A program made the position numbers and the translations under genes. This document shows, piece after piece, positions 1 through 64,000 of a DNA stretch of 64,000 nucleotides. The notes beneath the pieces were generated by a model, which did no database searches, was not told where the DNA came from, and worked only from the letters and a program-made list of their open reading frames with translations. This DNA comes from Dinoroseobacter shibae DFL 12 = DSM 16493 (GTDB lineage: Bacteria; Pseudomonadota; Alphaproteobacteria; Rhodobacterales; Rhodobacteraceae): assembly GCF_000018145.1 (NCBI RefSeq), contig NC_009952.1:682001-746000 (forward strand). The letters run 5' to 3'. The first letter of the stretch is position 1; every line of letters begins with the position of its first letter.

Positions 1-2
1 TT

Positions 3-1742
3 GCCGCAAACACCTTCCTGTTGCCCAGCCCGCCTGCACAGAACGTGGAGTTCGAGATCCGCCTCTGGCCGCTGGACGGACAGGGGGCCAGGATCGGTGG
101 CGGCGCCAGTCCGGTGCGGATCACCCAGCTCAGCCCGGACAACATCGCGCCGCCCACGGATTTCGGCGCGGGCGCGGTGTTTCCCACGGTCACGCTGGAA
201 CGCAAGACCGAGAGTATCGGGCAGATCCGCCTGACCCAGCTCTACAACACCCATATGGACGTCACGATCCTTGCGGAAAACGCCGGCTCCCAGCCTACCG
301 ACCCGATGTTCCTGCGCGTGCAGGACAACAGCCTGCTCTACCGCCAGCAGCAGGTGGTCGAGATCCCCGTGCTCAAGCCCGGCGATGCCACGGTCCGCGA
401 GATTCGGCTGCACGCGATCCTGCCCCCGGCCGAGAGCCAACTGCCCGCGCGCCAGCAGGTGCGCACATGGCGGGCGCGCCACGGGCAGATGTGCGGGGCC
501 GAACTGCGGGTGCAGCTGGACTGGAAAGGCCCCGCCAGCCAGAGCCCGATCTCGCCCACGCGGATCATGCCACTGGTGCCGGCCGCCTGGCAGAACGTGG
601 CCCTGATCCCGCCCAATCGCCGCGAGTGCAGCGGCGGGCAATGCACCTCCAGCTGCGCGGTGGAGAAAGAGCTGCGCAGGCTCACGGACGGGCGGGTGCA
701 GGGTTACGGCTTCGCGCTGGGTCAGTACCCCCATTCGGGTGGCGGCGGGCTGGCGCGGCGGTCGGAGGATGGGCGTCTGCCCTTCACCGGCGAGACCAAG
801 ATCACCGTGGCCAGTGTCAGCAAATGGATCACGGCGCTCGGCACCCTCGCGGTGCTGGTCGATAACGGGATGGACATCTTCGACCAGATCGGCCCGTTCT
901 TTCCGCCCGACTGGGACGTGGACCCGTATTTCCAGGGCCTGACCTTCGACGACCTGCTCGGCCAACGCTCGGGCATCATGGATTACGGCAATATCAAGCA
1001 GGACTTCGCCGCCCTGCGCGCCTTCATGGAGCAGCAGGTCGATCCAGGCTGGACCACCGCCTGCCAGCCCGCGAACGTGCAAAACCCGCCGAACCCGGTG
1101 AACACTGCACAGATGCCCTGCTATTCCAACTACAACACCGCGCTCATGCGCGTGCTCCTGCCGCGGGTGGCCGGGGCGGTGACCGGCATCGCGGCACCCG
1201 AGGCCTATGACACCGCCTACGAGGACCTGATCAACACTTTCGTGTTCCGGCCCGTCGGGGCCACCGGCACAGGCTGCCGCCCGCCGGGCACGGGGGATCA
1301 CGCCTTCGGCTACAATCGCGGCGAGACCGGTGGCGGCATGGACTGGGGCGATGTGCGTGACGCGTGCGGAGCCGCGGGCTGGTACGTGTCGGCGGCGGAC
1401 ATGGCGGCGGTGCTGACCTCGGTGCTGCAACGGGACGGGCGGATCCTGCGCGAGGACATCACGCCGCCCATGGCGCAACAGATGCAGATGCGCGGCCTCG
1501 GCATCGACAATTCCAATAGCTTCTGGATGGAAAAGAACGGCGCCTGGGGCGGGTGCAACGACAATGGCTGCGGCCAGACCGGTACCTCGGCGGCGATCTT
1601 CCTGGGCGGGGCGGGCAACGGGGCAGGTCCGGCCATGGTCGGTGTGCTGTTCCTGAATTCCGACGTGGACGCCGATGGCGGACCCGGCAGCGCCCGCGCC
1701 CTTTTGCAGCGGGCCTATCAGAACGCCCTGACCCCGCAATAG
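3..1742 (+). CDS. Beta-lactamase-fold serine hydrolase, 5' end outside window
   Basis: Open reading frame already open at the left edge, so the N-terminus is missing; an internal TTG at 21 is not a convincing start. The first ~200 residues form a non-catalytic, Cys-containing domain. The rest matches class C beta-lactamase / penicillin-binding-protein-like hydrolases: an SVSK motif (SxxK nucleophile, codons 813-824), a following YSN triad in the CYSNYN stretch near 1120, and a Gly-rich C-terminal part. Such proteins are usually secreted or periplasmic esterases or peptidases acting on D-amino-acid peptides or esters; the substrate cannot be told from sequence. The extra N-terminal domain makes it larger than a plain beta-lactamase. 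The next gene converges on it 12 bp downstream. Confidence 0.8.
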   Translation, partial: AANTFLLPSPPAQNVEFEIRLWPLDGQGARIGGGASPVRITQLSPDNIAPPTDFGAGAVFPTVTLERKTESIGQIRLTQLYNTHMDVTILAENAGSQPTDPMFLRVQDNSLLYRQQQVVEIPVLKPGDATVREIRLHAILPPAESQLPARQQVRTWRARHGQMCGAELRVQLDWKGPASQSPISPTRIMPLVPAAWQNVALIPPNRRECSGGQCTSSCAVEKELRRLTDGRVQGYGFALGQYPHSGGGGLARRSEDGRLPFTGETKITVASVSKWITALGTLAVLVDNGMDIFDQIGPFFPPDWDVDPYFQGLTFDDLLGQRSGIMDYGNIKQDFAALRAFMEQQVDPGWTTACQPANVQNPPNPVNTAQMPCYSNYNTALMRVLLPRVAGAVTGIAAPEAYDTAYEDLINTFVFRPVGATGTGCRPPGTGDHAFGYNRGETGGGMDWGDVRDACGAAGWYVSAADMAAVLTSVLQRDGRILREDITPPMAQQMQMRGLGIDNSNSFWMEKNGAWGGCNDNGCGQTGTSAAIFLGGAGNGAGPAMVGVLFLNSDVDADGGPGSARALLQRAYQNALTPQ

Positions 1743-1754
1743 GCTGAGCGCGGC

Positions 1755-2570
1755 TCAGGCCACCGCGCGCGGCCCGAGCTTGGCGTGCACTTCGTCGAGG
1801 TCGATCTCTCCCGTGGGCATCTTGTTCGCGGGGGTGTCGAAATCATAGCGGAACAACTCGAAATCCTGTTTGTACATCTCCAGCATCAGGTGCATCGACA
1901 GATCGTCGAAGTAATCCTCCACCGGATGAAGCCGCTTGGGCCCGTGCCCTTCGGATTCGTTGAACCGCGGGATCCGGGGCAGGTCGACCGGATGGGGCGT
2001 CTCGATCCCTTCCAGCACGCGGCCCATCCCGTCCTGGAACCTCTCGGTGAAGAAAATCTGGTCGTAGCGCCCGCCATTGGTCACCAGGGTCGAGACATGC
2101 CCCGACATGGCCGACCAATGAATATCCGGGTCCATCGGGCGGCGATACTGGATCGTGTCCCGGGCAAAGAGCAGAAATCGCCGGAAACTCGCGATCTGGT
2201 CGAAATCGCCCTCCACCTGGACACCATATTTCTGGGTCAGCATCGGCACCAGCTTGCCGCGGTATCGGTTGCCGTTGCGCTGTATCCCCGCGATCTTGTC
2301 GAAAAACGCCGACAGGATGCGGGTGTAGGGGTTGCGCACGCAGGTGAAGATGCGCGCCTCATGGGCGCGGATGCCCGCCTCGATCACCGGGCGGCTGTCC
2401 TCCTGGCCCCATTTGTGGAGCTTGTCCTTGCTGTCATGGATGTCGCCATCGAAAAACGCGCCGTTGTCGGAGTAATACATGATCTGCCCGATGGTCGAGC
2501 AGGCGCATTTCGGCACCACCCTGTAGATCAGGGTGCCGCTTTCGGTCATCCAGGTCCCGGGAAATCCCAT
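1755..2570 (-). CDS. Sulfotransferase family 2-type protein
   Basis: 271 aa. It would transfer sulfate from PAPS to a carbohydrate or other acceptor. A 5'-phosphosulfate-binding loop is visible at residues 18-33 (VPKCACSTIGQ), and a 3'-phosphate-binding segment at about residue 100 (VRNPYTRILSAFF), both typical of the Sulfotransfer_2 family (carbohydrate sulfotransferases). The start at 2570 has a GGAGG Shine-Dalgarno sequence 5 nt upstream. It is divergent from a GT14-like glycosyltransferase with 113 bp between them, which suggests that the two modify the same surface glycan. The acceptor is unknown. Confidence 0.82.
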   Translation of the reverse strand: MGFPGTWMTESGTLIYRVVPKCACSTIGQIMYYSDNGAFFDGDIHDSKDKLHKWGQEDSRPVIEAGIRAHEARIFTCVRNPYTRILSAFFDKIAGIQRNGNRYRGKLVPMLTQKYGVQVEGDFDQIASFRRFLLFARDTIQYRRPMDPDIHWSAMSGHVSTLVTNGGRYDQIFFTERFQDGMGRVLEGIETPHPVDLPRIPRFNESEGHGPKRLHPVEDYFDDLSMHLMLEMYKQDFELFRYDFDTPANKMPTGEIDLDEVHAKLGPRAVA

Positions 2571-2683
2571 CTTGCCTCCGCTCTGCGCGCCACGGTTGCA
2601 GAAAACCGTGAATGTATCATTGATTTATCAAGGACTCTTGCGGTCTATGAAAGCGGAAAAACAGCGAACCCGAGGTCGCGCGC

Positions 2684-4261
2684 TTGGCAAGAATTGCCTT
2701 CATCCTGCTCTGTCACAAGGACCCGGACGCGGTCATCGCCCAGGCCCGGCGCCTGGTCTCGGCCGGCGACTACGTGGCGATCCATTTCGACGCGCGCGCC
2801 CCGGAGGTCGATTTCACCGCCATTCATGCGGCCTTGCAGGACTCGCCCAACGTGGTCTTCGCCCGGCGACGGATCAAATGTGGTTGGGGGGAATGGTCGC
2901 TCGTGGCCGCGACGCTGGAGGCTCTGCGTGCCGCCGTGACCACCTGGCCCGACGCCACCCATTTCTACATGGTCTCCGGCGACTGCATGCCGATCAAGAC
3001 CGCGGAATATGCCCACGCCTTTCTGGACCAGCGCGACTGCGACTATATCGAGGCGGTTGATTTCTTCACCTCCGGCTGGATCCGGACGGGGATGCAGGAA
3101 GACCGGCTCTACTATCGTCACTGGTTCAACGAACGCGAGCAAAAGCGGCTCTTCTACGCCTCCCTCGGGGTGCAGCGCGCGCTCAAGCTTGCCCGCGAGG
3201 TGCCCGAGGGGATCAAGGTGCATATCGGCTCGCAGTGGTGGTGCCTGCGCCGCGCCACGGTCGAAACCCTGCTGGCCTTCTGCGCCGAGCGTCCGGATGT
3301 GGTGCGCTTCTTCTCGACCACCTGGATTCCGGACGAAACCTTCTTCCAGACCCTTGTGCGTCACCTGATCCCCGAGGCGGAGATCGAAAGCCGCACGCCG
3401 ACCTTCCTGATGTTCTCCGATTACGGGATGCCGGTGACCTTCTACAACGACCACTACGACCTGCTGCTGGGGCAGGATTTCCTTTTCGCCCGCAAGATTT
3501 CCGCCGAGGCGCAGGAGCTCAAGGACCGGCTCGGCGCGCTCTGGGCCGAGACCGGCCGCAGCTTCGCGATCTCGGGGGAAGGCAAGCGGCTCCATGCCTT
3601 CCTGACCGGGCAGGGCCGGGTCGGGCGGCGCTACGTCCCGCGCTTCTGGGAGGCCGAGGGCAGTCTGGGCCGGGAGCGGGAGCTGCTGCTGATCGCGTGC
3701 AAGAAGTGGCATGTGGCCAAGCGGGTGCTCGCTCGCGCGCAGGAAGAGCTGGACGTTCAGGGCGTGGCTTTCGCCTTTCACGAAGAGGATTGCGTGCTGC
3801 CGGACCTGGGCGGGATCGAGAAAACCCTGCAAAAGCGCGCGCGCCATCGCCGCGCCCTGGTGCGGATGCTGTTCGACTATTACCAGACCGACCGGCTGGC
3901 GCTCTGCATCGATCCCAGTGCGATCGACCTGATGCAGGACTTCTTCACCGACCGGTCGCGGACCAAGCTGCTGGAGATCGAGTGCGGCTTTTCCGACAGC
4001 TACCTGATCGGGCATGCCCGCCGCGTGGGCCTGGCCAGCGATCACAGCCCGGACACGGTGCTGCGCGAACTGGTGCCCACGATCCGCGCCGAGATCGCGT
4101 TCGAGCGGGAGCGGATCCGCGACGCGGGCTTCTCGGAGGTCTACCGCATGTCCGAGAGCCATTCCGCCGAAACCAACGCCGTGGCCCTTGCAGGCTTCTT
4201 CGGCGTACCGGAGATACGGGCCGAGAGCCTTGCCCGCACCGACCATCTTTTCACCGACTGA
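2684..4261 (+). CDS. Core-2/I-branching (GT14-like) glycosyltransferase with extra C-terminal domain
   Basis: 525 aa. The first ~290 residues resemble beta-1,6-N-acetylglucosaminyltransferases of the GT14 family: N-terminal MARIAFILLCHKDP, a VSGDCMPIK segment (the family's SGxDxPI motif) near residue 105, and a conserved SQWWCLRR stretch near 186. The remaining ~230 residues are an additional domain that I know only as an uncharacterised Rhodobacterales extension (probably DUF5928). The TTG at 2684 is the only usable start: the frame is closed by a TGA at 2648 and holds no ATG or GTG before it. A likely role is glycosylation of a surface polymer together with the divergent sulfotransferase. 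Confidence 0.8.
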   Translation: MARIAFILLCHKDPDAVIAQARRLVSAGDYVAIHFDARAPEVDFTAIHAALQDSPNVVFARRRIKCGWGEWSLVAATLEALRAAVTTWPDATHFYMVSGDCMPIKTAEYAHAFLDQRDCDYIEAVDFFTSGWIRTGMQEDRLYYRHWFNEREQKRLFYASLGVQRALKLAREVPEGIKVHIGSQWWCLRRATVETLLAFCAERPDVVRFFSTTWIPDETFFQTLVRHLIPEAEIESRTPTFLMFSDYGMPVTFYNDHYDLLLGQDFLFARKISAEAQELKDRLGALWAETGRSFAISGEGKRLHAFLTGQGRVGRRYVPRFWEAEGSLGRERELLLIACKKWHVAKRVLARAQEELDVQGVAFAFHEEDCVLPDLGGIEKTLQKRARHRRALVRMLFDYYQTDRLALCIDPSAIDLMQDFFTDRSRTKLLEIECGFSDSYLIGHARRVGLASDHSPDTVLRELVPTIRAEIAFERERIRDAGFSEVYRMSESHSAETNAVALAGFFGVPEIRAESLARTDHLFTD

Positions 4262-4269
4262 GGACGCCC

Positions 4270-4641
4270 ATGGCCCATACCTACGATCCCGAGAATATCT
4301 TCGCCAAGATCCTGCGCGGCGAGCTGCCGAACAAGACGGTGCTGGAGACCGCGCATACCCTGGCCTTCCACGACATCTATCCCCAGGCGCCGGTGCATGT
4401 GCTGGTGATCCCCAAGGGCCCCTATGTCAGCTATGATCATTTCGCCGCCGAGGCGTCGGATGCAGAGGTGCTCGATTACACCCGCACCATCTCGAAGGTC
4501 TGCGAGATGCTGGAGGTGGGCGAAAAGGGGTTCCGGCTGATCTCGAATGCGGGCGAGCTCGGTGTGCAGGAGGTGCCGCACCTGCATGTCCATATCCTGT
4601 CGGGCCGTCCACTGGGGCGGATGCTGAACCCGCCCGCCTGA
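4270..4641 (+). CDS. HIT family (histidine triad) nucleotide-binding protein
   Basis: 123 aa, the normal length for HINT-type proteins. The catalytic histidine triad is intact in HLHVHIL (H104, H106, H108). Family members hydrolyse nucleoside phosphoramidates, lysyl-AMP and similar AMP-linked compounds in the cytoplasm. The ATG lies 8 nt after the stop of the glycosyltransferase, so the two are probably cotranscribed. The gene is followed by a pair of perfect hairpins that separate it from the convergent purK. Confidence 0.93.
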   Translation: MAHTYDPENIFAKILRGELPNKTVLETAHTLAFHDIYPQAPVHVLVIPKGPYVSYDHFAAEASDAEVLDYTRTISKVCEMLEVGEKGFRLISNAGELGVQEVPHLHVHILSGRPLGRMLNPPA

Positions 4642-4647
4642 CCGGGA

Positions 4648-4698
4648 CCAAAATCCTTGAGCAAGGATTTTGGCAAAAGTCTTGCTCAAGACTTTTGC
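4648..4698. terminator. Two tandem perfect inverted repeats, bidirectional terminator candidate
   Basis: Arms 4648-4659 and 4662-4673 (CCAAAATCCTTG / CAAGGATTTTGG, 2-nt loop) are a perfect 12-bp inverted repeat. It is followed directly by a second one with arms 4673-4684 and 4687-4698 (GCAAAAGTCTTG / CAAGACTTTTGC). Both have an A-run on the left and a T-run on the right, so they can terminate in either direction. They sit between the convergent HIT gene and purK. The AAAATCCTT unit recurs at 26131-26182. Confidence 0.7.
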
Positions 4699-4731
4699 GC
4701 CCGGGGCGGGGCGGATGCGCGAGGGGGGGGG

Positions 4732-4751
4732 AAGATCCTTGGAAGGATCTT
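4732..4751. repeat. Short perfect inverted repeat next to a 9-G run
   Basis: Arms AAGATCCTT (4732-4740) and AAGGATCTT (4743-4751) with a 2-nt loop lie just before the end of purK, directly after a run of nine G residues (4723-4731). It resembles the two larger hairpins upstream and may be a further terminator for purK/purE transcription arriving from the right. Confidence 0.5.
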
Positions 4752-4760
4752 GGGCCCGGC

Positions 4761-5834
4761 TCAGCCCGGGCGCATGATCCGGTTGGCGTGGCCCATCTTG
4801 CGGCCCGCCCTGGTCTCGGCCTTGCCATAGAGATGCAGGGCCACGTCGCGCGCCGCGGCCAGCTCCGGCACCCGGTCCATGTCCGACCCGATGAGGTTCT
4901 CCATCACCACATCCGCATGGCGCTGCCCGTCGCCGAGGGGCCAGCCCGCCACGGCGCGGATATGCTGCTCGAACTGGTCTATGACGCAGCCGGTCTGGGT
5001 CCAGTGGCCGGAATTGTGCACCCGCGGCGCGATCTCGTTCACGATCAGCCCGCCGCGGGTCACGAACAGCTCCACCCCCATCACCCCGACATAATCGAGC
5101 GCGTTCAGGATCCGCCCCGCCAGCAGCACTGCATCCGTGCGCTGGGCATGGCTGAGCCGCGCGGGCACCGTGGTCGTGGCCAGAATGCCGTCCCGGTGCA
5201 CGTTCTCGCCGGGATCGAAACAGGCCACGGCCCCGTCCTGCCCGCGCGCCGCGATCACCGACACCTCGTGGGAGAACTCCACGAACCCTTCCAGGATCGC
5301 GGGCGCCCCGGCCATGGCCGCGAGCGCCTCCGCCGCGTCGCCGGGCGCAGTCAGCCGCGTCTGGCCCTTGCCGTCATAGCCCAGTCGCCGGGTCTTGAGG
5401 ATCGCGGGCGTGCCGATGGCGGCAAGGGCGGCCTCCAGCCCCGCGGCGTCGTCGACGGGCGCGAAGGGCGCGGTTTGCAGACCGAGCCCGCGCAGGAATT
5501 CCTTCTCCGTCAGCCGGTCCTGGCTCACGGCCAGGGCGCGTCGGCCGGGATGGATCGGGCGCAGCGCCTCCAGCACGTCGAGCGCGGCGGTGGGGATGTT
5601 CTCGAACTCGTAGGTGATCACGTCCACGACCTCGGCGAAGCGTCGCAGCGCGTCCAGATCGTCATAGCCGGCGGTGGTCACCGCCTCGGCCACCTGGCCC
5701 GCAGGCGGGGCGGCCCCCGGCTCGAAGATATGGCACCGAAACCCCAGCCGCGCCGCGGCCATCGACAGCATCCGCCCCAACTGCCCGCCGCCCAGCATCC
5801 CGATCACCGCCCCGGGGGCCAGCGGCTCAGTCAT
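4761..5834 (-). CDS. purK: 5-(carboxyamino)imidazole ribonucleotide synthase
   Basis: 357 aa, normal for PurK. It catalyses ATP- and bicarbonate-dependent carboxylation of AIR to N5-CAIR in purine biosynthesis. An N-terminal [11 protein letters not shown] nucleotide-binding loop (residues 12-22) and an ATP-grasp fold with [10 protein letters not shown] (near 71) and the C-terminal [10 protein letters not shown] segment are characteristic. Its ATG overlaps the end of purE by 8 bp (ATGACTGA), so the two genes are translationally coupled; the product N5-CAIR is the PurE substrate. Confidence 0.97.
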
Positions 5835-6312
5835 CGCTGGGCTCCTCGGGGATCGCCGCCGAAAGGGCCGCGCGCCAATCCTCCAGCCGGGCCGCCACCG
5901 CCTCGTCCGAGGTGGCGAGAATCGCCGCCGCCATCAGCGCCCCGTTGGCCGCGCCCGCCGCGCCGATCGCCATGGTCGCCACGGGAAAGCCCTTGGGCAT
6001 CTGCACGATGGAATAGAGGCTGTCGACCCCCGACAGCGCCCTGGTCTGCACCGGCACGCCGATCACCGGCACCCGGGTCTTGGAGGCCATCATCCCCGGC
6101 AGATGCGCCGCCCCCCCGGCCCCGGCGATGATCGCCTTCAGCCCGCGGCCTGCCGCGGTCTTGCCATACTCCCACAGCCGGTCCGGCGTGCGATGCGCGC
6201 TGACGATCTTCGTCTCGTAGGCGATGCCCAGCTCGTCGAGCAGGGCGGCGGCCTCGCGCATGGTGGCCCAGTCCGACTGGCTACCCATGATGATACCGAC
6301 AGGTACGGTCAT
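5827..6312 (-). CDS. purE: N5-carboxyaminoimidazole ribonucleotide mutase
   Basis: 161 aa. It rearranges N5-CAIR to CAIR in purine synthesis. It shows [10 protein letters not shown] (residues 6-15), the catalytic SAHRTP motif with H40, and the [12 protein letters not shown] loop typical of class I PurE. I chose the ATG at 6312 because a GGAGAGG Shine-Dalgarno sequence lies about 5 nt upstream; an in-frame ATG at 6324 would add four residues but has no good site. It is the first gene of the purEK operon. Confidence 0.97.
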
Positions 6313-6388
6313 ATCCCTCTCCATCTTCGGGAAGCGGCACTATACCCATGCCCGCCCCATTGGCAATCGCGAGGCTCGGGCGTCCGGC

Positions 6389-6613
6389 TCAGGCGATGAT
6401 GTCGGGAAAAAGCTCGTCCTCGATCCGCGCGATCTGGTCCTTCAGGGCCAGTTTGCGCTTCTTCAGCCGCTTGAGGGTCAGCTGATCCGGGGCCGGGCGC
6501 TCGCCCAGGGCCTCGATCGCCTCATCCAGATCGCGATGCTCGCGCCGCAGCACCTCCAGCTCGTATTTGAGCACTTCTTCACGGCTCATCGCGCCGGTGC
6601 CATTCATGCCCAT
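6389..6613 (-). CDS. DUF465 (YdcH-like) small coiled-coil protein
   Basis: 74 aa from the ATG at 6613; an upstream ATG at 6637 and downstream ones at 6607 and 6589 are alternatives. The protein is highly charged and helical, with MSREEVLKYELEVL followed by LKKRKLALKDQIARIEDE near the C-terminus, matching the YdcH/DUF465 family, whose function is unknown. A GAGAGGGAG stretch lies just upstream. It is probably monocistronic, divergent from the heat-shock operon. A second member of the family lies at 40969. Confidence 0.85.
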   Translation of the reverse strand: MGMNGTGAMSREEVLKYELEVLRREHRDLDEAIEALGERPAPDQLTLKRLKKRKLALKDQIARIEDELFPDIIA

Positions 6614-6692
6614 CACTCCCTCTCGCCCACGCTCCAAGGTCTACTGCGTTTGCAGGGCCCGGGGAAGCCCCGCCGGGCGCCTGCGTCAAACC

Positions 6693-6721
6693 CTTGCAGC
6701 CCGCGCCGCGCCTCCCCATAT
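6693..6721 (+). promoter_or_regulatory. Sigma-32 (RpoH)-type heat-shock promoter
   Basis: CTTGCAG at 6693-6699, a 14-nt spacer, then CCCCATAT at 6714-6721. This is close to the heat-shock consensus (CCCTTGAA, spacer, CCCCATnT) and is preceded by AC in ACCCTTG. It lies 69 bp before the Hsp20 ATG and points at it. The gene identity and the motif agree, so I take this as the operon's promoter. The resulting leader would be roughly 60 nt. Confidence 0.72.
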
Positions 6722-6789
6722 TCAAACGCAGCCCCCGGGTCGCCTTTCGGGGCCCGGGGCGCCACGTCGCTTTTCGAAGGACATAGACC

Positions 6790-7233
6790 ATGACGAAGAT
6801 GACCCTGGGCGCGCACCCCTTCCTGCTGGGCTTCGATCAACTCGAACGCCTGGTGGAGCGGACCGCCAAGACCGGCAATGACGGCTATCCGCCCTACAAT
6901 ATCGAACAGGCCTCCGAGAACCGCTACCGCATCACGCTGGCCCTTGCGGGTTTTCACGAAGACGACCTTTCGATCACCGTCGAGGACCGGCAACTGGTGA
7001 TCCGCGGCCGTCAGCGCGATGAGACCGACGGTCGGATCTTCCTGCACCGCGGCATTGCCACCCGCCAGTTCCAGCGCAGCTTCGTGCTGGCCGATGGCGT
7101 CGATGTCAGCGGGGCTACCATGGAGAACGGCCTGCTCCATGTGGACCTCAAGCGCGACGTGCCCGAGCCGGTCGTGCAGACCATCCAGATCACCCCTTCC
7201 CGGGACCCCCAGAAGAAGGAACGTGCGAAATGA
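6790..7233 (+). CDS. Small heat shock protein, Hsp20/IbpA type
   Basis: 147 aa. An ATP-independent holdase that binds unfolding proteins in the cytoplasm. An alpha-crystallin domain spans about residues 37-130 (YNIEQASENRYRITLALAGF at its start, ENGLLHVDLKR near its end), flanked by short tails, as in class A IbpA-like proteins of alphaproteobacteria. AAGGA lies 9 nt before the ATG. It overlaps the next gene by 4 bp (ATGA). A sigma-32-type promoter lies at 6693-6721. Confidence 0.95.
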   Translation: MTKMTLGAHPFLLGFDQLERLVERTAKTGNDGYPPYNIEQASENRYRITLALAGFHEDDLSITVEDRQLVIRGRQRDETDGRIFLHRGIATRQFQRSFVLADGVDVSGATMENGLLHVDLKRDVPEPVVQTIQITPSRDPQKKERAK

Positions 7234-7457
7234 CCCATGACTTCGATATCGACACCCCCGGGGCGGCCCCGATCGTCTATGTCCGCCCCGTGGATCAGAG
7301 CGAGCTGCCCGCCAATGTGCGCGCCCAGCTCGAAGATGTGTCCGAACTTTACGCCGTGCACGACGCCTCCGGCGCGCGGCTGGCGCTGGTGACGGACCGC
7401 GACGCGGCCTTCCTGCTCGCGCGCCAGAACGAAATGTCGCCGGTCCACGTCCACTGA
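7230..7457 (+). CDS. DUF1150 family protein
   Basis: 75 aa, acidic. It matches the small DUF1150 family, which in alphaproteobacteria is regularly found directly after an Hsp20 gene; function unknown. Visible features are VYVRPVDQSELP near residue 16 and the LALVTDRDAAFLLARQN segment near the C-terminus. It overlaps Hsp20 by ATGA and so should be heat-induced and translated in step with it, suggesting a role linked to the chaperone. Confidence 0.88.
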   Translation: MTHDFDIDTPGAAPIVYVRPVDQSELPANVRAQLEDVSELYAVHDASGARLALVTDRDAAFLLARQNEMSPVHVH

Positions 7458-7464
7458 GCGACGC

Positions 7465-8361
7465 TCACAGGGTGACCAGATCGCCCGCATGATCGATCAG
7501 GGTGACCCGCCGCAGGGCGGGCACCCGCGCCTGCACCGCGCCAATCTCTTCACGCCGCATCAGGCACAGCGCCGTGGAGAGCGCATCCGCCACCGTCGCG
7601 GTCTCTGCCTCCACCGACACCGTGGACCAGCGCGGCACGCGCCGCCCCAGCGGGTCGAGAATATGTGCCGTCCCGCCGAGGGACAGCGCCCGGGGGCTGG
7701 AGGTGGCAATCGCCCCATCGGTGATCTGCCGCGTGCCGACGAGCCCATGCGCCGGGTCCGAAAGCCCCACGCGCCAGGGCCCGCCAGCGCCGCGAAACTC
7801 CCCGATATTGACCAGCAACCGGCCCATGCCATGGGCGGCCAGCGTCTCGGCCACACGGTCCGTGGCAAAGCCCTGTCCGACCCCGTTGAAACTGAGTGCC
7901 TGACCGGGGGCGAGCCGCACCGCCCCCGCGTCCCAGCGCACCCGGGACCACCCCACCTGCGCCTGTGCGGTCTCGGGATCGAGGCCCCGGGCCAATGCGG
8001 ACCAGAGCGGCTGGATGCTCGGGTCGAAGCGTCCTTCCGTGGCCTCGTACATCTGCCGCGACAACTCCATCAGCGCGAGGAACATCGGCTCCGGCGCCTC
8101 CAGCCGCCCGGTCGCGTTCAGCCGCGCCAGCGCCGAGGTGGGATCATAGAGGTTGAATTGCGTCTCCACCGCGCGCAGGGCGGCGCGGGCCGCGTCCAGC
8201 GCCGGTTGTGCCTTGCCCGGGGGGGCGTGCAGGGTGATCTCGCATTCCGCCCCCAGCGCCTCGCCGCGCCAACGGGTGAAGCCCGCGCCCGCCGCCGCAA
8301 CCGGGCCCGCGGCCATGGCCGCCGCGCTGATGCTGAGAAACCGACGTCGATGCAGGTTCAT
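7465..8361 (-). CDS. apbE: ApbE-type FAD:protein FMN transferase (NosX-like)
   Basis: 298 aa. Transfers FMN from FAD to a Thr/Ser of a target flavoprotein in the periplasm. The start at 8361 gives a twin-arginine-type signal (RRRFLS, residues 5-10) and overlaps the NosR-like gene by 4 bp. Conserved ApbE stretches are visible: TEGRFDPSIQPLW, a FNGVGQGFATD segment (family: D-x-G-G-x-x-K-G-x-x), VNIGEF (family: VNxGG), and a C-terminal ATVADALSTALCLM. The K of the usual GGxxKG motif is replaced by Q here, as in some NosX proteins. The natural client is the NosR-like protein encoded immediately upstream. Confidence 0.9.
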   Translation of the reverse strand: MNLHRRRFLSISAAAMAAGPVAAAGAGFTRWRGEALGAECEITLHAPPGKAQPALDAARAALRAVETQFNLYDPTSALARLNATGRLEAPEPMFLALMELSRQMYEATEGRFDPSIQPLWSALARGLDPETAQAQVGWSRVRWDAGAVRLAPGQALSFNGVGQGFATDRVAETLAAHGMGRLLVNIGEFRGAGGPWRVGLSDPAHGLVGTRQITDGAIATSSPRALSLGGTAHILDPLGRRVPRWSTVSVEAETATVADALSTALCLMRREEIGAVQARVPALRRVTLIDHAGDLVTL

Positions 8362-10448
8362 TTCGCGGCCACCCCCTTCACACGCTGGTCCTTGCGCGCC
8401 TCCAGGATCAAAGGCACGCACATCTGCTTGCTGTCATGGATCGTCACGCAATCGAGGCATTGGAAACACTCGGAATAGGCGATTTCGCCCGTGGGCTGGA
8501 TGGCGCCGTACTCGCATTTGACCCGGCACAGCTGACAGGGGGAGCCGCACTCCGCCCGCCGGGCGATCCAGTCGCGCCCGCGGACCAATCCGCCCAGCGC
8601 CATCACAGCCCCCAGCGGACAGACATAGCGGCAAAACCCCTTGAACAGCACCAGGGCGAGCCCCAGCCACAGCACCGCATAGGCGACGTAATACCATTCG
8701 CGCACGAAGAAGACCGTGATCGCGGTCTTGAACGGCTCCACCTCGGCGACCGTGTCCACATGCTGCGGCGCGATCAGGACCGTGGCGATCAGCCCGGCGA
8801 GGACCACGTATTTCAGCCCCTTGAGGCGGCGGTCCCAGGCCTCTGTCGGTTCGATCCGGGGCAGGCGCAGCTTGCGTCCGACATGGTGGGCAAACTCCTG
8901 CAGCGCCCCGAACGGGCAGAGCCAGCCGCAGAACAGCCCCCGCCCCCAGAGCACGAAGCCCAGGATCGTCACCCCCCAGATGACCAGCGAGAACGGATCA
9001 TAAAGCAGGAAGGCGAAACTCGCCCCCTCCAGCGTCGTGCGCAGCACGCCCAGCACCGTGACGATGGACAGTTGCCCCTGTCCCCACCAGCCGATGAACA
9101 CCGTCACGAAGGCGAGGATGCCCAGCCGGACAGGCGTGAACTGCGCCAGCCCCGCCAGCCAGTTCATCCGCGCCGCCAAGAGCGCCAGCAGCCCCGCCAG
9201 GAACACCGCCAGCACGATCAGGTCGGTCTGGCGGTTCAGCAGCGCCTCCTGCCAGGGCGGCAGGGGGCCGGTGATCTCGGGCCGCAGGAAGAAGCGCGGG
9301 TCCGAGGCATAGGTGGTGGTCAGGGTCACACTGCCGATTTCGGGCTGCAGCATGCCGTGGCTGCGCACGGCCTCCACTCCCAGGGTCCATTCGCGGGTCG
9401 GATCGAAGCCCAGCCGCCGGTCCGTGCGCAGGATCATCGCCACCCCGTCCTGCAGGGCGTCGGGCAGATCCGGGTGCAGCTCCACCAGGATATCGCTGTC
9501 GCGCAGGGCCACGGGCAACCCGTCTTGCGTGACCGACAGCCAGGCAGGCGCGGTGTTGCGCACGAAATCTTCCGAGACAAGGCCGTGGCGTCCGGTCTCG
9601 ATCATCAGGATCGGCTCGTCGGAGCCCGAGATTTCAAGGAAATCCTGCAACTCCGCATAGCCGTCCTCTGACAGCAGCGCGCGCGCCACGGCGGGCGGGC
9701 CGAGATCCGCGATCCACAGGTCGAGATAGGGCGCCTCGGGTTCGTCCAGCGCCGCGGGGTCGTCATCTTCCCAGATCGTGTCCGCGAACTGCGCCTGTAC
9801 CTCGGCGTTGCTCACCACTGTGCGCGTTAGCAGGCCCTGATCGATCAGATCCTGAAAGCTCAGGATCTCGGCGTTGTTCGGGTCCGGATAGGCGGGCGGG
9901 CCTGTGGCCACGCCCTGCATCTTCTGTCGTGCGACCTGCAACGTCGCGGCGAGGATCGACTCGTGGGCGATCCGCACGCTCGCCGTGGCCTTGGTCACCC
10001 CGTCGAGATAGATCAACCCGCCCCCCGCATCGCCGCCCCCGTAAGGCGTGCCGACCACGAGGCTGTCGGAAATCGACCGCCCCCGGTACTGCTCGAAAAA
10101 CGCATGGAACGGCGCCTCGCCGAGCCCCGAGACGAAGATCGGCTCGTTATGCTCCAGCAGCACCACATGTTCGAACCGCCCCTCCAGATCGAGCAGCACC
10201 AGCAGGTTGATCGGCGCGCCGGAAAAGCCCGGCAGGGGCGCCATGGGTTCGGTCTCGAACACGTAGCCTGCCTGGGTGCCTCCGGCATTGAGCAACGACC
10301 ACACCCCGTTCTCGCCCAGCGGCTCGCCAAGCGTGAAGGGCGGCAGGATCTGCGCGGCCATCTCCTCGCGGCTCAGGGGCTCGGCCCGCCCGGCAAGGGG
10401 CAGGAACAGGAGCGCCACGAGGGCCAGACGCATCAGGACCGACATCAT
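8358..10448 (-). CDS. nosR: NosR/NirI family membrane flavo-iron-sulfur protein
   Basis: 696 aa. An N-terminal signal or anchor is followed by a periplasmic FMN-binding domain; DGVTKATASV at residues 149-158 matches the ApbE flavinylation pattern, with T155 the likely FMN acceptor. Membrane segments from ~400 follow, with two CxxxCP motifs (CGWLCPFG, CRYVCPLG), then two ferredoxin-like Cys clusters (CGSPCQLCRVKC and CFQCLDC). NosR supplies electrons for N2O reductase assembly or turnover, and NirI is a paralogue for nitrite reductase. No nosZ or nir gene is in the window, so the electron acceptor is unknown. It is operonic with apbE. Confidence 0.9.
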   Translation of the reverse strand: MMSVLMRLALVALLFLPLAGRAEPLSREEMAAQILPPFTLGEPLGENGVWSLLNAGGTQAGYVFETEPMAPLPGFSGAPINLLVLLDLEGRFEHVVLLEHNEPIFVSGLGEAPFHAFFEQYRGRSISDSLVVGTPYGGGDAGGGLIYLDGVTKATASVRIAHESILAATLQVARQKMQGVATGPPAYPDPNNAEILSFQDLIDQGLLTRTVVSNAEVQAQFADTIWEDDDPAALDEPEAPYLDLWIADLGPPAVARALLSEDGYAELQDFLEISGSDEPILMIETGRHGLVSEDFVRNTAPAWLSVTQDGLPVALRDSDILVELHPDLPDALQDGVAMILRTDRRLGFDPTREWTLGVEAVRSHGMLQPEIGSVTLTTTYASDPRFFLRPEITGPLPPWQEALLNRQTDLIVLAVFLAGLLALLAARMNWLAGLAQFTPVRLGILAFVTVFIGWWGQGQLSIVTVLGVLRTTLEGASFAFLLYDPFSLVIWGVTILGFVLWGRGLFCGWLCPFGALQEFAHHVGRKLRLPRIEPTEAWDRRLKGLKYVVLAGLIATVLIAPQHVDTVAEVEPFKTAITVFFVREWYYVAYAVLWLGLALVLFKGFCRYVCPLGAVMALGGLVRGRDWIARRAECGSPCQLCRVKCEYGAIQPTGEIAYSECFQCLDCVTIHDSKQMCVPLILEARKDQRVKGVAAK

Positions 10449-10555
10449 TCCGCGACCCTAGGAGCCCGCCCGGCGGGGGCGAATTGGACCAAGGTCGCAA
10501 AGCCGGATGTCGCACAAGGGTTTGACTGCGCCCGCCGAGGTGCCAGACTGCGCCC

Positions 10556-11332
10556 ATGGACATCAAGGCCAAGACGGAGAAGACGCGCACGACCCTGATC
10601 TCGCTGGTGATGCTGGGCATCGCCTGGCAGCTCGCGGCGTTGGGGCTGGCGGATTCCTCGGTCCTGCCCCCCCCGGCGGAAGTCTGGGCGATCCTGGTGG
10701 GCGAGTGGCGCTCCGGCGAGCTGGTGTTCCACATCACCCAGACCCTGCAACGGGTCGCGGCCGCGTTTTTCCTCGCCATGGGCATCGGCAGCGTGATTGG
10801 CGTGGTGCTGGGCAAGATGCCCGCGCTGGACCGCTGGCTCGACCCCTGGGTGGTGTTCTTCCTGAACCTGCCCGCGCTGGTGGTGATCGTGCTGTGCTAC
10901 CTGTGGATCGGGCTGAACGAGACTGCGGCGATCGTGGCGGTGGCGCTGAACAAGACCGCCATGGTGATCGTGATCATGCGCGAAGGGGTCCGCTCGCTCG
11001 ACCCGGACGTGGCGGAAATGGCGCGGGTCTATCGGTTCTCGGCCTGGAAACGCCTGCGCCACGTGCTGATCCCGCAGCTCGCGCCCTTCATCTCCACCGC
11101 CGTGCGCAACGGGCTGGCGGTCATCTGGAAGATCGTGCTGGTGGTGGAATTCCTCGGCCGGTCCAACGGGGTGGGCTTCCAGATCCACCTCTATTTCCAG
11201 CTCTTCGAGACTGGCTACGTGCTGGCCTATGCCCTGAGTTTCGTGGCGGTGATGCTGGCGCTGGAATACGCGCTGGTCCAACCCTGGGAGGCGCGGGCGC
11301 GCAAGTGGCGGCGGGTGCAGACCCCAGCCTGA
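10556..11332 (+). CDS. ABC transporter permease, SsuC/TauC type, without partner genes
   Basis: 258 aa, about six membrane segments. The binding-protein-dependent transport domain is recognisable, with the EAA-like loop near residues 150-180 (DPDVAEMARVYRFSAWKRL). Relatives import sulfonates, taurine, nitrate or pyrimidine precursors together with an ATPase and a periplasmic binding protein. Neither partner is next to it. It is divergent from the NosR-like gene (107 bp between starts) and is followed by a gene-free stretch and the convergent FAD oxidoreductase. Confidence 0.88.
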   Translation: MDIKAKTEKTRTTLISLVMLGIAWQLAALGLADSSVLPPPAEVWAILVGEWRSGELVFHITQTLQRVAAAFFLAMGIGSVIGVVLGKMPALDRWLDPWVVFFLNLPALVVIVLCYLWIGLNETAAIVAVALNKTAMVIVIMREGVRSLDPDVAEMARVYRFSAWKRLRHVLIPQLAPFISTAVRNGLAVIWKIVLVVEFLGRSNGVGFQIHLYFQLFETGYVLAYALSFVAVMLALEYALVQPWEARARKWRRVQTPA

Positions 11333-11370
11333 GTTTCCGTTGGTGCCCCCGGACACGAGGTTTTGCGCTG

Positions 11371-11400
11371 GCCTGCGGCGCGGATATTTGAAGACTTGAG
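11371..11400 (+). repeat. Intergenic repeat unit, copy 1
   Basis: The 30-bp unit begins GCCTGCGGCG, contains ATATTTG in its middle and ends GACTTGAG; it lies 38 bp after the ABC permease stop. A diverged 29-bp copy lies at 36681-36709, again just after a gene end. Both are in the same orientation as the gene they follow. This looks like a dispersed short intergenic element of this lineage. Confidence 0.6.
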
Positions 11401-11473
11401 CTTTGCGGGGGTCGGGGAAAGGTGGGGTGGTCTTGCGCTGGGTAAGGTCGAACAGGCGCAGCGCCGGGCGCGC

Positions 11474-12838
11474 TCAGGCCGCCCCGGCCAGCCGACCCAG
11501 CACCACCGCACTTAGCAGCCCGTTGCCCGACAGATACCCGTCATCGCCCGACCCCGACACGCCGCAGGCGGCCCCGCCCACCGCATAGAGGTTCGGCAGC
11601 AGCCCGCCGGACGCCCGCCTGACACGGCCCGTGCCGGTCACGTCGAGCCCGCCCTGGGTGTGAAACAGCGCGCCGGTCACCCGCACCCCGTGATAGGGCG
11701 GGCGCAGCCGCTTGGTCGGGTCGAACACCCGCCCGAAGTTGCAGGTCGTCGTGCCTTCGATCTCCACCATCGTCTCCACCAGCGCGCCCCCGGGCAGATC
11801 GAGCCGCGCGGCCAGCGCTTCGGGCGTGTCCGCGGTCACGATCGCGCCCGCGGCCTCAGCGGCGCGAAAATCCTCGAACTGGCGCGCGATGCTGGCAATG
11901 CGGCTGTCGAAGATGGCATAGGCCTCGCCCCCTGGCTGGGCGATGACGGTGCGCGCGGCCTCGGAATAGCCCTGCAGCTCGTTCCAGAACCGGCGGCCGT
12001 CGCGGTTGACCTGGATGCCGCCCTCCGAAAGCACCGCCCAGGTCACGAGGACCCCATGGGGATGCGCGACGTTGCCATGGCCCTGATAGGCGCCCAGATG
12101 GCGCATCCGCGCGCCCAGCGCCTCCCCCCAGCGGATCGCGTCGCCGGTATTGCCCGCATGGCCGAAATAGAGCGCGTCGCGGATCTCGGGCGTGTATGCG
12201 GCCACCATCTCGGGATTGCCGCCGAACCCGTTGCAGGCCAGGATCAGGCGGTCGCAGCCCACGGTTTCCAGCCCGCCATCGGGCCGCGCGTAGCCGACAC
12301 CCTGCACCCGGCCCGCGGCATCGGCAAAGAGCGTCGTGACATGGGCGCCGGTCAGGATGTCGATCCCGCGCGCGGTGCAGGTGTTGCGCAACCGGTCCAC
12401 CAGTTCCCGCCCCGCCCGGCTAGGCAGACCGTGCATCCGGCGGCGCGAATGGCCCGGGTAGTCGAAATCCGACACCACCGAGAACGGCATCCCGTGGGTC
12501 CCGGCCAGCCAGTCGAGCGTCGGACCCGAGGCTGCGGTCAGGGCCGCGACCACCTCCGGATCGGCCTCACCCCCGGCCTTGCGCTGGATATCGGCGGCAA
12601 AACGCTCTGCGCTGTCGTCGATCCCCGCCTCGGCCTGCAGGGTACTGCCCGCCGCCGGGATCAGCCCGGCCGAGAGCGCGGTCGACCCGGTCTGCACAGC
12701 GTCCCGCTCCAGGATCACGCAGGCGCGCCGGGCCTCCTGGCAGGCGAGGGCCGCGGTCATGCCCGCCGCGCCGCCGCCCACGATCACCGTGTCCACCGTG
12801 ACCGCGAACCCGTCCTCTGGCGGGGCCGTCACGGTCAT
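11474..12838 (-). CDS. FAD-dependent oxidoreductase (fumarate reductase/tricarballylate dehydrogenase-like)
   Basis: 454 aa. An FAD_binding_2-type flavoprotein: the dinucleotide loop is VIVGGGAAGMTAA at residues 18-30, ILERD follows, and a C-terminal FAD-closing GGAACGVSGSGDDG segment is seen near 420. Relatives are TcuA, KsdD and fumarate-reductase flavoproteins that introduce or reduce a C=C bond next to a carboxylate or ketone. It is the last gene of the minus-strand catabolic arm and overlaps the upstream lyase gene by 4 bp, so it probably acts on the same substrate. I see no signal peptide. Confidence 0.85.
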   Translation of the reverse strand: MTVTAPPEDGFAVTVDTVIVGGGAAGMTAALACQEARRACVILERDAVQTGSTALSAGLIPAAGSTLQAEAGIDDSAERFAADIQRKAGGEADPEVVAALTAASGPTLDWLAGTHGMPFSVVSDFDYPGHSRRRMHGLPSRAGRELVDRLRNTCTARGIDILTGAHVTTLFADAAGRVQGVGYARPDGGLETVGCDRLILACNGFGGNPEMVAAYTPEIRDALYFGHAGNTGDAIRWGEALGARMRHLGAYQGHGNVAHPHGVLVTWAVLSEGGIQVNRDGRRFWNELQGYSEAARTVIAQPGGEAYAIFDSRIASIARQFEDFRAAEAAGAIVTADTPEALAARLDLPGGALVETMVEIEGTTTCNFGRVFDPTKRLRPPYHGVRVTGALFHTQGGLDVTGTGRVRRASGGLLPNLYAVGGAACGVSGSGDDGYLSGNGLLSAVVLGRLAGAA

Positions 12839-13713
12839 GTGCCCGGTCCTTCATAGGCCTTTCCGCGCGCCAGCATCTCCGCCGTGCCCAGCCGCGCGTT
12901 CAGGTCCTGGAAGTCGAACATCCGGTCGCGGAAGGCCGCGTTCGATCCGGTCTCCGACAGGCTCAGATAGTAGGCTTCCGCTGTGCGGGCGAGGGCCCGG
13001 ACGATCCCGCCGGGAAAGATGACCAGCGCATATCCCAGCGCTTCGAGCTCCCGGGCGGATTTCATTGGGGTCTCGCCGCCCTCCACCATGTTGGCAAGCA
13101 GGGGTACCCGACCCCGGAACCGTTGGGCGATGGCGGTCAGTTGCGCTTCCGATTGCGGGGCCTCGATGAACAGGATGTCGGCCCCGGCCTCCAGGTAGGT
13201 CTCGGCCCGCTCCTGCGCGGCCTCGAACCCCTCCACCGCCACCGCGTCGGTGCGTGCGATGATCAGGGTTTGCGCCGCGTGGCGGGCATCGGCCATGGCG
13301 CGGATCTTGCCGGCCATTTCCTGCGCCGGGATCAGCGTCTTGTCGGCCAGATGCCCGCAGCGCTTGGGGTAGGCCTGATCCTCGATCTGGAGCGCATTGG
13401 CCCCGGCGCGCTCATAGAGCCGCATGGTGCGCTGGGCATTGAGCGCATTGCCGAAGCCCGTGTCCGCATCGATTATGATCGGCGTGCTGACCCGGTCGCG
13501 GATCAGCGACAGGGTCTCGGTCATCTCGGTCACCGAGGTCAGGCCGATATCGGGCCGCCCGAGCCGTGTGTAGGAGACCGCCGCGCCCGACAGGTAGAGC
13601 GCGGGGAACCCCGCGGCCTCGGCCAGCGAGGCGGTCAGGGCGTCATAGACCCCGGGCGCCATCACGATGCCGGGGCGGGTGAAATCCCAGCAAGGGGTGG
13701 CCGGGCCGCTCAC
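12835..13713 (-). CDS. Isocitrate lyase/PEP mutase superfamily lyase (dimethylmalate/methylisocitrate lyase-like)
   Basis: 292 aa, the length of PrpB, oxaloacetate decarboxylase and 2,3-dimethylmalate lyase. The Mg-binding DADTGFG (residues 82-88), IEDQ (110-113) and the lyase signature KRCGH (117-121, catalytic C119) are all present, indicating a true C-C lyase rather than a mutase. Products would be pyruvate (or another 2-oxoacid) plus a carboxylate. The combination with an aconitase-type hydratase in the same cluster resembles the last two steps of dimethylmaleate degradation. Overlaps both neighbours by 4 bp. Confidence 0.88.
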   Translation of the reverse strand: MSGPATPCWDFTRPGIVMAPGVYDALTASLAEAAGFPALYLSGAAVSYTRLGRPDIGLTSVTEMTETLSLIRDRVSTPIIIDADTGFGNALNAQRTMRLYERAGANALQIEDQAYPKRCGHLADKTLIPAQEMAGKIRAMADARHAAQTLIIARTDAVAVEGFEAAQERAETYLEAGADILFIEAPQSEAQLTAIAQRFRGRVPLLANMVEGGETPMKSARELEALGYALVIFPGGIVRALARTAEAYYLSLSETGSNAAFRDRMFDFQDLNARLGTAEMLARGKAYEGPGT

Positions 13714-14312
13714 AGCATCGCCTCCGCCTCGGCGCAGCTGCGGATCTCGGTGACCGTACCGAGGGAGGTCAGGGTGGCGTCGTGCACCGCCGGGTCGAAG
13801 GCGCCGCTGCCATCGCCGAGCAGGACGGTGTGGATGTTGCGCAGATGGGCGTCCCGCACGGTGGAGGCGACGCCGCCATTGGTCACGATCCCGCCGATGA
13901 TCAGCGTATCGATCTCCAGCGCGCGCAGGATGTATTCCAGACGGGTCTGGTAGAAGGCTGAATAGGCGACCTTCTCGATGGTGAAATCCGCAGGCGCGAG
14001 CGTGTCCACAAGGCCGTGCCCCCAGCCACCGGGGCGGAAATCCCCGCGCCCGAGGAAGGGGCGCAGGCGTTGCAGATGCTCGGCGATCAGCGGATTTCCG
14101 TCCCGGTCGGGCACCAGGGTGAACTGGGCCGAGATGAAGGTTCCGCCCTTTTCGCGCAGCCGGTCGCGCAGGGGGGCGATCCGGTCGGGCAGGGCCACCA
14201 GGTGCGGCGCGGTCTGGCCCGCGCGCCCGTAGGCGCCCTCTGGGTGAAGGAAGTCGTTCTGCAGATCGATGGTCAGCAGGGCGGTGCGTTTGGGGTCGAG
14301 GGGGGCGCTCAT
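13710..14312 (-). CDS. Isochorismatase-fold hydrolase lacking the catalytic Cys
   Basis: 200 aa. The isochorismatase fold is clear: LLTIDLQNDF with D16, EKVAYSAFYQT with K114, then VTNGGVASTVRDAH. Amidases of this family (maleamate, N-carbamoylsarcosine, nicotinamide) have a Cys where this protein has G147 (codon 13872-13874; TNVCV in relatives, TNGGV here). True isochorismatases such as EntB also carry Gly there and work without a nucleophile, so a vinyl-ether or other hydrolysis is more likely than a classical amidase step. Overlaps hyuA and the lyase by 4 bp each. Confidence 0.87.
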   Translation of the reverse strand: MSAPLDPKRTALLTIDLQNDFLHPEGAYGRAGQTAPHLVALPDRIAPLRDRLREKGGTFISAQFTLVPDRDGNPLIAEHLQRLRPFLGRGDFRPGGWGHGLVDTLAPADFTIEKVAYSAFYQTRLEYILRALEIDTLIIGGIVTNGGVASTVRDAHLRNIHTVLLGDGSGAFDPAVHDATLTSLGTVTEIRSCAEAEAML

Positions 14313-16378
14313 GGGGCGGGCTCCGCAGGCTGCGAGAAGGTCAGGATGAGATTGCCGAACCTGTCCACCGTGCCGGTCTGCCCGGGCTCGATCAGGATCG
14401 TGGTGTCGGGTTGCTCCAGGATGGCCGGGCCCCGGATCACCGTGCCCACAGGCAGGGCGAGGCGGGCGTAAAGGGCCGTCTCGTGCCAGCGGTCGCCGAA
14501 ATGCACGGGGCGGGTGGCGCGCGGGGTCGCGGGGCCCGCGTCCGTCGGGGCGAGGGAGGCGAGGTCGAATTTCGGTCGCCGCCCGATCACCGATGTCCGC
14601 AGGTTCAGCACCCGCCGCACGCCCCCGGGCAAGAGCCGTCCGAAGGCCGCGCCGTAGGCCGCATCGAAGGCCGCGGCGATCTCGTCGACCGTGGGCGGCT
14701 CCACCCCGTCCGCACCATGGCGCACCGGGATCGGCACCGCGACCGTATGGGTCTGGCCGAGATAGGCCATGTCGAGGCTGACCTCAACTTCGCGCCGGGC
14801 GAACCGGCTCCGCGCGGCGTCGAGGGTCGCCATCCCGTCGGCCACATGGGCCTCCAGCAGCGGCGCCAGCACCCCCGGCGTCTCCGGTCCCAGCATCCCG
14901 CCCACGGTCTGCACGAAATCCTGCCGCATATCCGCGATCACGCAGCCCATGGCCGAGGTCACGCCCGGATAGCGCGGGATGATCGCGCGCCCCAGCCCCA
15001 CCTCGCGCAGCAGCGCCCCGGCATGGAGCGCGCCGCCCCCGCCGAAGGGCATGAAGGCGAAATCCTTGGGGTCATGCCCGCGCTCGATGCTCACCAGCCG
15101 GATCGCCCCCGCCATCCGCGCATTCGCCACGGTCAGGATCGCTTCGGCCGCCGCCAACGGGTCGAGACCCAGCGGAGCGCCCACATGGGCCGCGATGGCC
15201 GACCGCGCCGCCGCCACGTCCAGCCGCGCGAGTGCGCCGCCAATCGGCCGCTCCGGATCGATCCGCCCCAGCACCACGTTGGCATCCGTGACCGTGGGCC
15301 GCGTATTGCCCTGCCCGTAAGCCACCGGGCCGGGGGTCGAGCCCGCGCTTTCCGGGCCGATCTGCAAGAGCCCGCCCTTGTCGACCCAGGCGATGGAGCC
15401 ACCGCCCGCGCCGATGGTCGCGATCTCGATCATCGGGGTGCGCACGACCATGCCGAAATCGATTGCCGTCTGCGGGCTCAGCGCCGGGGTGCCACCGGTG
15501 ACCAGCGCCACGTCGAAGCTGGTCCCGCCCATGTCGCCCGTGATCACGTCCGGAAACCCGGCGCTTTCGGCGATATAGGCCGCCGCCGTCACCCCCGCCG
15601 CGGGCCCCGACAGCGCCGTGCGCACGGGCCGGGCACACGCCGTCTCGACGCTCATCACACCGCCATTGGACTGCACGATCAGGAACTCGCCGCCAAAGCC
15701 GCCGCGCCCCAACGCCCCGCCCAGCCGGTCGAGATACCCCGCCACCTCGGGCTGAAGGTACGCGTTCAAAGCGGTGGTCGAGAACCGCTCGAACTCCCGC
15801 AATTCCGGCAGGATCTCCGCCGAGCCGCTGACATGGGGCGTGGGCCAGAGGGCGCGCACCGCCTCCAGCGCCGCCGCCTCGTTGGCCGGGTTGGCATAGC
15901 TGTTGACGAACAGCACCGCGATGGCGTCGCAGCCTGCTTCGCGCAGTTGCACCGCCGCCGCCCGCACCGCCTCCAGATCCACGGGCGTGTGCACCGTGCC
16001 ATCGGCCAGCACCCGTTCCGGCACCTCCAGGCGCAGGTCGCGGGGCACCACGGGCGTGAAATCGCCCCGCAGCCCCCAGGTCTGCCGCCGGTCCCGGCGC
16101 CGCATCTCCAACACGTCGCGGAACCCTTGCGTGGTGATCACGCCCACCTTCGCGCCCTTGCGCTCCAGCAGGGCATTGGTCCCGGCAGTCGTGCCATGGA
16201 CCACCGCGCCCAGGGCGCCGAAATCCGCCACATGCACGCCGATCCCGTCAAGAAATCCGCCCGACTGGTCGGGCCGCGAGGTCGGCACCTTGGCCACCCG
16301 CGCGGTGCCCGCCGCCTCGTCGAGAACGAACACATCGGTGAAGGTGCCCCCCACATCCACGCCCACCAGAACGCTCAT
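14309..16378 (-). CDS. hyuA: Hydantoinase A / 5-oxoprolinase-type ATPase subunit
   Basis: 689 aa. The HyuA subunit of ATP-dependent cyclic-amide hydrolases (N-methylhydantoinase, 5-oxoprolinase, caprolactamase) or of related carboxylases. It begins with the ASKHA phosphate loop GVDVGGTFTD (residues 6-15), followed by VVHGTTAGTNALLERKG and GDMGGTSFDVAL near 280. The substrate is not predictable from sequence. It is paired with hyuB by a 4-bp overlap and lies in the minus arm of the catabolic island. The enzyme would activate and open a lactam, imide or similar bond with ATP. Confidence 0.93.
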   Translation of the reverse strand: MSVLVGVDVGGTFTDVFVLDEAAGTARVAKVPTSRPDQSGGFLDGIGVHVADFGALGAVVHGTTAGTNALLERKGAKVGVITTQGFRDVLEMRRRDRRQTWGLRGDFTPVVPRDLRLEVPERVLADGTVHTPVDLEAVRAAAVQLREAGCDAIAVLFVNSYANPANEAAALEAVRALWPTPHVSGSAEILPELREFERFSTTALNAYLQPEVAGYLDRLGGALGRGGFGGEFLIVQSNGGVMSVETACARPVRTALSGPAAGVTAAAYIAESAGFPDVITGDMGGTSFDVALVTGGTPALSPQTAIDFGMVVRTPMIEIATIGAGGGSIAWVDKGGLLQIGPESAGSTPGPVAYGQGNTRPTVTDANVVLGRIDPERPIGGALARLDVAAARSAIAAHVGAPLGLDPLAAAEAILTVANARMAGAIRLVSIERGHDPKDFAFMPFGGGGALHAGALLREVGLGRAIIPRYPGVTSAMGCVIADMRQDFVQTVGGMLGPETPGVLAPLLEAHVADGMATLDAARSRFARREVEVSLDMAYLGQTHTVAVPIPVRHGADGVEPPTVDEIAAAFDAAYGAAFGRLLPGGVRRVLNLRTSVIGRRPKFDLASLAPTDAGPATPRATRPVHFGDRWHETALYARLALPVGTVIRGPAILEQPDTTILIEPGQTGTVDRFGNLILTFSQPAEPAP

Positions 16379-18072
16379 ACCGGCAGCTCCTGCCAGGCGG
16401 GACCGTAGGTTTCGGTCGCCACCTCGGGGCTCAGATAGCCAAGCGCCACGTCCCGCGCGACACGTTCCGGCGCGCGCGCCGCCGCCGGGCCGTAGCCCCC
16501 GCCGCCCGGCGTCTCCAACCGGACCCGCTGCCCGCGCCGCAGCTTCATGCCCACGGCTTTCGAGGCCAGCGCCGGGGTTTGCCAGCCTGCGTCGGTCTCA
16601 TGGGCGAACACATTGAGCGCCGCCGCCCCGCCGCCCGCGACCCCTTGCGGCGCGAACCGCCCGCGCTCGCCGAACAGAAACGCCTCGGCCTCCTCCTCCA
16701 GCAACTCGATCTCGTAAACCGCGCCGAGGCCCCCACGCTGCGCCCCCGCGCCCGCGCTGTCGGGGCGCAGCGCCCATTGCCGGAACATCACGGGATAGGC
16801 CGCCTCCAGGATCTCCGCAGGTGGGATTGTGGCAGTGGAAATCGGTGCATTGCCGTGGTTCAGCCCGTCGCTCTCGAGGCTGCCACCATGCCCGCCGCCG
16901 TAGAAGGAAAACATCACCCAGCGCGCCCCGTTGGCCCGCGTCCCGGCAATCGACAGCGCGTTGATCGTGCCATAGGCATTGGCAACCACCCGCTCCGGCG
17001 CTGCCTGCGCGGCGGCGGAAAAGATCACGTCGATCATGCGCAGGATCGTCTCGGTATACCCCCCCGTGGGTGCGGGGAATTCCGCTGCAAGCAGCGATCC
17101 CTCGGGCACCGTCACCGTGATCGGGCGCATCACCCCGGCATTGGCGGGCAGGTTCGGAAAGATATGCTTGATCGCCACGTAGGCCGTGGCAATCGCTGTG
17201 GGCAGGGCGATGTTGACCGGCCCCTTCACCGCGCCCGCCGTGCCGGTGAAATCGAGCGTCAGCCGGTCGCCCGTGACCTCCAGCGCGACCCGGATCGGCA
17301 GCGCCTCCGGGTCGATCCCGTCATTGTCGAGGAAATCCTCCGCCTTCCACCGGCCATCGGGCAGGGCGGCGATCTCGGCGCGCATGAGCGTCTCGGCCCG
17401 GTCGGTCAGGGCGGTCAGGGCCGCCTGCACGGTGTCCGTGCCATAGTCGTTCAGCAGGGCGTCGAGCCGTTTTGCGCCCAGATCCAGTGCGCTCAACTGC
17501 CCGTTCAGATCGCCCTGGGCCGAGGCGGGCAGGCGGGTGTTGCGCAGCAGGATATCGACGATGTCCTGTTGCAGCACACCCGCGCGCACCAGTTTCACCG
17601 GCGGCAGGACGAAGGCCTCCTGAAACACCTCCATGGCCGCGGGGTTGTAGTTGCCCGGCACCGCCCCGCCCACATCGTGCCAATGGCCGACCGAGGCGAG
17701 GTAGCAGACCAGCTTGCCATCCCGGAAGAACGGCCGCACCAGCCGCATGTCGCTCAGGTGGGTGCCGCCGATATGGGCGTCGTTGAAGATATAGACATCG
17801 CCCTCGGCCAGGTCGCCGTCGCGCGCGGCCTTCTCGATCACCGCCTTCACCGCAAAGGCCATCACACCCACGAAGATCGGCAGGCCGGACTTGCCCTGCA
17901 CCAGCGTGTCGCCGGTCTCTGCATGGTAAAGCCCGTGGGAGGCATCATGCGCCTCTGCGATGATCGGGTTGAACGCCGCGCGGAAGAGCGTCGCGTCCAT
18001 CTCGTCGGCGATCTGCTCCATCCGCCCGGCGAGCACGGCCAGGGTGATCGGGTCGATCTCGGGCGTGGTCAT
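16375..18072 (-). CDS. hyuB: Hydantoinase B / 5-oxoprolinase-type hydrolase subunit
   Basis: 565 aa from the ATG at 18072, which overlaps the stop of the preceding gene (ATGA); the reading frame stays open further upstream but without a plausible start. HyuB signatures include DPITLAVLAGRMEQIADEMD at the N-terminus, the conserved FNDAHIGGTHLSDM metal-site-like segment near 107-120, and a Gly-rich C-terminal ETPGGGGYGP. It forms the second subunit of the ATP-dependent hydrolase with HyuA. Confidence 0.93.
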   Translation of the reverse strand: MTTPEIDPITLAVLAGRMEQIADEMDATLFRAAFNPIIAEAHDASHGLYHAETGDTLVQGKSGLPIFVGVMAFAVKAVIEKAARDGDLAEGDVYIFNDAHIGGTHLSDMRLVRPFFRDGKLVCYLASVGHWHDVGGAVPGNYNPAAMEVFQEAFVLPPVKLVRAGVLQQDIVDILLRNTRLPASAQGDLNGQLSALDLGAKRLDALLNDYGTDTVQAALTALTDRAETLMRAEIAALPDGRWKAEDFLDNDGIDPEALPIRVALEVTGDRLTLDFTGTAGAVKGPVNIALPTAIATAYVAIKHIFPNLPANAGVMRPITVTVPEGSLLAAEFPAPTGGYTETILRMIDVIFSAAAQAAPERVVANAYGTINALSIAGTRANGARWVMFSFYGGGHGGSLESDGLNHGNAPISTATIPPAEILEAAYPVMFRQWALRPDSAGAGAQRGGLGAVYEIELLEEEAEAFLFGERGRFAPQGVAGGGAAALNVFAHETDAGWQTPALASKAVGMKLRRGQRVRLETPGGGGYGPAAARAPERVARDVALGYLSPEVATETYGPAWQELPV

Positions 18073-18644
18073 GCAGGGTCTTTCCGGGCCTGCATCGCGG
18101 CGGCCATGTCGTTCCAGACCTCCTGGCGGGTGATCTTGCTGTCGGTCAGCTCGAACCGGTCGATGAAGCGGATGCCCTCGAACGGCGTGTCGTCCGGCCA
18201 GAGGCCCGACAGGGTGCCGTGGCAATGGACCACCGCGCCGGTCTCGGACGGGGCGGTGTCGATGCCCTCGAAGGTCTTGGTGACCCGCTTGTAACGCTCG
18301 GCGGACCAGGCCACGAGCGCGTCGAGATCGGTCATGCGGACCCCGCCCGGAAAGATCATCTCGAACTCCGCGCCCAGATACCCCGCGGCGGTGTCGAGAT
18401 CGCGCGCCTCCATCGCCGCGAGGTACGCCTGCACGGTCTCGGCCGGGTCGGGCAGGGGCGGCGCGGGGAAGCGGTTCTGCCCGCCGCGCATGTAGCCAGA
18501 GGCCGCGACCTCATGGGTCAGCACGGTGATCCCGTCGGGGTCGGCCGGGATGACCAGCCGTGCGCCATCGGTCAGGGCCTTGCCCAGCCGGGTCTTCACC
18601 TCGTCCCCGTATCCCGCGATCAGATGTACCTCGATAACCGGCAT
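18069..18644 (-). CDS. Tautomerase (4-OT-like) domain fused to NTF2/SnoaL-like domain
   Basis: 191 aa. After Met removal the N-terminal residue is Pro, followed by VIEVHLIAGYGDEVKTRLGK, typical of the 4-oxalocrotonate tautomerase family, where Pro1 is the catalytic base; this domain covers roughly residues 1-65. Residues ~75-185 look like an NTF2/SnoaL fold, which often carries isomerase or hydrolase activity or a small-molecule pocket. The start at 18644 has GGGAGGG about 9 nt upstream. It is the first gene of the minus arm, divergent from GntR. The two-domain order is unusual to me. Confidence 0.75.
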   Translation of the reverse strand: MPVIEVHLIAGYGDEVKTRLGKALTDGARLVIPADPDGITVLTHEVAASGYMRGGQNRFPAPPLPDPAETVQAYLAAMEARDLDTAAGYLGAEFEMIFPGGVRMTDLDALVAWSAERYKRVTKTFEGIDTAPSETGAVVHCHGTLSGLWPDDTPFEGIRFIDRFELTDSKITRQEVWNDMAAAMQARKDPA

Positions 18645-18674
18645 ATGCGTCGTCCCTCCCCCTCTTGCAGATCG

Positions 18675-18702
18675 TGACCTGTCTGCTTTGCAATACAGGT
18701 CA
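18675..18702. promoter_or_regulatory. Candidate GntR operator between the divergent arms
   Basis: A perfect 8-bp inverted repeat: TGACCTGT (18675-18682), 12-nt spacer, ACAGGTCA (18695-18702). The arm centres are 20 bp apart, two helical turns on one face. It lies in the 157-bp region between the tautomerase start (18644) and the GntR start (18802). This is where a HutC-type repressor controlling both arms would bind. Binding by this GntR protein is inferred. Confidence 0.5.
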
Positions 18703-18801
18703 TGGTATCTCAAAAACCGCAAAAGTGTAGTCTGTGTCGTGCCATTTCTTGCGCTTTGCGCGGACCGGGCTAATCTTCACCGTGGAGAAGGAGGGGTTTC
18801 A

Positions 18802-19602
18802 GTGGACGGTGGCAGCGGCACCCATCTGCCCGAAGGCGGCAAGGCCCGGCGGGTCTACCTGCAGCTGCGGGACATGCTCAGCCGTGGCGCGTTGCGCCCG
18901 GGCGATACCCTGCCGGGCGAGCAGAAGATGGCCGCCCAGTACGGCGTCAGCCGGGTCACGATCCGCCGCGCGCTGGAGGCCCTGGCCGATGACGGGCTGA
19001 TCGACAAGCGGGCGGGGGCGGGCAGCACCGTGCGGGAGACCGCGCAGGACACGCCGCTGGCGGGCAACCTCGCCTCACTCATGCCGCAGCTCGTGGAGAT
19101 GGGCCAGCGCACCGAGGCGCGGCTGCTGTCCTTTGCCTATGGTCCCGCGCCGGCGGCGGTGGTCCGGGCGCTGGGGCTGGCGGAGGCGGTCACGGTGCAG
19201 ACCGCGGTCCGCGTGCGCCTGCTGCGCGGGGTGCCGTTCTCGCACCTGACGACCCATGTGCCCGCCGAGATCGCGACGAACTATTCCGAAGCGGATCTCG
19301 CGACAACGCCGCTCTTTCGCCTGCTGGAGCGCAGCGGAGTGCGGATCGCGTCCGCGCGCCAGTCCGTGACCGCGACCCTGGCCACGCCGGAGGTGGCCGC
19401 GGCGCTCGATGTGAGCGTCGGGTCGGCCCTGACGGCGCTGACCCGGATCGTGACCGATGATCAGGGGCAGTGGGTGGAGTACCTCTCGGCGCTTTACCGG
19501 CCGGACCTTTACCGGCTGGACATGACCCTGAGCCGGGTCGGCGCGGGGGAGGATCGCCATTGGCAGCCGGTGATCGGCGCGCCGCCGGAGACCGACCCAT
19601 GA
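18802..19602 (+). CDS. GntR family (HutC-type) transcriptional regulator
   Basis: 266 aa from the GTG at 18802, chosen for the GGAGAAGGAGGGG ribosome-binding stretch ending 6 nt upstream. An N-terminal winged helix spans about residues 14-80 (GEQKMAAQYGVSRVTIRRAL carries the recognition helix). A UTRA ligand-binding domain of the HutC subfamily occupies ~95-250. It should repress the adjacent catabolic genes until the substrate or an intermediate binds. It overlaps the aconitase-type large subunit by ATGA, so the regulator is part of the plus arm and probably autoregulated. Confidence 0.92.
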   Translation: MDGGSGTHLPEGGKARRVYLQLRDMLSRGALRPGDTLPGEQKMAAQYGVSRVTIRRALEALADDGLIDKRAGAGSTVRETAQDTPLAGNLASLMPQLVEMGQRTEARLLSFAYGPAPAAVVRALGLAEAVTVQTAVRVRLLRGVPFSHLTTHVPAEIATNYSEADLATTPLFRLLERSGVRIASARQSVTATLATPEVAAALDVSVGSALTALTRIVTDDQGQWVEYLSALYRPDLYRLDMTLSRVGAGEDRHWQPVIGAPPETDP

Positions 19603-20993
19603 GCACGCCGCGGACCCTGCTGGAGAAGCTCTGGGCGGCCCATGAGGTTACCCGCCGGGAAGATGGCGCGTCGCTTCTGTGGGTGGACCGGCACCTGCTG
19701 CACGAGGGGTCGCACCATGCCTTTGCCAAGCTGGCCGAGCGGGGCCTGTCCGTGGCCGCCCCGGCGCAGACCTTTGCGGTGATGGACCACTACGCGCCGA
19801 CCCGCGACCGGGCGGCGGAGGGGGCGACGCCGGAGATCCGGGCGATGATCGCCCGGCTGCGCGAGAACGCGGAAATTCACCAAATTCGGCTTTTCGATCT
19901 TTTCGACCGCGATCAGGGGATCGTCCATGTGATCGGACCGGAGCAGGGGCTGACCTTGCCGGGGCTGACGATCAACTGCGGCGACAGCCATACCTCGACC
20001 CATGGGGCGTTCGGGGCGCTGGCCTTCGGGATTGGGGCGACCGAGGTGGCCCATGTGCTGGCGACCCAGACAGTCTGGCAGACCCGGCCGAAGACCTTGC
20101 GCCTGCGGTTCGACGGGCGGCTCGGGCCGGGGGTGGGCGCCAAGGACCTCGCACTGGCCTGGATCGCGGCCCTGGGCTCGGACGGCGCGCGCGGCCATGC
20201 CATCGAATACACCGGCGAGGCGGTGCGGCGCCTGTCGATGGAGGGGCGGATGACGCTTTGCAACCTGTCGATCGAGGGCGGTGCGAAGCTGGGCCTGATC
20301 GCGCCGGACGAGACGACATTTGCTTACCTGCGGGGAAGGCCCCATGCGCCCGACGGGGCCGATTGGGGCCGCGCGGTGGAAGACTGGGCCGCCTTGCGCA
20401 GCGACGAGGACGCCGTGTTCGACCGGGAAGAAACCCTCGATTGTGCGGCGATTGCGCCGGTCGTGACCTGGGGCACGCGGCCTGACCAGGCCATTCCGGT
20501 GACCGAAAACCTTCCCCGCGGGGAAGGTTCCGAGGTTAATTCTGCGTTAACTTATATGGGGTTACGGGCCGGGGCGCCGATTGCAGGCACGCCCGTGGAT
20601 CAGGTCTTCATCGGCTCCTGCACCAATGGCCGGATCGAGGATCTGCGCGCCGCGGCCGCCGTGCTGGCCGGGCGGCGCGCACGGGTGCCCGGGCAGGTCA
20701 CCCCCGGGTCCGCGCGGATCAAGGCGCAGGCGGAGCAGGAGGGTCTGGCGGAGATCTTCATTGCCGCGGGGCTGGAATGGACCGAGGCGGGCTGTGCCAT
20801 GTGCGTGGGCATGAATGGGGACCTCGTGGCGCCGGGCAAGCGCTGTGCCTCTTCTACCAACCGGAATTTCCGGGGGCGGCAGGGGCCGGGGGCGCGGACG
20901 CATCTGATGTCGCCCGCCATGGTCGCCGCCGCCGCCGTCACCGGCGAGATCACCGATGTGCGGCCCCTTCTGGCCGGGCGGGCGGTGGCATGA
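19599..20993 (+). CDS. Aconitase-superfamily hydratase, large (LeuC-like) subunit
   Basis: 464 aa, the length of bacterial LeuC. The three [4Fe-4S] ligands are present: C341 in GSCTNGR, and C399 and C402 in GCAMCVGMNGD. HEGSHHAF near the N-terminus and INCGDSHTSTHGAFG near 130 follow the family closely. With the next gene it forms a two-subunit dehydratase/hydratase acting on a malate-type hydroxy-dicarboxylate (isopropylmalate, citraconate, maleate or dimethylmaleate). The catabolic context argues against a leucine-pathway role. An unusual 22-bp perfect palindrome interrupts the variable linker at 20508-20529. Confidence 0.93.
   Translation: MSTPRTLLEKLWAAHEVTRREDGASLLWVDRHLLHEGSHHAFAKLAERGLSVAAPAQTFAVMDHYAPTRDRAAEGATPEIRAMIARLRENAEIHQIRLFDLFDRDQGIVHVIGPEQGLTLPGLTINCGDSHTSTHGAFGALAFGIGATEVAHVLATQTVWQTRPKTLRLRFDGRLGPGVGAKDLALAWIAALGSDGARGHAIEYTGEAVRRLSMEGRMTLCNLSIEGGAKLGLIAPDETTFAYLRGRPHAPDGADWGRAVEDWAALRSDEDAVFDREETLDCAAIAPVVTWGTRPDQAIPVTENLPRGEGSEVNSALTYMGLRAGAPIAGTPVDQVFIGSCTNGRIEDLRAAAAVLAGRRARVPGQVTPGSARIKAQAEQEGLAEIFIAAGLEWTEAGCAMCVGMNGDLVAPGKRCASSTNRNFRGRQGPGARTHLMSPAMVAAAAVTGEITDVRPLLAGRAVA
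20508..20529. repeat. 22-bp perfect palindrome inside the LeuC-like gene
   Basis: AACCTTCCCCG joined without spacer to its reverse complement CGGGGAAGGTT. It lies in frame and encodes the ENLPRGEG stretch of the linker between the two catalytic halves, a variable region in LeuC proteins. It is followed by an AT-richer patch that also stands out in this GC-rich gene. It may be an inserted palindromic element tolerated in the linker. Confidence 0.6.
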
Positions 20994-21649
20994 GCGCGCG
21001 CGGCTGGACCCGGCACACCGGGCGCGCGGCGGCCCTGCCGATGGAGGCGGTCGATACCGACCAGCTGATCCCGGCGCGGTTCATGTCCACGCCGCGGGCC
21101 GAAGGGTACGGGCGATACCTGCTGCATGATCTGCGCTTTTGCGATGGCTGTGTGCCGCGGCCCGAGTTCGCCCTGAACCGGGTCGAGAATGCGGGTGCCA
21201 CGATCCTGGTGACGGGGCGGAATTTCGGGTCCGGCTCGTCGCGGGAGGCGGCGGTCTATGCCCTGATGGATTTTGGTATCCGGGCAGTGGTCGCGCCGAG
21301 CTTCGGGGACATTTTCGCGGCCAACGCGGTGAATAACGGGCTTTGCCCGGTGCAGGTGCGGCCCGAGGATGGCGCGGCCCTGCTGCGCGGGCTGGAACGC
21401 GGGGCGCGGCAGATGACCGTGGATCTGGAGGCTTGCGCGCTGCGCGGGCCGCTGGGGACCGTGGGCTTCACCCTCGACCCCGTGTGGCGACGCAAGCTGA
21501 TCGAGGGTCTGGACGATATCGACCTGACCCGCGCCTACGGGGCGGAGATTGCGGCGTTTCGGGCGGCCGATGCCGCGGCGCGGCCCTGGGCGGCGCTGGA
21601 CATGACAGAAAAGACCACAGGGAGGGGCCGCCCGGAGCGGTCCGCATAA
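20990..21649 (+). CDS. Aconitase-superfamily hydratase, small (LeuD-like) subunit
   Basis: 219 aa; swivelling-domain subunit that completes the active site of the LeuC-like partner. It shows DTDQLIPARF near residue 22 and the substrate-binding loop NFGSGSSREAAVYAL near 83. In isopropylmalate isomerases this loop normally reads GSSREHAPWAL; the HAP to AAV change suggests a different side chain on the substrate. Overlaps the large subunit by ATGA. Confidence 0.9.
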   Translation: MSARGWTRHTGRAAALPMEAVDTDQLIPARFMSTPRAEGYGRYLLHDLRFCDGCVPRPEFALNRVENAGATILVTGRNFGSGSSREAAVYALMDFGIRAVVAPSFGDIFAANAVNNGLCPVQVRPEDGAALLRGLERGARQMTVDLEACALRGPLGTVGFTLDPVWRRKLIEGLDDIDLTRAYGAEIAAFRAADAAARPWAALDMTEKTTGRGRPERSA

Positions 21650-21664
21650 AAGGGAGAAACCAGA

Positions 21665-22675
21665 ATGAAACACTACGTACTGAGCGGCGCGCTGGCCGCA
21701 GGCCTCGGCCTCGGCGGGGCGGCGCAGGCGACCGAGACGCTGACGGCGGTCCACGCCTTCCCCACGACCCTGATCTATACCCAGAGCTTCCTGGAGTTCG
21801 TGGACAAGGTGAATGCCGCGGGCGAGGGCGTGGTGCAGATCGAGGTGCGCGGCGGGCCCGAGGCGATCGGCATGTTCCAGCAGCCCGACGCGGTGCGCGA
21901 CGGGATCGTGGACATGGTCTATACGCCGGGCTCGTTCTACGGCGGCACGGTGCCCGAGAAGGACGCCATGGTGGCGTCCAACCTGACGGCGGTCGAGGCG
22001 CGCGAGAATGGTGGCACCGACCTGATGAACCAGATCCACCAGGAGAAGATGGGGGTCTATTACCTCGGCTGGTTCGACAGCGGGGTGTCCTACAACCTGT
22101 GGACCAAGGATGAGCCGCAATTCGAGGAGAACGGCGATCTGAGCGTGGAGGGCATCAAGCTGCGCGGCAACGCGGTCTACAACGCCTTCTTCACCGAGTA
22201 TCTGGGCGCGCAGGTGATCGACCTGCCGACCACGGATGTCTATGCCGCGCTGGAGCGGGGCGTGGTGGATGCCACGGGCTGGACCCAGATCGGGCTGATC
22301 GACCTGAAATGGAACGAGTTCCTGAACTACCGGATCGAGCCGAATTTCTTTTCCACCGACCTCGGCGTGATCGTGAACCTGGAGAAATGGGAGAGCCTGA
22401 GCGACGAGGCGAAAACCATCCTTCAGGATGTGGCGATCCAGCATGAGAGGGACAGTGTCGAGGCCCTGCGCGCCAAGCGGGACGCGGATTTCGCAGCGCT
22501 CGAAGAGGGCGGCATGCAGGTCGTCAGCCTGGAGGGCGAGGCCAAGGAGCGTTACCTCGCGGCGGCGCGGGAGAAGACCTGGGAGCGGATGCGCGGCCTG
22601 ATGGCGGAGCATCCTTCGGGCGACGGCAATTACGACACGCTGATCTCTCTCTACTACGATCCGGCGCTGGACTGA
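21665..22675 (+). CDS. dctP: TRAP transporter substrate-binding protein (DctP family)
   Basis: 336 aa. The Sec signal peptide spans about residues 1-23 (cleavage near AQA-TE). The periplasmic binding protein of a TRAP transporter delivers carboxylate-type ligands; MVYTPGSFYGGTVPE and DVYAALERGVVDATGWTQ follow DctP architecture. The family's ligand Arg is likely in IKLRGN. AGGGAGA lies just before the ATG. It lies between the hydratase genes and the membrane subunits, so the imported compound should be the island's substrate. A stable hairpin follows it. Confidence 0.93.
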   Translation: MKHYVLSGALAAGLGLGGAAQATETLTAVHAFPTTLIYTQSFLEFVDKVNAAGEGVVQIEVRGGPEAIGMFQQPDAVRDGIVDMVYTPGSFYGGTVPEKDAMVASNLTAVEARENGGTDLMNQIHQEKMGVYYLGWFDSGVSYNLWTKDEPQFEENGDLSVEGIKLRGNAVYNAFFTEYLGAQVIDLPTTDVYAALERGVVDATGWTQIGLIDLKWNEFLNYRIEPNFFSTDLGVIVNLEKWESLSDEAKTILQDVAIQHERDSVEALRAKRDADFAALEEGGMQVVSLEGEAKERYLAAAREKTWERMRGLMAEHPSGDGNYDTLISLYYDPALD

Positions 22676-22681
22676 GTGTGC

Positions 22682-22709
22682 GGCGCGCCGGCGGGATCGT
22701 CGGCGCGCC
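22682..22709 (+). terminator. Intercistronic hairpin after dctP
   Basis: A perfect 9-bp stem GGCGCGCCG (22682-22690) / CGGCGCGCC (22701-22709) with a 10-nt loop, without a following T-run. It lies between the binding-protein gene and the small permease gene. Such hairpins commonly protect the dctP message and reduce read-through, giving excess binding protein over permease; this role is inferred from position. Confidence 0.6.
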
Positions 22710-22718
22710 TTGCCCGCG

Positions 22719-23225
22719 ATGCGCGTGCTCAGCCGGACATATGATTTCATGATCCTCGCCATGGCGGTGCTCGCCGGGGCGGGGCTGGTGTGGTTGATGG
22801 TGTCGGTCATCGCGTCGGTGGCGATGCGCAATCTGGGGATGCAGCCCTTCGCGTGGCTGTTCACCTCGGCCGAGTACAGCATCCTCTATCTGACCATGCT
22901 GGGCGCGCCCTGGCTGGTGCGCGAGAAGGGGCATGTGCATATCGAGCTGGTCACCGCCGCCTTGCCCGAGGGGCTGCGGCAGGTGGTGAGCCGGTTCGTG
23001 GCGCTCTTGTGTGTGCTGGTCTGCGTGGTGCTGGCGTGGAAGGGCGTGGAGCTGTGCCTGCGCAACCTGCAGCGCAACGACTTCGACGTGCGGGCCTATT
23101 TCTATCCCCGGTGGCTGCTGACGATTTCCTTCCCGGTCGCGTTCGGCTTCATGGCGGTGGAATTCGCGCGGTTCGTGGTCGGGCGCGAGATCCTGCATTC
23201 GGGCGAGGCGGGGATACACGAGTAG
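22719..23225 (+). CDS. dctQ: TRAP transporter small permease (DctQ family)
   Basis: 168 aa from the ATG at 22719 (a TTG at 22710 would add three residues). Four membrane segments are visible, starting at DFMILAMAVLAGAGLVWLM; the SAEYSILYLTMLGAPWLVRE region (near 50-70) and GHVHIEL are typical of DctQ. It bridges the binding protein and the large permease in the inner membrane. The stop is immediately followed by the dctM ATG. Confidence 0.92.
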   Translation: MRVLSRTYDFMILAMAVLAGAGLVWLMVSVIASVAMRNLGMQPFAWLFTSAEYSILYLTMLGAPWLVREKGHVHIELVTAALPEGLRQVVSRFVALLCVLVCVVLAWKGVELCLRNLQRNDFDVRAYFYPRWLLTISFPVAFGFMAVEFARFVVGREILHSGEAGIHE

Positions 23226-24539
23226 ATGGACTGGTTCGAGGCTTTGGCCCTGCTGCTGGGCGCGATCGTGGCGCTCATGGCGTTGGGCATGCCCGTGGCA
23301 CTGGCCTTTCTGGCGGCCAATATCCTCGGGGCCTGGGTGTTCATGGGCGGCGAGCGGGGGATCGTGCAGCTGTTGAACAACGGGTTGGGGGCGTTGACGA
23401 CCTATGCCCTGGTGCCGATCCCGTTGTTCCTGCTGATGGGGGAGATCTTCTTTCATACCGGGCTGGGGGGGCGGATGTTCACGGCCATCGACCGGCTTCT
23501 GGGCCGGCTGCCGGGGCGGTTGAGTTATGTCACGGTGCTGGGGGGGACGGGGTTTTCGACCCTGTCGGGCTCGTCCATGGGGTCCACGGCGCTGCTGGGC
23601 AGCCTGATGGTGCCGGAGATGAATGCGCGGGGCTACAAGTCGCACATGAGCATCGGGCCGATCCTCGGGACCGGGGGGCTGGCGATCATCATCCCGCCCT
23701 CGGCCCTTGCGGTGCTGCTGGCGACGCTGGCGCAGATCGATGTGGGCGCGTTGCTGATCGCGGGGGTGATCCCGGGGCTGATGCTGGCGGGGTTCTATAT
23801 CGCCACGATCTGGATCCAGACCCGGCGCGACCCGAGTGCGGCCCCGGCCTACGAGGTGGCGGAGGTGTCGCTGGGCGCGAAGCTCGGGCTGCTGTTGCGG
23901 GACGTGGTGCCCATGGTGGGGGTGATGGTGGTGATCGTGTCGCTGATGATCTTCGGCATCGTCACCCCGTCGGAGGCGGCGGCCTTTGGCGCGCTGGGTG
24001 TGATCATCCTCGCGGCGGCGTTCCGCTGCCTGACGGTGGAGGCGCTGCGGCGCTCGGTGGTGGGCGCGCTGAAGGTGACGCTGATGGCCTACATGATCGT
24101 GTTCGGCTCGGCCACGTTCAGCCAGCTTCTGGCGTTCTCCGGGGCGTCCGGCGGGCTGATCGGCTGGGCCACGGGGTTCGACCTGGACCCGATCTGGATG
24201 CTGCTGGCGATGTTCGGGGTTCTGCTGGTGCTGGGGATGTTCATGGAGCAGATCTCGATCATGCTGCTGACGGTGCCGATCTTCTTCCCGCTGGCGCAAA
24301 GCCTCGGGTTTGATCTGATCTGGTTCGCGCTGATCATGCTGCTGGCGCTGGAGATCAGCTTCACCACCCCGCCCTTCGGGCTGCTCCTGTTCGTGATGAA
24401 GGGGGTGGCGCCGCCCAGCACCACCATGCGGGAGATCTACCTCGCCGCGATCCCGTTCATCGCGTGCTCGCTGTTGCTGGTGGCGCTCTTGATCCTGTTC
24501 CCGCCTCTGGCCACCTGGCTGCCGGGGCTGGGCGGCTAG
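23226..24539 (+). CDS. dctM: TRAP transporter large permease (DctM family)
   Basis: 437 aa, about 12 membrane segments. It is the Na+- or H+-coupled transport subunit of the TRAP system. LLMGEIFFHTG and GGTGFSTLSGSSMGSTALLG near residues 95-125, and the C-terminal ALEISFTTPPFGLLLFVMKG, are DctM hallmarks. It starts one base after the dctQ stop. Together with dctP and dctQ it forms a complete importer for the catabolic island. Confidence 0.95.
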   Translation: MDWFEALALLLGAIVALMALGMPVALAFLAANILGAWVFMGGERGIVQLLNNGLGALTTYALVPIPLFLLMGEIFFHTGLGGRMFTAIDRLLGRLPGRLSYVTVLGGTGFSTLSGSSMGSTALLGSLMVPEMNARGYKSHMSIGPILGTGGLAIIIPPSALAVLLATLAQIDVGALLIAGVIPGLMLAGFYIATIWIQTRRDPSAAPAYEVAEVSLGAKLGLLLRDVVPMVGVMVVIVSLMIFGIVTPSEAAAFGALGVIILAAAFRCLTVEALRRSVVGALKVTLMAYMIVFGSATFSQLLAFSGASGGLIGWATGFDLDPIWMLLAMFGVLLVLGMFMEQISIMLLTVPIFFPLAQSLGFDLIWFALIMLLALEISFTTPPFGLLLFVMKGVAPPSTTMREIYLAAIPFIACSLLLVALLILFPPLATWLPGLGG

Positions 24540-24547
24540 ACAGTGTT

Positions 24548-24570
24548 GCGCGGGCTGCTCTAGCCTGCGC
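24548..24570 (+). other. Hairpin between dctM and the acyl-CoA ligase
   Basis: GCGCGGGCT (24548-24556) pairs with AGCCTGCGC (24562-24570) over nine positions including one G-T wobble, with a 5-nt loop. It lies in the 59-bp gap before the ligase gene, with no T-run, so it is more likely an mRNA processing or attenuating structure than a full terminator. Confidence 0.4.
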
Positions 24571-24598
24571 GCACCCGGACGGGGACGAGGAACTTTCG

Positions 24599-26116
24599 AT
24601 GAACTTTGCGCTTTGGCTTCAGAGGACTGCGGCGCGCTGCCCGGATGCGCCGGCGCTTTACACCGGCACGCGGCTGGAGACGGATTATGCCGGGTTCGCG
24701 GACCAGGCGGCCCGGATCGGCGCGGCCCTGTCGGCGCGCGGTCTGGGCAAGGGCGACCGTATCGGCGTGTTCATGAAGAACAGCACCGATTACCTGCGCG
24801 TGCTCTATGGCATCTGGTGGTGCGGGGCCGCCGCGATCCCGATCAATTCCAAGCTGCACCCGCGGGAGGCGGCCTGGATCCTGTCCGATGCGGAGGCTGC
24901 GCTGTGCCTCGTGACCCCGGACCTGGCCGAGGGCTTGGCGGAGGCTGCGCCCGACTGCGCCTGCGTGGTCACCGGCAGTGCGGCCTTTGGCGAAATGCTG
25001 GCCGCCCCGCCCATGGCGGCACCGGTGGCACGGGCCAGCGGCGATCTGGCCTGGCTGTTCTATACCTCGGGTACGACCGGCAAGCCCAAGGGCGTGATGA
25101 TGAGCTTTGCCACGCTGACGGCCATGACGCTGAGCTATTTCGTGGACGTGGACGAGGTGACGGCGCAGGACGCGATCCTCTATTCGGCGCCCATGAGCCA
25201 CGGGGCCGGGGTCTACAACTTCATGCATGTGCTGCGCGGCGCGCGCCACGTGGTGCCCGAGAGCGGCGGGTTCGACCCGGCGGAGATCTTCGATCTGGCC
25301 CGCGAGATGCGCCAGGTGAGCCTGTTCGCCGCGCCGACGATGGTGCGGCGGATGATCGATGTGGCCAAGGCGCGGGGCGACACGGGCGACGGCATCAAGA
25401 CGATCGTCTATGCGGGCGGGCCGATGTACCTGGCCGATATCATCGAGGCGGTGGAGGTTCTGGGCGACCGGTTCGTGCAGGTTTACGGGCAGGGGGAGTA
25501 CCCCATGAGCATCACCGCGCTCAGCCGCGCGGATGTCTCGGACCGCAGCCATCCGGATTGGCAGGCAAGGCTGGCCTCGGTCGGGGTGGCGCAGACGATC
25601 AGCGATGTCGCGATCCTCGATGCCGAGGGCCGGCCGGTACCCCCGGGCGAGACCGGCGAGATCGCGGTGCGCGGCGCGGGGCTGATGCTGGGCTACTGGA
25701 ACCGGCCGGAGGCGACGGCGGAGACGATCAGGGACGGCTGGCTCTGGACCGGCGACATGGGCCGGATGGACGCGGACGGGTATGTCACCATGGTGGACCG
25801 GTCCAAGGACATGATCATCTCGGGGGGCTCGAACGTCTATCCGCGCGAGGTGGAAGAGGTGCTCCTGACCCATCCGCAGGTGGCGGAGGTGTCGGTGGTG
25901 GGTCGGCCCCACGCGGAATGGGGCGAGGAGGTGGTGGCCTTCGTGGTCCCGGCCCCGGGGGCGGAGATGGATCCGGGGGTGCTGGATGCCCATTGCCTGT
26001 CGCAGATCGCCCGGTTCAAGCGGCCCAAGGCCTATATCGCGCTGCCCGAATTGCCGAAGAACAATTACGGCAAGGTGCTGAAGATCGAGCTGCGCGCGCG
26101 GTTGACGAAAGGCTGA
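24599..26116 (+). CDS. AMP-forming acyl-CoA ligase (ANL superfamily)
   Basis: 505 aa. Activates a carboxylate to its acyl-CoA through an acyl-adenylate. The P-loop YTSGTTGKPKG spans residues 155-165; the hinge motif RSKDMIISGGSNVYPREVEE lies near 400, and the catalytic C-terminal Lys is in PKNNYGKVLK. The chain length resembles medium-chain or aromatic-acid ligases; the substrate is unknown. As the last gene of the plus arm it plausibly activates either the imported acid or the carboxylate released by the lyase. GAGGAA lies 7 nt before the ATG. Confidence 0.92.
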   Translation: MNFALWLQRTAARCPDAPALYTGTRLETDYAGFADQAARIGAALSARGLGKGDRIGVFMKNSTDYLRVLYGIWWCGAAAIPINSKLHPREAAWILSDAEAALCLVTPDLAEGLAEAAPDCACVVTGSAAFGEMLAAPPMAAPVARASGDLAWLFYTSGTTGKPKGVMMSFATLTAMTLSYFVDVDEVTAQDAILYSAPMSHGAGVYNFMHVLRGARHVVPESGGFDPAEIFDLAREMRQVSLFAAPTMVRRMIDVAKARGDTGDGIKTIVYAGGPMYLADIIEAVEVLGDRFVQVYGQGEYPMSITALSRADVSDRSHPDWQARLASVGVAQTISDVAILDAEGRPVPPGETGEIAVRGAGLMLGYWNRPEATAETIRDGWLWTGDMGRMDADGYVTMVDRSKDMIISGGSNVYPREVEEVLLTHPQVAEVSVVGRPHAEWGEEVVAFVVPAPGAEMDPGVLDAHCLSQIARFKRPKAYIALPELPKNNYGKVLKIELRARLTKG

Positions 26117-26130
26117 GCGTGCCGCCGGGC

Positions 26131-26182
26131 GCAAAATCCTTGCGGAAGGATTTTGCCAAGGATTTTGCTTAAAATCCTTGGC
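26131..26182. terminator. Double inverted repeat between convergent genes
   Basis: Two overlapping hairpins: arms 26131-26141 / 26146-26156 (GCAAAATCCTT / AAGGATTTTGC) and arms 26155-26166 / 26171-26182 (GCCAAGGATTTT / AAAATCCTTGGC), each perfect with a 4-nt loop. The T-runs and A-runs suit termination in both directions. The same AAAATCCTT unit is used at 4648-4673. The TAA stop of the minus-strand methyltransferase (26169-26171) lies inside the second hairpin. Confidence 0.7.
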
Positions 26183-26822
26183 CCGGGCGGGTGGCGAGGG
26201 GCGCGCGGTAGACATAGGCCGTGTACTCGTAGAGGTCGTAATCGGCCCGCAGGATCACCCGCCGCCCGGCCAGCGCGTAGAGCCAGCGCAGGAGCGCATC
26301 CGCCTCCACATGGAAGAGATCCTCGCGTTGCCAGTCGACCACCGCCGACATCACGTTGAAGGCCATGCCCACCCGGGTCATGTCCCACATGGCGGTGGTG
26401 GCGGTGCGCAGGAAATCCCACATTTCCGCCGCGCTCAGGCTGTCCTTCACGGTGAAGAGCCCATTGGCGACCACGTAGTCGAACGGCCCCGGGGCCGGGT
26501 CCGCCAGCAGGTCGTGGACGGCGAAGCGGTCGGCCCCGTGCTTGGCCCGGGCGGTCGCAATGGCGGTCTCGGAGATGTCGAGTCCGAGATAGCGCGCCGG
26601 GGGCGTCGCGGCCGCGTGCAGGTGGTCGAGAAAGGCGCCGGTGCCGCAGGCAAGATCACAGAGATCCTCCATCCTTCCGTCCGGGGCGAGGGCGCGCATG
26701 ACCGCGAAGCGCGTCTGCCGGTCGGCCTCGTTCGGCCAGCCTGCGCCTTGGGCCGTGTCGCCATGGGCGGCGAGACGGCTGTCGTAGTAGCGCCGCAGGG
26801 CGTCGGGGCTGCGCAAGCTCAC
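26169..26822 (-). CDS. SAM-dependent class I methyltransferase
   Basis: 217 aa. The SAM-binding motif I is DLACGTGAFLDHL (near residues 56-68), followed by YLGLDIS as motif II and FDYVVANGLF as motif IV. The acceptor cannot be read from sequence; with the glycosyltransferase and WbqC-like genes next to it, methylation of a sugar nucleotide or glycan is likely. It overlaps the WbqC-like gene by 4 bp. The C-terminal few residues are encoded by the terminator repeat. Confidence 0.85.
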   Translation of the reverse strand: MSLRSPDALRRYYDSRLAAHGDTAQGAGWPNEADRQTRFAVMRALAPDGRMEDLCDLACGTGAFLDHLHAAATPPARYLGLDISETAIATARAKHGADRFAVHDLLADPAPGPFDYVVANGLFTVKDSLSAAEMWDFLRTATTAMWDMTRVGMAFNVMSAVVDWQREDLFHVEADALLRWLYALAGRRVILRADYDLYEYTAYVYRAPLATRPGQGF

Positions 26823-27466
26823 GGCAGGGCCCTTTCCGGGGCGGGCAGGCGGGCCAGCTCGTCCTGCAGGGTGGCGACGGGCTGCGTCGCGAGGGCATGA
26901 AGCAGGGAGGCGTGCGGGCCGGCATAGGGGGCGAGAAACGACAGCTCCAGCCCCGCGGCGGCGAAGGTGGCGGGATCATAGAGTGGGCGCCCGCCGGGCA
27001 GGTTCACGTAGTGATCCGCCCCCAAGGCCCGGGCGGCGGCGATCACCCGGTCCGTGCCGCGCGCGGCCCGGGGCAGGTCAAGCGCCGAGCTGCGCAGGAG
27101 CGGCGTCGTGATCCCGAGCCGCGCGCAAACCCCGCGCAGCTGGTCGACCAGGTAGCCGGTGACATCCGCGCCGAGGGGGGCGAGCCGGGCGGTAAGCTCC
27201 GGGCCGAGCCAGGGCAGGGCGGCGAGCCGGTCGGACCAGAGCCGCTGTGCTGCATCCGCGAAGCGCAGCGCCTGGATCGTCGTGTCCCGGGGCTGGGGCG
27301 CAAGCGGCAGGGTCAGCCAGCCAGCACCGGGCAGGGGCGCGCGGTGGACCCGGCCGCGGCGGGGGAACTGCACGCAGTCGAACACCACGAAGCGGTCCAC
27401 CGAGGCGATCAGGTGAAAATAAAGCGGGTAGGGGTAGAGATAGGGCTGCATCACCGCCAGCCGCAT
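26819..27466 (-). CDS. WbqC-like family protein
   Basis: 215 aa. It begins with MRLAVMQPYLYPYPLYFHLI and contains DRFVVFDCVQFPRRGRVHR, the defining N-terminal region of the WbqC family, found in O-antigen and capsule clusters and thought to help make N-acylated amino sugars. ATG at 27466 overlaps the stop of the upstream glycosyltransferase by one base (TGATG arrangement). Its partners on the other side of the divergent promoter, a DegT aminotransferase and a NeuD-like acyltransferase, fit an amino-sugar pathway. Confidence 0.85.
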   Translation of the reverse strand: MRLAVMQPYLYPYPLYFHLIASVDRFVVFDCVQFPRRGRVHRAPLPGAGWLTLPLAPQPRDTTIQALRFADAAQRLWSDRLAALPWLGPELTARLAPLGADVTGYLVDQLRGVCARLGITTPLLRSSALDLPRAARGTDRVIAAARALGADHYVNLPGGRPLYDPATFAAAGLELSFLAPYAGPHASLLHALATQPVATLQDELARLPAPERALP

Positions 27467-28386
27467 CAGGTTTCCGCCGCCTGCGCCTTGTGGGCGGCGG
27501 CCTCGGCCATCCGGCGGGCGAAGATATCGTTGGCGGTGGCCACCCGCCCTTTGGCGCGCATCTGGTTCAGCGTCTTGGGCGGGAAGAACTGGCGGGCGTA
27601 TTCCTGGGCCAGCTCGCCGTTCTCGGCGATCTCCAGCCAGCGGCGCCAGTGCCAGCCCCGTGCGCCCGAGTGATCGGCGTCGAACCGATCGAACACCTTG
27701 GCGATGTTCTGGATCTTTCGCTCGAACCGGGAAAAGGTGGTGAAGGGCAGGTGCGCGATCAGGACGCCGCCCGCTTGGCCGCGCCGCAACTCGGCCCCGG
27801 AGGCGCTGGTAGCGTCGTGCATGCCCAGATCGAAGCTGGCGACCATGTCGGGGCGGACCATCACCTTGGGCGGGTCGTGATGCTCTACCCAGCGCAGATC
27901 GGGATTCTCGGCCATGATCGCGCGGGTCATGCGCCGGCGCTCCACCACGAGAGGCAGGTTGCACAGGGCAGCCTGGCTGTCGATCATTCCCGGGTCGATT
28001 TTACCACTGGAGAGTGCAGCATTGAACCGGTCGACCACCAGCACGTCGCAGGTCCGAAGGGCGGGCAGGCTGCGCAGGTCCCCGGTGCGGGGGATCCAGA
28101 ACTCGTCCGGGTCGCCCACCAGCAGCCAGTCGGGCCGGTCCCGCGCGATGATCGGCCCGAACACCGGCCCGTCCATGGACAGCGCGTCCTGCAGGTTCTT
28201 GACCCTTGGGCAGATATGCACGTTGGGCAGGACGGCGTGCAGGGTGTCGAGCGCGATCGCGGTGCCATCGGTGGACCCGTCATCCATGATCGAGACCGAG
28301 TACACCCCGGAGCGCAGCAATTGTGCGACCGCGTAGGGCAAAAGCGCGACCTCGTCCTTGCACCACAGCACGGCGCTAATTCTCAT
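27466..28386 (-). CDS. Family 2-type glycosyltransferase
   Basis: 306 aa from the ATG at 28386, which has AGGGGA upstream. GT-A fold: SAVLWCKDEVALLPYAVAQ at the N-terminus, SIMDDGSTDGT near residue 33, and a DPDEFW segment near 92 in place of the DxD metal site. Proteins of this kind transfer sugars during polysaccharide or LPS synthesis. It is the first gene of the three-gene minus arm of the polysaccharide cluster, divergent from the aminotransferase gene (255 bp between them, no gene seen there). Confidence 0.82.
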   Translation of the reverse strand: MRISAVLWCKDEVALLPYAVAQLLRSGVYSVSIMDDGSTDGTAIALDTLHAVLPNVHICPRVKNLQDALSMDGPVFGPIIARDRPDWLLVGDPDEFWIPRTGDLRSLPALRTCDVLVVDRFNAALSSGKIDPGMIDSQAALCNLPLVVERRRMTRAIMAENPDLRWVEHHDPPKVMVRPDMVASFDLGMHDATSASGAELRRGQAGGVLIAHLPFTTFSRFERKIQNIAKVFDRFDADHSGARGWHWRRWLEIAENGELAQEYARQFFPPKTLNQMRAKGRVATANDIFARRMAEAAAHKAQAAET

Positions 28387-28641
28387 GTGTTTCCCCTTGC
28401 AGGCGCGCTCGGCGCGTGTCCCCGTCGCCCCGGATAGATCATACACAAGGTCCCAAATGGCTCAAGCAGCGCTGGGCGCGCCGGGGTCCGGTCCAGCTGT
28501 GACCGCATGTTTTCCGAGGCGCAAGCTCTTGCCGGATGGCAGGAGCGGGCCGTGTCCGGATTGAGACGCCCCGGCAAATGGTATGCCGTGCAAATTGAGA
28601 AAATGTTTCCGCATGGCCGGTCTAAGTGATAAATATCGTCC

Positions 28642-29829
28642 ATGTCGATAGATTTTCGCAAAGTTTGTAGTCCCTTGTTGCCGAGCGCGTCCGAGATCGC
28701 ATCCTATCTTGAGACGCTGGACCGGACCCGATGGTATACCAACCGCGGGCATCTGGTTCAGGAACTGGAGACACGGCTGTCGCGCTGTTTCGGAACGCAG
28801 GCCTCCGCGCCGGATGTGGTGGTCACGACCGCCACGGGTACCGCGGCGCTGGAGGCGGCCATCCTGGCGACAAGCGGCCGCGCGACGGCGGAGAGGCCGC
28901 TGGCGCTCTTGCCCTCCTATACCTTTGCGGCGACCGCGCTGGCGGCCGAGCGTTGCGGATACCAGCCCTTCTTTCTCGACATCGATCCCGAGACCTGGGC
29001 GCTCGACCCGGACCTTCTGCTGACCCACCCCGCCGCGCCGGAGGCGGGTGTGATCGTGGCGGTGGCGCCCTATGGCCGCCTGCCGGACATGCGCGCGCTG
29101 GAGCGGGTGCAGGCCCGCCTCGGCGTGCCGGTCGTGGTCGACGGGGCGGCGGCCTTCGAGCAGGTGCTGGGCAGCCCCGAGGTGATTTCGGACGTGGTGC
29201 CGATCGCGGTGAGCTTCCATGCCACCAAGACCTTTTCAACCGGGGAGGGCGGCGCGGTCCTGTGGCGCAACCAGGAAGGTCGGGAGCTGATCTGTCAGGC
29301 GACGAATTTTGGCTTCCTCCATTCGCGTGAATGCCGGATGGCGGGGTTCAATGGCAAGATGAGCGAATACCACGCCGCCGTGGGTCATGCGATGCTGGAC
29401 CGGCTCGAGGTGCGTCTGACCGCCTATGAGGCGGTGGCCGCGGATTACAAGGCGGCCGTGGCGGCCCAAGCGCTGCCAGGCACGCTGTTCGTCGGCGGTG
29501 CGGTCAGTTCGGCCTATGCGCTGTTCCTGGCGGAGACCGTGGCGGAGGCACAGGCCCTGCGCGACGGCCTGCAGGCCTCGCGCGTCGGCTGGCGGCGCTG
29601 GTACGAGGAAGGGCTGCACGCCATGTCCCATTTCGCGGGCTGTCGGGCCGACCCGTTGCCGGTGACGGCAGATATCAGCGCCCGGCTGATCGGCCTGCCC
29701 ATGGCACCTGATCTCAGCCCCGGCGACATCGCGCGCGTGGTGCAGACCCTGTCCCGGGCCTTGCCCCCGGCGCGGGCCTACGACCCGTTGCAGGCGGCTG
29801 TTCCCGGGCAGGTCCTGACCTTCCCGTGA
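28642..29829 (+). CDS. DegT/DnrJ/EryC1/StrS-type PLP aminotransferase
   Basis: 395 aa. Sugar aminotransferase fold: TTATGTAALEAA near 62, PSYTFAATALA near 91, VVVDGAAAFEQ with the PLP-contacting D167, and the Schiff-base lysine K196 in SFHATKTFSTGEGG. Such enzymes aminate a keto sugar nucleotide with glutamate as donor. It opens the five-gene plus arm of the polysaccharide cluster; each following gene overlaps the previous one by 4 bp, so this is a tightly coupled operon. The acyltransferase downstream could act on its amine product. Confidence 0.9.
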   Translation: MSIDFRKVCSPLLPSASEIASYLETLDRTRWYTNRGHLVQELETRLSRCFGTQASAPDVVVTTATGTAALEAAILATSGRATAERPLALLPSYTFAATALAAERCGYQPFFLDIDPETWALDPDLLLTHPAAPEAGVIVAVAPYGRLPDMRALERVQARLGVPVVVDGAAAFEQVLGSPEVISDVVPIAVSFHATKTFSTGEGGAVLWRNQEGRELICQATNFGFLHSRECRMAGFNGKMSEYHAAVGHAMLDRLEVRLTAYEAVAADYKAAVAAQALPGTLFVGGAVSSAYALFLAETVAEAQALRDGLQASRVGWRRWYEEGLHAMSHFAGCRADPLPVTADISARLIGLPMAPDLSPGDIARVVQTLSRALPPARAYDPLQAAVPGQVLTFP

Positions 29830-31256
29830 TCCAACGCCCCCAAGCCGTTCCCGAACCGCTCTGGCGACAGACCGTCAAACGATGTGCCCTGCGGCCGAAC
29901 GGCATGGCGACCTCGCTGATGAACGCGATGCGGGCCAAATGCGATCTGGCGGCGCGTCTGCCGATGGACGAGGCGTTCGAGGTTTTCTGCGCCTTGTCGG
30001 AGCTGGATGCGGCCCATGCGTTGCGCCGGCGCCCGCTGCGCGATCTCGGTGCGGTGCTGGAGGCGGAGGCGGCCGAGCCGGTCATCGTGCTGAATCCCGG
30101 CGGTGAGCCGCGGGTGAACCGCGCGCCCGAGATCCATGGGCCGGGCCATGTACCCGAGCTGCGCAACACCGGGCGGCGGATCCTGGCGGGATGGCTGGAG
30201 GATGCGACGGTCTTTGCCCGCTCGGCGCTTGTGGCGCGGGGAGAGGAATTGCTGCGCGATGCGCAGCACGACGAGTTGACCAGTCTGCCCGAAGAGTTGG
30301 CCTTCGATCCGGTCGTCTTTCGCAGGACCGGCGCGGCGGAGGTGGCCTTCATCGAGGATACCGGTCCGGGCCGCTGCCTGCATCTGCCCCGGGCGCTCTC
30401 GCTGCTGGGGATCAACGCGGACTCGTTCGGGCACTGGATGCTGGAGCAGCTGCCGCGGTTTCTGGCGACGCGGGCGCTTCTGGGCGCGGCAACGCCGCCG
30501 CTGCTCGTGGATGCCGATATCCCGGCGCAGCATGCGGAGGCGTTGCGCTTCTTCGGCGGGGAAGACGGCCCCGAGATCATCGAGGTGCCGCGCGGCCTGC
30601 GGGTCCGGGTCGACCGGCTGTTCTGTGTGCTCGATTGGGCCTATGCGCCGCATCTGATCACCACGGACGAGGGGCTCGACGTCTCGAAGGTGCATGCGGT
30701 GGTCCCGTGGGTTGCCGGGGTTTACGCGCAGGCCGGCGCGCGGGCCGATGCGCGGATCGCCGAGCTCGGGGTGGCGGTTGCGCCGCAGATCCGGGCGCAG
30801 CGTCGGGTGTTCTGGGCGCGAAAGCCTGCCCGCCACCGGTCCATCGCCAACTGGGAAGCGCTGCGCGACAGGCTGGACGAGCTCGGCTATGTCACGGTCT
30901 TTCCCGAGGAAATGGGCTTTGCCGCGCAGGTTGCCACCTTGCGTGCGGCGGATCGGATCGTGGTGCAGAACGGGTCCGGGTCGCTGGGGCTGCCGCTGGC
31001 CCGGCCGGGGACGCGGGTGCTCTATCTCAGTCATCCGGAGATGTCGCGCTTTGCCTGGCAGTCGGAGGCCTTCGCCTGCCTCGGGTTCGACCTGCGGGTG
31101 CTGTCGGGGCCGTTCACCGAAAGGTCACAGCCCTGGGTGGACCAGTCGAACTACGAGATCGAGATGCCGGTCGCGGAAGCCGCGCTCGCCTGGATGGAGG
31201 CGGACCTACCGCACGGGCGCGGCCGTGCGATGCAGACCGCGAGACCGCGCCCATGA
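29826..31256 (+). CDS. GT61-like glycosyltransferase, intact copy
   Basis: 476 aa, GTG start overlapping the aminotransferase stop (GTGA). The second half matches the DUF563/GT61 family: NADSFGHWMLEQLPRFLATR near 199, RVFWARKP near 328, AAQVATLRAADRIVVQNGSG near 366 and LPLARPGTRVLYLSHPEM. The N-terminal ~120 residues are less conserved. It has a damaged paralogue directly downstream, apparently the product of a tandem duplication. Role: transfer of a sugar to the cluster's surface glycan. Confidence 0.83.
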   Translation: MIQRPQAVPEPLWRQTVKRCALRPNGMATSLMNAMRAKCDLAARLPMDEAFEVFCALSELDAAHALRRRPLRDLGAVLEAEAAEPVIVLNPGGEPRVNRAPEIHGPGHVPELRNTGRRILAGWLEDATVFARSALVARGEELLRDAQHDELTSLPEELAFDPVVFRRTGAAEVAFIEDTGPGRCLHLPRALSLLGINADSFGHWMLEQLPRFLATRALLGAATPPLLVDADIPAQHAEALRFFGGEDGPEIIEVPRGLRVRVDRLFCVLDWAYAPHLITTDEGLDVSKVHAVVPWVAGVYAQAGARADARIAELGVAVAPQIRAQRRVFWARKPARHRSIANWEALRDRLDELGYVTVFPEEMGFAAQVATLRAADRIVVQNGSGSLGLPLARPGTRVLYLSHPEMSRFAWQSEAFACLGFDLRVLSGPFTERSQPWVDQSNYEIEMPVAEAALAWMEADLPHGRGRAMQTARPRP

Positions 31257-32604
31257 GCCAGCTCGATCACACGCCCGAAGGGCTGGATGCGGCCCTCGGG
31301 CCGGTGCATGCAGAGCTTCCGAAAATCACGCCCGGCAAGCTGCCGAGCCTGGTCCATGAGGTGCACACCAAGACGATCCTGCACCGGCACTGCGCGCCCG
31401 AGGACGGGTTCGCGCGGTTGCGGGGGATGCTGATCCCGCAGCTGTGGGACGTGTTGCAGGCGGAGGGCACAGTGCTGCGGATCGTGGACCGGCCCACGGC
31501 GCCCTGCACGCTGGAGCCGCCCCGGGTGCCGGGCCCTGGCAAGCCGATGCCCGTGCCCCGGGTGCCCCGGGTGGTGGCGGGCGGGTGGCTGAAGGATGTG
31601 ACGCTCTTTAAGCGCAGCCCGGCGATCCGCAAGGGGGACCGGCTGATCCTCGATCGGCAGGGGGACGAGTTGGCCAGGGTGCCGGTGGAGTTGGGGCTCG
31701 ATCCGGCGTTCTACCAGCAGGACGGCGACCATGTGTACCATATCGAGGATCGCGCCGAGGATCGGGTGATGCGGCTGGATCGCGCGATTTCGGTCATGGG
31801 TCTGAGCGCGGAGGCTTTCGGTCACTGGTTGTACGGGCTCTTGCGGCTGTGCCTGACCCTGCGGGACGATCCCGAGCTGGAGGGCGTGCCGGTCCTGATC
31901 GACGCGGACATGCCCGGGCAGCATCGGCAGTCCATCGCCCTGTTCTCGGGCGGGCGGCACGAGATCATCCGCGTGCCGCGGCGCCACCGGGTTGAAGTGG
32001 GGACGCTGTTCGCCCAGACTTCGTGGCTCGACAATCCGCAGTTCGTGCGCGGCGACCATCTGTCCGAGGACGGGGTCGTGCGGGATCTGAACATCTTTGG
32101 TGCCCATATGCCAAAATTGGCACGGCTTTTTCGCGACGCAGGCGCCTGGGCCGACACGGTGCTGACGCCGCAGCCGGAGGACGCCAAGCGGCTCTTTATC
32201 CGGCGCACGCCGCCGCGCTATCGCAAGCTGGTCAACACCGGGAGATCGACGGCTATCTCGGTGCGCTGGGCTACCGCGATTTCCGCCTCGAGACGCACAG
32301 TTTCGCGGAGTAGGTGCGGATCATCCGGGCCGCGGAGCACGTGGTCTGCATGGCCGGGTCGGCCAGTCACGGGATGTTCTTCGCCCGTCCCGGCACGCGG
32401 ATGTGCCTGCTCAGCCATGGAGCGATCGACCTGATGACGCTTTATTCCAGCTGCATCGACCGGATCAGCATCGATCTGACCATTGCCACGGGACCCTTCG
32501 TGCAGCGGCACGGGGCCTATCTTGACCGTTCCGACTACGAGGTGCCCCTGGCGCGGGTGCAGCAGGTTCTGTCGGATTGGCCCGACACCGGAGGCGGGCG
32601 ATGA
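31253..32604 (+). pseudogene. GT61-like glycosyltransferase paralogue with frameshift and nonsense codon
   Basis: Starts with an ATG overlapping the previous stop and reads as a GT61 homologue (EAFGHWLYGLLRLCLTLR, RLFIRRTPPRYRKLV) to about 32239. There the frame must move by a one-base deletion in the GGG at 32240-32242 to continue as EIDGYLGALGYRDFRLETHS. A TAG at 32311-32313 then stops that frame; the intact paralogue has Gln (CAG) at the matching place (AAQVATLRAAD versus AE-stop-VRIIRAAE). The reading continues as VRIIRAAEHVVCMAGSASHG to 32604, where it still overlaps the next ATG. Two lesions within 75 bp of otherwise well-preserved sequence suggest recent decay or sequencing error. Confidence 0.85.
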
Positions 32605-33269
32605 GTCGCGATCTGGTGATTTTCGGAACCGGCGACATGGCGGCGGTGGTGGCGGTCTATCTGCGTGCCCATGCGCCGGAGTTGCGGATCGTCGGGTATA
32701 CCCTCGATGATGCCTATTGCGAGGGGGACACCCATGATGGCTTGCCGCTGGTCCCCTGGAGCCAGCTTGAGACGCGCTTTCCGCCCGACATGTTCGATCT
32801 GCTTGGCCCGTTGACCTACCGCCGGATGAACACGATCCGTCGGGATCGGTACCTGGAGGGCAAGGCGCGGGGGTATGCGTTCGCGCGGTTCATCCATCCC
32901 GATTGCAACATCTATACCGATCAGATCGGTGAGAATTGCGTGATTCTGGAGCGCAATGTCCTGCAACCCTTCTCGCGCGTCGGGAACAACTGCATCCTGT
33001 GGAGCGGCAACCATATCGGGCACCATGTCACCATCGGGGACCATGTGTTCATCGCCTCGCAGGTGGGCATCGCGGGCTCCACGGTGATCGGGGACGCGTG
33101 CCATATCGCGGGCCAGGTCGGGATCACGCACGGGCTGACCATCGGGGCGGGCTGCGCACTGGTCAACGGGGCGTTCGTGTCGCGCGACCTGGCGCCGGGA
33201 TCGGTGGTGATGGGGCAGAGCTCCGAGATAAAGCCCTTTGGCAGCGACAAGATGCACAGGTTGCTGTGA
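32601..33269 (+). CDS. NeuD-like left-handed beta-helix acyltransferase
   Basis: 222 aa. An N-terminal nucleotide-binding-like part (LVIFGTGDMAAVVAVYLR) is followed by hexapeptide repeats from ~105 (IGENCVILERNVLQ, IGHHVTIGDHVFIASQ, IGDACHIAGQVGI, IGAGCALVNGAFV), a trimeric acetyl/acyltransferase fold of the NeuD/PglD type. The His in GNHIGHHV is the likely catalytic base. It would N- or O-acylate an amino sugar made by the aminotransferase upstream. Overlaps both neighbours by 4 bp. Confidence 0.87.
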   Translation: MSRDLVIFGTGDMAAVVAVYLRAHAPELRIVGYTLDDAYCEGDTHDGLPLVPWSQLETRFPPDMFDLLGPLTYRRMNTIRRDRYLEGKARGYAFARFIHPDCNIYTDQIGENCVILERNVLQPFSRVGNNCILWSGNHIGHHVTIGDHVFIASQVGIAGSTVIGDACHIAGQVGITHGLTIGAGCALVNGAFVSRDLAPGSVVMGQSSEIKPFGSDKMHRLL

Positions 33270-34246
33270 GCGCGGTGGCGGAAGGCGACCTCGGGGCGCT
33301 CTGGACCCGGCGCGGGCTGATCCGCACGGCGCCTGACGCGTCGGTGCCGGGTTGGGCGAGCCATGCCCAGTGCCCGACGCCGCTGATCCTGAGCGAGCGG
33401 CTCTGGCGGGTGTATTTCTCGGTTCGGGATCCGGAGAACCGCTCCCGGATCCTGTTCGTCGATCTCGATCCGCTGGACGACATGCGGGTGCTGTACCAGA
33501 GCACCGCGCCACTGCTGGAGCTGGGCGCGCCGGGGCTGTTCGACAGTGCGGGGCAGGGGGCGAGCCTGGCGGTGCGGCGCGACGGGGCGGTGTGGCTCTA
33601 TTACCTCGGGATGCATCGGCGGCGCGATGTGCCCTATGGGCTGGCGATCGGCTTGGCGCGGAGTACGGATGGCGCGGCTTTCGAGCGCGTTGCGGATGGC
33701 CCGATCCTGTCCGTCGGGCCGCGAGATCCCTATTTCGTGTCGCTTCTCCATGCCCGGCCTGCGGGCGCGGGTTGGGAGGGGTGGTACATGAGTGCCACCG
33801 GCTGGCAGGCGCGGTCGGACGGGCCCTGGGATGCGGAGTACGGGTTGCGGCGCGCGGTTTCCGAGGACGGCGTGGCATGGCGGGGGACCGACGTGACGCT
33901 GGCGCTGGGCGAGGGGCTGCTGCCCCGGGGCGGGGGCATCGCGCGGCCCTGGGTGGCGCGGGTCAACGGTCGGGACTGGTTGTTTTTTTCGCGCCGCCAG
34001 AGCGCGGGGTTCCGGTCCCAGCGCGATGCCGCCTATCGCATCATGGCGGGGCCGCTGGACCCGGCGGGCACACCGGCCAGCGTGCCGCGGCCGATGCACT
34101 TTGCAAACCCGCCCGAACCCGAGGACTGGGACGGGTTCATGCAGGCCTATCCGGCGGTGCTCCCGCTCGGGGAGGGCCATGTGATGTTCTACAACGGCGA
34201 TGGGTTCGGGCAGGCCGGATTCGGCTGGGCGACCTGCGGTTTGTGA
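33266..34246 (+). CDS. Five-bladed beta-propeller glycosidase-like protein
   Basis: 326 aa, GTG start overlapping the previous stop. Repeated blade-like segments are visible (WRVYFSVRDPENRSRILFVD, VWLYYLGMHRR, WYMSATGW, DWLFFSRRQS), as in GH43/GH130-type or glucosamine-transferase-like propellers. I cannot identify catalytic acids with confidence. It closes the polysaccharide operon and may trim or transfer sugar residues on the product; a lectin-like role is also possible. Confidence 0.65.
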   Translation: MSAVAEGDLGALWTRRGLIRTAPDASVPGWASHAQCPTPLILSERLWRVYFSVRDPENRSRILFVDLDPLDDMRVLYQSTAPLLELGAPGLFDSAGQGASLAVRRDGAVWLYYLGMHRRRDVPYGLAIGLARSTDGAAFERVADGPILSVGPRDPYFVSLLHARPAGAGWEGWYMSATGWQARSDGPWDAEYGLRRAVSEDGVAWRGTDVTLALGEGLLPRGGGIARPWVARVNGRDWLFFSRRQSAGFRSQRDAAYRIMAGPLDPAGTPASVPRPMHFANPPEPEDWDGFMQAYPAVLPLGEGHVMFYNGDGFGQAGFGWATCGL

Positions 34247-34292
34247 CCTGCAGGGCGTGATGGGACGTCAGGGTGCGATTCGCGCGCGCGGC

Positions 34293-34505
34293 TCAGGCGC
34301 GGTCGTCGACGAAGCCCAGTCGCGACAGGGCGCGGCGCGCCGCTTGGGCGGCTTCGGCACTGCCGTCGAGGACATCGTTGTTGAGCGATTGCACCAACTG
34401 GCTCAGGCGTTTGCGGGCGATCTGCTCGCGCAGAAACTCTCCGATATCGTCGTCCTTGAGCGCCAGAACGGCGGCTGCGTCGGTGTGGAAGTTCTCATGG
34501 ATCAT
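34293..34505 (-). CDS. Small protein of unknown function
   Basis: 70 aa, acidic, mainly helical (VLALKDDDIGEFLREQIARK, then AEAAQAARRALSRLGF). AAGGTG lies 7 nt before the ATG at 34505. I recognise no domain. It converges on the polysaccharide operon and is divergent from the CoA-transferase gene. Confidence 0.6.
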   Translation of the reverse strand: MIHENFHTDAAAVLALKDDDIGEFLREQIARKRLSQLVQSLNNDVLDGSAEAAQAARRALSRLGFVDDRA

Positions 34506-34717
34506 GGCAGCACCTTGCAGAAAGTTTGTTCCCGCTCCCCTGCCATCGCGTAGCAGAAAACCGCCGCTTCGGGCGAGTCCAAAGTGACCGGACCGTGACA
34601 GTCCACCGCGGGGCCGGGCCGCGCCCTTCTCAGGCTCCTTGCGCGCCATGTGCTCTGGGCGCTGGTCATGGGGCGGGGCGGCTGTACATTGTCGGCGGGG
34701 TAAACGAGGGGGCGAGC

Positions 34718-36664
34718 ATGCCGAACAAACAGATTTCGGCCGCGGCGGCGGCGGAGCTGGTCCGCGACGGGGATACGGTGACGACCTCCGGCTTCGTTGG
34801 GATCGGTGTGCCGGAGGAATTGCTCGTGGCGCTGGAGACCCGGTTCGTCGAGACCGCGCACCCGCGGGACCTGACGCTGTTTTTTGCGGCGGGCCAAGGG
34901 GACGGCAAGGACAGGGGGCTGAACCGTCTGGGCCACGAAGGATTGCTGGCGCGGGTGATTGGGGGCCACTGGGGGCTGATCCCCAAGGTGGCGGCCCTGG
35001 CCACGGCGGGCAAGATCGCGGCCTATAACCTGCCCCAGGGGGTGATCAGTCACCTTTATCGCGACATCGCCGCGGGCCGGCCCGGCACGCTCAGCCGGGT
35101 GGGGCTGGGCACCTTCGTCGACCCGCGCCTGGAGGGGGGCAAGATCAACGATGTCACCCATGACGAGATCGTCTCGGTGATGGAGGTAGGCGGGGCGGAA
35201 CACCTGTTCTACCGCGCCCTGCCGGTGCATGTGGCCTTGCTGCGCGGCACCTCCGCCGACCCGGCGGGCAATATCTCGATGGAGCGCGAGGCGCTGGTGA
35301 TCGACAACCTTGCACAAGCCATGGCGGCGAAAAACTCCGGCGGGGTGGTGATCGTGCAGGTCGAGCGCATGGTGGCGCGCCACGGGCTCAACCCGCGCGA
35401 CGTGGTGATCCCCGGGGCGCTGGTGGACGCGGTGGTGGTGGCCGCCCCCGAGAACCACCACCAGACCTTCGCCACGCCCTACAGCCACGCGTTTTCCGGT
35501 CAGTTCCGGGTGGAGGCGGACACCGTGCCCGAGATGCCGTTGACCCCGCGCAAGGTGATCGCCCGGCGCGCGGCCTTCGAGTTGCCGATCAACGGGGTGG
35601 TGAACCTCGGGATCGGGATGCCCGAGGGGGTGGCCGCCGTGGCCGGGGAGGAGAAGCTCTTGCCGCATCTGACCCTGACCGCCGAGCCGGGGGTGATCGG
35701 CGGGCAGCCGGCCTCGGGGCTGGATTTCGGAGCCGCGGTGAATACGGACGCGATCGTGCCGCAATCGGCGCAGTTCGATTTCTACGATGGCGGGGGGCTG
35801 GATATCGCGGTGCTGGGCATGGCGCAGGTGGACGCGCGCGGCAATGTGAACGTCTCGCGTTTCGGGCCCAAGCTCGCCGGGGCGGGCGGGTTCATCAATA
35901 TCAGCCAGAACGCCCGGGCGGTGGTGTTCGCGGGCACCTTCACCTCCGTTGGATTGGACCTGGCCGTGTCGGAGGCGGGGGTGGAGATCCGGTCCGAGGG
36001 CCGGGTGACCAAGTTCGTCGAGGCGGTGGAGCAGGTGACCTTTTCCGGCCCGCTTGCGGCGGCGGCGGGCAAGAAGGTGCTCTATGTCACCGAGCGCGCG
36101 GTCTTTCGGCTCCGCCCCGAAGGGGTGGAACTGGTCGAGATCGCGCCGGGGATCGACCTGGAGCGGGACGTACTGGCCCACATGGCTTTCGCGCCGGAAA
36201 TGGCCCCGGAGATTGCCGAGATGGACGCGCGGCTCTTTGCCGAGGGGCCGATGGGATTGCGGGTGGACCTGCTGCATCTGGACCTCGATGACCGCGTGGC
36301 GCTGTCGGCGGACAAGGCGCAGCTGTTCCTGAATTTCGAGAAGATGCGGGTGCGCGCGCCCGGCGACGTGAACAAGGTCCGCGCCCGGGTCGAGGCGGTC
36401 TGCGCGCCGCTGGGGCACCGGGTGGACGTGGTCGCCAATTACGACGGGGCGCGGATCGACGAGGAGGTCGAGGACGCCTGGGTGGCGATGGTGCAGCAGA
36501 TGGAAGACCGCTTCTACGGGACGGTGACGCGGTATTCGGGCTCCGCCTTCATGCGGATGAAGCTCGGCGCGGCCTTCGCCCGGGAGGTGCGCCCCCATGT
36601 GTTCGAGACCGCGACCGAGGCGCGCGCCTTCCTGTCGGCGGCGCGGGGTGGATCGTTTCTGTGA
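34718..36664 (+). CDS. Acyl-CoA:carboxylate CoA-transferase (propionate CoA-transferase-like, fused subunits)
   Basis: 648 aa. Class I CoA-transferase with both halves in one chain: GFVGIGVPEELLVALE near 25, and the catalytic Glu E323 in TLTAEPGVIGG (equivalent to the active Glu of propionate CoA-transferase). The last ~115 residues (from LHLDLDDRVALSAD) are an extension beyond the usual ~520-residue enzyme, seen in a subset of these proteins. It would move CoA between short-chain acids such as acetate, propionate or acetoacetate. It is probably a single-gene unit; ATG at 34718 chosen by homology and by poor upstream coding. Confidence 0.87.
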   Translation: MPNKQISAAAAAELVRDGDTVTTSGFVGIGVPEELLVALETRFVETAHPRDLTLFFAAGQGDGKDRGLNRLGHEGLLARVIGGHWGLIPKVAALATAGKIAAYNLPQGVISHLYRDIAAGRPGTLSRVGLGTFVDPRLEGGKINDVTHDEIVSVMEVGGAEHLFYRALPVHVALLRGTSADPAGNISMEREALVIDNLAQAMAAKNSGGVVIVQVERMVARHGLNPRDVVIPGALVDAVVVAAPENHHQTFATPYSHAFSGQFRVEADTVPEMPLTPRKVIARRAAFELPINGVVNLGIGMPEGVAAVAGEEKLLPHLTLTAEPGVIGGQPASGLDFGAAVNTDAIVPQSAQFDFYDGGGLDIAVLGMAQVDARGNVNVSRFGPKLAGAGGFINISQNARAVVFAGTFTSVGLDLAVSEAGVEIRSEGRVTKFVEAVEQVTFSGPLAAAAGKKVLYVTERAVFRLRPEGVELVEIAPGIDLERDVLAHMAFAPEMAPEIAEMDARLFAEGPMGLRVDLLHLDLDDRVALSADKAQLFLNFEKMRVRAPGDVNKVRARVEAVCAPLGHRVDVVANYDGARIDEEVEDAWVAMVQQMEDRFYGTVTRYSGSAFMRMKLGAAFAREVRPHVFETATEARAFLSAARGGSFL

Positions 36665-36680
36665 ACCTGCGGCGCGGGGT

Positions 36681-36709
36681 GCCTGCGGCGGGGCATTTGC
36701 GGACTTGAG
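36681..36709 (+). repeat. Intergenic repeat unit, copy 2
   Basis: 29-bp unit GCCTGCGGCG...GACTTGAG, aligned to the 30-bp copy at 11371-11400 with one gap and four or five mismatches. It begins 16 bp after the CoA-transferase stop, mirroring the position of copy 1 behind the ABC permease. Confidence 0.6.
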
Positions 36710-36729
36710 TTGGCATTGAGGTGCGCGGG

Positions 36730-37377
36730 ATGGGACGGGCGGGATATCTTGGGCTGGGGGCGGTCTGGCTGCTGGCGCTGCCTTTCGTGGCCTATGCCGC
36801 GGCGTTCGGCTGGCGCGGGCTCGTCGCGGATCCCGGGGCGGAGAGTTACCTGTTCGACACCGGCGCGCGGGGGGCGGAAGTGGCGCTGGCGGCGCATATG
36901 CTGGCCGGTGCGCTGATCACCGCCCTGGTGCCGATCCAGGTCTTGCCGATTTTGCGGCGCCGCTGGCCGGGGCTGCACCGGGCCGCGGGCCGGGTGATCG
37001 CCGGGGCGGCGGGGATGGCCGCGCTGGGCGGGCTGGCCTTCATCGCGGTGCAGGGGACCATCGGCGGCGCGGTGATGGATTTGGGCTTCGGGCTTTACGG
37101 GGCGTTGATGTTGCTGGCGGCGGTGCAGGCGGTCCGGCACGCGCGGGCGCGGGATCTCGCGGGGCATCAGATCTGGGCGCTGCGGCTGGCGGTGCTGGCC
37201 ATGGCTTCCTGGGCGTACCGGGTGCATTACGGGCTGTGGTATGCGTTGACCGGCGGGCTGGGGTCGAACGAGGCGTTTACCGGGGCGTTCGACCGGGTGC
37301 AGGTGTTCGCGTTCTTCCTGCCCTATCTGCTCTTGGTGGAGCTTTGGCGGCTGCGGCGCGGGGCGGGCGCGTGCTGA
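36730..37377 (+). CDS. DUF2306 multi-pass membrane protein
   Basis: 215 aa from ATG 36730 (a GTG at 36721 adds three residues). About six membrane segments; HMLAGALITALVPIQVLP and LHRAAGRVIAGAAGMAALGG in the centre and GHQIWALRLAVLAMASWAYR near 140 match the DUF2306 family, whose conserved His residues suggest haem or metal binding. Function unknown. Its last 55 bp overlap the convergent LysR gene. Confidence 0.8.
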   Translation: MGRAGYLGLGAVWLLALPFVAYAAAFGWRGLVADPGAESYLFDTGARGAEVALAAHMLAGALITALVPIQVLPILRRRWPGLHRAAGRVIAGAAGMAALGGLAFIAVQGTIGGAVMDLGFGLYGALMLLAAVQAVRHARARDLAGHQIWALRLAVLAMASWAYRVHYGLWYALTGGLGSNEAFTGAFDRVQVFAFFLPYLLLVELWRLRRGAGAC

Positions 37378-38249
37378 TGCAGGCCCGCGCGGGCGGCCTG
37401 GCGCAGGGCCGCGGTGAGCGGGGCGAGGGCAGGGGCCGACAGGCGCCGGACCTGCCAGAAAAGCGCGGTGTCGAGCGGGGTGTCGGGCACCAGTTCGACC
37501 AGGCGTCCGGCGGCGAGGTGGTCGCGCACCAGCGGTTCGGGGTTCATCCCCCAGCCGAGCCCGGCCAGGGCCGCGTCGACAAAGGCGTGGGTGGAGGGCA
37601 GCAGGTGGGTGGGCGGCAGGACCGGCCGGCCCCAGACCTGCGCGATCCAGTCCCGCTGCAGCCGGTCCTTGGGGTTGAAGGTCATGCAGGGGGCCCGTGC
37701 CAGGGCGTCGGCGGTCACGCCCGCGGGGAAGTGGCGCGCCATGAAGGCGGGGCTGGCCGTGGCGCGGTAGCGCAAGCGCCCCAGGGCGGTGACGTCGCAG
37801 CCGGTGACCGGGGTGCCCCGGGTGCTGAGCGCGGCCAGCACCTCCCCCCGCTGGAGCCAGTCGGCCGCGTGGTCCTGGTCGTCCACCACCAGATCGAACA
37901 GCATGTCCGCGCAGGCCGCCAGCGCCGGGATCACCCAGGTGGCGAGGCTGTCGGCATTCACCGCGAGGCGCAGGTGCGGCAGGGCGGCGGGGCCGAGGGC
38001 GGGCAGATCGCGGGCGAGGGCGGCCTCCAGCAGGGCGACCTCGTCGGCATGGCGCAGCAGGCGCTGGCCCGCCGCCGTGCCGGTGCAGGGCTGGGTGCGG
38101 TGCACCAGTGGTGTGCCCAGCCGATCCTCCAACCCCTTGATCCGCTGCGAGATCGCGGAGGGCGTGAGGCCAAGGCTGCGCGCGGCGGCATCGAAACTGC
38201 CGGTGCGCAGCACCTGCGAAAGGGCGATGAGGGCCGGGTCGCTTAGCAT
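37323..38249 (-). CDS. LysR regulator, ArgP/LysG type
   Basis: 308 aa. The N-terminal winged helix spans residues 3-60 (FDAAARSLGLTPSAISQRI is the recognition part), followed by a periplasmic-binding-like effector domain. Divergent from a LysE/ArgO exporter gene with 90 bp between starts, the standard arrangement in which ArgP or LysG senses Lys or Arg and activates the exporter. The C-terminal tail overlaps the DUF2306 gene on the other strand. Confidence 0.9.
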   Translation of the reverse strand: MLSDPALIALSQVLRTGSFDAAARSLGLTPSAISQRIKGLEDRLGTPLVHRTQPCTGTAAGQRLLRHADEVALLEAALARDLPALGPAALPHLRLAVNADSLATWVIPALAACADMLFDLVVDDQDHAADWLQRGEVLAALSTRGTPVTGCDVTALGRLRYRATASPAFMARHFPAGVTADALARAPCMTFNPKDRLQRDWIAQVWGRPVLPPTHLLPSTHAFVDAALAGLGWGMNPEPLVRDHLAAGRLVELVPDTPLDTALFWQVRRLSAPALAPLTAALRQAARAGLHQHAPAPRRSRQSSTKSR

Positions 38250-38339
38250 TAGAACTCCTTAAGATAGTCCAAGAAGTTTAACTGGACGCAAATCGTTTGG
38301 GAAGTTAGCCCGGGCGGGTCAATCGCGCAGGTGTTGCCC

Positions 38340-38966
38340 ATGCTTTCCCCCACTCTTCTCGCGGCCGGGTCCGGCTTTGCCCTCGGGCTGCAACTGATCG
38401 TGGCGATCGGGGCGCAGAATGCGTTCCTGCTGCGCCAGGGGCTGCGGCGGAGCCATGTGGGGGCGCTGGTGGTGATCTGCACCCTGTCGGATGCGATCCT
38501 GATCGCGGCGGGGGTGTCGGGCTTTGCCGCGATAGAGGCGCGGATGCCGTGGCTTGCGCCGGTCACACTCTGGGCGGGGGCGGCGTTCCTGGTCTGGTAC
38601 GGGGCGACCCATGCGCTGGCGGCCTGGCGGGGCGGCGCGGCGCTGGACCCGGCGCGGTCCGGGGCCGAGAGCCTGCGCGCCGCGGTGCTGACCTGTCTCG
38701 CGCTGACCTGGCTCAACCCCCATGTCTATCTCGACACGCTGGTGGTGATCGGGGCGCTTTCGGCGCAGTTCGGCGAGGCACGGGGCGCCTTCGGGGTCGG
38801 GGCGGCGGCGGCGAGCCTGGTATTTTTCGCTGCCCTCGGTTACGGCGCGCGGGCGCTCAGCCCGGTCTTTGCCCGCCCCCGGGCGTGGCAGGTTCTGGAC
38901 CTGATCATCGCGGTGACCATGTGGGCGCTGGCAGCAAAGCTGCTGATCCGGGGCGTGCCGGGATAA
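38340..38966 (+). CDS. LysE/ArgO family amino acid exporter
   Basis: 208 aa from ATG 38340 (a GTG at 38331 adds three residues). Five or six membrane segments; AIGAQNAFLLRQGLRR near residue 25 and TWLNPHVYLDTLVVIG near 125 are the conserved LysE signatures. It exports basic amino acids, protecting the cell from excess Lys/Arg. Controlled in all likelihood by the divergent ArgP-type regulator. Confidence 0.93.
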   Translation: MLSPTLLAAGSGFALGLQLIVAIGAQNAFLLRQGLRRSHVGALVVICTLSDAILIAAGVSGFAAIEARMPWLAPVTLWAGAAFLVWYGATHALAAWRGGAALDPARSGAESLRAAVLTCLALTWLNPHVYLDTLVVIGALSAQFGEARGAFGVGAAAASLVFFAALGYGARALSPVFARPRAWQVLDLIIAVTMWALAAKLLIRGVPG

Positions 38967-39071
38967 AGCGCGCGCCACGGCTTTGTCGCAAGCTGTCGGC
39001 ATCTGCGCGCTAGACTTTGCCTTCGGCGGTGCCTAGGTCGCTGAGGGCAAGAGGCAAAGGCGGCGCGGATC

Positions 39072-39935
39072 ATGTCAGACCATTCCTTCCTGTCCAGGAT
39101 CTGGCAGGCCCTGAAGGCCGCGCTCCTGTCGATCTTCGGTCTGCTCAGCTTCGGCACGTCCGCCGCCCCGGCCCGGGGCCTCGACGAGATGGCGCTGCAG
39201 GGGCGTGAATTTCTGCTCTACCGCGCCGAGAGCGTGCAGGGGCAGGCCGCGCCGCTGGTCATGGTGCTCCATGCCGGGTTTCAGAGCGGTGAGAAGATGT
39301 ACGAGACCCTGCCCCTGGCCGAGGCGGCGGAGCGGGTGGGCTTCAACCTGGTCTATCCCACGGGCACGGCCCTGAAGCTGAACCGCAGCGGGCCGATGAT
39401 GGAGGCGCGCGGCGGCATGAACGCCTGGAACGCGGGGATGGAGGGGCGCGGGGCCATCGACACCACGGTGCAGGATGTCGCCTACCTGGAGAACATCATC
39501 CTCGCGCTGGTCGAGCAGGGGCTGGCGGACCCGGACCGGATCACCGTCGTGGGCCATTCCAACGGGGCGATGATGGCCTACCGGCTGGTCTGCGAACGGC
39601 CCGGGCTGGTGCAGACGGTGATCGCGATCTCGGGCACCCCGGCGATCGATCGGTGCATGGGGCCGCTGCGGGGGCTGCGTATCCTGCATATCCACGGCAC
39701 CGAGGACGAGAACCAGCCCGCCCAGGGCGGGGTCGGGCCGAAGGGCGTGTCGGGGCACAATGCGCGCTCGGTCGCCGACACGGTCGAGATGATGCAGCGC
39801 GCGGGCGCCGAGATCCAGGTGCGGCTGGTGGAGGGGGGCGGCCACCGGATCGACACGCTCGACGGGTTGCTGCGCGATCAGTACGGGGCCGATATTCTGA
39901 CCACGGTGGCGGAGGTTGTGGCGGCCACGCGGTAG
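39072..39935 (+). CDS. Alpha/beta hydrolase, PHB depolymerase/feruloyl esterase-like
   Basis: 287 aa with a hydrophobic N-terminal segment (residues ~12-30) that may be a signal. Catalytic triad candidates: S163 in GHSNG, D212 in HGTEDENQ and H258 in EGGGHRI. The family (Esterase_PHB, LpqC-like) includes secreted polyester and hydroxycinnamate esterases; the lack of a substrate-binding domain means the natural ester is unknown. Monocistronic. Confidence 0.85.
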   Translation: MSDHSFLSRIWQALKAALLSIFGLLSFGTSAAPARGLDEMALQGREFLLYRAESVQGQAAPLVMVLHAGFQSGEKMYETLPLAEAAERVGFNLVYPTGTALKLNRSGPMMEARGGMNAWNAGMEGRGAIDTTVQDVAYLENIILALVEQGLADPDRITVVGHSNGAMMAYRLVCERPGLVQTVIAISGTPAIDRCMGPLRGLRILHIHGTEDENQPAQGGVGPKGVSGHNARSVADTVEMMQRAGAEIQVRLVEGGGHRIDTLDGLLRDQYGADILTTVAEVVAATR

Positions 39936-39981
39936 CGCGCGGCTCTTGCACAGCCCGCGCATTCCGTGGCACGCCAACGCC

Positions 39982-40884
39982 ATGACGGACAGCCAATCAC
40001 GGCCCTTGGCGGGGATGCTCTGGATGGTCGCCACGGGGGTGAGCTTCGTGGCGGTCACGGCGCTGGTCAAATCCATCGGGAGTGACATTCCAGCCGCCCA
40101 GGCGGCCTTCCTGCGCTACGTGCTGGGGCTGGTGTTCATTTTGCCGGTGCTGGCCTCGCTGCTGCGGACGCTGCCGTCGCGGGCCAACCTGTCGATCTTT
40201 GCCCTTCGCGGGCTGATCCACACCGGCGCGGTGATCGCCTGGTTCTTCGCCATGACCCAGATCCCCATCGCCGAGGTGACGGCGATGAACTATTTCTCGC
40301 CGGTCTACGTGACCATCGGGGCGGCCCTGTTTCTGGGCGAGAAGCTGGCCGCAAGGCGGATCGCGGCGATCTGCGTCGCGCTGCTCGGGGCGCTGATCAT
40401 CCTGCGGCCGGGGTTTCGGGAGCTGTCTCCGGGCCATTTCGCCATGCTCGGCACGGCGCTTGGCTTCGCGATCAGCTATCTGTTGGCCAAGCGGCTGGTG
40501 CGGGACCTGTCGCCGGGGCTGGTGGTGGCGTGGCTGTCGATCTTCGTGTCCATCGGGCTGGCGCCCTTCGCGATTGCCGTCTGGGTGACGCCGAGCCCTT
40601 GGCACCTCGTGGTGCTGTTCGGCGTCGCCTGTTTCGCGACGTTGGGACATTACACCATGACCCGTGCGTTTCAGGCCGCGCCGATGTCGGTCACCCAGCC
40701 GGTGACCTTCCTGCAGCTGGTCTGGGCCACGGCGCTGGGTGCGCTGGTCTTCGGCGAGGCGGTGGACGGATTCGTGGTGCTGGGCGGCGGTCTGATCGTG
40801 GCGGCGATCTCGTTTCTGTCCTGGCGCGAGGCGCGGTTGCGCCGGGGGGTGATCACCCCGTCGGTTTCGGAGCCGAAAACCTGA
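39982..40884 (+). CDS. DMT superfamily (EamA) permease
   Basis: 300 aa, ten membrane segments in two EamA repeats. The ATG at 39982 is 46 bp after the esterase. Typical stretches are ITEVTAMNYFSPVYVTIGA-like sequence near 93 and MSVTQPVTFLQLVWATALG near 233. EamA proteins export metabolites or amino acids or carry other small solutes; the substrate is unknown. Confidence 0.88.
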   Translation: MTDSQSRPLAGMLWMVATGVSFVAVTALVKSIGSDIPAAQAAFLRYVLGLVFILPVLASLLRTLPSRANLSIFALRGLIHTGAVIAWFFAMTQIPIAEVTAMNYFSPVYVTIGAALFLGEKLAARRIAAICVALLGALIILRPGFRELSPGHFAMLGTALGFAISYLLAKRLVRDLSPGLVVAWLSIFVSIGLAPFAIAVWVTPSPWHLVVLFGVACFATLGHYTMTRAFQAAPMSVTQPVTFLQLVWATALGALVFGEAVDGFVVLGGGLIVAAISFLSWREARLRRGVITPSVSEPKT

Positions 40885-40968
40885 AAATCCGTGGGGTGTT
40901 TGACCCGGATCAAGGTGGTGCGCGGCAACGGCCCTAGGGTGGGGACGTAACAAGAGAGGGAGAGGTCC

Positions 40969-41211
40969 ATGTCTCATACGCCCCATGAGTTGGCCGAGGA
41001 ATTTCCGGACAAGGTGGAACTGATCGCGCAGCTGCGCGAGAGCAACGCGCATTTTGCCAAGCTCTGCGCGGAGTATCACGAGGTCAACCGGGCCGTGCAC
41101 CGGGCCGAGGCGCGGATCGAGCCTGTCTCGGACGAGGCGGAGGAAGAGATGCGCCGCCAGCGGATGCGCCTGAAGGACGAAATCTACGGGATGCTGACGG
41201 CCGCGGCCTGA
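40969..41211 (+). CDS. DUF465 (YdcH-like) small coiled-coil protein
   Basis: 80 aa. It matches the YdcH family (LIAQLRESNAHFAKLCAEYHEVNRAVHRAE), with a predicted helical hairpin. GAGAGGGAGAGG lies before the ATG. Function unknown. It converges on the PccR gene 13 bp away. Confidence 0.88.
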   Translation: MSHTPHELAEEFPDKVELIAQLRESNAHFAKLCAEYHEVNRAVHRAEARIEPVSDEAEEEMRRQRMRLKDEIYGMLTAAA

Positions 41212-41224
41212 GCCGCGCGCGGCA

Positions 41225-42619
41225 TCAGCCGGTATCCACCTCGTAGGGCAGCACACCGCGCAGCCCCGGATCGACGCTGAGCTTGCGCTCCAGCGGCGGG
41301 ACGGAGCGCTGGTGGCAGGCGCTGCGCTCGCAGATGCGGCAGGAAATGCCGATGGGCTCGAACCCTTGGCTGAGGTCGAGTCCGTCGCCATAGACCAGCG
41401 CCGGGGCATGGCGCACCTCGCAGCCGAGGCCGATGGCATAGCGGCGGGTGGGCGCGCCCCAGCTGCCGCCGGATTTCGACACATCGCGCGCCAGGCACAG
41501 GTAGCGGACCCCGTCCGGGGTCTCGGCCAGCTGGCGCAGGAACCGGCCCGGTGTCTCGAACGCCTGGTGCACGTTCCACAGCGGGCAGGCCCCGCCATAG
41601 CGGGCGAATTGCAGCCGGGTGGCCGAGTGCCGCTTGGTGATCGTGCCCGCCTGATCCACCCGCACGAAGAAGAAGGGGATGCCCTTGGCACCCGGGCGTT
41701 GCAGGGTCGAAAGGCGATGCGCCACCTGTTCGATCGAGGCGCCGAACCGGTCCGCGAGCCGTTCCAGGTCGTGGCGGGTTTCGGCCGCCGCCGCCTGGAA
41801 TGCGCGATAGGGCAGCAGCACCGCACCGGCGAAGTAATTGGCCAGGCCCAGCTTGGCGATGGCGCGGGCCTCGTCGGTCTGGAACCGTGCGAGATCCAGC
41901 GTCGCCTCCAGCAGGTCGTTCTGGGTCACCAGCCCCAGTTGCACCAGCAGCTGGAACCGGCGGGTGGGCGCGGCCGCCCGGGTGGACAGGGTCAGCACCC
42001 CCGATTGCGGGTTGAAATGGCGCAGATCGGCGCTATCGCTGTATTGCACGGCCAGCCCCTTGCGCGACAGCAGGCGCCGGGCGCCGGATTCCAACTCTCC
42101 GTCGATCTGGTTGGCGATATGCTCGGCGGCGTGGTCCACGGCGTCGATGTAATTGTCGCAATAGTGGAAGAAGTCGCGCACTTCTTCCCAGGGCGAGGGT
42201 TGCAGGCTGGAGCCTTCGCGCCCCAGCGCCTCATCGAGCGATGCCAGCCGTTCATGGGTCTGGCGGTAGTGGCGATGCAGTTCGAGAAAGGCGCGCGCCA
42301 GGGCCGGGGCGTTGGACGCCGCGAGCCGCAGATCGGCGAGCGGTGGCGGCGTTTCCCCGAAGACCGGATCGGCCAGCGCCTCGCGCATGTCCGACACCAG
42401 CCGCTCCGCCTCCCCGGTGCTGAGCTGGGTGACGTCGAAGCCGAACTCCTGCGCCAGCGCCAGCAGCACGGTGCTGGAGACCGGGCGATTGTTGTTCTCC
42501 ATCTGGTTCAGATAGGGCAGGGACACGCCCAGTTTCTCGGCAAAGAGCTTCTGGGTCAGGCCGAGCCCGGTGCGGGTCTCGCGCAGCTTCGCGCCGGCAT
42601 AGAGTTTCTGGGTGGCCAT
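41225..42619 (-). CDS. pccR: Short-chain fatty acyl-CoA regulator PccR (ScfR/RamB family)
   Basis: 464 aa. The N-terminal XRE helix-turn-helix lies at residues 9-66 (LTQKLFAEKLGVSLPYLNQM). An IrrE-type middle domain follows (DNYIDAVDHAAEHIANQID region), and the C-terminal domain carries a Cys cluster, CRICERSACHQR. In Rhodobacter sphaeroides PccR controls propionyl-CoA carboxylase genes and binds TTTGCAAA-type sites. Such sites are present before this gene (42635-42663) and before pccB, 1.6 kb away, supporting the assignment and autoregulation. Confidence 0.92.
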   Translation of the reverse strand: MATQKLYAGAKLRETRTGLGLTQKLFAEKLGVSLPYLNQMENNNRPVSSTVLLALAQEFGFDVTQLSTGEAERLVSDMREALADPVFGETPPPLADLRLAASNAPALARAFLELHRHYRQTHERLASLDEALGREGSSLQPSPWEEVRDFFHYCDNYIDAVDHAAEHIANQIDGELESGARRLLSRKGLAVQYSDSADLRHFNPQSGVLTLSTRAAAPTRRFQLLVQLGLVTQNDLLEATLDLARFQTDEARAIAKLGLANYFAGAVLLPYRAFQAAAAETRHDLERLADRFGASIEQVAHRLSTLQRPGAKGIPFFFVRVDQAGTITKRHSATRLQFARYGGACPLWNVHQAFETPGRFLRQLAETPDGVRYLCLARDVSKSGGSWGAPTRRYAIGLGCEVRHAPALVYGDGLDLSQGFEPIGISCRICERSACHQRSVPPLERKLSVDPGLRGVLPYEVDTG

Positions 42620-42634
42620 GGGTGCCCCGCTTGT

Positions 42635-42663
42635 TTGCTAACCCTGTTCTAGGGTTTGCAAAC
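42635..42663. promoter_or_regulatory. Candidate PccR operator at its own gene
   Basis: TTTGCTAACCCT (42635-42646), 5-nt spacer, AGGGTTTGCAAA (42652-42663): a 12-bp inverted repeat with one mismatch ending in the ScfR-family octamer TTTGCAAA. It lies 16-44 bp upstream of the pccR start, suitable for autoregulation, and could also serve the MFS gene whose stop is nearby. Confidence 0.6.
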
Positions 42664-42679
42664 AGGCGGGTCCAGAGGG

Positions 42680-43906
42680 TCAGGCGCTGGGCTGGGCGGT
42701 CAGGTCGCGCTCCCGGCGCATCACGTAGATCACCGCGACAGTGGAGCCGAGCGAGGTCAGAAGCATCAGTGCCTGCAGCGGGTAGGGCCCGGTGCCCAGC
42801 GGCAGAAGGATGCCCGCCAGCACCGACATGGCCGCGCCGCCGCCCACCATGATCGCGCCACCCAGCCCGCTGGCGGTGCCGGCCAGGTGCGGACGCACCG
42901 ACAGGCTGCCCGCGGTGGCGTTGGGGATGATCATGCCGTTGCCGATCCCCACCGTGGCGGTCAGGGCAAAAAAGCTCAGCGGATGGGTCAGACCGGCGGC
43001 ATAGATCAGGATCGACGCCGCCATGCCCACCGAGGTGATGAGCGAACCCCAGAGGATCATGCGATTGATCCCGATGCGGATGGAGAACCGGCCCGACAGG
43101 AAATTGCCGAGCACGTAGCCGAGCGCAGGCGCCCCGAAATAGATTCCGAGAATGGCGGGGCTGAGCCCGAACACCTCGGAGCCGAGATAGGGCGCACCGC
43201 CCAGGAAGGCGAAAAAGACGCCCGATGCAAAGGCGGCCGCGGCGACATAGCCCCAGAAACGCCGGGCCTTGAGCAGTTCGGGATATTCCGCGACCTGCGC
43301 CCGGAAGCCGCCCGAACGGTTGGGTGCGGTCTCGCCCAGGTCGCTCCAGATCAGCCAGAGCATCGCGACGGCAGCGGCAAAGAGCAGCCAGAAGCTCGCC
43401 CGCCAGCCGAAGGTTTCATCCAGCAGGCCGCCGAGGGCGGGGCCGATCATCGGCACGATCGCCATGCCCATGGTGACATAGCCGATCAGCGAGGCCGCCT
43501 CGGCCTGCCCCACCATGTCGCGCACGATGGCCCGGCTCAGCACCAGGGCCGAGGCGATCACCGCCTGGGCCATGCGGCAGGCCAGGAAGACCTCGACCGT
43601 CGGTGCGAAGATCGCCCCGAGGGTCGCCAGGGCAAACAGCGCCGTAGAGATCAGCATCACCGGCCGCCGCCCGTAGCGATCCGACAGCGGCCCCACCAGC
43701 AGCTGCAAGACGGCGGTCATCATCAGGTAGAGCGAGACCGACAGCTGCATCACCGCGTACTCGGCATCGAAATAGACCGCCATGCCCGGCAGGGAGGGCA
43801 AAAACACGTTCATCGACAGCGCGGCAACCCCCGCCATGAGCACCAGCGTGGCCAGATGCGGGGGGGTATTGCGGTCAAGAAAGCGGCTGGCGGGGCGTTT
43901 TGTCAT
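42680..43906 (-). CDS. MFS multidrug exporter, Bcr/CflA family
   Basis: 408 aa, 12 membrane segments. Drug:H+ antiporter motifs are present: SDRYGRRPVMLISTALFAL in the loop between segments 2 and 3, and ALVLSRAIVRDMVG near 145 as motif C-like. It exports drugs or metabolites such as sulfonamide, bicyclomycin or cysteine; the natural substrate is unclear. It lies between pccR and pccB but probably has its own promoter. Confidence 0.9.
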   Translation of the reverse strand: MTKRPASRFLDRNTPPHLATLVLMAGVAALSMNVFLPSLPGMAVYFDAEYAVMQLSVSLYLMMTAVLQLLVGPLSDRYGRRPVMLISTALFALATLGAIFAPTVEVFLACRMAQAVIASALVLSRAIVRDMVGQAEAASLIGYVTMGMAIVPMIGPALGGLLDETFGWRASFWLLFAAAVAMLWLIWSDLGETAPNRSGGFRAQVAEYPELLKARRFWGYVAAAAFASGVFFAFLGGAPYLGSEVFGLSPAILGIYFGAPALGYVLGNFLSGRFSIRIGINRMILWGSLITSVGMAASILIYAAGLTHPLSFFALTATVGIGNGMIIPNATAGSLSVRPHLAGTASGLGGAIMVGGGAAMSVLAGILLPLGTGPYPLQALMLLTSLGSTVAVIYVMRRERDLTAQPSA

Positions 43907-44134
43907 GGGCCAGAGCTATGCGGGCGCGGGGGCAAAGTCCACTCCTGCACAGCTGTTGTGCATGCCGCTCAAAGCGCGGGCTAATTGTCACGCCCGGCAC
44001 CATGGTCGCGGTTCTGGTCGGGTCTGCCGCGGCGCGGGGCGGTCTCTGGCGGGGCTGGGACGGCCCTGATCCACGCCGCGCGGGGTGCTTCGGGCTTGAT
44101 ATCCCGGCATTTTACCAGTCCAGGGACAGTTGTG

Positions 44135-44182
44135 TTTGCATATTTGCGATATGCACTCATATCTTTTCACTTAGTTTGCAAA
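44135..44182 (+). promoter_or_regulatory. Candidate PccR operators in the pccB promoter region
   Basis: TTTGCATA at 44135-44142 begins a stretch containing a perfect TGCATAT - 5 nt - ATATGCA inverted repeat (44137-44143 / 44149-44155). A full octamer TTTGCAAA follows at 44175-44182. The 349-bp gap 43907-44255 otherwise holds no gene. The sites are 74-121 bp upstream of the pccB ATG. Similar TTTGCAAA elements are the known binding sequence of PccR in Rhodobacter sphaeroides. I could not fix the -10/-35 elements with confidence. Confidence 0.6.
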
Positions 44183-44255
44183 TTTTCGGAATTCCTCTTT
44201 CCGCCGCGCGGGGGCCTCCGTAGGGTCCGCCACAAATCGCGACGGAGATGACCAG

Positions 44256-45788
44256 ATGAAAGACATTCAGCACGAGCTCGACCAGCGGCGTTTGGATGCC
44301 CGGATGGGCGGCGGCGAGAAACGGATCGCCAGCCAGCACGCCAAGGGCAAGTTGACGGCGCGGGAGCGGATCGAGCTTCTGCTGGACGAGGGCTCTTTCG
44401 AAGAGTTCGACATGTTCATCACCCACCGCTGCACCGATTTCGGGATGCAGGAGCAGAAGCCCGCGGGCGACGGCGTGGTGACCGGCTGGGGCACGGTGAA
44501 CGGGCGGCAGGTCTATGTCTTCAGCCAGGATTTCACGGTTCTGGGCGGGTCGGTGTCGGCCACCCATGCCAAGAAGATCTGCAAGATCATGGATATGGCG
44601 ATCGAAAACGGCGCGCCGGTGATCGGGATCAACGATTCCGGCGGGGCGCGGATCCAGGAAGGGGTCGACAGCCTCGCGGGCTATGGCGACGTGTTCCAGC
44701 GCAATATCGAGGCCTCGGGCGTGGTCCCGCAGATCAGCATGATCATGGGGCCCTGTGCGGGTGGTGCGGTGTACAGCCCCGCCATGACCGACTTCATCTT
44801 CATGGTGAAGGACAGCTCCTACATGTTCGTGACCGGCCCGGACGTGGTCAAGACCGTCACCAACGAGGTCGTCACCGCCGAGGAACTGGGCGGCGCGAGC
44901 ACCCATACCCGGAAATCCTCCGTCGCCGATGCGGCCTTCGAGAATGACGTCGAGGCGCTGGCCGAGGTCCGCCGCCTGATCGACTTCCTGCCGCTCAACA
45001 ACCGCGAGAAGGCGCCGGTCCGGCCTTTCTTCGACGACCCGGCGCGGGTGGAGGAAAGCCTCGACACCCTGATCCCCGACAATCCCAACCAGCCCTACGA
45101 CATGAAAGAGCTGATCACCAAGGTCGCGGACGAGGGGGATTTCTACGAGATCCAGAAGGATTTCGCAGGCAACATCATCACCGGTTTCATCCGGCTGGAG
45201 GGGCAGACCGTGGGCGTGGTGGCGAACCAGCCGATGGTTCTGGCGGGCGTTCTGGATATTGACAGTGCGCGCAAGGCCGCCCGGTTCGTGCGGTTCTGCG
45301 ACTGTTTCGAGATCCCGATCCTGACCTTGGTGGATGTGCCCGGCTTCCTGCCTGGTACCGGGCAGGAGTATAACGGCGTCATCAAGCACGGGGCCAAGCT
45401 GCTTTTTGCCTATGGCGAGGCGACGGTGCCCAAGGTGACTGTGATCACGCGCAAGGCCTATGGCGGGGCCTATGTGGTGATGAGCTCCAAGCATTTGCGC
45501 GGCGACATCAATTACGCCTGGCCGACGGCCGAAGTCGCCGTGATGGGGGCCAAGGGGGCGACGGAAATCATTCACCGCGCCGATCTGGGCGACCCCGAGA
45601 AGATCGCGGCGCGGACGGCGGAATACGAGGACCGGTTTGCCAACCCATTCGTGGCGGCCGAGCGCGGCTTCATCGACGAGGTGATCATGCCCCAGTCGAC
45701 CCGCCGCCGCGTCGCCCGGGCCTTCGCCGCCCTGCGCAACAAGCGCGCGGTCAAGCCGTGGAAGAAGCACGACAACATTCCGCTCTGA
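44256..45788 (+). CDS. pccB: Propionyl-CoA carboxylase beta (carboxyltransferase) subunit
   Basis: 510 aa, the usual size. Transfers CO2 from carboxybiotin to propionyl-CoA to give (S)-methylmalonyl-CoA. Oxyanion-hole segments [16 protein letters not shown] near 130 and [13 protein letters not shown] near 168 in the N-half and [20 protein letters not shown] near 370 in the C-half are typical. GGAGATG lies before the ATG. It starts a propionate block that ends with the mutase at 53542. Confidence 0.97.
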
Positions 45789-45809
45789 CCTCTGAACGAG
45801 CGTATCGAG

Positions 45810-46286
45810 ATGGATCGGCACATACACGACCACGACACCGGGAGGAGCGAGGGGATCGCAGATGCGGCCTTCGTCGGTGGGGGACGCGTGTCTGATCCCG
45901 GGGCTGGCGGCGCAGGTCGCCAGCCCTCGCGCCATCGCCGGCGCGGCTGGATCGAGCGGCGCGCGGGCGCGGTTCTGACCCTGTCGCGGCGTCCCGGGGC
46001 GCGGTTCGATCTCGCCGCCGCGACCCGGATGCCGCCCGTGGCGGCGCGCGGGCGCCTGGCGCATCAGATCCGCCAGGATCTGTGGCGGGCGCTGCGGGGA
46101 CTGCGGGGGTTCTCGCCCGTGGTGCAGGTCACGGCGGGCCCGGAGGGCACAGAGGTGATCGCCGGGGGGCAGCTGGCCGCGGCGCGCGCCCCCAAGGCCC
46201 AGATCGAGGCGCGGATCGCCGCCCTGCTCGAAGACCCGCAGCACCGCGCCCGGTGGCTGCGCCATGCCGGAGTTGTCCATGCCTGA
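45810..46286 (+). CDS. Small Arg-rich protein of unknown function between pccB and ridA
   Basis: 158 aa. A variable, charged N-terminus (HIHDHDTGRSEG) is followed by a more regular C-terminal half (AHQIRQDLWRALRGLRGFSP, then APKAQIEARIAALLEDPQHR). No domain recognised. It is in the same direction as pccB and overlaps the ridA start by 8 bp, which supports it being a real gene of the operon, but the composition is Arg-rich and a non-coding interpretation cannot be excluded. Confidence 0.55.
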   Translation: MDRHIHDHDTGRSEGIADAAFVGGGRVSDPGAGGAGRQPSRHRRRGWIERRAGAVLTLSRRPGARFDLAAATRMPPVAARGRLAHQIRQDLWRALRGLRGFSPVVQVTAGPEGTEVIAGGQLAAARAPKAQIEARIAALLEDPQHRARWLRHAGVVHA

Positions 46287-46668
46287 ATTTCATTTCATCG
46301 ATGCGGCCCCGACCCCGGTCGGCCCGTTCTGCCATGCGACCGAGACCGATGGCTGGGTGTTCCTGACCGGCCAGATGCCCACGGACCCCGGTGACGCGGA
46401 CGCGCCCCTGCCCGAGGGGATCGAGGCGCAGGCGCGTCGGGTGATGGACAACCTCGTGCTTGTGCTGGAGGGGGCGGAGCTGGGCCTGGGCGACGTGGTG
46501 CAGTGCCGGTGTTACCTGACAGAGTTCGAACGGGATTTCGACGCGTTCAACCAGGTCTACATGTCCTATTTCCCCGAAGGCGCGCGCCCGGCGCGCACCA
46601 CGATCGGGGTGACTGCGCTGGCGGTCGGTGCGCTGGTCGAGGTCGACATGGTGGCGCGGCGCCCATGA
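46279..46668 (+). CDS. ridA: RidA family enamine/imine deaminase
   Basis: 129 aa from ATG 46279, which has GGAG 7 nt upstream; an ATG at 46264 is an alternative. Hydrolyses reactive enamines or imines (2-aminoacrylate) released by PLP enzymes. The conserved Arg is R106 in ARTTIGV, and GQMP with the trimer-core residues is at 31-34. Its place inside the propionate operon is unusual for a housekeeping RidA but consistent among relatives I recall. Confidence 0.9.
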   Translation: MPEFHFIDAAPTPVGPFCHATETDGWVFLTGQMPTDPGDADAPLPEGIEAQARRVMDNLVLVLEGAELGLGDVVQCRCYLTEFERDFDAFNQVYMSYFPEGARPARTTIGVTALAVGALVEVDMVARRP

Positions 46669-47036
46669 TCGGGCTTGCGCCATATCCCGGACCGCGCCCC
46701 CCCGCGCATCTGGCGGGTCTGGTCGAGGACCTGCCCAGCGGCCTGCGCCCCATCGCGCTGCCGGCGCTGGTGGAGGAGCAGGCGGGCGAGCCGGTGCTGG
46801 TCCTGCGCTATGTCGCGCCGGAGATTGCGCGGGCGCGCGGGCTATACGACTACGACGCGCTGGCCGAGGATTTCCTGGCGCTCTGCGCGCGCGATGCGGA
46901 AGCGGACGGGCCGGAGAAGGTCATCGTCGTGCTGCAGGACCGCGCCGTGCCCCGGGGGCAGGCCAACCCGGACGCCACGCAGTATGTCGAGAGTTTCCGC
47001 CGCACCGCCACGGGCTGCGATTGGGAGGGGTTCTGA
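46665..47036 (+). CDS. DUF6497-like small protein
   Basis: 123 aa. The C-terminal half (EKVIVVLQDRAVPRGQANPD, then CDWEGF) resembles the DUF6497 family that I recall from Rhodobacterales, although those proteins normally have a signal peptide and this one does not obviously. Overlaps ridA by ATGA and the next gene by one base. Function unknown. Confidence 0.65.
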   Translation: MIGLAPYPGPRPPAHLAGLVEDLPSGLRPIALPALVEEQAGEPVLVLRYVAPEIARARGLYDYDALAEDFLALCARDAEADGPEKVIVVLQDRAVPRGQANPDATQYVESFRRTATGCDWEGF

Positions 47037-47410
47037 TGCCGTTGCCGGAGATGACCAAGCACCGCGGGTTTCCCGGACGCCTGCCGGGTACGGATTTCCA
47101 GTTCGTCCTGCGCCGGGCCAGCAAGAAGGGCGCCACGCCGCTGGTGGCGCGGGAACGCTATGCCGACCGCCGCCCCGCCGATCGCCGGGCAGATGAAGGG
47201 TTCATGGAGGCGCTCTGGACCCATTTCGGCGACCAGCCTTTCGAGCGTGGCAATCTCGATGCCGGGCGGCTCAACTGGCTCTTCGGGCGGGAGGTCGTTC
47301 CTGCGGAAACCCCTTTCGATCCCGCGTCCTACCAGGCGCTTCTGCGGATCGATGTGGCGGTGGCGCGGCGCAGCTTTCCGGACCTGTTCGACGGGGAGGG
47401 CGGTCAGTGA
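47036..47410 (+). CDS. Conserved hypothetical protein
   Basis: 124 aa, soluble, rich in charged residues (TKHRGFPGRLPGTDFQF; YADRRPADRRADEGFMEALW). No domain recognised. The ATG overlaps the previous stop (TGATG) so it is translated with the operon. It is followed by the 358-bp gap before pccA. Confidence 0.7.
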   Translation: MPLPEMTKHRGFPGRLPGTDFQFVLRRASKKGATPLVARERYADRRPADRRADEGFMEALWTHFGDQPFERGNLDAGRLNWLFGREVVPAETPFDPASYQALLRIDVAVARRSFPDLFDGEGGQ

Positions 47411-47768
47411 GACATGCGGTACAGGGCCCGGACCGGCGGATTTCGGCCAGTGGGCACAAAATTCTCTTTCCCCAACGTCAAGAGTGTGTTCTCCTCAAGG
47501 TTGTGGCGAACGTATTTTGGTCGCCCCAAACACCACCCCTACGCACTGGAACGCTTCAGGGGGCCGCCACCAGACCTGGCAGCCCTCTGATGGCGCGTGC
47601 ATGGCGGACCGCTCCCCCGACATATCGCCCGCGCAGGCCCGCTGCGCGCCCCGCCCCACACCCGGCCCCCTGCGTGCTGCGCGCAGCGGGGCCCTGCAAT
47701 GCCCGGACCCGCGCGGTTCCGGGACCGCGGTCGCGTGCCGCGTGACTGACAAGAAGAAGGAAGAGGCC
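47411..47768 (+). other. Gene-poor 358-bp stretch before pccA
   Basis: I see no convincing gene here. An open frame from 47407 exists but has a low-complexity Pro/Arg-rich translation that looks non-coding. Composition is slightly less GC-rich between ~47450 and 47540. No TTTGCAAA element is present, so pccA is either expressed by read-through from pccB or by an unrecognised promoter in this stretch. The AAGAAGAAGGAAGAGG ribosome-binding stretch for pccA lies at its end. Confidence 0.6.
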
Positions 47769-49814
47769 ATGTTCAAGAAAATCCTGATTGCCAACCGTGG
47801 CGAGATTGCCTGCCGGGTCATAAAGACCGCGCGCAAGATGGGCATCCAGACGGTTGCGATCTATTCGGATGCGGACCGCAATGCGCTGCATGTGCGGATG
47901 GCCGATGAGGCGGTGCATATCGGCCCGTCGCCCGCCAACCAGTCCTATATCGTGATCGACAAGGTGATGGACGCCATCCGGCAGACCGGCGCCGAGGCGG
48001 TGCATCCGGGCTACGGCTTCCTGTCCGAGAACAAGCTCTTCGCCGAGGCGCTGGAGAAAGAGGGCGTGGCCTTCATCGGGCCGCCCGCGAATGCCATCGA
48101 GGCGATGGGCGACAAGATCACCTCCAAGAAGATCGCGCAGGAGGCGAACGTCTCCACCGTCCCGGGCTATATGGGGTTGATCGCGGATGCGGACGAGGCG
48201 GTGAAGATCTCGGGCGAGATCGGCTACCCGGTGATGATCAAGGCCTCCGCCGGGGGCGGCGGCAAGGGGATGCGGATCGCCTGGAACGACGCCGAGGCGC
48301 GCGAGGGCTTCCAGAGCTCCAAGAACGAGGCGGCGAATTCTTTCGGCGACGACCGGATCTTCATCGAGAAATTCGTCACCCAACCGCGCCATATCGAGAT
48401 CCAGGTGCTGGCCGATACCCATGGCAACTGCATCTACCTGGGCGAGCGGGAGTGTTCGATCCAGCGCCGCAACCAGAAGGTGGTCGAGGAAGCGCCCAGC
48501 CCGTTCCTCGACGAGGCAACCCGCAAGGCGATGGGGGAGCAGTCCTGCGCCCTGGCCCAGGCCGTGGGCTATGCCAGCGCCGGGACCGTGGAATTCATCG
48601 TCGATGGCGACCGGAATTTCTATTTCCTCGAGATGAACACGCGGCTCCAGGTGGAACACCCGGTGACCGAACTGATTACCGGCGTCGACCTGGTGGAGCA
48701 GATGATCCGCGTGGCGGCCGGGGAAAAGCTGCCCATGACCCAGGACGATGTGACCCTGACCGGCTGGGCCATCGAGAACCGGCTTTACGCCGAGGACCCC
48801 TATCGCAACTTTCTGCCCTCCATCGGGCGGCTCACGCGCTACCGCCCGCCGGTCGAGGTCGCGGCAGGACCTCTGGAGGCCAATGGCAAATGGCATGGCG
48901 ATGCCCCCAGCGGCCCGACGGCGGTGCGCAACGATACCGGCGTCTACGAGGGCGGCGAGATCAGCATGTACTACGACCCGATGATCGCCAAGCTCTGTAC
49001 CTGGGGGCCGGACCGCCCGGCGGCGATCGAGGCGATGCGCAACGCGCTCGACGGGTTCGAGGTCGAGGGGATCGGCCACAACCTGCCCTTCGTGGCGGCG
49101 GTGATGGACCACCCGGTCTTCATCAAGGGCGAGATGACCACCGCCTTCATCAAAGAGCAGTACCCCGACGGCTTCGAGGGCGTGACCCTCGGCGCGGCCG
49201 ACCTGACACGGCTTGCGGCGGCGGCGGCGGCGATGTTCCGGGTGGCAGAGATCCGGCGCACCCGCATTTCCGGTACGCTCGACAACCACGAGCGGATGGT
49301 CGGCACCGACTGGGTCGTGACCGCCCAGGATGCCCGGTTCGATGTGACCATCGACGCGGATCCGGGCGGCTCCACCGTGCGCTTCGCCGACGGGACCGCC
49401 CACCGGGTGACCAGCCGCTGGACCCCGGGCGACAGCCTCGCCACGGTCGAGATCGACGGTGCGCCAATGGTGCTCAAGGTGGACAAGATCACCAGCGGTT
49501 TCCGGATGCGGTTCCGCGGAGCGGATGTGAAGGTCCATGTCCGCACCCCGCGCCAGGCCGAACTGAATGACCTGATGCCCGAGAAGCTGCCGCCGGATAC
49601 GTCGAAGATGCTGCTCTGCCCGATGCCGGGGCTGGTGGTGAAGATCGACGTGGAGGTCGGCGACGAGGTGCAGGAGGGCCAGGCGCTCTGTACCGTGGAG
49701 GCGATGAAGATGGAGAACATCCTGCGCGCCGAAAAGACCGCCACGGTCACCAAGATCAACGCCGGTGCCGGCGACAGCCTCGCGGTGGACGACGTGATCA
49801 TGGAGTTCGAGTGA
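47769..49814 (+). CDS. pccA: Propionyl-CoA carboxylase alpha (biotin carboxylase/BCCP) subunit
   Basis: 681 aa. Biotin carboxylase domain at ~1-450 (FKKILIANRGEIACRVI start; KASAGGGGKGMRIAW ATP loop near 160; EMNTRLQVEHPVTE near 290). It is followed by the linker/BT domain and a C-terminal biotinyl domain with the biotin lysine K647 in EAMKMEN. It carboxylates biotin with bicarbonate and ATP and passes CO2 to PccB. Frame in-phase upstream to 47160 but ATG at 47769 starts the conserved protein and has a strong ribosome-binding site. Confidence 0.97.
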   Translation: MFKKILIANRGEIACRVIKTARKMGIQTVAIYSDADRNALHVRMADEAVHIGPSPANQSYIVIDKVMDAIRQTGAEAVHPGYGFLSENKLFAEALEKEGVAFIGPPANAIEAMGDKITSKKIAQEANVSTVPGYMGLIADADEAVKISGEIGYPVMIKASAGGGGKGMRIAWNDAEAREGFQSSKNEAANSFGDDRIFIEKFVTQPRHIEIQVLADTHGNCIYLGERECSIQRRNQKVVEEAPSPFLDEATRKAMGEQSCALAQAVGYASAGTVEFIVDGDRNFYFLEMNTRLQVEHPVTELITGVDLVEQMIRVAAGEKLPMTQDDVTLTGWAIENRLYAEDPYRNFLPSIGRLTRYRPPVEVAAGPLEANGKWHGDAPSGPTAVRNDTGVYEGGEISMYYDPMIAKLCTWGPDRPAAIEAMRNALDGFEVEGIGHNLPFVAAVMDHPVFIKGEMTTAFIKEQYPDGFEGVTLGAADLTRLAAAAAAMFRVAEIRRTRISGTLDNHERMVGTDWVVTAQDARFDVTIDADPGGSTVRFADGTAHRVTSRWTPGDSLATVEIDGAPMVLKVDKITSGFRMRFRGADVKVHVRTPRQAELNDLMPEKLPPDTSKMLLCPMPGLVVKIDVEVGDEVQEGQALCTVEAMKMENILRAEKTATVTKINAGAGDSLAVDDVIMEFE

Positions 49815-49878
49815 TCCGCACCGCCTGCCATACCAGCGCCAGGACGCCTGATGCAGGCGCGCCTGGCGGCTGCGCGGG

Positions 49879-50328
49879 TTATCCCGCGGTGGCCTTGCGC
49901 AGGCGGATCTCTTCCTGCCGGAGGGGCATCTTGTCGATCTGGCGGGTGATCTCGCGCACGGTCCAGGGGGACGGTTTGCGCAGCTTCACGCCGCCATCCT
50001 TGCCCACGATCACCATCATGAAGCCGCGCGGGCGCAGCTTGGTGCGCAATTCGGACTTCGCGTCGGGGTCGGTATCCACGATCACGACGACATCGCGCAC
50101 GGCGAGATCCTCGATCCGGGCCTCGAGCAGGGTCATCTGCTCGACGAAGCGGGGATCGGCGGGTGTGTCCGCAAACACCACGACCGGGCGCGCAACCCAT
50201 AGAAAATCGTTCAAATTGACTTCACTTGCCTCGAGCGGCGGCCAGATCACCGGGATGTCGTCCGCCGCTGCCGCGCCTGACGCCGTCGTGAGAAGTCCAG
50301 CAATTACAAAGGGTATCAGTCGTTTCAT
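49879..50328 (-). CDS. DUF4174 periplasmic protein
   Basis: 149 aa with a signal peptide (residues 1-22, cleavage near AAA-DD). The mature part (NDFLWVARPVVVFADTPADP; VVVIVDTDPDAKSELRTKL) matches the DUF4174 domain, thioredoxin-like in appearance but without a CxxC motif. Function unknown. It converges on pccA. Confidence 0.83.
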   Translation of the reverse strand: MKRLIPFVIAGLLTTASGAAAADDIPVIWPPLEASEVNLNDFLWVARPVVVFADTPADPRFVEQMTLLEARIEDLAVRDVVVIVDTDPDAKSELRTKLRPRGFMMVIVGKDGGVKLRKPSPWTVREITRQIDKMPLRQEEIRLRKATAG

Positions 50329-50487
50329 GGTGCCTCCGGTTGCTCCGAATATATGCCGTGCAAACGGGATTTCTAAGCCCTCGATGCGCTTTTTGCCGCC
50401 CGGTAACGTTAATTCGTCCGGAAGGGTCGCTGCCTAATGTCTCTCGCGATGACATATCCTGCGCGTTTTGCGCCGGACCGAGGGATA

Positions 50488-51432
50488 ATGAGGCGTATCT
50501 TGGACGTTATTTTGCATGTGGGCGCCCATCGGACGGGCACGACAAGTTTGCAACAGACGCTGCGGCGCAATGCCTCGCGGTTGCGGGCGAGTTCGGTCGC
50601 GGTATGGGAGCCGAATGTCACCCGTGCGGCGCTCTTCGATGGGCTGGTCAAGGCTGCCGACCGGGTCACGCCGCAGGTGGCCGCGCAGGCCCGGGTATCC
50701 AGCGCGCGGGTGCGCGGCGAAATCGACCGGCTGCGCGGGACCGGAATGCGGACCCTGATCGTGAGCGAAGAGAACATGCTGGGCGCGATCCCGGCGTGCG
50801 TGGCCAGCGGGCAGCTTTACCCGGATGCGGCACGGCGTATGGCGCGCTTCCGCCCGGCCTTCGGCGCGCAATGCACGCGGATCGGCCTCGCCATCCGCAA
50901 TTACGAACGGCACTGGACCTCGATGCTCGGCTTCACGGTCAAGCATGGCGGACGGGTGCCCGACCGCGACCGTCTGGGCGCGCTGGTGGACCAGCCTCGC
51001 CGCTGGCGCGACGTGATCCGGGAGTTGCAGGTGGTGTTCCCCAGGGCCGAACTGGTGGTCTGGCCCTTCGAGGCGCTGGTGGATGTGCCACATCTGCTGG
51101 TCCCGGGGCTGACGCGGCGGGTGTTGCCCGCCCCGCTCGAGCCTGTGCCCTGCATCCACAACGCGTCGCCGGATGTGGCGCTCCTGCGCAAGGTGGTGGC
51201 CGAGGGCCCGTGCCCGCATCACCTAGCGCGCCTGCCGGAGGCAGGGCCCTGGCGCCCCTTCTCCGCGGCGCAGATCGCGCGGATGCGGGCGGCCTATGAC
51301 GACGAGATCGCATGGCTGCGCTCAGGTGCCGCCGGCGCGGTCACCTACATAGAGAGCCCCGAGTGCATCGCGGGCCTGACAGGACCAGAAAGAGGAGTGG
51401 ACCATGACGAAAGGCAAAGACGCGTGGGCTGA
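50488..51432 (+). CDS. Sulfotransferase-like P-loop protein
   Basis: 314 aa from ATG 50488 (CGAGGGATA just upstream); an ATG at 50437 would add 17 residues. [19 protein letters not shown] (residues 7-25) is a PAPS 5'-phosphosulfate loop, and [13 protein letters not shown] near 150 fits the 3'-phosphate site. A sulfotransferase role on a surface molecule is plausible but not certain. Its end overlaps the start of methylmalonyl-CoA mutase by 29 bp in another frame. Confidence 0.72.
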
Positions 51433-53542
51433 CCTCGCCGCCAAGGAGTTGCGCGGCAAGCCGTTGGAGACGTTGACCTGGAAGACGCTGGAGGGGATCG
51501 ACGTCAAACCCCTCTATACCGCCGAGGACCTGGAGGGGCTCGACCATCTGGGATCGGTCCCCGGTCAGGCGCCCTTCACGCGCGGGGTGAAGGCCACGAT
51601 GTATGCGGGCCGCCCCTGGACGATCCGGCAATATGCGGGCTTCTCCACCGCCGAGGAGAGCAACGCGTTCTACCGCAAGGCCCTTGCCGCCGGGCAGCAG
51701 GGCGTGTCGGTGGCGTTCGATCTGGCCACCCACCGCGGCTATGACAGCGACCATCCCCGGGTGGAGGGCGATGTGGGCAAGGCCGGCGTGGCCATCGACA
51801 GTGTCGAGGACATGAAGATCCTGTTCGACGGCATCCCGCTCGATCAGGTGTCGGTCTCGATGACCATGAACGGCGCCGTGATCCCGATCCTCGCGAATTT
51901 CATCGTCACCGGCGAAGAGCAGGGCCATGACCGGTCTGTCCTGTCGGGCACGATCCAGAACGACATCCTCAAGGAATTCATGGTCCGCAACACCTATGTC
52001 TATCCGCCTGAGCCCTCGATGCGGATCATCGCGGACATCATCGAATACACCTCCGCCGAGATGCCGAAATTCAACTCGATCTCGATCTCCGGCTACCACA
52101 TGCAGGAGGCGGGCGCGAACCTGGTGCAGGAGCTGGCCTTCACCCTGGCGGACGGGCGCGAATATGTCCGCGCCGCCATCGCGCGCGGCATGGACGTGGA
52201 CAAGTTCGCAGGCAGGCTCAGCTTCTTCTTCGCCATCGGCATGAACTTCTTCATGGAAGCCGCCAAGCTGCGCGCGGCGCGGATGCTGTGGCACAAGATC
52301 ATGTCCGAGTTCGAGCCGAAGAACCCGCGCTCCATGATGCTGCGCACCCATTGCCAGACGAGCGGTGTCTCCTTGCAGGAGCAAGACCCCTACAACAACG
52401 TGATCCGCACCGCTTACGAGGCGATGAGCGCGGTTCTGGGCGGGACGCAATCGCTGCATACCAACGCGCTGGACGAGGCGATTGCCCTGCCGACGGAATT
52501 CTCGGCGCGCATCGCCCGGAACACCCAGCTGATCCTGCAGGAGGAGACCGGCGTGACCAACGTGGTCGATCCGCTGGCGGGCTCTTACTACGTCGAAAGC
52601 CTGACCAACGAGCTGGCCGAAAAGGCCTGGGCCTTGATCGAGGAGGTCGAGGAACTGGGCGGCATGACCAAGGCCGTGGCCTCTGGCATGCCCAAGCTGC
52701 GGATCGAGGAGTCCGCGGCCCGACGCCAGGCGATGATCGACAAGGGCACGGAAGTGATCGTGGGGGTCAACAAGTACCGCAAGGACAAGGAAGACCCGAT
52801 CGACATCCTGGAGATCGACAATGCCAAGGTGCGCGACGGGCAGGTGGCCCGGCTCGCGAAGATCCGCGCGGAGCGGGACGAGGCGGCCTGCGACTCGGCC
52901 CTGGCCGAGGTGGAGCGGTGCGCGGCTGAGGGGGGCAACCTTCTGGCCGCGGCGGTGGAAGCGGCTCGCGCGCGGGCCAGTGTGGGAGAAATCAGCATGG
53001 CCATGGAAAAGGTGTTCGGACGCCACCGGGCAGAGGTGAAGACGCTCGCGGGTGTCTATGGCGCGGCCTACGAGGGCGATGACGGGTTCGCCGCCATCCA
53101 GAAATCGGTGGAGGATTTCGCCGCCGAGGAAGGGCGCAGGCCCCGGATGCTCGTGGTCAAGATGGGCCAGGACGGCCATGACCGGGGCGCCAAGGTGATC
53201 GCCACCGCCTTTGCCGATATCGGGTTCGACGTGGATGTGGGGCCGCTCTTCCAGACCCCGGAAGAGGCCGCGCAGGACGCTATCGACAACGATGTGCACG
53301 TCATCGGCATCTCCAGCCAGGCCGCCGGTCACAAGACCCTTGCCCCCAAGCTGGTCGATGCGCTGAAGGCCCAGGGCGCGGGGGATATCCTGGTGATTTG
53401 CGGCGGGGTGATCCCGCAGCAGGACTACCAGTACCTCTATGACCGCGGGGTGAAGGCGATCTTCGGGCCGGGTACGAACATCCCCGAGGCGGCCCAGGAC
53501 ATCCTGCGCCTGATCCGGGAATCCCGGGCCGAAGCGGCCTGA
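51404..53542 (+). CDS. scpA: Methylmalonyl-CoA mutase
   Basis: 712 aa, the single-chain size. N-terminal TIM barrel (~1-560) binds methylmalonyl-CoA; the C-terminal B12 domain carries DGHDRG (590-595), where H592 ligates cobalt. It interconverts methylmalonyl-CoA and succinyl-CoA, completing propionate assimilation started by PccAB. AGAGGAG lies before the ATG. I see no MeaB-type chaperone or epimerase gene nearby. Confidence 0.97.
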
Positions 53543-53559
53543 TCGGGCCGATCTGTGTC

Positions 53560-53571
53560 GGGGGGGGGGGG
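53560..53571 (+). repeat. Run of 12 G residues
   Basis: An uninterrupted G12 tract 17 bp after the mutase stop, in the 178-bp gap before the convergent OxyR-like gene. Such tracts are slippage-prone, but the location outside any gene makes phase variation of a protein unlikely; sequencing error in length is possible. Confidence 0.6.
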
Positions 53572-53646
53572 TGGGCGCCCGCCGGGTCTGCGCGGCGCGG
53601 CCCGGCCGCGTCCGTAGCCGCAACCGACCGCGCGCCGCAGCCATGT

Positions 53647-53662
53647 CCGGGCTCAAGCCCGG
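53647..53662. terminator. Hairpin between scpA and the OxyR-like gene
   Basis: CCGGGCT (53647-53653) and AGCCCGG (53656-53662) form a perfect 7-bp stem with a 2-nt loop in the convergent intergenic region. No T-run follows, so it is a weak candidate terminator for either gene. Confidence 0.4.
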
Positions 53663-53720
53663 GAAAGGGCGGGCGCGCCCCTTGCGCCGTCTGGCACGGT
53701 CCGCCGGGTGAGACCTGCGT

Positions 53721-54650
53721 TCAGCTTTCGACCACCAGCTCCGGCCAGCGCGCCCGCACCACGTCGCGGATCACCTGCGCGATTTGTAAATTCGCTCCGG
53801 TGCGTCCCGCCCGGGTGCGCCAGACAAGGCCAACAGACCGCGCGATGGGGGCGCCGCTGAGACGGCGGACCACCACCTCCGCCCCGCGGCCCTCGATCTC
53901 CGACCGGACATAGAGCGCGGGTAGAAACGTGATCCCCATTCCCATTCCCACCATCTGGCGCAGGGCATCCAGCGATGTGCCCTCGTAGTCGCGCGCAAGC
54001 TGGGCGCCGGTCTGCTGGCAGATCGCGGTGATCTGGTCGTGCAGGTGGTAGGCGGGGCTGAGGCTCAGCACCTGCTCGCCCGCCAGATCCCGCGGCCGCA
54101 GCACCTCCTTGTCGAGCAGGGGGTGATCGGCGGGCAGGGCCAGCAGCAACGGTTCGCGGAACAGCCGCGCGGTGGTGTAATCGGCCCCGGTCACCGGCAG
54201 CTGCGTCAGGATCACGTCATGCTCGCCGCGCGCGAGGTCCTGTTCCAGCAGCCGTGGCGCATCCTCGCGAATGTAGATCCGCAGGTCCGGGTGCGCCGCG
54301 TGGAGCGCGCCGACCACATGGGGCAGCAGGTAGGGCCCCAGCGTTGCCTTGGCCCCCAGCCGGATGGTGCCGACCACCCCGTCGCGCGCGGTGCCCGCGA
54401 AATCGACCAGGCTCTGGACATCGTCGAGGATGCGCCGGGCGCGCAACACGACCTCCCGGCCGACCTGGGTCAGGCGCACGCCGCCGCGCCCACGCTCCAC
54501 CAGGGCAACGCCCAAGGTGTCTTCCAGGTTCTGGATCTGTGCGCTCAGGGACGGTTGGGTCACGCCCACCCGTTCGGCGGCGCGCCGAAAATGCGCCGTT
54601 TCCTCGATCGCGACGAGGAATTGCAACTGTCTGAGGGTGGGGCCGGCCAT
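53721..54650 (-). CDS. OxyR-like LysR regulator lacking the peroxidatic Cys
   Basis: 309 aa. Winged helix at 5-65 (HFRRAAERVGVTQPSLSAQI) and an OxyR-type effector domain. By alignment of the L-x-D-Q stretch, E. coli C199 corresponds to H202 here (PAYHLHDQITAIC) while C208 matches C211, so the disulfide switch cannot form. The gene is preceded by a canonical ATAG-N7-CTAT half-operator 13 bp upstream of its ATG, indicating OxyR-like DNA recognition and autoregulation. Another ligand or redox chemistry must be sensed. Confidence 0.85.
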   Translation of the reverse strand: MAGPTLRQLQFLVAIEETAHFRRAAERVGVTQPSLSAQIQNLEDTLGVALVERGRGGVRLTQVGREVVLRARRILDDVQSLVDFAGTARDGVVGTIRLGAKATLGPYLLPHVVGALHAAHPDLRIYIREDAPRLLEQDLARGEHDVILTQLPVTGADYTTARLFREPLLLALPADHPLLDKEVLRPRDLAGEQVLSLSPAYHLHDQITAICQQTGAQLARDYEGTSLDALRQMVGMGMGITFLPALYVRSEIEGRGAEVVVRRLSGAPIARSVGLVWRTRAGRTGANLQIAQVIRDVVRARWPELVVES

Positions 54651-54662
54651 GGGATGCCTTTG

Positions 54663-54677
54663 ATAGGAATAAACTAT
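54663..54677. promoter_or_regulatory. OxyR-type operator (ATAG-N7-CTAT)
   Basis: ATAG at 54663-54666, seven bases, CTAT at 54674-54677: the exact core spacing of OxyR half-sites. It lies in the divergent region between the OxyR-like gene and the leader transcript preceding mrpA. The second half-site expected one turn further right is not conserved. Confidence 0.6.
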
Positions 54678-54768
54678 CGAAATTTCTTAAGCCATCGGCT
54701 TTTTATTTTCAATACGGGTCGCATATTGCTATTCATCGAAGGCGGCAACGCCACGGGAGGTAACGATC

Positions 54769-54855
54769 TTGTCCACGTCCTTCATGTTTCCTCATGTCGG
54801 GCAGGATTGGAGCCGAGATACGGGCCACGACCAGAGGAGAGTTCCTTTCCTCTAG
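54769..54855 (+). CDS. Candidate 28-residue leader peptide
   Basis: TTG start at 54769 with GGGAGGT (54755-54761) seven bases upstream, TAG at 54853-54855. The peptide begins MSTSFMFPHVGQDW and ends RRVPFL. It is too short for standard gene calling. Its final codons overlap the first segment of an alternative hairpin set, followed by an intrinsic terminator, the layout of ribosome-controlled attenuators. Translation is not proven; an internal ATG at 54784 is an alternative start. Confidence 0.45.
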   Translation: MSTSFMFPHVGQDWSRDTGHDQRRVPFL

Positions 54856-54878
54856 GCCTGTGCCGTCCTCTGGACGGC
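54831..54878 (+). promoter_or_regulatory. Mutually exclusive hairpins in the mrp leader
   Basis: CCAGAGGA (54831-54838) can pair with TCCTCT (54848-54853) or, over all eight bases, with TCCTCTGG (54866-54873). The latter is also the core of a perfect hairpin GCCGTCC-TCT-GGACGGC (54862-54878). These pairings exclude each other, and the first segment lies in the last codons of the small ORF. This is what a switching leader RNA would look like; the signal is unknown. Confidence 0.5.
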
Positions 54879-54881
54879 TGA

Positions 54882-54923
54882 GGGTCGCGCCACATCCGGG
54901 GCCGTGGCGCGACCCTTTTATTT
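54882..54923 (+). terminator. Strong intrinsic terminator upstream of mrpA
   Basis: A perfect 12-bp GC-rich stem, GGGTCGCGCCAC (54882-54893) / GTGGCGCGACCC (54904-54915), with a 10-nt loop and the T-rich tail TTTTATTT (54916-54923). It ends 80 bp before the mrpA ATG and points in the mrp direction. It either ends a short independent RNA that starts after the OxyR-like gene or attenuates the mrp operon. The rest of the 353-bp gap (54651-55003) contains no larger gene. Confidence 0.85.
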
Positions 54924-55003
54924 AGATTGCCCCAGCTGCCTACACAGCTAGGTACTAACCAGACGCGGTGCAGCCCTGTACCCCAACTATAGAACGTGTG
55001 CCC

Positions 55004-57244
55004 ATGCCCCGGCTCCTGACTCTTGTTCCCGCAGCTCTGATGGCTCTGACCGCGGCGTGGTTCGCGCAGTTCATCCCCCAGGTCGCCTCCGGAGAGATCC
55101 TGACCTGGTCGCGGCCCTGGATTCCCGGCCTCGACATCGAGGTCGCCTTCCTGCTGGATGGCCTGTCGATGCTGTTCGCGCTGATGGTGACGGGGATCGG
55201 TGCGATCATCTTCCTCTATTCCGCGGTCTATTTCAAAGGGCATCCGAAGCTGACCATGCTTCTGACGCTTCTGTTCCTGTTCGCGGTGTCCATGCTGGGC
55301 ATGGTGCTGGCCGACGACATGGTCACCTTCTTCGTGTTCTGGGAGGGCACGACGATCACGTCCTTCCTGCTCGTGGGTTTCGACCACGAGAAAACCAAGG
55401 CGCGCGACAACGCTCTGCAGGCGCTGCTGGTCACGGGGCTGGGTGGTCTGGCCTTGTTGGCGGGGCTGATCCTGCTGGGGGCTGAGGCTGGCACCTTCCG
55501 GATCTCCGAGATGAACGCGGCGGCGGGCGCGATCCAGGCTTCGGCCATGTATGTGCCGATCCTGGTGCTGGTCTTCATCGGGGCGTTCACGAAATCCGCG
55601 CAATTTCCCTTCCACTTCTGGTTGCCGGGGGCCATGGCGGCCCCGACGCCCGTGAGCGCTTATCTGCACTCGGCAACCATGGTGAAGGCGGGGATCTACC
55701 TGCTGGCGCGGTTCACCCCGGCCTTGGGCGGCACGGAAGTGTGGTTCTGGATCCTGACCATCGTCGGTGCGATCACCATGGTCTGGAGTTCGGTGCTCGC
55801 GCTCAAGCAGACCGACCTGAAGCTGATGCTCGCCTATACCACGGTCATGGCACTTGGCGCGCTGACCATGATGCTGGGTGGCGGGACGCGTTACGCGGTG
55901 ATGACCGTTTCGGTCTTCCTGGTGGTGCACGCACTTTACAAGGCCGCGCTGTTTCTCACCGTGGGGCTCATCGACAAGGGCACCGGCACGCGGGAGGTCG
56001 GGCAACTCGGCGGGCTGCGACGGGAAATGCCGATCACCTTCTGGATCGCCATTCTGGCGGCCCTGTCCATGGCCGGCATGGCGCCCTTTGTCGGCTTCAT
56101 CGGCAAGGAGCTGATGTACGAGGCCGCCCTCGGGGTCGAGACCGAGCCGCTCTTCGTGGTGACCGCGGCGCTCCTTGCCAATGCCAACATGGTGGCGGCG
56201 GCGGCCCTCGTGGCGATCTCGCCCTTCTTCGGCGCGCGCGTTGCGCCGCCCAAGTCACCCGCGGACCCGACCCCGTGGCTCTGGATCGGTCCGGCGCTCC
56301 TGGCGGCGCTGGGCCTTGCTTTCGGGCTTGTGCCGGCCTTGATCGATGGTCCGATCATCACCCCGGTGGTGCAGTCCATCCTGCCGGGCGAGGAGGCGGT
56401 GTATCTCAAGCTCTGGCACGGGGTGAATCTGCCACTGATGCTGTCGATCCTGACCTTTGCCCTGGGCTTTGCGCTCTATTACGGGCGGGACAAGATCCGC
56501 GGCTCGCTGCAGAGCGCGAACTTCACCGGCGGGCTGGATGCCAACGACACCTACAATCTGCTTCTGACCTCCTTCAAGCGCTTCGCGGCCTGGTCGGCGC
56601 GGACCGTGCAGGGCGGCAAGATGACGGTCTATCTGCGCACGGCCTTCGCGGTGCTGGCACTTCTGATGTGGGGCGCGCACCTGGCCTCGCGGGATGCGTT
56701 CAACCCGCCGGTCGAGGGCATCGCGCTGATCCCCATGGTGATCTGCCTGTTGATCGCGGTGTCGGCGGCGGTGGTGCTGACCACGGGCTCGCGGCTCTAC
56801 GGCCTCACCGCCCTGGGCATCACCGGGGCCGGGATCGCGATCCTGTTCGTGTTCTATTCGGCCATCGATGTGGCCATCACCCAACTGCTGGTCGAGATGC
56901 TGGTGGTGATCATCCTCGCCGTGGCGCTGGTCAAGCTGCCCAACATGCCACGGGAGCCGAATTTCCGCGCCGGTGACGCGCTGATCGCCACGGCGCTCGG
57001 GCTGGGCGTGGCCTTCGTGGTCGCCTCGGTGCTGATGCAGCCCTTCGATCCGCGTATCAACGAGTTTTTCAACGCCGCAAGCTACCCCGAGGCGCTGGGC
57101 CGCAACGTGGTCAACGTGATCCTGGTGGACTTCCGGGCGCTGGATACCCTGGGCGAGGTGGCCGTGGTGCTGGTCGCCGCGATCTCGGCGGCGGCGGCCC
57201 TGACCGCGGGGCTGCGTGCCGGGCGAAAAGAGAAAGAAGAATGA
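55004..57244 (+). CDS. mrpA: Na+/H+ antiporter subunit MrpA (MnhA/PhaA)
   Basis: 746 aa from the ATG at 55004; in-frame GTGs at 54968 and 54998 are less likely. About 20 membrane segments. Related to NuoL of complex [19 protein letters not shown] near 115 and [20 protein letters not shown] near 205, with an MrpA-specific C-terminal NuoJ-like part ([20 protein letters not shown]). Proton-conducting core of the hetero-oligomeric antiporter that handles Na+ and alkaline stress. Overlaps mrpB by 4 bp. Confidence 0.95.
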
Positions 57245-57693
57245 ATTCCACGATCCTGAGAACCGCGACGCGGGTGCTTGTCCCGCTGTTCCTGCTGATG
57301 TCGCTGCTGATCCTGTGGCGCGGCCACAATGCGCCCGGGGGGGGCTTCATCGGTGGCCTGATGGCGGTGATCGCCGTGGCGCTCTATGCGCTGGCCGAGG
57401 GCGTGGCCGAGGCGCGGCGGTTCCTGCGGCTCGACGCGCTGTCGCTGGCGGGGCTGGGGCTGTCGATGTCCATCGCGGGCGGGCTCTGGGGTGCGGCGGT
57501 GGGCGGCGCCTTTCTGCAAGGGGTCTGGCCATTCTACGGTTACGTGCCCGGCGAAGGCACGTCGGGCTGGCCGGTGGGGTCGATCCTGTTGTTCGATACG
57601 GGGGTGTTCGTGACCGTGCTGGGCGCGGTCTGCGCGATCCTGTTCGCGCTCGAAGACGCGGTCGATGCCGAGCCGCAAGAGGACCAGCGCTGA
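57241..57693 (+). CDS. mrpB: Na+/H+ antiporter subunit MrpB
   Basis: 150 aa, four membrane segments. [19 protein letters not shown] near residue 23 is the conserved MrpB signature. In many alphaproteobacteria MrpA and MrpB are fused; here they are separate genes overlapping by ATGA. Ends one base into the mrpC ATG. Confidence 0.95.
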
Positions 57694-58112
57694 TGGAACT
57701 GGTCATTGCCGCCCTTGTGGGCTTTCTCGTGGCCGGGGGCGCCTACCTGATGATGAGTGGTCAGCTCATCCGGTTCCTGTTCGGACTGGTGCTGCTGTCC
57801 AACGCGGCCAACCTGGGCATTTTCGCCTCCGGGCGGCTGACCTACGCGACACCGCCCTTCGTGCCCGAGGGGTCCACCGCGACCGCCGTGACGGCGGCCA
57901 ACGCGTTGCCGCAGGCGCTGATCCTGACGGCGATCGTGATCGGCTTCGGCCTGCTGGCCTTTGCGCTGGCGCTGGCCTTCCGCGCCTGGCAGAGCCTCGG
58001 GACGGTGGAGATGGACGCGATGCGCGCCTGTGAACCGCTGGAGCCGCCGACCCCGCCCGTGGCCAGTACGCCGACCCCGGTCACGGGCAGTCGCAGGGAG
58101 GCCGCGGAATGA
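57693..58112 (+). CDS. mrpC: Na+/H+ antiporter subunit MrpC
   Basis: 139 aa, three membrane segments; NuoK-like. GAYLMMSGQLIRFLFGLVLL and NALPQALILTAIVIGFGLLA are typical. The C-terminal ~30 residues (PPTPPVASTPTPVTG) form a longer Pro-rich tail than most MrpC proteins have. Overlaps mrpD by 4 bp. Confidence 0.95.
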   Translation: MELVIAALVGFLVAGGAYLMMSGQLIRFLFGLVLLSNAANLGIFASGRLTYATPPFVPEGSTATAVTAANALPQALILTAIVIGFGLLAFALALAFRAWQSLGTVEMDAMRACEPLEPPTPPVASTPTPVTGSRREAAE

Positions 58113-59644
58113 TCCTCGTCTGGCCCATCGTCATCCCGATGATCACGGCGGTGATCACGCTGCTCTTGCGCAAGACCGCGCTGGCCTATCACGTGTCCCT
58201 TCTGGGGTCCGTGGCGCTGCTCGGCTCCGGGCTGATCCTGTTGCGGGCGGTGCTGACCGGTGGCCCCATGGCCGCGCAGATGGGCGGCTGGGAGGCACCG
58301 TTCGGCATCACGCTCTTTGCCGATATCCTGTCGGCGGCGATGGTGGTCATCGCGGGCATCGTGGCGGTCGCGGTGATCGTCTACAGCCGGTTCGACGTGA
58401 CCGAGGATGAAAAACGCGTGGGCTTTCATGCCCTGAGCCATGCCCTGCTGGTCGGGGTCTGCGGTGCGTTCCTGACCGGCGATATCTTCAACCTCTATGT
58501 CTGGTTCGAGGTGATGCTGATCGCGTCCTTCGGCCTGCTGGTGATCGGCGGGCGGCGGGACCAGATCGATGCGGCGGTGAAATATGTCGGTCTGAACCTG
58601 GTGGCCACGCTCGCCTTCCTGACCGGCGTCGGGATCCTCTATGGCGCGGCGGGCACGCTGAACATGGCCGACCTGCACCTGGTGCTCGCGGACCGGCAGT
58701 CCGAGACCGCCGTGCTGGCCTCCGCGGCGCTCTTGCTGTTCGCGTTCGGGGCCAAGGCCGCGATGTTCCCGGTCTTTGCCTGGCTGCCCGCGTCCTATCA
58801 CACGCCGGCCTTTGCGACCTCGGCGCTTTTTGCGGCGCTGCTGACCAAGGTGGGGGTCTATGCGCTCCTGCGGGTGTTCACGGTGGTCTATGACGGCGGC
58901 GGCGGCTTCATTCAGCCGATCCTGCTGATCGGTGCGGTGCTGACCATGGTGATCGGCGTGCTCGGGGCCGCGGCGCAGAACGATGTGCGTCGCATCCTGT
59001 CGTTCCACATCATCAGCCAGATCGGCTACATGGTGCTGGGCCTTGCCCTCTTCACGCCTTTGGCGATCATCGGGGCGATCTTCTACCTGTTCCATCATAT
59101 CATCGTGAAGGCCAACCTGTTCTTCGTGGCGGGCCTGATCAAGCTGAAGGCCGGGTCGGAGGAGCTCGACAAGATCGGCGGGTTGCTGAAAGCCTCGCCC
59201 TTTCTGGCCATCCTGTTCCTGATCCCCGCGCTCAGCCTCGCGGGCATCCCGCCGCTCTCGGGTTTCTGGGCGAAGTTTATCATCGTGCAGGCGAGCCTGG
59301 AGGCGCGCGACTGGTGGGTGGCGCTGGCAGCCCTGGCCGTGGGGCTGATCACGCTCTTCTCGATGACGAAGATCTGGCTCGCGGCCTTCTGGAAGGATCA
59401 TCCGGACGCGGCCTTCGCCAAGGGCCCCGTCATGCCGCGCAGCATGACCGCCCCGATCGCGGTACTGGCGGTGATGACGGTGATCATCGGTCTCGGCGCC
59501 GGGCCGCTCTATACCGTGGCCGAGGAGGCGGCGATCACGCTGCTGGATCCGCTGGCTTATGTCGAGGTCGTGCTGGGGCCCGAGGTGGCCGAGACCGCCC
59601 GGGCCGAGCGGGCGGCGACCCAACTGGCGGAGGTGTCGCAATGA
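58109..59644 (+). CDS. mrpD: Na+/H+ antiporter subunit MrpD
   Basis: 511 aa, about 14 membrane segments; NuoN/NuoM-like proton channel. YVWFEVMLIASFGLLVIGG near 130 holds the conserved Glu, FGAKAAMFPVFAWLPASYH near 213 the conserved Lys, and HHIIVKANLFFVAGLI near 329. Works as the second proton-translocating subunit with MrpA. Overlaps mrpE by 4 bp. Confidence 0.96.
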   Translation: MILVWPIVIPMITAVITLLLRKTALAYHVSLLGSVALLGSGLILLRAVLTGGPMAAQMGGWEAPFGITLFADILSAAMVVIAGIVAVAVIVYSRFDVTEDEKRVGFHALSHALLVGVCGAFLTGDIFNLYVWFEVMLIASFGLLVIGGRRDQIDAAVKYVGLNLVATLAFLTGVGILYGAAGTLNMADLHLVLADRQSETAVLASAALLLFAFGAKAAMFPVFAWLPASYHTPAFATSALFAALLTKVGVYALLRVFTVVYDGGGGFIQPILLIGAVLTMVIGVLGAAAQNDVRRILSFHIISQIGYMVLGLALFTPLAIIGAIFYLFHHIIVKANLFFVAGLIKLKAGSEELDKIGGLLKASPFLAILFLIPALSLAGIPPLSGFWAKFIIVQASLEARDWWVALAALAVGLITLFSMTKIWLAAFWKDHPDAAFAKGPVMPRSMTAPIAVLAVMTVIIGLGAGPLYTVAEEAAITLLDPLAYVEVVLGPEVAETARAERAATQLAEVSQ

Positions 59645-59994
59645 AGCTGGTGCTGCGGATCTATTACTCGATCAATCTCTTCGTCTATTTCCTCTACGAG
59701 CTGTTGGTTTCCAGCGTGCAGGTGGCCTGGGACGTGCTGACGCCCGAGATGAAGGCGCGGCCCATCCTGGTCGTCGTCCCGCTCGACGCCAAGACAGACC
59801 TGGAACTGATGCTGACCGCCAATATCATCTCGCTCACGCCCGGAACGCTGTCGATCGACCTGAGCGCCGATCGCACCGAGTTGCTCGTGCATTCGATGTT
59901 CGGGGCCAAGGACCCGGAGGGCGAGATCGCGGCCATGAAACACGGGATCGAACGGCGCGTTCTGCGCGCGACACGGGGGGTGCATCTTGCTTGA
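59641..59994 (+). CDS. mrpE: Na+/H+ antiporter subunit MrpE
   Basis: 117 aa; shorter than the ~160-residue MrpE of Bacillus, mainly through a shortened N-terminal membrane region. LMLTANIISLTPGTLSIDL near 60 is the family signature. Overlaps mrpF by 8 bp. Required for assembly of the complex. Confidence 0.93.
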   Translation: MKLVLRIYYSINLFVYFLYELLVSSVQVAWDVLTPEMKARPILVVVPLDAKTDLELMLTANIISLTPGTLSIDLSADRTELLVHSMFGAKDPEGEIAAMKHGIERRVLRATRGVHLA

Positions 59995-60343
59995 GTTCTT
60001 CAGTTCGCTGCTGATCGAGACCCGGCAGACCGGGCCGCTGGGCGTGGCGGTGCTGCTGTCTTTCGTGATGGTGGTCGCGGCCCTGGTGCTGTCGACCATC
60101 CGCCTGTTGCGCGGCCCGACCCTGCCCGACCGGGTGGTGGCCCTCGACCTGATCTCGATCCTTCTGGTGGCGCTGCTGACGCTGTTCGCGATCTCCAGCC
60201 AGGTGGATGCCTATCTCGACGCCGCCATCGTGCTGGCGCTGGTCGCCTTTCTCGGGACCGTGGCGCTGGCGCGGTTCGTGCTGCGCTCGGGGCGCAACTA
60301 CAAGAGCGGTACGCCGATGCCCCCGGGGGAGGAGCGGCCATGA
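59987..60343 (+). CDS. mrpF: Na+/H+ antiporter subunit MrpF
   Basis: 118 aa with a TTG start at 59987 overlapping mrpE; three membrane segments. LLRGPTLPDRVVALDLIS near 42 is diagnostic and contains the conserved Asp. The N-terminal ~20 residues exceed the usual length. Overlaps mrpG by 4 bp. Confidence 0.94.
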   Translation: MLEFFSSLLIETRQTGPLGVAVLLSFVMVVAALVLSTIRLLRGPTLPDRVVALDLISILLVALLTLFAISSQVDAYLDAAIVLALVAFLGTVALARFVLRSGRNYKSGTPMPPGEERP

Positions 60344-60687
60344 CCGTGCTTGAATGGATCGTCGCGGCGCTGCTGGTGGGGGGCGGGTTCTTCTCGCTGA
60401 TCGCGGCCTTGGGCGTGGTGCGGATGCAGGATGTGTATATCCGCATGCATGCCTCGACCAAGGCGGGCACCTTGGGCGTGGGCATGATCGCCGGCGCGGT
60501 CGCCCTGCTGACCAGCGGCGAATCCGTGGCCAAGGAAATCGTGATCATCCTGTTTCTGCTCTTCACCGCGCCCATCGGCGCCCATGTGATCGCGCGCGCG
60601 GCCTTTCAGTCGCGGGTGCCGCTCTGGGGTGAGAAGCCGGAGGACATCAACCGCGACAATTTCAAATGCGAGAATGGCCAGGACTGA
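60340..60687 (+). CDS. mrpG: Na+/H+ antiporter subunit MrpG
   Basis: 115 aa, three membrane segments; GVVRMQDVYIRMHASTKAGT near 25 is the MrpG signature. Last subunit of a complete A-G set, so the operon encodes a seven-subunit group 1 antiporter. The 3' end overlaps the VOC gene by 14 bp. Confidence 0.95.
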   Translation: MTVLEWIVAALLVGGGFFSLIAALGVVRMQDVYIRMHASTKAGTLGVGMIAGAVALLTSGESVAKEIVIILFLLFTAPIGAHVIARAAFQSRVPLWGEKPEDINRDNFKCENGQD

Positions 60688-61288
60688 GCCGACATATCGG
60701 CTCGACCACCTGGCCATCGCCGCCGAGACGCTGGCCGAGGGCGTGGCCTGGGCAGAGGCGCGGCTGGGCTGCGCGCTGGCCGGGGGCGGGGCCCATGCGG
60801 CCATGGGCACCCATAACCGTCTTTTGTCGCTCGGCCCGGACCTCTATCTCGAAGTGATCGCCATCGACCCGGAGGCCCCGCGGCCGCCCCATCCGCGCTG
60901 GTTCGGGCTGGACCGGTTTACCGGCCCGCCCCGGCTGCATGCCTGGGTCGTGGCGGTGGACGATATCGCCCATGCGCCCGCGGCTGCGGGCCGCCCCCTC
61001 GCCCTGGCCCGCGGGGACTTGCGCTGGCAGATGGCGGTGCCGGAGGCGGGCGCGCTGCCCTTCGACGGGGTGCATCCCGCCGTGATCGCGTGGGAGGGGG
61101 CGGGCCATCCCGCACCGCGCCTGGCCGACCAGGGCCTTCGGCTCACCTCGCTCACGGTCTCGCACCCGGAGGCCGCGACCCTGCAAACCACGCTCGCCCC
61201 CCTTGGCGAGCCGCGCGTGACCCTGACCACGGGTGCGCCCGGTCTCAGCGCGCGCCTGTCCGGCCCGCGAGGCGAGATCCTGCTGTGA
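60674..61288 (+). CDS. VOC/glyoxalase-like domain protein
   Basis: 204 aa from ATG 60674. LDHLAIAAETLAEGVAWAEA at the N-terminus and NRLLSLGPDLYLEVIAIDPE near 48 match the Glyoxalase_3-like family (PF13468 type) with two beta-alpha repeats; H of LDHL is the probable metal ligand. Function unknown. It overlaps mrpG and the next gene, so it may be expressed from the mrp operon. Confidence 0.83.
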   Translation: MARTEPTYRLDHLAIAAETLAEGVAWAEARLGCALAGGGAHAAMGTHNRLLSLGPDLYLEVIAIDPEAPRPPHPRWFGLDRFTGPPRLHAWVVAVDDIAHAPAAAGRPLALARGDLRWQMAVPEAGALPFDGVHPAVIAWEGAGHPAPRLADQGLRLTSLTVSHPEAATLQTTLAPLGEPRVTLTTGAPGLSARLSGPRGEILL

Positions 61289-61770
61289 TCCGCCCGGCGA
61301 CGCAGGACGACGCGGCGCAGATCGCGGCCCTCTGGTCCGCCCTGATCCGGGACACGACGGTCACCTTCAACAGCCACGAGAAGACCGCTGCCGACATCAC
61401 AGCGCTGCTGGCCGACAAGGCCGCCGCCGACCAGCCCTTCCTCGTGGCCCTCCACGCAGGCCGGGTCGCGGGGTTTGCCACCTACGGCCCCTTCCGCAAC
61501 GGCCCCGGCTACGCCCGCACGATCGAGCATTCGATCCTGCTCGACACCGCGGCGCGCGGGCAGGGGCTCGGCCGCGGGTTGATGTCCGCCCTGGAGGATC
61601 ACGCAAGGACGCGGGGCATGCACACGCTCTGGGCCGGGGTGAGCGGCGAGAACCCCGCGGGCGTCACCTTCCACCGTCATCTGGGCTTTGCCGAGGTCGC
61701 CACCCTCCGGGAGGTCGGCTACAAGTTCGGCCGCTGGATCGACCTTGTGCTGATGTGCAAACGGCTGTGA
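61285..61770 (+). CDS. GNAT family N-acetyltransferase (PAT-like)
   Basis: 161 aa, GTG start overlapping the previous stop (GTGA). Acetyl-CoA binding motif A is RGQGLGRGLMSALEDHA near 92-108, preceded by IEHSILLD; the C-terminal GFAEVATLREVGYKFGRWID resembles phosphinothricin-type N-acetyltransferases. Acceptor unknown; relatives act on methionine sulfone, sulfoximine or herbicide analogues. Confidence 0.9.
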   Translation: MIRPATQDDAAQIAALWSALIRDTTVTFNSHEKTAADITALLADKAAADQPFLVALHAGRVAGFATYGPFRNGPGYARTIEHSILLDTAARGQGLGRGLMSALEDHARTRGMHTLWAGVSGENPAGVTFHRHLGFAEVATLREVGYKFGRWIDLVLMCKRL

Positions 61771-61833
61771 TCCGGGCGGGGTGCGACACTTGTCCCCTGA
61801 CGGTCGCCCCGTCCTTCCGGTAGCCTGCGCCCC

Positions 61834-62517
61834 ATGTCACTCTGGACCCGCATCGCTGACGCCATTTCGGCCTATCGCTCCGGCGAAAACCTGTCTTCGG
61901 TGTTCGAGAAACTGCGCTCTCCACCCGAGCGGAGCGTGGCCTTCACCATCGCGGTGATCGCGCTGAGCGCCAAGATGGCGAAGGCCGACGGGCTGGTCAC
62001 CCGGGACGAGGTGACGGCCTTCCGCGAGGTGTTCACCATCGCGCCCGCCGACGAGCCCCACGCCGCCAAGGTGTTCAACCTGGCGCGCCAGGACGTCACC
62101 GGGTTCGAGATCTACGCCAGCCGGATCGCCGAGATGTTCGCCGACGATCCCGACACGCTGACCGATCTGATGGAGGGGCTCTTTCACATCGCCATGGCCG
62201 ACGGCACCTACCACCCGGCGGAGAACGCCTTTCTGGCCGAGGTGGGCGAGATTTTCGGGCTGAGCGAGACCTGTTTCCGCCGCCTGCGCGCGCAGCATGT
62301 GCCCGACGCGGTGCCGGACCCCTATGACATCCTCGGGATCGCCCCCGATGCACCGCTGGCAGAGGCGCGCAAGGCCTGGCGCGCGCTGGTGCGCGAAACC
62401 CATCCCGACCGGATGATGGCAAGAGGCGTGCCCGAAGAGGCGGTGAAACTCGCCGAGCGCAAGCTCATCGCGATCAACCGCGCCTGGGAAGAAATCCAGC
62501 AGGTGAAATCCGCCTGA
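61834..62517 (+). CDS. TerB-DnaJ domain protein (DjlA-like)
   Basis: 227 aa. A TerB-like helical domain covers ~38-150 (SAKMAKADGLVTRDEVTAF and FHIAMADGTYHPAENAFL show the acidic metal-binding pattern). A C-terminal J domain follows from 163 (DPYDILGIAPDA) with HPD at 190-192, so it can stimulate Hsp70/DnaK ATPase. Unlike E. coli DjlA it has no N-terminal membrane anchor. Confidence 0.92.
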   Translation: MSLWTRIADAISAYRSGENLSSVFEKLRSPPERSVAFTIAVIALSAKMAKADGLVTRDEVTAFREVFTIAPADEPHAAKVFNLARQDVTGFEIYASRIAEMFADDPDTLTDLMEGLFHIAMADGTYHPAENAFLAEVGEIFGLSETCFRRLRAQHVPDAVPDPYDILGIAPDAPLAEARKAWRALVRETHPDRMMARGVPEEAVKLAERKLIAINRAWEEIQQVKSA

Positions 62518-62577
62518 GGCCCGCCCCGGTGGCCTCGCGGCGCGGCCTGCGCTAGACTTGAGCCAAGGAGAGTCCCC

Positions 62578-62895
62578 ATGCGCCGTCTTGTCGTGATCTT
62601 CGCCCTGCTTCTGGCCGCGCCGATGCCCGTCGCGGCGCAAACCGAGTCCGACGAGGTGCAGGAAGGGCTCGACCTGCTCACCGAGGGGGCGCGTCGTCTG
62701 CTCGAAGAGTTGACCGAGGAGCTCTCGCCGTTTCTGCGGCAACTGGAGATGCAGCTCGACGAGTTGCAGGCCTATGAGGCGCCCGAGATCCTGCCCAATG
62801 GCGACATCCTGATCCGCCGCAAGCCCGACCCGGAGGGCGTGCCCACGCCGCCCGAGCCCGCCCCCGAGGGCGAAGACGCCCCAATCGACCTCTGA
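62578..62895 (+). CDS. Small periplasmic protein of unknown function
   Basis: 105 aa. Signal peptide at 1-20 (cleavage near AAA-Q), then an acidic helical region (TEGARRLLEELTEELSPFL) and a Pro/Glu-rich C-terminus. No known domain. AAGGAGAG lies before the ATG. It probably shares a transcript with the TerB-DnaJ gene 60 bp upstream. Confidence 0.75.
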   Translation: MRRLVVIFALLLAAPMPVAAQTESDEVQEGLDLLTEGARRLLEELTEELSPFLRQLEMQLDELQAYEAPEILPNGDILIRRKPDPEGVPTPPEPAPEGEDAPIDL

Positions 62896-62911
62896 TCCGG
62901 CCCGGCGAGGC

Positions 62912-64000
62912 TCAGATCAGCACGCGCGCTTCGGCTTCGAGCGCGGCGGCGAGGGACTTGAACCGGGCCTGGGCGACCTCCCCGAACAGATCGCGGGTCT
63001 CCACCGGCATGCGCAGCTCCAGCACCTTCTTTTTCGGGTAAAGCTTCAGCCGGCCCATCTTGCTGGGATCCTGCGCGGCCAGCATCGCGCCGAACCGCAT
63101 GGCCTTGCCCAGCACCTCGGCCTTCTTCTGGTCCTTTTCCGGTAGCAGTTCGAAGAAATGCTCGAACCGGCTGCCGGAGCGGCTGTTCTTGTAGCGGTGC
63201 AGCAGCGCAAGCCCGAGGAAGATCCGCTCCGAATGGGACAGCCCGCCGAGATTGGCCCGCGTGGCGGTGTCGAAGCACACCTCCGCCCGGTAGTCCGGAT
63301 GCGCGCGCCAGCTGATGTCATGCAGCAGGCAGGCCGCCTTGATCAGCCGCCGCCCGCTGGCTTTTTCCGACGAAAACAGCGGCTTGAGAAACTCGTACAG
63401 CCCCCTGCCGAAGCCCGGAATGCGGGAGGACTGCGCCTCCATGTAGCGGCAGGCCTCGATCAGCGGATCGCGGTTGCGCAGCTTCTGCGGCATCTGCTCG
63501 TAAAGCAGACCCTCGCGGATCCCGTAGGCCGAGACCGCGATTTCCTTGGGTCGGAAGGTGCGGATCAGGGGCCCGAGCACCTGTGCCGCCTCCGGCAGCA
63601 GGGACATCCGCGCCTCGCCGATGCCGGACATGGCGCGCAGCGCCTCGGGCGTGTTGTTCTGGATCATCGCGATGGTTTCGGAGACCGCGCGCGGGCTCAT
63701 GCGGTACTCATGCAGCACGGCCAGCGGGTACTCGCGGCGGATCATGTCCAGCCGCGCGATGGCCCGCCAGGAGCCGCCCACCAGGAACAGCCGGTCGTAG
63801 CTGCCGTCGATCCGGGCGCGCAGAGTGTCGAGTTCGGACCGGATATGGGCCTTCAGCCCCTTCTTGCCCCCGGGCACGTCGCGCAGCTTCAGCGGGCCGA
63901 GGGCCGAGGTCTCGCGCTTGCCGACCTGCCCCTCCGACAGCTCCGCCAGTTCCAGGGACGAGCCGCCGATATCGCAGACCAGCCCCGTGGCCCCGGGCCA
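62912..64000 (-). CDS. ppx: Ppx/GppA phosphatase, 5' end outside window
   Basis: 363 codons visible; the frame stays open to the right edge, so the N-terminus is missing and the ATG/GTG-like codon at 63877 is not the start. Near the edge CDIGGSSLELAEL is the second phosphate-binding loop (DxGGxS) of the exopolyphosphatase/guanosine pentaphosphate phosphatase family. The C-terminal half includes ACLLHDISWRAHPDYRAEV, an HD-type segment as in long Ppx proteins. It hydrolyses polyphosphate or pppGpp. Confidence 0.93.
   Translation of the reverse strand, partial: WPGATGLVCDIGGSSLELAELSEGQVGKRETSALGPLKLRDVPGGKKGLKAHIRSELDTLRARIDGSYDRLFLVGGSWRAIARLDMIRREYPLAVLHEYRMSPRAVSETIAMIQNNTPEALRAMSGIGEARMSLLPEAAQVLGPLIRTFRPKEIAVSAYGIREGLLYEQMPQKLRNRDPLIEACRYMEAQSSRIPGFGRGLYEFLKPLFSSEKASGRRLIKAACLLHDISWRAHPDYRAEVCFDTATRANLGGLSHSERIFLGLALLHRYKNSRSGSRFEHFFELLPEKDQKKAEVLGKAMRFGAMLAAQDPSKMGRLKLYPKKKVLELRMPVETRDLFGEVAQARFKSLAAALEAEARVLI

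Follow-up and report, generated by a model that had tools for sequence, protein, structure and literature searches.

Which compound is broken down by a gene island of Dinoroseobacter shibae that combines a hydantoinase-like ring-opening enzyme with an aconitase-type hydratase and a carbon–carbon lyase? The island lies at positions 11474–26116 of the stretch of DNA that was analysed (64,000 nucleotides, NC_009952.1, positions 682,001 to 746,000; here called the window). A preliminary description had named twelve genes around one GntR regulator and assigned them to families. In a Pfam domain search all 13 genes were found at that place, with the families as first described, arranged in two divergent arms around the regulator. 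Judged from sequence, the cluster probably opens a nitrogen-containing ring left from chlorophyll or heme breakdown and cuts it to pyruvate and glutarate.

The minus arm runs from a tautomerase–NTF2 fusion gene through hyuB, hyuA, an isochorismatase-fold gene and the lyase gene to a FAD oxidoreductase gene, while the plus arm consists of gntR, leuC, leuD, the three genes of a TRAP importer and an acyl-CoA ligase gene. The starts of the tautomerase–NTF2 fusion, HyuB, GntR, LeuC, LeuD and the ligase were refined from translations and sequence. The earlier statement that nearly all junctions in each arm are 4-bp overlaps holds for the minus arm (five of five), but not for the plus arm, where two of six junctions overlap by four bases and the others are gaps of 15, 34, 0 and 59 bases. 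Neither the nosR-like gene on one side of the cluster nor the methyltransferase, WbqC and glycosyltransferase families beyond its other end gives a functional clue.

The regulator is of the GntR/HutC type with a UTRA domain (18802–19602, plus strand; PF00392, PF07702). An operator-like inverted repeat, CTGTATT-N6-AATACAG, is found in the window at 18676–18701 (no strand) with 2 mismatches in 14 positions. At no more than three mismatches, the repeat occurs in 47 of 69 divergent regions, with a 6-base spacer in 46 of the 47, compared to 10 occurrences in 690 randomly chosen places and 28 in 690 simple shuffles, the consensus having been derived from the same divergent regions in which it was counted. 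By means of such a conserved site, GntR would repress both arms.

To what extent these genes belong together is illustrated by their relatives. The preliminary description had proposed a search for the gene set in other genomes, and this was carried out on the best 80 of 576 confirmed HyuA relatives, 59 of these 80 loci being at least 20 kb long. Six core genes, encoding HyuA, HyuB, the isochorismatase-fold protein without catalytic Cys, the ICL/PEPM-type lyase, LeuC and LeuD, are present in the same divergent layout in all 59 of these longer loci. All twelve genes except the ligase are present in 45 of the 59. The individual accessory genes are nearly as frequent in this set: the FAD oxidoreductase in 55, the tautomerase–NTF2 fusion in 57, GntR in 55, some DctP homologue in 52, DctQ in 50 and DctM in 52. 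Of 32 more distant loci, 29 gave a BLAST match to HyuA, 23 to the lyase and 21 to LeuC, some of these contigs being cut short. These data support the view that the cluster is a strongly conserved, functional unit. The smallest gene set, that of Paraburkholderia, in whose cluster no FAD oxidoreductase is annotated, matches the four steps needed for a maleimide. The claim that no described pathway has this gene set agrees with our search of the open-access literature, in which no description was found among the entries listed.

The AMP-forming acyl-CoA ligase (24599–26116, plus strand; PF00501) stands outside the conserved cluster. At 40% identity or more it was found in none of the best 80 loci of the 576, which rules it out as a core gene; weaker matches, at 31–36% identity, occur in three related loci. 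Perhaps the ligase activates glutarate, or it is unrelated. That it stands in for a lost CaiB of this genome is unsupported: the frame of the CaiB ortholog is open over 375 aa, and a stop noted there appears to fall at the end of the match.

HyuA (14309–16378, minus strand) carries the three HyuA Pfam domains, PF01968, PF05378 and PF19278, and its partner subunit HyuB (16375–18072, minus strand) carries PF02538 (5e-170), which places the pair in the family of ATP-dependent cyclic amide hydrolases. The best NCBIfam matches of both are the caprolactamase models, though below cut-off (CapA 490 and CapB 321 versus 1000 bits), so that neither is a caprolactamase proper. The nearest solved chain to HyuA is N-methylhydantoinase 7hk5. 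With CapAB of caprolactam degradation and other HyuAB lactamases, which are two-subunit ATP-dependent cyclic amide hydrolases according to excerpts of PMC8453981, the cluster has this architecture in common. However, its core is without the aminotransferase or dehydrogenase that follows in the caprolactam pathway.

The caprolactamase matches can also be read in favour of a lactam or reduced pyridine as substrate, such as 2-piperidone or 6-oxotetrahydronicotinate, which would reach glutarate in another way, with hydratase and lyase forming a linked branch. A 6-hydroxynicotinate reductase cluster adjoins one Sulfitobacter copy, and Azorhizobium has a nicotinate route to glutarate. Nevertheless, this is the least probable of the alternatives weighed here, since hydratase and lyase accompany HyuAB in every one of the 59 longer loci, the six core genes include no aminotransferase or semialdehyde dehydrogenase, and nicotinate genes were not seen among the 16 extra-neighbour families listed, as named by eye.

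The isochorismatase-fold protein (13710–14312, minus strand; PF00857 2e-31) is unusual in its active site. In an alignment of 138 rows (125 distinct sequences), Asp16 and Lys114 are present in all rows. The Cys position in the T-x-x-C-V motif is taken by Gly in 137 rows and by Ala in one, whereas 3kl2 and 6xix have Cys at the place aligned with this Gly. Because the Cys is missing, a role as a usual Cys amidase was rejected for this protein. In the maleimide and succinimide route, an imidase opens the imide and a half-amidase then hydrolyses the half-amide. Compared to this route, the cluster has an ATP-dependent opening step and a second enzyme without Cys, and its disubstituted product is predicted to be hydrated and cleaved.

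Hydration of the substituted maleate is the presumed task of the LeuC-type large subunit of the aconitase family (19599–20993, plus strand; PF00330 6e-153) and the LeuD-type small subunit (20990–21649, plus strand; PF00694 2e-21). Both pass the cut-offs of the ordinary leuC and leuD models (605 versus 560 and 155 versus 116 bits, respectively). A role in leucine synthesis is doubtful because a second leuCD-like stretch is present elsewhere in the genome and because the cluster retains its own pair across relatives. In one scanned lineage (locus L175) the hydratase belongs to the homoaconitase family, with 436 bits and above cut-off for TIGR01343, and the small subunit passes the LeuD/DmdB model. 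PrpD-family proteins were considered as a general replacement of LeuCD and rejected; they were found beside LeuCD in Neorhizobium and Roseomonas.

The lyase (12835–13713, minus strand) is assigned to the ICL/PEP-mutase superfamily by its PEP_mutase domain (PF13714 2e-43) and by the K[KR]CGH motif, here KRCGH. Methylisocitrate lyase, petal death protein and dimethylmalate lyase are nearby relatives, and with 278.5 bits the lyase stays below the cut-off of methylisocitrate lyase PrpB (TIGR02317, 354.4 bits). A loop TRLGR, which adds two Arg residues, is found in 106 of 115 parsed orthologs; neither PrpB nor petal death protein has it. In a Tistrella-type genus the lyase gene is located at a second locus, apart from the cluster.

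The combination of an aconitase-type hydratase with an ICL/PEPM lyase is shared with two known systems. In the tail of the 2-methylcitrate cycle, a methyl-substituted aconitate is hydrated and subsequently cleaved by an ICL/PEPM lyase (PrpB), which yields pyruvate. The predicted substrate of the cluster is one CH2 longer, so that glutarate would be formed instead of succinate, and an imide opening is placed in front. The nicotinate tail of Eubacterium barkeri (dimethylmaleate hydratase DmdAB and dimethylmalate lyase), which gives propionate and pyruvate, likewise has a two-subunit aconitase-family hydratase; the cluster differs from it by the additional HyuAB and isochorismatase-fold steps and by its linkage to gcdH.

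This linkage bears on the end product. A GcdH-type gene accompanies 14 of the best 80 loci, in several lineages, or 14 of the 69 loci with at least 1200 bases beyond the last cluster gene, the other 55 being without it. Its open frame starts between −52 and +33 bases from the end of the FAD gene in 12 loci and lies at the other cluster end in two (Yoonia). In an unguided tally of extra neighbours, CaiB (10 loci) and GcdH (9 by the tally method) came first. Moreover, in three genomes of the Tistrella-type genus the order is GntR-HyuB-HyuA-ISOCH-GcdH-CaiB-LeuC-LeuD, the embedded gcdH being a second genomic copy. The GcdH motif SG[YF]RS, of which we take the Arg to be the glutarate-site residue of glutaryl-CoA dehydrogenase, is present in 14 of 14 neighbours and in the three Tistrella-type copies. 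In the PDB, the top chain is a generic acyl-CoA dehydrogenase (4w9u) and the next nine are named glutaryl-CoA dehydrogenases, from E 7e-177. With the NCBIfam glutaryl model NF045552 the neighbour misses the cut-off (214 versus 470 bits) and scores lower than with the general FadE model (244). CaiB also stays below the cut-off of succinate-glutarate CoA-transferase NF052585 (540 versus 750 bits), though this is its best family.

Since the genes that separate lineages append or embed are those of glutaryl-CoA dehydrogenase and of a CaiB CoA-transferase, glutarate is a more likely end product than propionate. Of the route suggested earlier, ring opening, hydration and cleavage stand as a family-level outline, while the entry into propionyl-CoA is not supported. 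The same chemistry could still act on dimethyl- or methylethylmaleimide, citraconimide or dimethylmaleate and give propionate or butyrate, which the ligase would activate to CoA. This alternative gains from the NMVEGG motif of the lyase and from its likeness to dimethylmalate lyase and petal death protein, from the ligase in the window, and from methylethylmaleimide being a chlorophyll product too, according to excerpts of PMC12860425. It seems unlikely, as the recurrent partners are gcdH and a glutarate-type transferase and the ligase does not recur in the 80 related loci.

More improbable still is that the glutarate link is incidental, gcdH having come to lie, by chance or for the sake of shared regulation, next to a pathway for imides or hydantoins with which it has nothing to do. 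In its favour, gcdH was not seen nearby in 66 of the best 80 loci, and seven of the 14 gcdH loci fall in one clade (Marivita group). On the other hand, the gcdH label requires eight changes on the HyuA tree, with 12 rows cut by contig ends omitted and gains and losses not distinguished, and the gene occurs at both cluster ends as well as embedded in the Tistrella-type genus. In a class sample, gcdH is present in 23 of 26 carriers of the isochorismatase-fold protein versus 194 of 359 others (p 4e-4), a difference that genome size may inflate and in which some carriers are without the whole cluster (loci L168 and L171 have no HyuA among their BLAST matches).

If the reactions of lyase, hydratase and imide hydrolase are followed backwards from glutarate, they would lead to hematinic acid as the substrate, the monopyrrole set free from chlorophyll, heme and bilins, an idea that predates the sight of the gcdH neighbours. 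The substrate, as well as every enzyme activity of the cluster, is a prediction. The island may be a catabolic operon for a 2,3-disubstituted maleimide whose substituents are methyl and 2-carboxyethyl, with hematinic acid as the most likely such compound and pyruvate and glutarate as the products, a reading to which a probability of roughly 0.4 is given.

Uptake would take place by the TRAP importer, which consists of DctP (21665–22675; PF03480, nearest solved chain 4mnc, E 5e-50), DctQ (22710–23225; PF04290) and DctM (23226–24539; PF06808 1e-71), all on the plus strand, and elsewhere by a Liv-type ABC importer. A predicted model of DctP has a pLDDT of 85.7 and plays no part in the conclusions. 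Reduced or isomeric forms might then be turned into the maleimide by the two accessory enzymes. The FAD_binding_2 oxidoreductase (11474–12838, minus strand; PF00890 4e-57) belongs to the flavocytochrome c, fumarate reductase and ketosteroid dehydrogenase superfamily. A role as fumarate reductase or tricarballylate dehydrogenase was rejected, the cut-offs being missed (TIGR01813 235.6 versus 285, TcuA 139 versus 369 bits); its GYLSGN aligns with NRLGGN and is without the Arg, presumably the substrate-binding residue of those enzymes. It might dehydrogenate the reduced form, derived from chlorin ring D. The tautomerase–NTF2(SnoaL) fusion (18069–18644, minus strand; PF01361 and PF12680), with an N-terminal Met-Pro in 19 of 19 aligned rows, might be a double-bond isomerase, by which dihydro or exocyclic isomers of hematinic acid would be used as well. 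The roles given here to these two proteins are conjectural, and the same is true of the PrpD and racemase genes seen in other lineages.

HyuAB would subsequently open the imide with ATP, and the isochorismatase-fold protein would complete the release of ammonia by hydrolysing the half-amide (maleamate) or an anhydride, with the neighbouring cis-carboxylate as the nucleophile. The LeuCD-type hydratase would add water to methyl-homoaconitate, and the lyase would split the resulting methyl-homoisocitrate into pyruvate and glutarate. Via CoA transfer and glutaryl-CoA dehydrogenase, to which the gene linkage points, glutarate would finally yield crotonyl-CoA. Somewhat more tentatively, a monopyrrole from chlorophyll, heme or bilin could be mineralised here by a homologue of the methylcitrate tail that is one carbon longer, together with a Cys-less isochorismatase-fold enzyme whose substrate cuts its own amide through the cis-carboxylate.

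Hematinic acid and maleimides have been reported from leaves and sediments (excerpts of PMC7318184 and PMC12860425), and chlorophyll is made and broken down at a scale of 10^12 kg per year (excerpt of PMC7318184). In the open-access literature searched, no bacterial route consuming hematinic acid or maleimides was found. If the proposed reading is true, an operon widespread among marine roseobacters and soil bacteria would fill in a last step that has been missing from tetrapyrrole recycling, and would provide marker genes to track this process. Several proteins that now carry the labels 'hydantoinase', 'cysteine hydrolase' and 'leuCD' would then become testable enzymes with defined substrates.

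The window (bases 682001-746000 of contig C1; genome of 4.4 Mb) contains every gene that the preliminary description had named in the two divergent arms around the GntR regulator (window 11474-26116), with the families as named. The four-base overlaps described nearly throughout both arms hold for the minus arm (5 of 5 junctions), but not for the plus arm (2 of 6). A NosR-like protein (window 8358-10448, minus strand) that scores 449 bits against NF046105, below the cut-off of 1000, borders the cluster; this neighbor may be a denitrification gene.

A HyuA query of the genome collection yielded at least 576 confirmed relatives, the closest ones to the window HyuA in a tree being Paracoccaceae. 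The best 80, mostly Rhodobacterales, were kept and every open frame at these loci was compared with the window proteins by BLASTP. Of these, 59 loci are at least 20 kb long and 21 are shorter. The gene set sought in other genomes is indeed found there: HyuA, HyuB, the isochorismatase-fold protein, the ICL/PEPM-type lyase, LeuC and LeuD, as well as the two divergent arms, are present in every one of the 59 longer loci among these best 80 of at least 576. In the same 59 loci, the tautomerase-NTF2 protein occurs 57 times, the FAD enzyme and GntR 55 times each, DctP and DctM 52 times each and DctQ 50 times, while the AMP-forming acyl-CoA ligase was found at 40% identity or more in none of the best 80 loci. 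One relative's locus, L023, may be broken or misassembled, as its LeuC, HyuB and isochorismatase-fold genes are each split in two open frames.

In the family, 51 of 295 genomes, own genome counted, have a lyase ortholog (identity of at least 56%, the next matches being at 49%). Carriers of the isochorismatase-fold protein number 26 among 385 class genomes, where they represent 18 family codes, and 8 among the 398 genomes sampled from the phylum, a single one of these 8 lying outside the class. In the same BLAST comparison of 32 places around such distant matches, HyuA was listed at 29 (not at L168 and L171), the lyase at 23 and LeuC at 21; one place, L148, ends at a contig edge. Because these genes are missing at some places, the core is either less strict or harder to detect at greater distance from the window. 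HyuA matches on plasmids (30 records) come from Azospirillum, Sulfitobacter, Paraburkholderia, Tistrella, Roseomonas, Allorhizobium, Neorhizobium and Variovorax, and the cluster is present in six of six annotated records examined, the Tistrella copy without an adjoining lyase. The cluster is real, widely conserved and one functional unit.

An inverted repeat, CTGTATT-N6-AATACAG, precedes the tautomerase gene (window copy at 18676-18701). With at most 3 of 14 mismatches it recurs in 47 of 69 divergent regions, with a six-base spacer in 46 of these 47, compared to 10 of 690 random places of the same loci and 28 of 690 simple shuffles, a contrast that is somewhat flattering since the consensus was derived from the regions scored.

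At the family level, ring opening followed by hydration and cleavage stands as proposed, but the propionyl-CoA end falls in view of the recurrent neighbors. In an unguided tally around the best 80 of at least 576 HyuA relatives, a CaiB-type CoA-transferase (10) and an acyl-CoA dehydrogenase (9) rank first, the latter occurring at more loci upon direct search. Judged by its solved relatives, the dehydrogenase looks like a glutaryl-CoA dehydrogenase (GcdH): the top chain, 4w9u (E 3e-211), is named merely acyl-CoA dehydrogenase, and chains 2-10, starting at E 7e-177, bear the name glutaryl-CoA dehydrogenase. It reaches only 214 of 470 bits with the sole NCBIfam glutaryl model, general FadE models scoring slightly higher. 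The closest model for the CaiB neighbor is succinate-glutarate CoA-transferase (540 of 750 bits, under the cut-off).

GcdH is found at 14 of these best 80 loci, or 14 of 69 if only loci extending 1200 bases or more beyond the last cluster gene are counted. Its absence from the stretch compared in 66 of 80 counts against a route through glutarate or hematinic acid. Relative to the end of the FAD gene, its frame opens at -52 to +33 bases in 12 of the 14; in both Yoonia loci it is located past the TRAP genes. Three genomes of one genus (G326, G454 and G551) have an operon of GntR, HyuB, HyuA, isochorismatase-fold protein, GcdH, CaiB, LeuC and LeuD, with a further gcdH and the lyase ortholog elsewhere in the genome. 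At L188 and L189, a tautomerase-like protein, ABC transporter genes and an FAD enzyme stand with the lyase ortholog. L188, the one scanned, adds two PrpD-family proteins and a racemase, and L190 lists fewer of these partners. On a 110-row HyuA tree, the gcdH label (17 rows, seven of them one Marivita-like clade) requires 10 changes, gains and losses pooled, 7 of which are forced by supported branches; this figure treats truncation at a contig end as absence of gcdH, and removing the 12 rows concerned leaves 8 changes. In the class sample, gcdH is present in 23 of 26 isochorismatase-fold carriers versus 194 of 359 others (Fisher p 4e-4), a link that may owe part of its strength to genome size. 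D. shibae itself has gcdH (82% identity) and a CaiB ortholog (63%) outside the cluster.

Lyases of this superfamily convert R1-C(OH)(COOH)-CH(COOH)-R2 to an oxoacid and R2-CH2-COOH. We consider glutarate the probable end product (probability about 0.65), in which case R2 is CH2CH2COOH. Methylisocitrate and dimethylmalate lyases, in whose substrates R1 is methyl, are among the closest solved relatives; if the same holds here, the substrate before hydration would be 2-methyl-3-(2-carboxyethyl)maleate. Its imide is hematinic acid, the candidate starting compound. Heme and bilins show this pattern, a methyl beside the propionate, on their propionate-bearing pyrroles. Hematinic acid was considered before the neighbor genes were tallied, and glutarate was spelled out only afterwards.

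The smallest annotated version, in Paraburkholderia, comprises a regulator, a Liv-type transporter, the hydratase, HyuB, HyuA, the isochorismatase-fold protein and the lyase; neither an FAD enzyme nor a tautomerase is annotated alongside. This set would account for opening the imide and hydrolyzing the half-amide as well as for the hydration and cleavage steps. The hydratase of L175, the one other lineage scanned, passes TIGR01343 (homoaconitate-hydratase family, 436 bits) and TIGR02087 (LeuD/DmdB, 159 bits), models that would suit a homoaconitate-like substrate; other loci have LeuC at 34-41% identity. The window LeuC and LeuD pass ordinary leuCD models, which counts against hematinic acid. 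The isochorismatase-fold protein has Asp16 and Lys114 in 138 of 138 aligned rows (125 distinct sequences including the window's), and Gly (137) or Ala (1) at the Cys position. According to PMC3913492, substituted maleamic acids are cleaved by their own cis-carboxylate, so an enzyme acting on such a half-amide could do without Cys, and we infer a half-amide enzyme of this kind. Public annotation nonetheless labels the protein a cysteine hydrolase at L195 (11025-11648), L196 (14019-14633), L198 (13992-14600), L199 (14001-14603) and L200 (13995-14609), all outside the 138-row alignment. The lyase loop SGAAVxYTRLGRPD has two Args in 106 of 115 parsed orthologs (15 more were unparsed), unlike that of PrpB and petal death protein, which has none; they are a possible site for an extra carboxylate. 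The FAD enzyme has GYLSGN where fumarate reductases have NRLGGN, i.e., without that Arg, which would be compatible with dehydrogenation beside an imide carbonyl; reduced chlorin ring D would supply such a substrate. The tautomerase-NTF2 protein starts with Met-Pro in 19 of 19 aligned rows. The roles proposed for these last two proteins are guesses.

The closest solved relative of DctP is 4mnc (E 5e-50). L011, L014, L035, L046 and L060 have a different TRAP system (DctP 50-54% identical), with some partners, identified by eye, resembling Asp/Glu or hydantoin racemases, 3-hydroxyacyl-CoA dehydrogenases, aminotransferases and opine dehydrogenases; this set may form a module through which a related compound is taken up and enters the pathway. 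L073 (Roseovarius) lists no TRAP genes; after its FAD gene come, at 15204-18897, a periplasmic binding protein and a branched-chain-type ABC ATPase (both by Pfam), an arrangement that looks like an importer swap. At L055, malonyl-CoA decarboxylase (Pfam) and a ligase 36% identical to that of the window lie directly beyond the FAD gene (16022-18947). A cluster of molybdopterin oxidoreductase, 6-hydroxynicotinate reductase and UPF0280 adjoins the operon at L199 (19703-25998), on a plasmid of Sulfitobacter sp. S190. MmgE/PrpD-family proteins, which perhaps isomerise, occur in the cluster at L188 (7914-9332 and 13592-14935; Pfam) and beside LeuCD at L198 (7856-9286) and L200 (8035-9432; both by annotation), with unscanned look-alikes at L177, L189 and L190. 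The hematinic acid scheme leaves the racemases, PrpD proteins and alternative TRAP modules of other lineages unexplained, which counts against it.

The papers listed by the literature searches, mainly open-access ones, describe neither the cluster nor a bacterial catabolism of hematinic acid. On balance, hematinic acid or a close isomer is tentatively predicted as the substrate, with rather less confidence than glutarate as the product. Neither estimate shifts when the gcdH recount leaves out loci cut by contig ends. Hematinic acid is reported as a breakdown product of chlorophyll and heme and as present in leaves and sediments (PMC7318184, PMC12860425), with heme as a source also in PMC8131568.
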